Virus record (IMG/VR): IMGVR_UViG_3300040806_001989
Location: 1 to 23,788 of that record
Strand: one strand, 5' to 3'
DNA length: 23,788 nt
DNA from: a virus
Part shown: positions 1 to 23,788 of the stretch, one piece after another
Numbering within the stretch: the stretch's first letter is position 1
Layout of the letters: the number at the start of each line of letters is the position of its first letter
Made by a program: the position numbers and the translations under genes
The notes under the pieces: model-generated
Seen by the model: only the letters and a program-made list of their open reading frames with translations
What the model was told of the DNA's origin: nothing
Databases searched by the model: none

Positions 1-116
1 AGATCTAGATTGTGACCTAAAACCAATGTTAGTGATTCTGTGTCAAAGTTTACTGCTTGAGTATTGTTACCAATACTCATAAAGTTCTTCGCACTTACAT
101 TTTTTATAGTAAGCAT
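1..116 (-). CDS. 46: gp46-like recombination endonuclease subunit (SbcC/Rad50 type), N-terminus only
   Basis: Only the first 38 codons lie in the window; the gene continues past the left edge. The translation begins MLTIKNV, then NFMSIGNN, and reaches VNFDTESLTLVLGHNLDL. This is the beta-strand pattern that precedes the Walker A loop in T4 gp46 and the SbcC/Rad50 ATPases; the Walker A itself would lie just outside. Its ATG overlaps the stop of the gp47 gene by one base (TAATG), so the two are probably translationally coupled. In the family, gp46 is the ATPase partner of the gp47 nuclease, and together they resect DNA ends for recombination-dependent replication. Assignment rests on this N-terminal pattern plus the gp47 neighbour; the ATPase core cannot be seen. 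Confidence 0.85.
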   Translation of the reverse strand, partial: MLTIKNVSAKNFMSIGNNTQAVNFDTESLTLVLGHNLD

Positions 117-1132
117 TATACTTCTAACTCTCTGTAAATAGTAATAAGTTTTTGGGTATCAACTAAGTTGCTTTCGATTGTTTCTAATTGTTGTATAACA
201 ATTTGATCTACACTTTCAAACTGTATATCAACACCGTCAAAAATTTCTTCTTCTTCCTTAACAGGTAAAAGTTGTAGTTCTCTTACTCCGTATTTTTCTG
301 CAAATGTTTCTCTAATAAAGTTTGCTTCTTCGTAACTAATACCAATATCAAGTTTTACTCTAGCATGTGTTTGAGCATCAAGTATATCATCTGCTTTATC
401 AAGTAACTCTTTAAGACCTGTCATGACATACTTTGGACATTCTTGCCAATTTACATATACAGGTTCGCTACCCCAATCTAAAAACATGGCACCACGTTCA
501 TTGTCACCAGCATCTGCATAGTTATGTGGGAAAGCATTGCCTATATAATGTATATTGTTTTTGTATTGACGTTTATGAAAGTGACCACTAAACACATATT
601 CGGGGTTACTTAAATCGTTTGCAGTAATACCACCATGATCTGGCATTTCTACCATTGCATTCATTTTAAAGTACGGTAACTCGAAATGTCCAAACATGTA
701 TTTGCAATCTAGTTTGTTTAGTTGTTTGTGCTCATCGCCAACTAACCATGGTATAATTGCAACACCGTCCTCACAGAAATGCTCGTCGATCATTATAAAG
801 TTTGGTAAATCTCTAGCAAATTCAATACTGTTTAAGTCACGTTTTTCTCTGTAATATAAATCATGGTTGCCAGTAATAAAATAGACTTTTTCAAAATTGT
901 CATTTAATTTTTTAAGGTCTTTAATTGTAGCATTCATTGTAGCAATGTTTATACTTGCTCTATGGTGGTGCCAGTCGCCCAAAAAGATACATGTCTCTGC
1001 GTCTCTGGCTTTTGCTTCTGCAATAAACCAATCAACAAAGTCATGACAATCTTTTAAATGTTGTCTACTATTTTGTTTTAAGCCGTAATGTATATCTGTA
1101 AAACATGCGGCCCTTTCAAAAAGGTTTGCCAT
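116..1132 (-). CDS. 47: gp47-like recombination nuclease subunit (SbcD/Mre11 metallophosphoesterase)
   Basis: A 338-aa protein, about the length of T4 gp47. All metallophosphoesterase motifs are present in order: DIH at residues 13-15, GDWHH at 52-56, GNHD at 88-91, GHFE at 148-151 and GHFH at 183-186. These residues bind the two catalytic metal ions. In the family the protein is the nuclease of the gp46/gp47 complex, which trims DNA ends for recombination and replication, and acts in the cytoplasm. The C-terminal third (from about residue 230) is acidic, with EEEE near residue 296, and probably contacts gp46. The ATG lies 6 bases after the gp55 stop, and the stop overlaps the gp46 start as TAATG, so the three genes form one minus-strand operon. 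No missing residues or frameshift are seen. Confidence 0.95.
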   Translation of the reverse strand: MANLFERAACFTDIHYGLKQNSRQHLKDCHDFVDWFIAEAKARDAETCIFLGDWHHHRASINIATMNATIKDLKKLNDNFEKVYFITGNHDLYYREKRDLNSIEFARDLPNFIMIDEHFCEDGVAIIPWLVGDEHKQLNKLDCKYMFGHFELPYFKMNAMVEMPDHGGITANDLSNPEYVFSGHFHKRQYKNNIHYIGNAFPHNYADAGDNERGAMFLDWGSEPVYVNWQECPKYVMTGLKELLDKADDILDAQTHARVKLDIGISYEEANFIRETFAEKYGVRELQLLPVKEEEEIFDGVDIQFESVDQIVIQQLETIESNLVDTQKLITIYRELEV

Positions 1133-1138
1133 ATAAGA

Positions 1139-2005
1139 TTACTCTTGTGGTGAAGTTTCTAGTTCGGTCTGTGCTTCTTCTCTAGCGGCCTTTATTTCGT
1201 TTTCGTACTGAATCTGTCTACCATAACTTGGTAAGTGTCCGCTTTCAATAAGAATGTCATCACGTATTGATTGATTTCTTTTTTCTAAATTTAGAACTCT
1301 TGTAAAACTGTTATTCACTGTTGCAGTATAATAAGCAAATGGGTTATCTGATTTTGCTTCATTGAACTGCAATCCAACCTGAGCAAGTTGTACTAATGCT
1401 TGTCCACGCATTTCATCAACATAAGTGTAACCTCTCCAGTTACCTCTTTGACTGTAACGTTCAACAAGTTTCATAAACATTCTGCCAAGTTCATTTGTAA
1501 TCTGCCCATGTTCACAATTAAACTGACCGTTACTTAAACTACCTTCCCAATGACTTCTAGCAACTTCTCTAGGATTGATACCATTACTATCAAGTATATA
1601 ATGCTTGAATGGTGGGAAGTTTACTTTTGCTTTTGTGTCAGCAAGAGTTTTAGTAGTTTTCTTTCTTCCAGGTTCATCAGGAATATGCTCATATGTCATT
1701 ACCCTAAACACTAATTCATCTACAGGAATAGTGTCAGGATCAACTGCAAAGTCCTTTTGTTTTGGCTTTTTCTCCCAGTCTCCTTTTGCTACTGCGGCTT
1801 GATAAGCAGTTGATTGCATTTTAGAAACACGGTTTAATTGTGCCTGTTTAATTGTTCCTTTGTTGATTTTTTTAACATCATCAACAATGATGTCTACATT
1901 TAAGTATCTGTCATCTTGAATGTAGCAATAAGTCATCTTACTTTTATGTATTTCTTTTAGTAGATCTTTATTGTTTAAATAATTCTGTTTCTTAGCCTGT
2001 ACCAT
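1139..2005 (-). CDS. 55: gp55-like sigma factor for late transcription, with large N-terminal insertion
   Basis: A 288-aa protein. The C-terminal part, about residues 168-250, matches the T4/cyanophage gp55 pattern: a helix with GRMFMKL (174-180), a YTYVDEMRGQAL segment (193-204), and the diagnostic NPFAYYT (221-227) followed by a basic helix ending in LEKRNQ. This resembles sigma region 2. The first 20 residues (NYLNNKDLL) also resemble gp55 N-termini. Between them lie about 140 residues with no recognised domain, making the protein roughly 100 residues longer than T4 gp55 (185 aa). In the family, gp55 replaces the host sigma factor and directs RNA polymerase to TATAAATA-type late promoters. 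The start is fixed by AGGAG at 2011-2015, five bases before the ATG. A near-consensus host promoter lies upstream, fitting a gene needed before late transcription. It is the first gene of the 55-47-46 operon. Confidence 0.88.
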   Translation of the reverse strand: MVQAKKQNYLNNKDLLKEIHKSKMTYCYIQDDRYLNVDIIVDDVKKINKGTIKQAQLNRVSKMQSTAYQAAVAKGDWEKKPKQKDFAVDPDTIPVDELVFRVMTYEHIPDEPGRKKTTKTLADTKAKVNFPPFKHYILDSNGINPREVARSHWEGSLSNGQFNCEHGQITNELGRMFMKLVERYSQRGNWRGYTYVDEMRGQALVQLAQVGLQFNEAKSDNPFAYYTATVNNSFTRVLNLEKRNQSIRDDILIESGHLPSYGRQIQYENEIKAAREEAQTELETSPQE

Positions 2006-2010
2006 GTAAT

Positions 2011-2015
2011 CTCCT
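2011..2015 (-). promoter_or_regulatory. Ribosome binding site of the gp55-like gene
   Basis: AGGAG on the minus strand, five bases upstream of the ATG at 2005. It is one of the few strong Shine-Dalgarno sequences in the window and decides the gp55 start. Confidence 0.8.
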
Positions 2016-2028
2016 TTACTGATAACGC

Positions 2029-2057
2029 ATTATAATACATTATTTTGTAAAAGTCAA
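2029..2057 (-). promoter_or_regulatory. Host sigma70-type promoter for the 55-47-46 operon
   Basis: On the minus strand TTGACT (2057-2052) is followed after exactly 17 bases by TATAAT (2034-2029). The match is 5/6 at -35 and 6/6 at -10 with optimal spacing. Initiation is expected about 7 bases after the -10, near 2022, just ahead of the AGGAG of gp55. This would let unmodified host polymerase make the late sigma factor, consistent with early or middle expression. Function is inferred from consensus only. Confidence 0.8.
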
Positions 2058-2086
2058 CGTTTTTTTTAAAAATTAAAACTCGTTAT

Positions 2087-2094
2087 TATTTATC
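2087..2094 (-). promoter_or_regulatory. Possible minus-strand late-promoter box toward gp55
   Basis: GATAAATA read on the minus strand, the mirror arm of the inverted repeat. If used, it would give late transcription of the 55-47-46 operon from about 80 bases upstream of the gp55 start, in addition to the sigma70-type promoter. It could equally be only half of a symmetric binding site; no independent evidence separates the two. Confidence 0.4.
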
Positions 2095-2096
2095 GT

Positions 2097-2104
2097 GATA
2101 AATA
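2097..2104 (+). promoter_or_regulatory. T4-type late promoter for the gp48-gp5 operon
   Basis: GATAAATA differs from the T4 late consensus TATAAATA at one base. T4 late promoters start 5-7 bases after the box, so transcripts should begin near 2110, immediately before AGGAG (2111-2115) and the gp48 ATG at 2121. No -35-like element is needed for gp55-dependent promoters. The presence of a gp55 gene next door supports the reading. Confidence 0.8.
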
Positions 2105-2110
2105 TAACAC

Positions 2111-2115
2111 AGGAG
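2111..2115 (+). promoter_or_regulatory. Ribosome binding site of the gp48-like gene
   Basis: AGGAG five bases before the ATG at 2121. It would sit at the extreme 5' end of a transcript begun from the late box at 2097-2104. Confidence 0.75.
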
Positions 2116-2120
2116 CAATT

Positions 2121-2852
2121 ATGGCAGGCGAAACAGAATTTAATCAAGAGACGCAAACACCGGACAATCCGTTTGACTCGTTGATAAGCAGAACAGACTC
2201 TACTACGTTTAAAGACGTAGATTGGAGGGCAAGAATACGGCCAAAACGTGGCGGTGAGAAGTTTGCCTATGGATTAGTGGATTCAAAAGGCGAAGAACAA
2301 AAAGACAGCATACTTAAACCTTTACAAGATAGAGGTGGTATAGTCTATCCGTTTACACCAGATATATTTTTGCAAGCCTCAGTAGATTATAACGAAGCAC
2401 AACAACACGGTTCAAACTATCCGTTTTATACATTTATAAGTTCTAGACCAACTACACTACCTATCACAGGTGTATTTACAGCAAACACAATAGAAGAAGG
2501 ACAATATATGTTAGCAGTATTTCATTTCTTAAGAAGTGTAACTAAAGCATATTACGGTGATGCGGCTGTAACAGGTGGATACTACGGAACACCACCTCCA
2601 GTATTATTATTTGAATACCTAGGAGAATTTGGATTTAACAAATTGCCAGTAATTATTAGAAACTACAACTTCCAATTACCAGCAGATGTTGATTATGTTC
2701 CAGTAAAATTTAAAGGCACAACTACCATGATGCCAACCGAAACAAGTGTTATGATTGAATTAGCACCACAGTACACATACAGAAAAACAAGAAAAAGGTT
2801 TGATCTTAATGCATTTACAAGCGGCAAGCAGTACAATCAAGGATTTATTTAA
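2121..2852 (+). CDS. 48: gp48-like baseplate tail-tube cap protein
   Basis: A 243-aa protein resembling the gp48 group of marine T4-like phages. The clearest conserved part is the central AVFHFLRSVTKAYYGD (about residues 134-149), then GTPPPVLLFEYLGEF and a hydrophobic stretch ending in PADVDYVPVKF. The C-terminus has the family-like LAPQYTYRK (215-223) and ends QGFI. In T4, gp48 sits on the baseplate hub and, with gp54, nucleates polymerisation of the tail tube. It is the first gene of a late operon, has a strong AGGAG and a late promoter directly upstream, and its TAA overlaps the gp53 ATG by one base (TAATG). A gp54-like role is the main alternative, since the two proteins are related in function and position. 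Confidence 0.75.
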   Translation: MAGETEFNQETQTPDNPFDSLISRTDSTTFKDVDWRARIRPKRGGEKFAYGLVDSKGEEQKDSILKPLQDRGGIVYPFTPDIFLQASVDYNEAQQHGSNYPFYTFISSRPTTLPITGVFTANTIEEGQYMLAVFHFLRSVTKAYYGDAAVTGGYYGTPPPVLLFEYLGEFGFNKLPVIIRNYNFQLPADVDYVPVKFKGTTTMMPTETSVMIELAPQYTYRKTRKRFDLNAFTSGKQYNQGFI

Positions 2853-3148
2853 TGGCAAGTTTTCATGACAATCACAGTTTTTTGAAAAAAGCAGACGTAA
2901 ACAAGTTCTATCTGGGGATGAATAATCTACCTAAGATTCCAAAAAGTACTGCTGATCGACTCTATGCAATAGAATCTCGATATGAAAATAGACCGGATTT
3001 ATTAGCACATGAATTATATGGAACTGTAAAGTTGTGGTGGGTTTTTGCACTAAGAAACCCAGATGTAATCATCGACCCGTTGACAGATTTTGCATCCGGT
3101 ACAAAAATTTATATTCCTCCAAGAGAAACTATTGATAGAGTATTGTAA
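2852..3148 (+). CDS. 53: gp53-like baseplate wedge protein
   Basis: A 98-aa protein matching the conserved half of T4 gp53. It contains SRYENRPDLLAHELYG, then KLWWVFALRNPDVIIDPLTDF and GTKIYIPPRE near the end. The WWVFALRNP block followed by a short TKIYIPP strand resembles the LysM-like fold seen in wedge and tail-hub proteins. It is shorter than T4 gp53 (196 aa); the missing part is mainly N-terminal, as in other marine relatives. In the family it joins gp6, gp7, gp8, gp10 and gp25 in the baseplate wedge and is needed for hub-wedge assembly. It is coupled by TAATG overlaps to both neighbours. Confidence 0.9.
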   Translation: MASFHDNHSFLKKADVNKFYLGMNNLPKIPKSTADRLYAIESRYENRPDLLAHELYGTVKLWWVFALRNPDVIIDPLTDFASGTKIYIPPRETIDRVL

Positions 3149-5535
3149 TGACAGATAAAAATCCTAATCAATCTCAAGTAGAAAAAGAAGATAGATATCT
3201 TGGCAAAGTACAAGGTAATATTCTTGATGCTTATCAAAATTCTACTTACACATTAAAACTTTATATGATTCCCGACCTCACATCAGACGGGGGTGGATAT
3301 CTCAAAAAAGCAAAATCAGCCGAACCTCAAAATACAGTCATCATTGCACAGACTAGTGTAACAGGTGTACAAATTGATGACTTATCAATTGACATTAAAA
3401 AAGGAGCCAGTGGTGCTTTTGCCACATCGGCACAGTTTACACTAATACAACCTGGTGCCGCAGATTTATTAGACCAAATACAGGCCGCTAAAAAACATTT
3501 AGGAATTCAAGCAGGTGTTTTTGCACCAGTACCTTTATTTTTAGAAATAAATTTTAAAGGTTATAAAGAAGATTTAGATGATTTAGAAGGTGGCGGCGAA
3601 ATAGAAACACAAATAGCAGGACCATACATTTACGAATGTCATATTGCCACTGTTGATGTTTCTATTACAGATGCTGGTAGTACATATGACTTTTTTGTAA
3701 CTATTGGTGATGACGAATCATGGACTGACAAATATTATACATTACCTGCAGACACATCATTTACAGGTGATACCATTACAGAATGTTTTGACAGTTTAAC
3801 AGAAGCAATCGAAAACTATACAAAGAATAATAAAAAAGAAGAACTTGTCAGTGATGAAATTGTTTTTGATTTAAGTCAACTAAAAGAAGTGCTAGGTGAT
3901 GACAGTATAAAATATAGTAACTACAAAGATGCCGAACAATTAAACAGATTGATGAATGCAGAATCGTATGGCATAAAATCACGTGAAGAATTTGAAAAAA
4001 TGTTAGAAGACTCGCCAGAAAGTTTAGATGGTGGTATAGAAGCCACCGGTGGCTTTTGGAGAAGAGATAGAATACAAGTACCAGAAGGAACAAACTTTCA
4101 CAGAATATTATCAACTATGCTAGTAATGAACGAAGCATTCTTAGATAAGTCATCTAGGAAAAAAGGAGGATTAGACAATCCTGTTATTGACGAGCATGGC
4201 TTAGATTTAAATCAAACATTTACATATTGGTATAAAATGACTGCTGATATGGAATATATAGAAAATGGTTATGATGCAAGACGTAATGCTTATGCTCGAA
4301 GAGTTACATACAAGCCTATAATATATAAGACCGCTGATCAAGACAATAATTTATCGCAGAGCGAATTCAAACTGTCTAAAGAAAACGTTACAAAACGTGT
4401 GAACGAATTACTAATTAAAAAAGCATATCATTATTTGTACACTGGACTCAACGACCAAATACTTAGTGCAGATATATCATATAAAGCAGGTCAAGTATTA
4501 TTGGCCGCACCAGGTGGAGGTTATCTGGGTGATGCTTCATCAAGTCCAAATGCACCTGGTAGTCCTTCAACAGATGGAGATAATGAAGGGAAAGAACGAC
4601 AAGCAAAAACAGATGCGGCTGTAGAAGATCCTACACAAATTGCTAAAAAATTAAAAGACGATGATCAATACTTTGATAAAATTGCTGATAGATTGAATCT
4701 AACAGAAGACGAGAAAAAGAATTTAAGAAAAGACAAAGAACAAAGAAATAGATTAGCACAAACTATAAACTATTTACAAAGTGGTGGACAGAATCCTACA
4801 GATTATTATCAAACAGCGGCTTCCGATAACAATGCAGATACTACACCTACAAATGATTTTGATGGTACATATAAACCAGAACCAAGTGGATTCATTTATA
4901 GTGCTGAACTAATGCACGATGCAGGTGGTAGCCCAACTGTCATTGGCGAACTAACAGATCAACAAGTCACTAACTCACTAGCAAATGCTCTCAAAGGCGA
5001 TGAAGCAGATGTGGGTCCTTTGCCAGGTATGGTGTATGACCACAATGTTATTGTGAATAATTCAAACACCAGTGATGGCGGTGCTAAAGGCACATTGTTT
5101 GGATACATGTATCAAAACGTAAACGATGCAAGTATACTGGTAGACCTTGGGTTAAAAGTTAGAGGAGATCCTTGGTATTTAGGGCCACCAGAAGTAGAAC
5201 CAAAGTCACCAAAGTTAGTTAAAAAAGCAAATGAGGAAGAAGAAAATTCCACAGATCAATACATAGTATACAATAGAAGTGATAATTACTTTTTATTCAC
5301 AATGCAAACACCACGTGTTAGAGATCCGAATATTGATGATGAAGACGAAAATAGCGGGTACATGAGTCAACAGGGTACAGCATTCTTTTTAAGTGGGGTG
5401 TACCAAATATTTGGTATAACCGCAAACTTTAGTGGTGGTATGTTTGAAATAGAAACTAATGCTAAAAAACAAACAGCATTGAGTTTAGCAAAACTTGATA
5501 TGACACAGAATTCATATGACGGAGTAGATGACTAA
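3148..5535 (+). CDS. Large tail/baseplate structural protein, probable hub component
   Basis: A 795-aa protein without enzyme motifs. Residues about 30-200 are beta-rich (KLYMIPD, VTGVQIDDLSID, PLFLEINFKGY at 127-137, then YIYECHIATVDVSI), a pattern seen in phage hub proteins upstream of the spike gene. Residues about 225-300 are acidic and helical. From about 350 to 450 another conserved-looking part ends in AYHYLYTGLNDQI. A Gly/Ser/Pro linker follows (450-480), then a charged helical stretch (about 495-545) and a beta-rich C-terminus with DNYFLFTMQTPRVRDPN. It lies between gp53 and gp5, coupled to both by TAATG, the place where a partner of the spike would be expected. A gp27-like hub role is an inference from position and shape; homologues in marine T4-likes are usually annotated only as structural proteins. 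Confidence 0.7.
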   Translation: MTDKNPNQSQVEKEDRYLGKVQGNILDAYQNSTYTLKLYMIPDLTSDGGGYLKKAKSAEPQNTVIIAQTSVTGVQIDDLSIDIKKGASGAFATSAQFTLIQPGAADLLDQIQAAKKHLGIQAGVFAPVPLFLEINFKGYKEDLDDLEGGGEIETQIAGPYIYECHIATVDVSITDAGSTYDFFVTIGDDESWTDKYYTLPADTSFTGDTITECFDSLTEAIENYTKNNKKEELVSDEIVFDLSQLKEVLGDDSIKYSNYKDAEQLNRLMNAESYGIKSREEFEKMLEDSPESLDGGIEATGGFWRRDRIQVPEGTNFHRILSTMLVMNEAFLDKSSRKKGGLDNPVIDEHGLDLNQTFTYWYKMTADMEYIENGYDARRNAYARRVTYKPIIYKTADQDNNLSQSEFKLSKENVTKRVNELLIKKAYHYLYTGLNDQILSADISYKAGQVLLAAPGGGYLGDASSSPNAPGSPSTDGDNEGKERQAKTDAAVEDPTQIAKKLKDDDQYFDKIADRLNLTEDEKKNLRKDKEQRNRLAQTINYLQSGGQNPTDYYQTAASDNNADTTPTNDFDGTYKPEPSGFIYSAELMHDAGGSPTVIGELTDQQVTNSLANALKGDEADVGPLPGMVYDHNVIVNNSNTSDGGAKGTLFGYMYQNVNDASILVDLGLKVRGDPWYLGPPEVEPKSPKLVKKANEEEENSTDQYIVYNRSDNYFLFTMQTPRVRDPNIDDEDENSGYMSQQGTAFFLSGVYQIFGITANFSGGMFEIETNAKKQTALSLAKLDMTQNSYDGVDD

Positions 5536-7073
5536 TGGCTTATAAGGCAGATAGATTTAGAGTAACCAATAAAGGACTTAGAGACAAGTTGCGTGGACAT
5601 GCTGACTTGGACTTTGGTGTGTATATTGGTGAAATTATTGTAAGGCCAAAAGATGCTACACATAGTGGTAGGCTTACAGTTTATATTCCAATGCTAAGTA
5701 AAGACAGAGATGATCCTAACGGATACTACAATGCATATTGGAGTAGTCCGTTTGCTGGTAGCACACACTCAGCAAAAATAGGACAAGATAAACAAGTATA
5801 CGGTTTTCATGATACACAAAAAACATATGGTATGTGGATGGTACCACCTGATCCAGGTAACTTTGTGTTAGTATGTTTTGCCGATGGTAAAAGAAAATTT
5901 CCAGTTGTAATAAGTTGTCTATATCCTGATCAACTACAACATATGGTTCCGGGTAATGCGGCCGGTCCTGCATACGGTACTGACATAAAAGTTCCGGTTG
6001 CAGAAAAAAACAGAAATGAAGAATCTGTTAGTCATAGCATAAATGCAAAAAGACCTATAAACCCTTATGTAACAAAAGCAATTTTAGAACAAGGTTTAAT
6101 ACATGATTCAGTTAGAGGAATCAGTGTATCTTCTGCAAGGCGCGAATCACCAAGTCAAGTATTTGGAATACTCACTCCTGGTCCAGAAGTAGAAAATAAA
6201 AGAACTAGTAAAAAAGATAATACTCACAGAGAACCAGGACATAGCATTGTTCTAGATGATGGTGATATAGAAGGTGAAAGCAAGAATGTTAGAATTAGAA
6301 CTGGAGGAGGACATCAAATATTACTTGATGATACATCTGGTGACATTTATATTATAAACAAAAAAGGAACTGCTTGGATAGAGATGTCAGATGCAGGAGA
6401 TATAAATGTCTATGCTGAAAGAGATTTTAATATGAGAGCAAAAGGCAATGTGAATATTAGATCTGATAAAAATTTAAATTTAGAAGCAAATTCTTCAATA
6501 TATGTACAAGCCGGAGAATATGAAAGTGCAGACCAAATTTTAGACGTTGACGGTAATCCAAAAGGAAACTTTAGTCTCAACATAAGCAATCAAACAAACT
6601 GGTTAAACAAAAAAGACTTTGTATTACAAACAGATAGTACTGGTGCAATTCATCTTACATCTCAAACAAAAATACATCAAACTGCAATCGGTGACATTGA
6701 AACAACATCAGATGGTAAACTTAAAGTTTATGGTTCTAGTGGAGTTGATATTAAATCTGGATCAACTATAAACTCACAAGCAAGTGGTAGAAATAATGTA
6801 CTTGGTTCTAGTGTACATTTAAATGATGGTGGTACTGCGGAACAGGCACAAAAAGGCAAAGTTGCAACACCACATGTTGTAAATCAATTCGTGGATCAAC
6901 CAATCGAAAAACCTATTTGGGAATATCCAGAAAATCCAGACGAGGTAGATGAGAATACCGATCCAATGCCTACACAAGGTAAAAGGGATGGTGTTAGAGA
7001 CACAATAAAAAGTTTATTGCGTTTGATTACTACTAGAGAACCTTGGGAATATCGTCCCAAAGACGACAACTAA
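5535..7073 (+). CDS. 5: gp5-like baseplate central spike protein without lysozyme domain
   Basis: A 512-aa protein. Residues about 27-135 form an OB-fold-like barrel typical of gp5/VgrG/gpV spikes (GVYIGEIIVRPKD, then GRLTVYIP, and MVPPDPGNFVLVCFADG). Residues about 240-440 are a repetitive beta-helix: GGGHQILLDDTSGDIYI, AWIEMSDAGDINVYAER, and short alternating strands around MRAKGNVNIRSDKNLNLEA. T4 gp5 carries a lysozyme domain between these parts; here the corresponding stretch (about 136-240) is a low-complexity polar linker with no glycosidase motif. The protein should form the trimeric needle under the tail tube and pierce the membrane. The C-terminus (about 450-512) is Pro/Glu/Arg-rich and may hold an accessory tip. 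The TAA overlaps head to head with the stop of a minus-strand gene, so no terminator separates them. Confidence 0.85.
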   Translation: MAYKADRFRVTNKGLRDKLRGHADLDFGVYIGEIIVRPKDATHSGRLTVYIPMLSKDRDDPNGYYNAYWSSPFAGSTHSAKIGQDKQVYGFHDTQKTYGMWMVPPDPGNFVLVCFADGKRKFPVVISCLYPDQLQHMVPGNAAGPAYGTDIKVPVAEKNRNEESVSHSINAKRPINPYVTKAILEQGLIHDSVRGISVSSARRESPSQVFGILTPGPEVENKRTSKKDNTHREPGHSIVLDDGDIEGESKNVRIRTGGGHQILLDDTSGDIYIINKKGTAWIEMSDAGDINVYAERDFNMRAKGNVNIRSDKNLNLEANSSIYVQAGEYESADQILDVDGNPKGNFSLNISNQTNWLNKKDFVLQTDSTGAIHLTSQTKIHQTAIGDIETTSDGKLKVYGSSGVDIKSGSTINSQASGRNNVLGSSVHLNDGGTAEQAQKGKVATPHVVNQFVDQPIEKPIWEYPENPDEVDENTDPMPTQGKRDGVRDTIKSLLRLITTREPWEYRPKDDN

Positions 7074-7264
7074 GCAATTAGTGTAGTGGTTTTTTCTGCT
7101 AATCTCTTATAAGCATTATATTTTTGCTCTTCGAGATCTTTGATATTATGTTGCAATAGTTTAACAAGTGTTTCAAGCTCAACAATTTGTTTCTTTTGCT
7201 CACATACAATTATTCTGAGTTCTTCCTCTAGTGTATTATTTAAAGTTACGTTTTGCTTACTCAT
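7070..7264 (-). CDS. Small coiled-coil protein of unknown function
   Basis: A 64-aa protein that I do not recognise. Residues about 10-55 are a continuous charged helix with heptad-like hydrophobic spacing (LEEELRIIV, IVELETLVKLL, IKDLEEQ), so a coiled coil is likely. There is no signal peptide or membrane segment. The ATG overlaps the last 8 bases of the hydrolase gene (ATGAGTAA), implying translational coupling. At its end the TAG at 7070-7072 overlaps the gp5 TAA on the other strand. The tight overlap and unbroken codons support a real gene; function is unknown. Confidence 0.65.
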   Translation of the reverse strand: MSKQNVTLNNTLEEELRIIVCEQKKQIVELETLVKLLQHNIKDLEEQKYNAYKRLAEKTTTLIA

Positions 7265-7886
7265 TAAATATCTTTTCTTTTAAAATGTTTACTACATCGT
7301 AACTTAGTAAAACTTCGTTATGACTTAATGCAAATTTTATATCAGTTACATTTTTAAAATTATCAGGATAAGATTCTTGTGTTAGAACCGTTAGTAAACC
7401 ATCATTTTTTTCTTGACCAAATCCTGCTAATACATTACCACCGCCAGATGAACCTGTGGTAATAATATTAGTTATCTTAAAATTATTGTTTAAGTTAGAT
7501 AATGATTGAATTATGTCACTATCTGGTCTTGTGTTTTGAAACAGTTTACTTTGCCTAAATACTAGGTTTAACCACTTAGCAGTTCTGCTACCTTTCCAAG
7601 GAGCACTTAAAGAAATAAAATTTTCTACATTTGCATCGATGCGACTAGCAAGATACATACCTAGTAGACAACCATAACTATGGCATACAAGGTGTACTTG
7701 TTCACCTGCTAAGTTGTCTACATAGTACTTGTGGAATCTATTTACAATATCATCAAAGTCTTCATGAACATCATACTCTAAACAATGAGAACTATGCTCA
7801 GGTAGAAACAAATTAAAATATTCATAACTCAGAGCAGATTGCCCAGTGCCATGTAAAAAAATTATATTCTTAATTTCTGAAGGCAT
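7257..7886 (-). CDS. Lipase-like alpha/beta hydrolase
   Basis: A 209-aa protein from the preferred ATG at 7886. It has the full signature of a serine alpha/beta hydrolase: oxyanion-hole HGTG after the first strand (IIFLHGTG, residues 12-15), nucleophile elbow CHSYG (Ser70), a lipase-like NDGLL with the probable acid Asp162, and SHNEVL with the catalytic His189. LSAPWKGS after the nucleophile is like triacylglycerol lipases. Substrate is unknown; an ester or lipid is likely from the family. No signal peptide or transmembrane helix is seen, so it is probably cytoplasmic. An upstream in-frame ATG at 7943 would add 19 residues but overlap the previous gene by 74 bases; 7886 overlaps it by 17 and starts directly at the fold. 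It is the middle gene of a three-gene minus-strand operon and is not part of the T4 baseplate set. Confidence 0.82.
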   Translation of the reverse strand: MPSEIKNIIFLHGTGQSALSYEYFNLFLPEHSSHCLEYDVHEDFDDIVNRFHKYYVDNLAGEQVHLVCHSYGCLLGMYLASRIDANVENFISLSAPWKGSRTAKWLNLVFRQSKLFQNTRPDSDIIQSLSNLNNNFKITNIITTGSSGGGNVLAGFGQEKNDGLLTVLTQESYPDNFKNVTDIKFALSHNEVLLSYDVVNILKEKIFNE

Positions 7887-8145
7887 TCTTGATAAGCATC
7901 TCCATGTCTTTAAACTCTTGTGGTATCTTGTCTTTTTGACCAACTAAGTTGACCATTTCAAAAAGAACATACTTTTTAGTAAAGGAATCGTAGATTCCTA
8001 TAGACTCAAAACGGTTCTTCTTTTTAGATACCATTTTGTGAAAACGGTTACCATAACCTGTGGATTGATCCGAGCCGGCTAACTTTCTGTTGGCTTTCTC
8101 GGCATTTTTGCAAATATTGTCAAAATATTCTATAACGTTACGCAT
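7870..8145 (-). CDS. 91-aa protein of unknown function
   Basis: I do not recognise this protein. It starts MRNVIEYFDNI, is basic in the middle (MVSKKKNRFES) and has two beta-like segments (SIGIYDS, KYVLFEMVNLV) before a terminal helix. No signal peptide or catalytic motif is visible. The frame stays open up to 8292, but the true start is taken as the ATG at 8145: AGGA at 8154-8151 sits five bases upstream, and the extra 49 codons would run through the promoter, the palindrome and the opposing late box. It is the first gene of the minus-strand island and overlaps the hydrolase start by 17 bases, suggesting a shared transcript and perhaps a shared role. Confidence 0.72.
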   Translation of the reverse strand: MRNVIEYFDNICKNAEKANRKLAGSDQSTGYGNRFHKMVSKKKNRFESIGIYDSFTKKYVLFEMVNLVGQKDKIPQEFKDMEMLIKNAFRN

Positions 8146-8150
8146 TTTTT

Positions 8151-8154
8151 TCCT
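8151..8154 (-). promoter_or_regulatory. Ribosome binding site choosing the start of the 91-aa gene
   Basis: AGGA on the minus strand, five A residues before the ATG at 8145. It favours this start over upstream in-frame codons. Confidence 0.7.
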
Positions 8155-8202
8155 ATAATGTGTAAAATATGAATTAAATGTGATTTCCATCACACGCCAT
8201 AT

Positions 8203-8231
8203 AATATATATTATAACACAAATAAAGTCAA
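8203..8231 (-). promoter_or_regulatory. Host sigma70-type promoter for the hydrolase island
   Basis: Minus-strand TTGACT (8231-8226), 17 bases, then TATATT (8208-8203): 5/6 at each hexamer with optimal spacing. The -35 context (GTTGACTTT) is the same as in the gp55 promoter at 2029-2057. A perfect TATAAT also occurs at 8215-8210 but only 10 bases from the -35, too close to pair with it. Initiation near 8196 would leave a leader of about 50 bases before the 91-aa gene. Confidence 0.7.
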
Positions 8232-8247
8232 CCGTTTTTTTGGTTGA

Positions 8248-8265
8248 TTTAAAACATGTTTTAAA
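8248..8265. repeat. 18-bp perfect palindrome in the divergent promoter region
   Basis: TTTAAAACATGTTTTAAA reads the same on both strands with no spacer. It lies 16 bp upstream of the minus-strand -35 hexamer and 7 bp before the plus-strand late box. Symmetry and position suit a binding site for a dimeric regulator; no binding protein can be named. It is very AT-rich, so chance symmetry is less improbable than usual. Confidence 0.6.
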
Positions 8266-8272
8266 GGTTCTT

Positions 8273-8280
8273 GATAAATA
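8273..8280 (+). promoter_or_regulatory. T4-type late promoter for the gp25-gp6 operon
   Basis: GATAAATA, identical to the late box at 2097-2104. Only five bases separate it from the gp25 ATG at 8286, so with T4 late start geometry the transcript would begin at or beside that ATG. No Shine-Dalgarno sequence lies between. Confidence 0.75.
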
Positions 8281-8285
8281 TTGAT

Positions 8286-8657
8286 ATGGCAAACATATAT
8301 CGAGGCTTTAGTACGCAAGGAAAAATTAGACCCCCGTATACACTAACGGATGGCGAACTAATTAAAACTGACTTACTCAATGAACTCAAGGCTAAAAAAG
8401 GCGAGAGAGTAATGAGACCTTCCTTTGGCACTAGAATTGAAGACATACTTATGAACCCACTGGATAAGTTTCTTATCCAGGAAGTAGAAGATGAGGTTCG
8501 TAGAGTAGTGTTGAAAGATTCTAGAGTAGAACTACAGGACATATTCACTGAAGCACTTGATCATACTGTTAAAATTGTAGTGAATCTTAAAATATTACCT
8601 TTCCTTGATGAAGAGGTACTATATTTAAATTTCACAAGAAATAATACAGAGACTTAA
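8286..8657 (+). CDS. 25: gp25-like baseplate wedge protein
   Basis: A 123-aa protein, close to T4 gp25 (132 aa). It begins MANIYRGFST and carries the family hallmark GERVMRPSFGTRIEDILMNP (about residues 39-58), followed by a helix QEVEDEVRRVVL and paired beta strands (VKIVVNLKIL, EVLYLNFTR). gp25 is the most conserved wedge subunit of contractile injection systems; with gp6 and gp7 it links the baseplate to the sheath. An upstream TTG at 8271 could add five residues, but it would place the start inside the late box region; the ATG matches the usual MANIY N-terminus. The gp6 ATG follows the TAA after one base. Confidence 0.95.
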   Translation: MANIYRGFSTQGKIRPPYTLTDGELIKTDLLNELKAKKGERVMRPSFGTRIEDILMNPLDKFLIQEVEDEVRRVVLKDSRVELQDIFTEALDHTVKIVVNLKILPFLDEEVLYLNFTRNNTET

Positions 8658-8658
8658 G

Positions 8659-11600
8659 ATGGCAATAAACAGCAGACAAAATAATCTATTCGCGGCTGAA
8701 GACTGGGAAGTAGCCTACCAAGCATATAGTCAAGTAGACTTTCAAGCATATGACTTTGATACTATTCGTAAAGCAATGGTCGAATACATCAAAACTAATT
8801 TTCCTGAAAATTTTAATGACTACATAGAAAGTTCAGAATTCATAGCAATCATAGAATTGCTGGCATATCTTGCTCAAAGTATTGCATTTAGAATGGATGT
8901 CAATACTAGAGAAAACTTTTTAGAAACAGCAGAAAGACGAGATTCAGTATTTAAACTTGCAAGACAGTTAGGATATAATCCTAAAAGAAACATTGCGGCA
9001 AGTGGTTTGGCAAAAATAGTAAGTGTTGCAACATCGGAACCTTTAACTGATAGTTCAGGTACACCTCTTAACAATAGAACAGTAAGTTGGAATGATGCCA
9101 ACAACCCAGACAGTTACGAACAATTTATTACTATATTAAATAGTGCGTTTGGTAACGTGAACAGATTTAGTAAGCCTGTTAAATCAGGTACAGTTGGAGG
9201 TATTGCTACTGACAAGTACGATGTTAAAACTCCTGCAAATGCTCCTTTGACGTTTAATTTTAAAAGAGACATAAACGGTATTAGTAGAGCATTTGACTTT
9301 GTAAACGTAGAATTTGATGATGCAGGGTTCTTTTATGAAAAGCACCCAGACCCAAAAAACGATTTTTCTATAGTACACAGAAACGATGGATTAGGATTAT
9401 CCAGTAACAATACAGGTTTCTTTATGATGTTCAAACAAGGAACATTAGCAAACCAAGAATTTAATTTTGCACAACCAGTAGAAAATAGACAACAAACAAT
9501 TGGCGTTGACGACATCAACGAAACTGATGTTTACTTGCAACAAATAGATTCAGACAGAAGTGTATTAGCAAAATGGGAAAAAGTGCCTAACACAATTGGA
9601 CAAACACTAATGTACAACGTGAAGGCAAAACAAACACCATTACTTTATGCTGTACAAAACTTAGGTACCGGTGGTATCAACTTGCAATTTGCAGATGGCA
9701 ACTTTGCTAATGTGCCTGTTGGAAACTATAGAGTGTATTACAGAACAAGTGATAATGAAAGATTTAGTGTACAGCCAGATGACTTTGGTGTTGTAACAAC
9801 ATCTATACCTTATGTAAATGGTGATGGTAAAAACTACGAACTTACAATTACAACAAGATTAGAAAATGCTGTAAACAACAGTTTGCCTGCAGAAACTATA
9901 GCAGGTATTAAAGAAAGAGCACCACAATCATACTACTCACAAGATAGAATGATAAGTGCCCAAGATTACCAAGTACTCCCTTTAGCAAAGAGTACTAATA
10001 TTTCAAAACTTAAAGTAACAAATAAAACACATGCTGGACATAGTAGATATATTGATATCACAGATCCAACAAGCACCTTTCAAACTACAACTTCGATCGC
10101 AGAAGATGGTGCATTGTATTCAGAGAAATCAAACTCATCTGATTACTTTAATTTTGACAATGTAAATACACCGTTGGATTTTGTGAATACAAAAATACCA
10201 ACTATACTTAAAAATCAAAAATTAAATGATTTTATATACAGTGATTTCAGAGATTCTTTTTTAAATACCGCATCTTACAAAGATACATTTAATTTAGAAC
10301 TTTTTAATATTGCATGGAATACATTACCTAAAAAAGATACAGGTAGTAAAGGTTTCCTAACAGAAACATATACAACTAATAATGCTATAGATTTAAACAC
10401 AGCAAATAATTTATTTAAAATTATACAGGCTGGCTCAGTAATGAAATTTTATGACCCTGCTAACGTAGGTGATTACAAATGGGCTAAGATAGTAAGCATT
10501 ACAAACAATGCGATTAGAACTGCTAGTGGAACTAATGTAGATGGTCCTATCACATTAGATAGAGAGATACCAAATGGTTGGAAATCAGATCAAATTATTA
10601 CTGTTTTAAGAAAAACATTGTTTGCATTAGAAAGAAATGAATTACAAACTGCTTTAGCAAGTAAAAGAACATTTGGATTGAGATTTGATCCTGCTGACAA
10701 TAGATATTACATTATAGAAAATAATAACTTATCTGATCAAGTCGAATTTGACATTGCAAATGCTGGAGACGAAACAGGCGGACAAGCAGATGCAAGTTGG
10801 ATCTTAAAATTCACTTATGTACCAATTGATGCTACAGCATATAGATACAATATAGAAATTAGAGGCACACAATTTATTTTTGAAAGCCTAGAAGAAGTTA
10901 GATTTTATAATGTAAACACAAATAGAATACAAGATAGTGCAACAGGTTTAGCACTATATGACACCGTAGAGCTTACATCATTAAATGTAAGACCAAGTTT
11001 TAGCGAAGTATTCGAATGGAGAGATACAAACGATAACAATATTGGTGATAAGTGGTATCTTGTAAGTACAGGTGATACGTTTAATAACATACCTCTTATT
11101 TCTAGAAACATAGAATACAGTGATTTAGAAGTCAGTATTACATCTAATTTTGGACTATGGAAAGAAGGTTCTTCATCAAGTGGAGAATTTGTAGATGAAA
11201 TCACATTGCAGTTAGGCACAAGTCCAAACACAACAGACGATGCAAATGTTGTTGTTGTGAAAAACTCAGGTCTAATTGATAGTTTACCAATAGTAAACGT
11301 GGCGTTTACAAATGCTACATTTGGGGTGAACATTTTAGACAATAACGGTAATATTGCTTACGCATATAATAAAGAAGGTACATCCTTTAACAATAATAGA
11401 ACATTAGGACCAGGCGCCGGCGGTGACGGTTTTGGATTATACCTACTTGATAGTAATGTAACAACACAATCAGGTAACCTACAAATTAGATTAGATGAAA
11501 GACAACACTATGCTGTTGATAGTACTGCAAGACAAAATAGAAGTGATACTATAGAAGTTAGATATGTAACTGATACAACAAGGTTAGAAAATCCAATCAT

Positions 11601-13086
11601 TTATAGTGCTATTGGAAACTTTACATATCCAGATGGGTTTACTGATCCTAAAAAAGTAAAAGTAACACCTGTAAACACCGAAGGTGGAGATGCCCCTAAC
11701 AATCCTATTCAATTTGCGGATTTTGTGGGTCGCGATGATATAGTACTATTTGAAGAATACGAAGAATTTGATGGTTATTCATATACAAGACCTGTTAAAG
11801 CAGGCATACTAGATTTAAGAAAAGAGAACGGCGTAAACTTTAGTTCAGACTATTCAAGAATTGCCGGAAACAGTATTGGTGATGCAGAAAATAATACAGG
11901 TACTGTACATTCTACAAACGATTATGATTACTACTTGGTTAAAAGTAAATCAGTTATAGAAGGCTCTGGTAACCCTAATACATCATTTGATAACACTATT
12001 GGTAAATTGCATAACAAAAAAGTTTATGCAAAAGCAGATGGCAAAGTTTATCAAATGTCAAAAAGTAGTACAAATTTACAGAGAGTGTCTCATTATGAAT
12101 CATCGTCTCATTTTGCTAAAAAAGGAAGAAGTTTTACACAAAACACAAATGCAAAAAGACAACAACCAGTTGTATTTAAATGGACTCACATTGCAGATAA
12201 TAGTGTAAGAATAGATCCAAGTATTAGTAATATACATGAAATGTTTATTTTAACAACAACATATTACAACAAAATGCAATCATATTTAAATGTGCCAGGT
12301 ACAGATTATCCTACACCACCAACTCCGTCTGAACTAGAAACAGAGTTTATGCATTTAAATGATTTAAAATCAGCAAGTGATCAACTAGTTTTTAGAAGTG
12401 GTAAATTTAAATTATTATTTGGTGACGATGCAGAACCAGAATTACAAGCAAGATTTAAAGTTGTTAGGCTTCCAGGAACAAGTCTAAGTGACAACGAAAT
12501 AAGAACACAAGTTATTGCCGCAGTCAATAGATATTTCAATATCGAAAATTGGGACTTTGGTGATACATTCTACTTTACAGAATTAAGTAGTTATATACAT
12601 CAGCAGGTAGGTAATGCAATAGGAAGTATTGTTATAGTACCAAAAACTGCTAGTGGTGTATTTGGAGATTTATTCCAAGTTAAATCAGATGCAGATGAAT
12701 TGTTTATAAGTACTGCAAACATTTTAGATATCGATGTTGTAGACAAACTTACACAATCTAATATTAGACCAGACAAATCATCAACAGGACTTTTAACAAC
12801 ATATGACGGTGCTACAAATCAAGTAGGACCATATGCTATCAATGGATACTATCCATTATATGCAACAAAAGAAGCGGCTGATTTTGCAGGAGATGGAACT
12901 AGTCATACACATGAATTCTTTGGTAAAGTGTTTTACATGCCAAATGGCATAATGCATTATCATGGAACTTATGTATTAGATCAAAGTGTAGCCACAAATG
13001 CTACAGGAAATACAATTACATTGAACAACACCTTGTCTACTAATTCAGCAGATAACACAGGTGGTTCATCAGGCAATGGATATTAA
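8659..13086 (+). CDS. 6: gp6-like baseplate wedge protein, very long form
   Basis: A 1475-aa protein, over twice the length of T4 gp6 (660 aa). The N-terminal 120 residues are clearly gp6-like: SQVDFQAYDFDTIRKAMVEY, then SEFIAIIELLAYLAQSIAFR, NTRENFLETAERRDSVFKLA and GYNPKRN. Another gp6 block is APQSYYSQDRMISAQDYQVL near residues 422-441. The family-like C-terminal part is at about 1218-1335 (PTPPTPSEL, ELQARFKVVRLPGTSL, NWDFGDTFYFTELSSYIHQQ). The roughly 750 residues between are beta-rich and Asn/Thr/Gly-rich and account for the extra length. After the gp6 end, about 1385-1445 is a separate small module with HTHEF and MPNGIMHYHG. In the family gp6 dimers form the ring holding the wedges together and drive sheath contraction. 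It belongs to the late operon begun at gp25. Confidence 0.88.
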   Translation: MAINSRQNNLFAAEDWEVAYQAYSQVDFQAYDFDTIRKAMVEYIKTNFPENFNDYIESSEFIAIIELLAYLAQSIAFRMDVNTRENFLETAERRDSVFKLARQLGYNPKRNIAASGLAKIVSVATSEPLTDSSGTPLNNRTVSWNDANNPDSYEQFITILNSAFGNVNRFSKPVKSGTVGGIATDKYDVKTPANAPLTFNFKRDINGISRAFDFVNVEFDDAGFFYEKHPDPKNDFSIVHRNDGLGLSSNNTGFFMMFKQGTLANQEFNFAQPVENRQQTIGVDDINETDVYLQQIDSDRSVLAKWEKVPNTIGQTLMYNVKAKQTPLLYAVQNLGTGGINLQFADGNFANVPVGNYRVYYRTSDNERFSVQPDDFGVVTTSIPYVNGDGKNYELTITTRLENAVNNSLPAETIAGIKERAPQSYYSQDRMISAQDYQVLPLAKSTNISKLKVTNKTHAGHSRYIDITDPTSTFQTTTSIAEDGALYSEKSNSSDYFNFDNVNTPLDFVNTKIPTILKNQKLNDFIYSDFRDSFLNTASYKDTFNLELFNIAWNTLPKKDTGSKGFLTETYTTNNAIDLNTANNLFKIIQAGSVMKFYDPANVGDYKWAKIVSITNNAIRTASGTNVDGPITLDREIPNGWKSDQIITVLRKTLFALERNELQTALASKRTFGLRFDPADNRYYIIENNNLSDQVEFDIANAGDETGGQADASWILKFTYVPIDATAYRYNIEIRGTQFIFESLEEVRFYNVNTNRIQDSATGLALYDTVELTSLNVRPSFSEVFEWRDTNDNNIGDKWYLVSTGDTFNNIPLISRNIEYSDLEVSITSNFGLWKEGSSSSGEFVDEITLQLGTSPNTTDDANVVVVKNSGLIDSLPIVNVAFTNATFGVNILDNNGNIAYAYNKEGTSFNNNRTLGPGAGGDGFGLYLLDSNVTTQSGNLQIRLDERQHYAVDSTARQNRSDTIEVRYVTDTTRLENPIIYSAIGNFTYPDGFTDPKKVKVTPVNTEGGDAPNNPIQFADFVGRDDIVLFEEYEEFDGYSYTRPVKAGILDLRKENGVNFSSDYSRIAGNSIGDAENNTGTVHSTNDYDYYLVKSKSVIEGSGNPNTSFDNTIGKLHNKKVYAKADGKVYQMSKSSTNLQRVSHYESSSHFAKKGRSFTQNTNAKRQQPVVFKWTHIADNSVRIDPSISNIHEMFILTTTYYNKMQSYLNVPGTDYPTPPTPSELETEFMHLNDLKSASDQLVFRSGKFKLLFGDDAEPELQARFKVVRLPGTSLSDNEIRTQVIAAVNRYFNIENWDFGDTFYFTELSSYIHQQVGNAIGSIVIVPKTASGVFGDLFQVKSDADELFISTANILDIDVVDKLTQSNIRPDKSSTGLLTTYDGATNQVGPYAINGYYPLYATKEAADFAGDGTSHTHEFFGKVFYMPNGIMHYHGTYVLDQSVATNATGNTITLNNTLSTNSADNTGGSSGNGY
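12810..12990 (+). other. His-rich C-terminal module of gp6
   Basis: Encodes a compact segment at about residues 1385-1445 with GYYPLYATKEAA, then SHTHEFFGKVFYMPNG and HYHG. The arrangement HTHxF, about 10 residues, MPNGxxxYHG recurs, as I recall it, in other marine phage structural proteins, and four to five clustered His residues suggest metal binding or a small adhesion domain. It is followed by a Thr/Asn/Ser/Gly tail. Function is inferred. Confidence 0.55.
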
Positions 13087-13091
13087 AATAA

Positions 13092-16000
13092 ATGGCTGAT
13101 AAAAAGTATAAAGACTTACCAACGAATATTCAGACAACTACTGTTAAAAACTTTTTCGAAAGTACAGTAGAACAGTTATTCAGCAAAGCAAATGTTGAAA
13201 ACTTGTCTGCATATATTGGAAGAAAAGAGTTCGACGACTATAACCCAGATACAGATGTATATGTTCCTCAGAGCACACCTAACAGAGAAAAATATAGTTT
13301 AGAACCAGTAGTCAATAGTGTAGATCAACTAACAGGATTAAGTACTAATTTAATGTTCTACGATGACTTTTTAAATGTTTTAAAAAGTTATGGTGTCGAT
13401 ACACAAAACCAAAACAATTTATTCAGTTCAAACTTTTACAGTTTGTTACCTCCCATTGATGAAGATAAATTTGTAAATTTCCAAGAATATTTTTGGAGTC
13501 CAGAAGGACCACAAGCAATAGTAGTTAGTGGTACAGCAAGTCAACCTATAAACATTTTAAAAGATATTATTGGTAAAAAAACATTTACTGATCCATCAGG
13601 ATATACATTTAAAAATGGTGCAGTGGTAGAATTTGCAGGTGACTATGTGATACCTCAAACATACAAAGACAGTAGGTACATTATAGAAGGTGTTGGCAAC
13701 AGTATTATTTTACATAATAAGGAACAAAATTTTTCAGCAAGTTTTTCAACTCCTTCTTTTGCCCCTTGGGATCAAGAAATAATAACAGGTGAATCTAACT
13801 TAATTTTAACCGACATACCTCAAGGTGCAGTATCAGAAAGTATTATTGCAACACATGGTTATCTTGATACTAGTACAGGTTTATATTACTACTTTGATGC
13901 AGAAGGTGAGCAGTCCACAGTACCAGTCAATTCGTTACAAGATATAGACTTAAACGGTAATCCTTTTTGGGAAGGCTACGTTTCAGAAGCAGATGGCTTC
14001 TTAGTTTATATAAATGATGGAATATATGGATTTGACAATGAACCATGGGACGGTGGTAACACTCAGGAAACACCAGATTACATTCTTATGCAACGTGGTG
14101 CACAAGATAAAAATATTTGGAGTAGAATAAACTTTTGGCATCATAAAAACAATTTCATAGATTCGGGTTCTGAATTACCAGGTAAAGAATTTAGAGCAAA
14201 AAGACCTATTTTAGAATTTGATAGAGATATAGAAGTATACAATTTTGGTACCTTAGGTCTAGACTTTAATGCTGATTTATCAGCCGCAGGTTATACTAAG
14301 GCTGAAATAGAAGGTAGACCAATATCAGCACCAATTGACAGTCAAGGCATCAAAGAAGAAAATATAGTTTTAATACCAGATGATACCGAAGATAATGCAA
14401 AATATGTTTATATTGTAAAAGCATCAACAACTAAAACAGTTGTAGGTAGTGTATCAAATAGTTCAACCTTTATTGTTGACGACATATCAGACGTTTATCT
14501 ATATTCAACTATTACAGGCAATGGCATTAGTACTACTGTGCAAGTTGAAGATATTGATACTAGCTCTAAAATGATTACAACTAGTGCAAATGTAACACTT
14601 ACAGATCAGCAAAGCATTACATTTGGTGATAGAGTTATACTTAAAAGAAAACCAGCAGACAATAACCCTGTAGGTGCAGTAGACGGCGATAGTAATTTTA
14701 TACCGTTTGTGCCTGAAGTTGGTAATAGTATTTCTATTCTATTTGGTTCTCAAAATCAAGGTACAGAATATTTTTGGGATGGAAAAAAATGGATATTAGG
14801 TCAAAAGAAAACTAGAGTAAACAGTCCTATATTGTTTAAAGCATATGACGGTAATAGAAATATTGTTGATGATGATTTAGTATACCCTGAATCATCTTTT
14901 AAAGGAACAAAATTATTTTCTTATAAAGATGCAACATCAAATACACAGAATGATAGTGTTTTAGGATTTCCTCTACAGTATAAAAACTTTAATAACTTCA
15001 GCGAAATTGTTTTTAACAACAATTTAAGTTCTGACGTAATTAGTTATGTACCTTTTGGTGGCACAACAAACTCTTACATAAATGGATACTTGTATTACAA
15101 GCAAAGATTAAGCAACGGTAACATAGAATATAGAACTATGTGGAGAGGACAAAATACTCCTTTCGAACAAGTAATCGAAGATAGATATCAAATATCTCAA
15201 GATCTTGTAGATGCAAAAACTGTAATTTATAATATATCAGCAACACCCACAGATAGCAATGATATAAGAGTTTATATCAACGGTAAACGTACTAAGGCGT
15301 TTACATATAATAGTGTATTGACTGCTATTCAGTTTGCAAGTTTTGGGTTAAAATTAAATGATATAATTGATATTAAAACAAAAACTAGCACCGGGCATAT
15401 ATTAGGTGAAAACCGAACTGGTAGATATGAAATACCACTAAGTTGGGACTCAAACACTGATAAAGTTGATATCTTTGAAATCAGCGAACCACAATACCTT
15501 GAACATTTTAAAAATTTAATAAACAATCAAGAGCACATTGATGGTGAGCCTCTTGGAAGTAATAACTTTAGTAATCTAACAAAAGAAATAAAATATGCAG
15601 ACAAAATTGTACAGACAGACGATGACTTGCAAACTGCGGCTTTCCTAGTTAGCAATGATAACTTTAATATTATTGATGCCATAAGATATAATGCAGAAGA
15701 GTATATCAAGTATAAAAACAGATTAAGAAAAGAGATTAAACGTTACATTGATGGCAACGATATAATTGGTTTAACAAACAGCAATATATTAGAACTTGCA
15801 ATACAAAATGTTATAGCATACAATCCAGGCAAACTAGTATTTGATTACAGTTACATGTTAGCAATTGGTGATAGATACGACGAAGAAACTATTGTAATCA
15901 ATAACGTAAATCAAAAAGAATATGTCTTATCTAGATATAGCGATTTAACTAAAGTAGAAAATGTAGTTTACGTTTACGAAACAGACAGCGAAGGTAAAGA

Positions 16001-19000
16001 TCAAATGCTTTTGATTGATACTGACTATAGCATAAACAGTGATAACAGCATTGTTACTTTAACATTTACTGATAATTATACTTTATCGTTAGGTAGTACA
16101 ATAAAAGCAAGATTCTTTAATACAAACAGAGAAAGTGCTCAATGTCCGCCCACACCAAGTGCAATGGGTCTGTATCCTGTAACAAAACCAAAAATATTTA
16201 AGGATACTACTTTCAATGAGCCAATAAATGTAGTACTTGGACATGATGGTAGTAAGCATGTAGCAGTAAACGACAAAGAAGATGAAATATTATTAGAGTT
16301 TGAAAGAAGAGTTTACAATACAATATTACAAGTTTATAGAGATAAGGAATCACATCCTGACTTAAATGTATTTGACATTAGACCAGGTAGATTCAGAACA
16401 ACAGGATTTTCAAGAAATGACTTTTATAATATTTTAAGAGAAAGTTTTAATAAATTTGTTACAAGAAACGAAGTAGACTTTGTTACAAATGAATATTATA
16501 AAGAAGATGATTTTTGGACATGGAATTACAATAGCAATACTGTAAAACCTGCTTATTGGAGAGGTATTTTTGAAAGTTGTTACGATACAGAAAAACCTCA
16601 TACACACCCATGGGAAATGCTAGGCTTCACTAAAAAACCAACATGGTGGGAAGAACAGTATGGTACAGACTATGGTTCAACTAACACTGACTTATGGAAA
16701 GATTTAGAGGAAGGTATTATTAGACAAGGCACTAGAGCCAATATTGAAAATGATAGATATAAAACTAGAAAAAATCCTTTTAGAAGAATTGGATTAAAAT
16801 ATGAAATACCTGTAGATGCACAAGGCAACCTAATACCACCTGCTAATATTATTAGTACTACATCAACAACAAAAAGTATTTCGTGGACACAGAGTGTTAC
16901 AGGAACACCTAGTGCAAATGCAAATACATTTATTGCTACTGACGGTTTATCAATAAGTGAATATCATAATTCAGGTAACACATTTATAAATGTCACAACA
17001 AATAATATTCCAGGACACGACACTGGAACATTCCCGTCTACAAATAATACAAATGAAATTGTAGACTCAGAATTCAATTACAGTTTCCAATTTGCTACAG
17101 GTATAGCAACAGGAAATTTAGCATATTATAATGATTATGCAAATGCAACATCAACAAGCAATACTGCAATAGGTATAGCAGTAAACGGTGCAATGATTAC
17201 AAACAGTAATACAGGTATTATCTTTGAAGATAGTAGTAACTGGCACTACAATGCAATGTTTAGAAATGATGTTGACAGAGATACTGCCGGCGGTTCACCA
17301 GACAGTAATAATATTTACGGATATGTACAACCTAGTCCTCAAACAGTTGGATTGACTAGTTGGGCAACTGACAGCCATTCACCAATTGTTGGATGGGCAT
17401 TTGACGGATTACCAATTTATGGTCCATACGGCTACACTGATGGTGCAAATGCCAGTAGTGCTATTAAAAGAATAGAAAGCAGTTACGAACTAAGAAGTGA
17501 TGTAAGATCTGATATAGCCAGTGGTGCAACAGGTTTACCAACAGGTGAATTTATTGAAGATTATGCGTATAACCCAGGCAGTGGTGATCTTGATCAGTTT
17601 AATGGACGTTTTGGTGTTACACCAGAATATCCTGCAGGAACATACTATTATGTTGCAACAATAGATGCAAACAGCGAACCAGCATATCCTTATACAGTTG
17701 GTGGCAAGTTTATAGATACACCAGACTTATCAAACAATTTAATTGGTACACAAACTCTAAATACAAACGGTACCCTATCATATTCGTTAGACAACTCAGA
17801 GTCAACAGTATATAGTGCTAACTCAACATTAGCAAGTAGCAATTGGAAATTTAGTGACGGTGCTCCAGTAGAGAATGCATGGAAAATTTCTGAATATTAT
17901 CCATTTGCAATTATAGAATCACTATTTCTTACCAAGCCAGGTAAGTTTGCCAGTGTGTTTGCAGAACCGGAAAAACTTATTCGAGTTTCTGCAAACACCA
18001 ACCAATTAGTTGATAAAAATACAAACAAAAGATATAAAGTCAAAAATGCTATTGTACACGGCGACATAAAGGCAGACGGTAAAACATTATGTACTAACAC
18101 TGGTTATACACAATTCATAGACTCTTATTTGAGATTCCAAGGTCTTAATAATACATCTATATTTGCAAAACCATTTAGATCTGTCAACGGTAAACTAGGA
18201 CATAAGTTTGCTGGATTTATTGATAAAGATACAATGACTGTATTCAGTGATACATATAGTACAACAGGTAATAGTTCAAGTTTAATATTACCTCAAGAAG
18301 ATTTACAAATTGATATCCATGAAGGTCCTGTATCAACAACAAACAATTATACAGGTGTGCTTATAGAAAAAGTTTCAAATAATGGATATAAAGTTTCTGG
18401 ATACAGCAGTTTAAAAAGATACTTTGATATTATTCCTAGTGATAAACAAGGCAGAAAAACAGAAGTATCAGTAGGCGGCGAACCTGCAAACTTTAGTAAT
18501 TACGATACAACTAAACAATTCAACGAAGGTAACATAGTTAAATCAGGTTACAATTATTATCGAGCAGTAGCATTTGCTTCTGCAGGTACGGCAGTGACCG
18601 ATACAACAGTATGGCAAAGAATGAGTGCATTGCCAAACGTAGGCGGAGCAGAAGCAACATTTTATCTAGATGGAACCGGTACTGTTGAAAGAGTAGAATA
18701 CGGTACTGTTTATTATAATGTAAATGACTTATTTGATTTCTTAACCAGTTTAGGCAGATATCAAAAATCAATAGGATTTGATTTTGGTGAATTTAGCACA
18801 GAAATAAATGATATAAACGATTGGTTATATTCAGGTAAGCAGTTCTTATTCTGGAGCATTGGTAAATGGTCAACCGGTAATACATTAAATCTTAGTCCTA
18901 TGGCAAACAAGGTATCGTTTGCTACTACTACAGGTAGAATAAATCGAATTCAAGAATCTTATAAAGGACAATTTAGTATATTAGATCAAGAAGGAAAAAT

Positions 19001-22000
19001 GGTTTCTCCTCGGGATTGTGAAATTGTTAGAGAAAGTAATTCTATTACGATCGCAACAATTGATAGAGAAGTACAAATTTATGGTATTACATTACATACT
19101 AATGAATTAGAACATAGTATGCTTGTAAACAACAAATCGCAATTTGGCGATACAATTTATGATCCAGTATTTAATCAAAGACAAAAACGTTTAAAAATTA
19201 AAGGCAAGAGAACTGCTAATTGGAACGGAACATTATCAAGTGAAGGTTTCATAATCACTGACAATGGATTAAAACCAAACTTTGATACACTTGCAAGTGA
19301 CATTGGCAGATATAACGAAATAGGTTATATGCCAGTAGAAAAACAAGTTTATGATGCAAGTAGAAGACAATATGGTTATCAAGAAAGAAAATATCTTAGA
19401 GAATTTGAATTAGTAGATGATAACCAGTTTGATTTCTATCAAGGTATGATCAGAAACAAAGGTACAAAAGACAGTTTAGAAATCTTGTTAAACAGTGACA
19501 AAGTGTTTATTCCTGGTAACGTAAGTATATTTGATCAATGGGCATTAAAAATTGGTAATTTTGGTGACACTGATAATAGACAGCGACTTGATGTTAAAAT
19601 TGATGAAGACGAGATTAAAAGTGAAAAAACACTGGTACAAATTGTATACCCAGAAAACATAGTTAGTATTGTTGATGATGTAGAAGTATTAAGTAGAAAT
19701 ACAAAATTCTATACAAAACCAATACTTGAAATAGAACCACCACCTGCAGAGATTCCAGGAAGTTTCACATACGGTGGAGGCACTACTGCTGAAGCCACAG
19801 TGAATTTATCCACTGATGGAACAATTAGCAACGTCACAGTTACAGAAAAAGGTTATGGCTATACTATAAACCCATCTGTAACAGTAGTTGCGGCACAGTT
19901 GCTTACAGCAAACCTTACAACATATTTTAGTAAGCCTTATGCAATATCAAGTGATTATGTATCTGGTTCGGGTACATTTGCAAATGCCTTAACCGGCATC
20001 CATATCACAGACCATTTTGCACCTAGCGGTAATGCAAATACATTTATTGATTTATCAGGTGTTACAACACTTACTGGTGTTGCAAATGCAATCAACAGTA
20101 CTGCAAACACTAATGCTAATATTGTAGCAAGAGCAGTTGAAATTGCAACATCTACATCAACCAATTATTTGCTAGAAATACAAGGTAATGATTTCCAACT
20201 TTCTGGACAGGGCAATAGTGCTATTGTTGATGATATTACAAACAAGTTCTTATTAGAAGAAAGAAGATATCAACCAAGGCAACGATATAGTTTTGAAACT
20301 GCTAACAGTACTGCACAAAGTGATATTATAGCAACAGTTGACGGCAACATAACTTCAGCAGGCAATGATTGGGTGTTCGATGAAGGTAGTAGAACAACTA
20401 TAAGACCTACCAGTAGAATTACAGGTGGTAATGTATCATTTAATTTTGTACCAACATCAGTCAGTGACGGAGTATCAAATACTAATTTAATTGATATTGA
20501 TAACAGAACAGTTATAAACGGAATATATCCGCATTTAGATGTTTTCATTGACGGACAAAAATTAGACGATTCGTTAGAAACTAGTAGTGTTGCAGGTTAT
20601 ATTGTAAGCGAGTCAGGTAGTAATAATATTATTACATTCTATGATGTGTCAAAATTACCAGGTGGTGAATTAAATGAGAATTCAGTAATTGAAGTTGTCG
20701 AGTATGGTACTCTAGATTTTGAGGATACATATCAAGGTGATTTACCCGGTAGTGTTCTAAATATTAAAGTCACAGCAAATGACGCCTTAGCGGCCAAACT
20801 AAAGCAAATAAGAACATTTGAAATTACACCAGATGTTAAAACAGATTCAACAATTTTAATAGACGTTGACGATGGTACTAGAATGATACATAGACCAACT
20901 GATATGGCAACTAACGACTTATGGCCAACAACGTCTAGTGTAAGCCACTTAGGTATAGTAGACAGTAAGTATACACCATTACCTAATGCAGGATATATTT
21001 CAAAATACAATGTAAATTATCAAGCAATGGACTTGCAAAACTTTGAACAATTATTCGATAGAGCAACTAGAAAAGCAAGTAAAATTCCACAAGCAAATGA
21101 TTTAATACATTTCGCTATCGATGAGCATAGCGATTTTAATGCTTATCAACTAGTTGATACTAATTGTAATGTTGCATACGTGGAAGGCGACTTAAACAGT
21201 CAATCTATATCACTTTTTACAAACAAAAGTTTAATGCAATTTACAGATGGAAACAGAGAAAATACTGCAAACAACATAAACAAATACTATGATAATGTTG
21301 TTGCATTTAAACGTGATAAAAATATTTATAATGCATACTACGATAAAATGAGTTATGCTGACGGTGAAAAAATCTTTGACGATACAATAATGGATCTAAC
21401 TACACCGGTTGGATTATTCCTTAACGAAGAGCAAGTTGTTAAAAACTCTTTTGATGTTACAGATATCACTTACACAAGACCTATGGTGCTTGGTATAGAA
21501 AAAATAGAACCTAATGTTAGTGGTAATGTTTTAAATATTCAGCCACATGCTTTATTCAATGAAGGTATTGTTGCAAACGCAAACATAGTAGGTAATAACA
21601 TTGTTGAAATTTCAATAGTAACAACACAGGAAACTGTAGATGGCACAGTTTCATTTAGTAATCAATTTTCTGGACTAACAAATGGTTCATATGTAAACTT
21701 TGTTGATACTTCAGGTGGCAACTTAAACGGAAATAATTACGAGATAAGCAACCTAAATGTTACTGCATTTACAACCAACGGAACACAGTCAAGTACAGCA
21801 AATACTAGTGTACCAGTTATTTCCGAAGTATCGGGTACTGTAACTAATAGTAAAACAGTAACATTACTTGAGGCTAACACAGACATTAGAAATGGAATGT
21901 CAGTACTTGGAACTGGTGTAGAAAATAATACCAAGGTCAATCAAATATCTGGTACAACAATTACACTTTCACAAAATGCAAACATATCAAGTGGTGCTAA

Positions 22001-23788
22001 TATTACATTTGTAAGTCAAAGTGTAATATACACAACAACAGAATCTTCAACAACAACATTTACAATTGAAGATGCCACAGTAAGTAGTAATGTATCAACT
22101 GCAAATTTAACAATAGGTAAAACAGACGGTTTAATAGTTACAACTGATTTTGATACAACAACACTAACACGTGGTGATGATGTTAAAATACAAAATGCTG
22201 GACTGTTCGAAGGTGTACATAGAATCAAAGATATCACAGTAAATGGTGTTGCTAACACTATTTCTATACCAGGCGATTATGTTGCACCTCTAAGTATTAC
22301 AAGCACTTTTACAGGTGTAGATACTGCTAACATTCAATTAGCAACAGCAAACAGTTCAATTACAGATGGTATGTTGGTAACTGGTGGTAATGTTGCGGCA
22401 AATTGTAAAGTACTATACATAGATGCAGGAGGAAATATTATATTATCTTCTAATGCTGATAGTAGTGCAAATTCTTCAATTACATTCACAGAAGATAGAT
22501 TTGGTAATGCAACACTTGTAGACAATTATGTAACAGTAACATTTACAGAAGATCATGATTTAACAATAGATTCTGCAGGACAAGATACAATACTGGAGCA
22601 TGTAGTAAACATTGGTTATGCAGAGCCTGGATACTATAACTGGGCCTGGAGAGCAAAAGGTGTTCCTACTGCAAATACATTATTAGTACAAGGATACGGA
22701 TACGATCATCCAGTACCTGTAACATATACAACAACCTTTACTGGAACAGGCAACTCTATTGTGATTGCTAGTGAAAACGATTTTGTACAAAAATTTGTTT
22801 CGGTGTCTGGTGGAGATGTTGCTTCAGGAACTAAAGTAGTTTCTGTAGATGGCACAACTGTAATATTAGACGGCAATGCTGACAGTAGTGCAAATAACAG
22901 TATAACATTTAGTGCTAATGCAGTCTCAGAAAAACAATATTTAGAATATGGTAATTCTGCACAACTCACAGTAGGCAACCCAGAGGGAAATGCGTACCTG
23001 TCCTCAACACATAAAGGTAAGATTTTCATAAATGGCATGCCGGTTGCAACTGCTTTCCCAATGTATTCATCACAACAGTATGTTGATGATATAAATTATC
23101 AATTACAAATTAAACAAGGTGCAGTAGCATTTTGTGGCTCTATACAAATTAGTATTCCTTTTATAACACCAGCACTAAAGGCGGCGGCAAGAGCCGCGGC
23201 AATGAATGCCGCTGGTACCGGATTACAAAATTTTGCTGGATTAGGTCAAGTACCTGCAGGAACAATAAATTCAAAACTGCAAGGTAAACAACATACATTA
23301 AGAAATAGTTATAACCATGCCGGATTAGCTCAAAGAGTACTAAATGGTGGCCAGCATAGTTTCATAGATGTAAATCCTGGTAACTCGGGTAATGTTACTA
23401 CTTCAGGACCATCCGCACCTGTTCCGGCATATACTCCACCAACAACAACACAACCAGCCGCACAAAGTACTCAAATACCTATTGCAACGCCCATAGGACC
23501 TAAACTTTCCGTAGCCGCTGGAACGTTAGATCAATCTCAAGAATCTAGATATAACAATGCGAGTGATCCTACATCTTCAAATATGGCCTACATTGATTAT
23601 ACTAACAGTCCGGATCCGAAGCGGCGAGCAATGGGCGGTGTTTGGATGGGTACATCAAGAATAACATACGGTTGGCATCCTAAGACTGGCGTAAGAGGTC
23701 TTTGGGAGTGGATTGGTGGAATGGGTTTCCACAACAGTTGGAAAGATCCTAATCGACTACCTCCACCTCCCGGATCGCCAACATTTGG
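13092..23788 (+). CDS. Giant virion structural protein in the gp7 position (VrlC-like), 3' end outside window
   Basis: One frame stays open from the ATG at 13092 to the window end: at least 3565 codons, no stop. The order 25-6-this matches 6-7 in T4, and marine T4-likes often carry a large VrlC-type structural protein here. Residues 1-400 have blocks seen in that group: VDQLTGLSTNLMFYDDFLN, LLPPIDEDKFVNFQEYFW, DKNIWSRINFW and RAKRPILEFDRDIEVYNFG. Residues about 1350-1540 are a YHYH-family domain (SHSPIVGWAFDGLPIYGPYG; NGRFGVTPEYPAGTYYY; AYPYTVGG). Around 2100-2160 is FYQGMIRNKGTKDSLEIL. A divergent repeat lies near 457-511 and three better copies between 2917 and 3273. The visible end is Ala-rich, then Pro/Thr/Gln-rich, then Trp/Gly-rich with PPPPGSP. 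No Shine-Dalgarno is seen; the ATG is five bases after the gp6 stop. Probably a baseplate or peripheral tail component; exact role unknown. Confidence 0.8.
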   Translation, partial: MADKKYKDLPTNIQTTTVKNFFESTVEQLFSKANVENLSAYIGRKEFDDYNPDTDVYVPQSTPNREKYSLEPVVNSVDQLTGLSTNLMFYDDFLNVLKSYGVDTQNQNNLFSSNFYSLLPPIDEDKFVNFQEYFWSPEGPQAIVVSGTASQPINILKDIIGKKTFTDPSGYTFKNGAVVEFAGDYVIPQTYKDSRYIIEGVGNSIILHNKEQNFSASFSTPSFAPWDQEIITGESNLILTDIPQGAVSESIIATHGYLDTSTGLYYYFDAEGEQSTVPVNSLQDIDLNGNPFWEGYVSEADGFLVYINDGIYGFDNEPWDGGNTQETPDYILMQRGAQDKNIWSRINFWHHKNNFIDSGSELPGKEFRAKRPILEFDRDIEVYNFGTLGLDFNADLSAAGYTKAEIEGRPISAPIDSQGIKEENIVLIPDDTEDNAKYVYIVKASTTKTVVGSVSNSSTFIVDDISDVYLYSTITGNGISTTVQVEDIDTSSKMITTSANVTLTDQQSITFGDRVILKRKPADNNPVGAVDGDSNFIPFVPEVGNSISILFGSQNQGTEYFWDGKKWILGQKKTRVNSPILFKAYDGNRNIVDDDLVYPESSFKGTKLFSYKDATSNTQNDSVLGFPLQYKNFNNFSEIVFNNNLSSDVISYVPFGGTTNSYINGYLYYKQRLSNGNIEYRTMWRGQNTPFEQVIEDRYQISQDLVDAKTVIYNISATPTDSNDIRVYINGKRTKAFTYNSVLTAIQFASFGLKLNDIIDIKTKTSTGHILGENRTGRYEIPLSWDSNTDKVDIFEISEPQYLEHFKNLINNQEHIDGEPLGSNNFSNLTKEIKYADKIVQTDDDLQTAAFLVSNDNFNIIDAIRYNAEEYIKYKNRLRKEIKRYIDGNDIIGLTNSNILELAIQNVIAYNPGKLVFDYSYMLAIGDRYDEETIVINNVNQKEYVLSRYSDLTKVENVVYVYETDSEGKDQMLLIDTDYSINSDNSIVTLTFTDNYTLSLGSTIKARFFNTNRESAQCPPTPSAMGLYPVTKPKIFKDTTFNEPINVVLGHDGSKHVAVNDKEDEILLEFERRVYNTILQVYRDKESHPDLNVFDIRPGRFRTTGFSRNDFYNILRESFNKFVTRNEVDFVTNEYYKEDDFWTWNYNSNTVKPAYWRGIFESCYDTEKPHTHPWEMLGFTKKPTWWEEQYGTDYGSTNTDLWKDLEEGIIRQGTRANIENDRYKTRKNPFRRIGLKYEIPVDAQGNLIPPANIISTTSTTKSISWTQSVTGTPSANANTFIATDGLSISEYHNSGNTFINVTTNNIPGHDTGTFPSTNNTNEIVDSEFNYSFQFATGIATGNLAYYNDYANATSTSNTAIGIAVNGAMITNSNTGIIFEDSSNWHYNAMFRNDVDRDTAGGSPDSNNIYGYVQPSPQTVGLTSWATDSHSPIVGWAFDGLPIYGPYGYTDGANASSAIKRIESSYELRSDVRSDIASGATGLPTGEFIEDYAYNPGSGDLDQFNGRFGVTPEYPAGTYYYVATIDANSEPAYPYTVGGKFIDTPDLSNNLIGTQTLNTNGTLSYSLDNSESTVYSANSTLASSNWKFSDGAPVENAWKISEYYPFAIIESLFLTKPGKFASVFAEPEKLIRVSANTNQLVDKNTNKRYKVKNAIVHGDIKADGKTLCTNTGYTQFIDSYLRFQGLNNTSIFAKPFRSVNGKLGHKFAGFIDKDTMTVFSDTYSTTGNSSSLILPQEDLQIDIHEGPVSTTNNYTGVLIEKVSNNGYKVSGYSSLKRYFDIIPSDKQGRKTEVSVGGEPANFSNYDTTKQFNEGNIVKSGYNYYRAVAFASAGTAVTDTTVWQRMSALPNVGGAEATFYLDGTGTVERVEYGTVYYNVNDLFDFLTSLGRYQKSIGFDFGEFSTEINDINDWLYSGKQFLFWSIGKWSTGNTLNLSPMANKVSFATTTGRINRIQESYKGQFSILDQEGKMVSPRDCEIVRESNSITIATIDREVQIYGITLHTNELEHSMLVNNKSQFGDTIYDPVFNQRQKRLKIKGKRTANWNGTLSSEGFIITDNGLKPNFDTLASDIGRYNEIGYMPVEKQVYDASRRQYGYQERKYLREFELVDDNQFDFYQGMIRNKGTKDSLEILLNSDKVFIPGNVSIFDQWALKIGNFGDTDNRQRLDVKIDEDEIKSEKTLVQIVYPENIVSIVDDVEVLSRNTKFYTKPILEIEPPPAEIPGSFTYGGGTTAEATVNLSTDGTISNVTVTEKGYGYTINPSVTVVAAQLLTANLTTYFSKPYAISSDYVSGSGTFANALTGIHITDHFAPSGNANTFIDLSGVTTLTGVANAINSTANTNANIVARAVEIATSTSTNYLLEIQGNDFQLSGQGNSAIVDDITNKFLLEERRYQPRQRYSFETANSTAQSDIIATVDGNITSAGNDWVFDEGSRTTIRPTSRITGGNVSFNFVPTSVSDGVSNTNLIDIDNRTVINGIYPHLDVFIDGQKLDDSLETSSVAGYIVSESGSNNIITFYDVSKLPGGELNENSVIEVVEYGTLDFEDTYQGDLPGSVLNIKVTANDALAAKLKQIRTFEITPDVKTDSTILIDVDDGTRMIHRPTDMATNDLWPTTSSVSHLGIVDSKYTPLPNAGYISKYNVNYQAMDLQNFEQLFDRATRKASKIPQANDLIHFAIDEHSDFNAYQLVDTNCNVAYVEGDLNSQSISLFTNKSLMQFTDGNRENTANNINKYYDNVVAFKRDKNIYNAYYDKMSYADGEKIFDDTIMDLTTPVGLFLNEEQVVKNSFDVTDITYTRPMVLGIEKIEPNVSGNVLNIQPHALFNEGIVANANIVGNNIVEISIVTTQETVDGTVSFSNQFSGLTNGSYVNFVDTSGGNLNGNNYEISNLNVTAFTTNGTQSSTANTSVPVISEVSGTVTNSKTVTLLEANTDIRNGMSVLGTGVENNTKVNQISGTTITLSQNANISSGANITFVSQSVIYTTTESSTTTFTIEDATVSSNVSTANLTIGKTDGLIVTTDFDTTTLTRGDDVKIQNAGLFEGVHRIKDITVNGVANTISIPGDYVAPLSITSTFTGVDTANIQLATANSSITDGMLVTGGNVAANCKVLYIDAGGNIILSSNADSSANSSITFTEDRFGNATLVDNYVTVTFTEDHDLTIDSAGQDTILEHVVNIGYAEPGYYNWAWRAKGVPTANTLLVQGYGYDHPVPVTYTTTFTGTGNSIVIASENDFVQKFVSVSGGDVASGTKVVSVDGTTVILDGNADSSANNSITFSANAVSEKQYLEYGNSAQLTVGNPEGNAYLSSTHKGKIFINGMPVATAFPMYSSQQYVDDINYQLQIKQGAVAFCGSIQISIPFITPALKAAARAAAMNAAGTGLQNFAGLGQVPAGTINSKLQGKQHTLRNSYNHAGLAQRVLNGGQHSFIDVNPGNSGNVTTSGPSAPVPAYTPPTTTQPAAQSTQIPIATPIGPKLSVAAGTLDQSQESRYNNASDPTSSNMAYIDYTNSPDPKRRAMGGVWMGTSRITYGWHPKTGVRGLWEWIGGMGFHNSWKDPNRLPPPPGSPTF
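14460..14624 (+). repeat. Divergent copy of the internal ITF module in the giant protein
   Basis: About 55 codons with the same ending pattern as the three C-terminal copies: GNGIS-TTVQVEDID-KMITTSANV and a final QQSITF. Similarity is at protein level only and weaker than among the other three. Confidence 0.45.
17140..17715 (+). other. YHYH-family domain within the giant structural protein
   Basis: Encodes residues about 1350-1540. The conserved half is clear: HSPIVGWAFDGLPIYGP near residue 1429, NGRFGVTPEYPAGTYYY from 1504, and AYPYTVGG. The upstream position where the family has the eponymous YHYH instead reads IYGYVQP, following GGSPDSNN. The domain is widespread in bacteria and marine phage structural proteins; its activity is not established. 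Confidence 0.75.
21840..22010 (+). repeat. Internal module copy 1 in the giant protein
   Basis: 57 codons. Pattern: an opening beta strand (SKTVTLLEAN), IRNGMSVLGTGV, NTKVNQISGTTITLSQNA, then a Ser/Ala stretch and ITF. Shared core with copies 2 and 3 is G(M)xVxGxxV...KVxxIxGxxIxL, N-A-(D/N), and terminal ITF. Confidence 0.7.
22305..22487 (+). repeat. Internal module copy 2 in the giant protein
   Basis: 61 codons beginning FTG after a Thr. It contains SITDGMLVTGGNVAANCKV, GGNIILSSNADSSANSSITF. The ending NADSSANxSITF is nearly identical to copy 3, and the DNA there is also similar. Confidence 0.75.
22731..22910 (+). repeat. Internal module copy 3 in the giant protein
   Basis: 60 codons beginning TTFTG. 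It contains KFVSVSGGDVASGTKVVSVD and LDGNADSSANNSITF. Together with copies 1 and 2 it forms a spaced array of small beta modules separated by about 240-300 bases of unrelated sequence. Confidence 0.75.

Follow-up and report, generated by a model that had tools for sequence, protein, structure and literature searches.

Gene content of the window

The window analyzed in this study is the whole virus record IMGVR_UViG_3300040806_001989, a virus contig of 23,788 bases with a GC content of 33.9%. Its gene content is that of a T4-like baseplate module. Two ORFs on the minus strand, both free of GCWGC (W = A or T), encode an SbcD-like (T4 gp47-type) nuclease subunit (positions 116..1132; phrog_100, E=3e-57) and a late-transcription sigma factor (1139..2005; phrog_12791, E=4e-96). 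On the plus strand these are followed by a gene for a virion structural protein (2121..2852; phrog_12050, E=9e-48), a baseplate wedge subunit gene which is gp53-like by position (2852..3148; phrog_7145, E=3e-25), a second virion structural protein gene (3148..5535; phrog_11190, E=9e-27) and a baseplate hub/tail lysozyme-like gene (5535..7073; phrog_13211, E=3e-40). A minus-strand ORF of 228 aa (7257..7943) gave no PHROG family.

Two further baseplate wedge subunit genes are located on the plus strand, one gp25-like (8271..8657; phrog_261, E=4e-12) and one gp6-like (8659..13086; phrog_10646, score 1029). The remaining plus-strand sequence (13092..23788) is an open frame representing the 5' part of a giant structural-type ORF (3,565 codons, 10.7 kb) and is still open at the contig end. 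Its counterpart in a relative with a 250,519-bp contig (here named G001, tiles L081-L093) is a protein of 6,236 aa, for which tblastn matches were found in the window lineage and in PA5oct.

The gp6-like gene served as query for relatives and as tree marker. Named relatives of its protein are the jumbo myoviruses PA5oct and kin, Salicola phage SCTP-2, Vibrio phage 2.275.O and others, with identities of 31-43% (60 of 100 records listed). As these relatives are jumbo myoviruses, the window is a piece of a jumbo phage genome as well, with PA5oct as distant kin.

Absence of GCWGC from the window

Direct counting confirmed the statement of the earlier note that GCAGC and GCTGC are absent from the window (0 and 0, respectively). 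The number of sites expected by chance had been put at roughly ten there, which is too low: base composition gave 13, a maximal-order Markov model 17.2 and codon shuffling 23.3±2.3. With 17.2 sites expected, the Poisson chance of finding none is about 3e-8. In the codon shuffles synonymous codons were exchanged between positions that encode the same residue, so that proteins and codon usage were kept. This was the strictest null applied and covers the genes of the window, which were called with a simple ORF script. Among 200 shuffles the minimum was 18 sites, and a near-zero expectation is therefore excluded.

The related words with a G or C centre (GCSGC) were present, with 21 copies of GCGGC and 9 of GCCGC. 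These 30 copies compare with 6.4±2.3 expected from the codon shuffles, which means that GCSGC is enriched. The avoidance is thus specific to the W centre, as had been claimed before, and an enzyme reading GCNGC is not the driver.

GCWGC in related phages

The record ends at 23,788 bases, and the rest of the window's own genome was judged via its relatives. A contig of 72,152 bp is nearest to the window (98% identical over 23.4 kb). It contained a single GCWGC compared to 62 expected from the Markov model or 73.4±4.6 from codon shuffles. In G001 no site was found where the Markov model predicted 196. Codon shuffles of this contig (n=100) gave 226.8±7.2 with a minimum of 205. The absence first noted in the window is thus not confined to it.

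A first scan with the gp6-like protein, restricted to the best 80 of 363 relatives, revealed 69 of 80 related loci without GCWGC. Together with the window these represent 70 site-free sequences totalling 1.29 Mb, in which 1,164 copies of GCWGC would be expected. No 5-mer class other than GCAGC approached zero in them; the next ratio of observed to expected was 0.42 (classes with more than 20 expected). For a second scan the query was taken from a site-bearing relative and the best 80 of 337 relatives were used. Loci L187, L188, L191, L195 and L198 were left out of the combined set, being on the same contigs as earlier loci. Of the resulting 123 loci 77 lacked GCWGC (1.40 Mb, 1,274 expected), a proportion that is no unbiased frequency because the set includes near copies and was built in part with a query from a site-bearing phage. 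The ratio of observed to expected sites in the remainder was below 0.3 in 6 loci, 0.3-0.75 in 23 and at least 0.75 in 17.

A similar picture was obtained with a UvsW-like helicase as query (best 80 of at least 523 relatives). Here 50 of 80 loci were without GCWGC, with 641 sites expected, and the others had ratios below 0.3 (5 loci), between 0.3 and 0.75 (13 loci) or of at least 0.75 (12 loci). The gp6 and UvsW sets overlap in some contigs, e.g. L051/L261 and L159/L248, and overlap also exists within the set of 163 contigs described below. Normal counts were found in 50-kb stretches of three named relatives, namely PA5oct (75 vs 60 expected), Vibrio phage 2.275.O (73 vs 64) and SCTP-2 (17 vs 20).

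Several other genes of G001 are worth recording. The contig encodes a TonB-dependent-receptor-like protein with a Plug domain (G001:52682-54712, reverse; L083:12682-14712), relatives of which are encoded next to the UvsW-like helicase in many of the site-free loci; many site-bearing loci lack them. Curli-type genes (G001:88694-93079; L085), comprising members of the CsgG and CsgF families and a weak match to curlin repeats, are shared with the contigs G003 and G004. An alternative oxidase (PF01786, E=1e-67) is located at G001:2434-3027 (reverse; L081) and is 79% identical in G005; plastocyanin/azurin-like and cytochrome c families are also present on G001. Furthermore, a member of the eukaryotic phosphomannomutase family (PF03332, E=2e-26; G001:156900-157595, L088:16900-17595) was found, as well as in G004 and G005.

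Selection on DNA and lability of the trait

Site-free and site-bearing contigs were compared at those sites over which reciprocal best protein pairs with more than 50% identity have an identical peptide. The site-free contig had lost the site in all 184 of 184 cases (15/15, 31/31, 34/34, 18/18, 29/29, 19/19, 25/25 and 13/13), the eight pairs sharing contigs and therefore not being independent. Between site-bearing contigs 25 of 37 such sites were kept (20/28, 3/3 and 2/6). Selection acts on the DNA and not on the protein. Sites were frequently lost by replacement of the central base with G or C, in agreement with the enrichment of GCSGC.

A tree of the gp6-like protein (126 rows) contained at least 9 state changes between site-free and other rows. 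It was built with FastTree only, the short locus L153 was also left out, and long branches make some placements unsure. The site-bearing loci L034, L036 and L037 are placed inside the otherwise mostly site-free clade of the window, and the site-free loci L170-L172 inside a clade mostly with sites. Clades with intermediate counts of GCWGC were present as well, e.g. L176-L186. The GCWGC-free trait is therefore labile on this tree.

Other avoided words

In 163 contigs of at least 12 kb, every 4-mer and 5-mer class for which 12 or more copies were expected was screened for near-absence (no more than 3% of expectation). GCAGC/GCTGC was near-absent in 88 of 141 contigs and AGCT in 23 of 163. The other words were CATG (3 of 163), ACGT (2), GTAC (2), GCGC (1 of 69) and CTAG (1). 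All of them are palindromes or, in the case of GCWGC, a degenerate palindrome. The near-absent words therefore have the make-up of Type II recognition sites. Avoidance for a private reason would leave the form of any other avoided word arbitrary, and only palindromes were found.

AGCT represents a second, more variable avoided site. It occurred twice in G001, where 479 copies were expected, but L009-L017 and their kin still had 0.58 of the expected number. Since the pressure on GCWGC is nearly constant and the others come and go, the pattern is in line with a host group in which one restriction system is widespread and several others vary.

Absence or near-absence of the rarer palindromes was seen in single lineages: GTAC in L190 and L259, CATG in L318-L320, ACGT in L176 and L185, CTAG in L275 and GCGC in L259. 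The D-arm of a tRNA-Ala carries AGTT with a matching GAAC in G001 (G001:58-133; L081) and AGCT with GAGC in G003 (G003:5985-6060; L231). The paired change in G001 removes an AGCT site in a lineage that avoids AGCT.

Phage-borne candidates and rival explanations

Base composition or codon usage alone could be thought to explain the rarity of the word, as a genome of 34% GC contains few GC-rich 5-mers and 9 of 11 site-bearing loci of the first gp6 scan had a GC content of at least 0.38. The codon-preserving shuffles, with minima of 18 sites for the window and 205 for the 250-kb contig, refute this reading. Moreover, GCSGC is enriched, site-free loci reach a GC content of 0.38-0.39 (L032, L305 and L306) and the stretch of PA5oct, at a GC content of 0.33, contains 75 sites against 60 expected. 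We regard the chance that composition is the cause as close to nil. A more serious rival is a nuclease encoded by the phages themselves which cuts GCWGC, e.g. in host DNA; the phage would then be immune through its purged genome and would need no methylation. A strict and clade-wide zero is in line with this proposal, as is a GIY-YIG protein of 118 aa which is conserved and encoded within a syntenic block of G001 (G001:48331-48687, reverse; L083:8331-8687). Relatives of this protein were found in 31 contigs, 30 of them site-free, and the block is missing from the site-bearing relative G035. The exception among the carriers, L149, has a partial relative and 3 sites against 4.9 expected. The UvsW-like gene is a neighbour of the GIY-YIG gene and allowed a wider test. 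In the 66 UvsW loci in which the interval is fully seen, the GIY-YIG gene was present in 3 site-free loci but lacking in 41 site-free and 22 site-bearing ones. As a general cause the gene was rejected, since 41 of 44 site-free loci with a fully seen interval are without it. The other near-absent words, being palindromic and variable between lineages, also argue against a phage nuclease and rather suggest several outside enzymes. Overall, we consider a phage-encoded cause very unlikely.

A third proposal keeps the host as the agent and changes the type of its defence: an asymmetric Type IIS enzyme (GCAGC), a backbone-modification system or a methyl-directed enzyme. GCWGC and GCAGC are the sites of TseI/ApeKI-type (palindromic) and BbvI-type (asymmetric) enzymes, respectively. 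Since GCAGC and GCTGC are one double-stranded site, counting cannot separate a TseI/ApeKI-type from a BbvI-type enzyme, and to this extent the counts are compatible with the proposal. Passages of PMC6329791 give GCWGC as the site of TseI. PMC6286503 names methyl-directed (Type IIM) enzymes that have GCWGC as their site, but such an enzyme needs prior methylation of the phage DNA, and the cytosine-5 methyltransferase family PF00145 was found in 0 of 30 phage contigs. The remaining near-absent words, moreover, are all palindromes, as for ordinary Type II enzymes. These variants of host defence are, in our view, very unlikely.

With regard to the GIY-YIG protein itself, its identity was 67-97% in 29 of the other 30 loci with a match, the last one being a 72% fragment. 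The surrounding block of MazG-like, kinase and phosphoribosyltransferase genes is conserved. Only a weak PDB match was obtained (E=0.004, UPF0213), and no match was found in named phages. A contrast of gene content between 6 site-free and 7 site-bearing long contigs, with genes called by the same ORF script as above, gave no cluster that was shared by every site-free contig and missing from every site-bearing one; the contigs contrasted were partial with mainly the structural module in common, G001 being the one near-complete genome. The HNH family PF01844 was found in 0 of 8 contigs.

Probable evasion of host restriction

In our opinion the absence of GCWGC very probably reflects evasion of a host restriction system directed against this site. 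Hosts of most of these jumbo phages would carry a Type II activity that cuts unmodified GCWGC. A phage genome with the site would be at risk of cutting upon infection, and sites would have been purged from the lineages, mostly through synonymous substitutions and often with W at the centre replaced by S. The phages apparently do not use cytosine-5 methylation of their own to protect GCWGC. The PF00145 result given above (most of the 30 contigs being partial) reveals no sign of self-protection, and no methyltransferase was among the families listed for 145 G001 proteins, with up to 25 families per list.

Evasion of a host enzyme had already been suggested in the earlier note as the simplest explanation. 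It is supported here as the best one by the palindromic nature of the near-absent words, the lability of the trait and the normal counts in three named relatives. The claim that selection acts genome-wide holds too, given that the 250-kb relative has no site and that all 184 same-peptide sites were removed. The agent would accordingly be a host enzyme that is widespread in the host lineage, and the hosts of site-bearing phage lineages would presumably be without it. Restriction systems usually vary between strains. So many lineages at exactly zero demand near-constant contact with the enzyme, which is much to ask. The single site in the contig nearest to the window also speaks against the explanation.

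In a scan of genome contigs one relative was found, located in a gammaproteobacterial MAG where mis-binning is possible. This more distant relative was free of GCWGC (0 vs 23 expected). Neither PF00145 nor PF01555 gave a match in the MAG; this speaks against a host enzyme, though the MAG may be incomplete or the phage contig placed in the wrong bin. In the family of the MAG (genome G051) PF00145 was present in 4 of 21 genomes. One of these methyltransferases is HhaI-like, another (L239) adjoins an HhaI-like nuclease, and a methyltransferase gene in L237 is located beside an MzaE-like protein; all are candidates only and are not counted as support. Transfer RNAs were found in 2 of 44 tiles and were of no use for host matching.

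Relation to known systems and implications

The loss of restriction sites is an adaptation of a known kind. What is notable here is its completeness, its breadth and the repeated changes of state. According to passages of PMC6532042, Staphylococcus phage K has lost all GATC sites, in avoidance of Sau3A. In our count GATC was missing from the first 40 kb of its genome (L321, 1-40000), where 81 copies were expected. GCWGC is absent from the same 40 kb too (0 vs 10 expected). As far as these passages go, phage K resembles the present phages in having a large lytic genome free of one Type II site. Host and enzyme are known for phage K, whereas here the enzyme is inferred, the word is GCWGC, the longest genome has 250 kb, and many lineages with at least 9 changes are involved.

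A survey of prokaryotic viruses includes GCWGC among its sites, with 66.3% of its genomes below expectation (PMC6286503, in part). The under-representation of Type II sites is shared with our phages. In the survey, however, the effect consists mostly of ratios below 1, whereas these jumbo phages have no site at all where tens to hundreds would be expected. Another link to GCWGC is M.AbaBS3I, a GCWGC methyltransferase of environmental Chloroflexi which is listed without a restriction system in passages of PMC6329791. It identifies GCWGC as a methylation target in uncultivated bacteria, and those passages make no link to these phages. A literature search, thin on subscription journals, returned no report of GCWGC avoidance in jumbo phages, and the word is missing from the available portions of the main text of PMC9516812 and PMC12570018.

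The missing word predicts a property of the hosts, namely that restriction at GCWGC is frequent enough among them for most sampled lineages to stay site-free. It would also offer a handle for matching uncultivated jumbo phages to their hosts by methylome. With its repeated changes and intermediate clades, this family may serve for measuring the strength and the decay of restriction selection.
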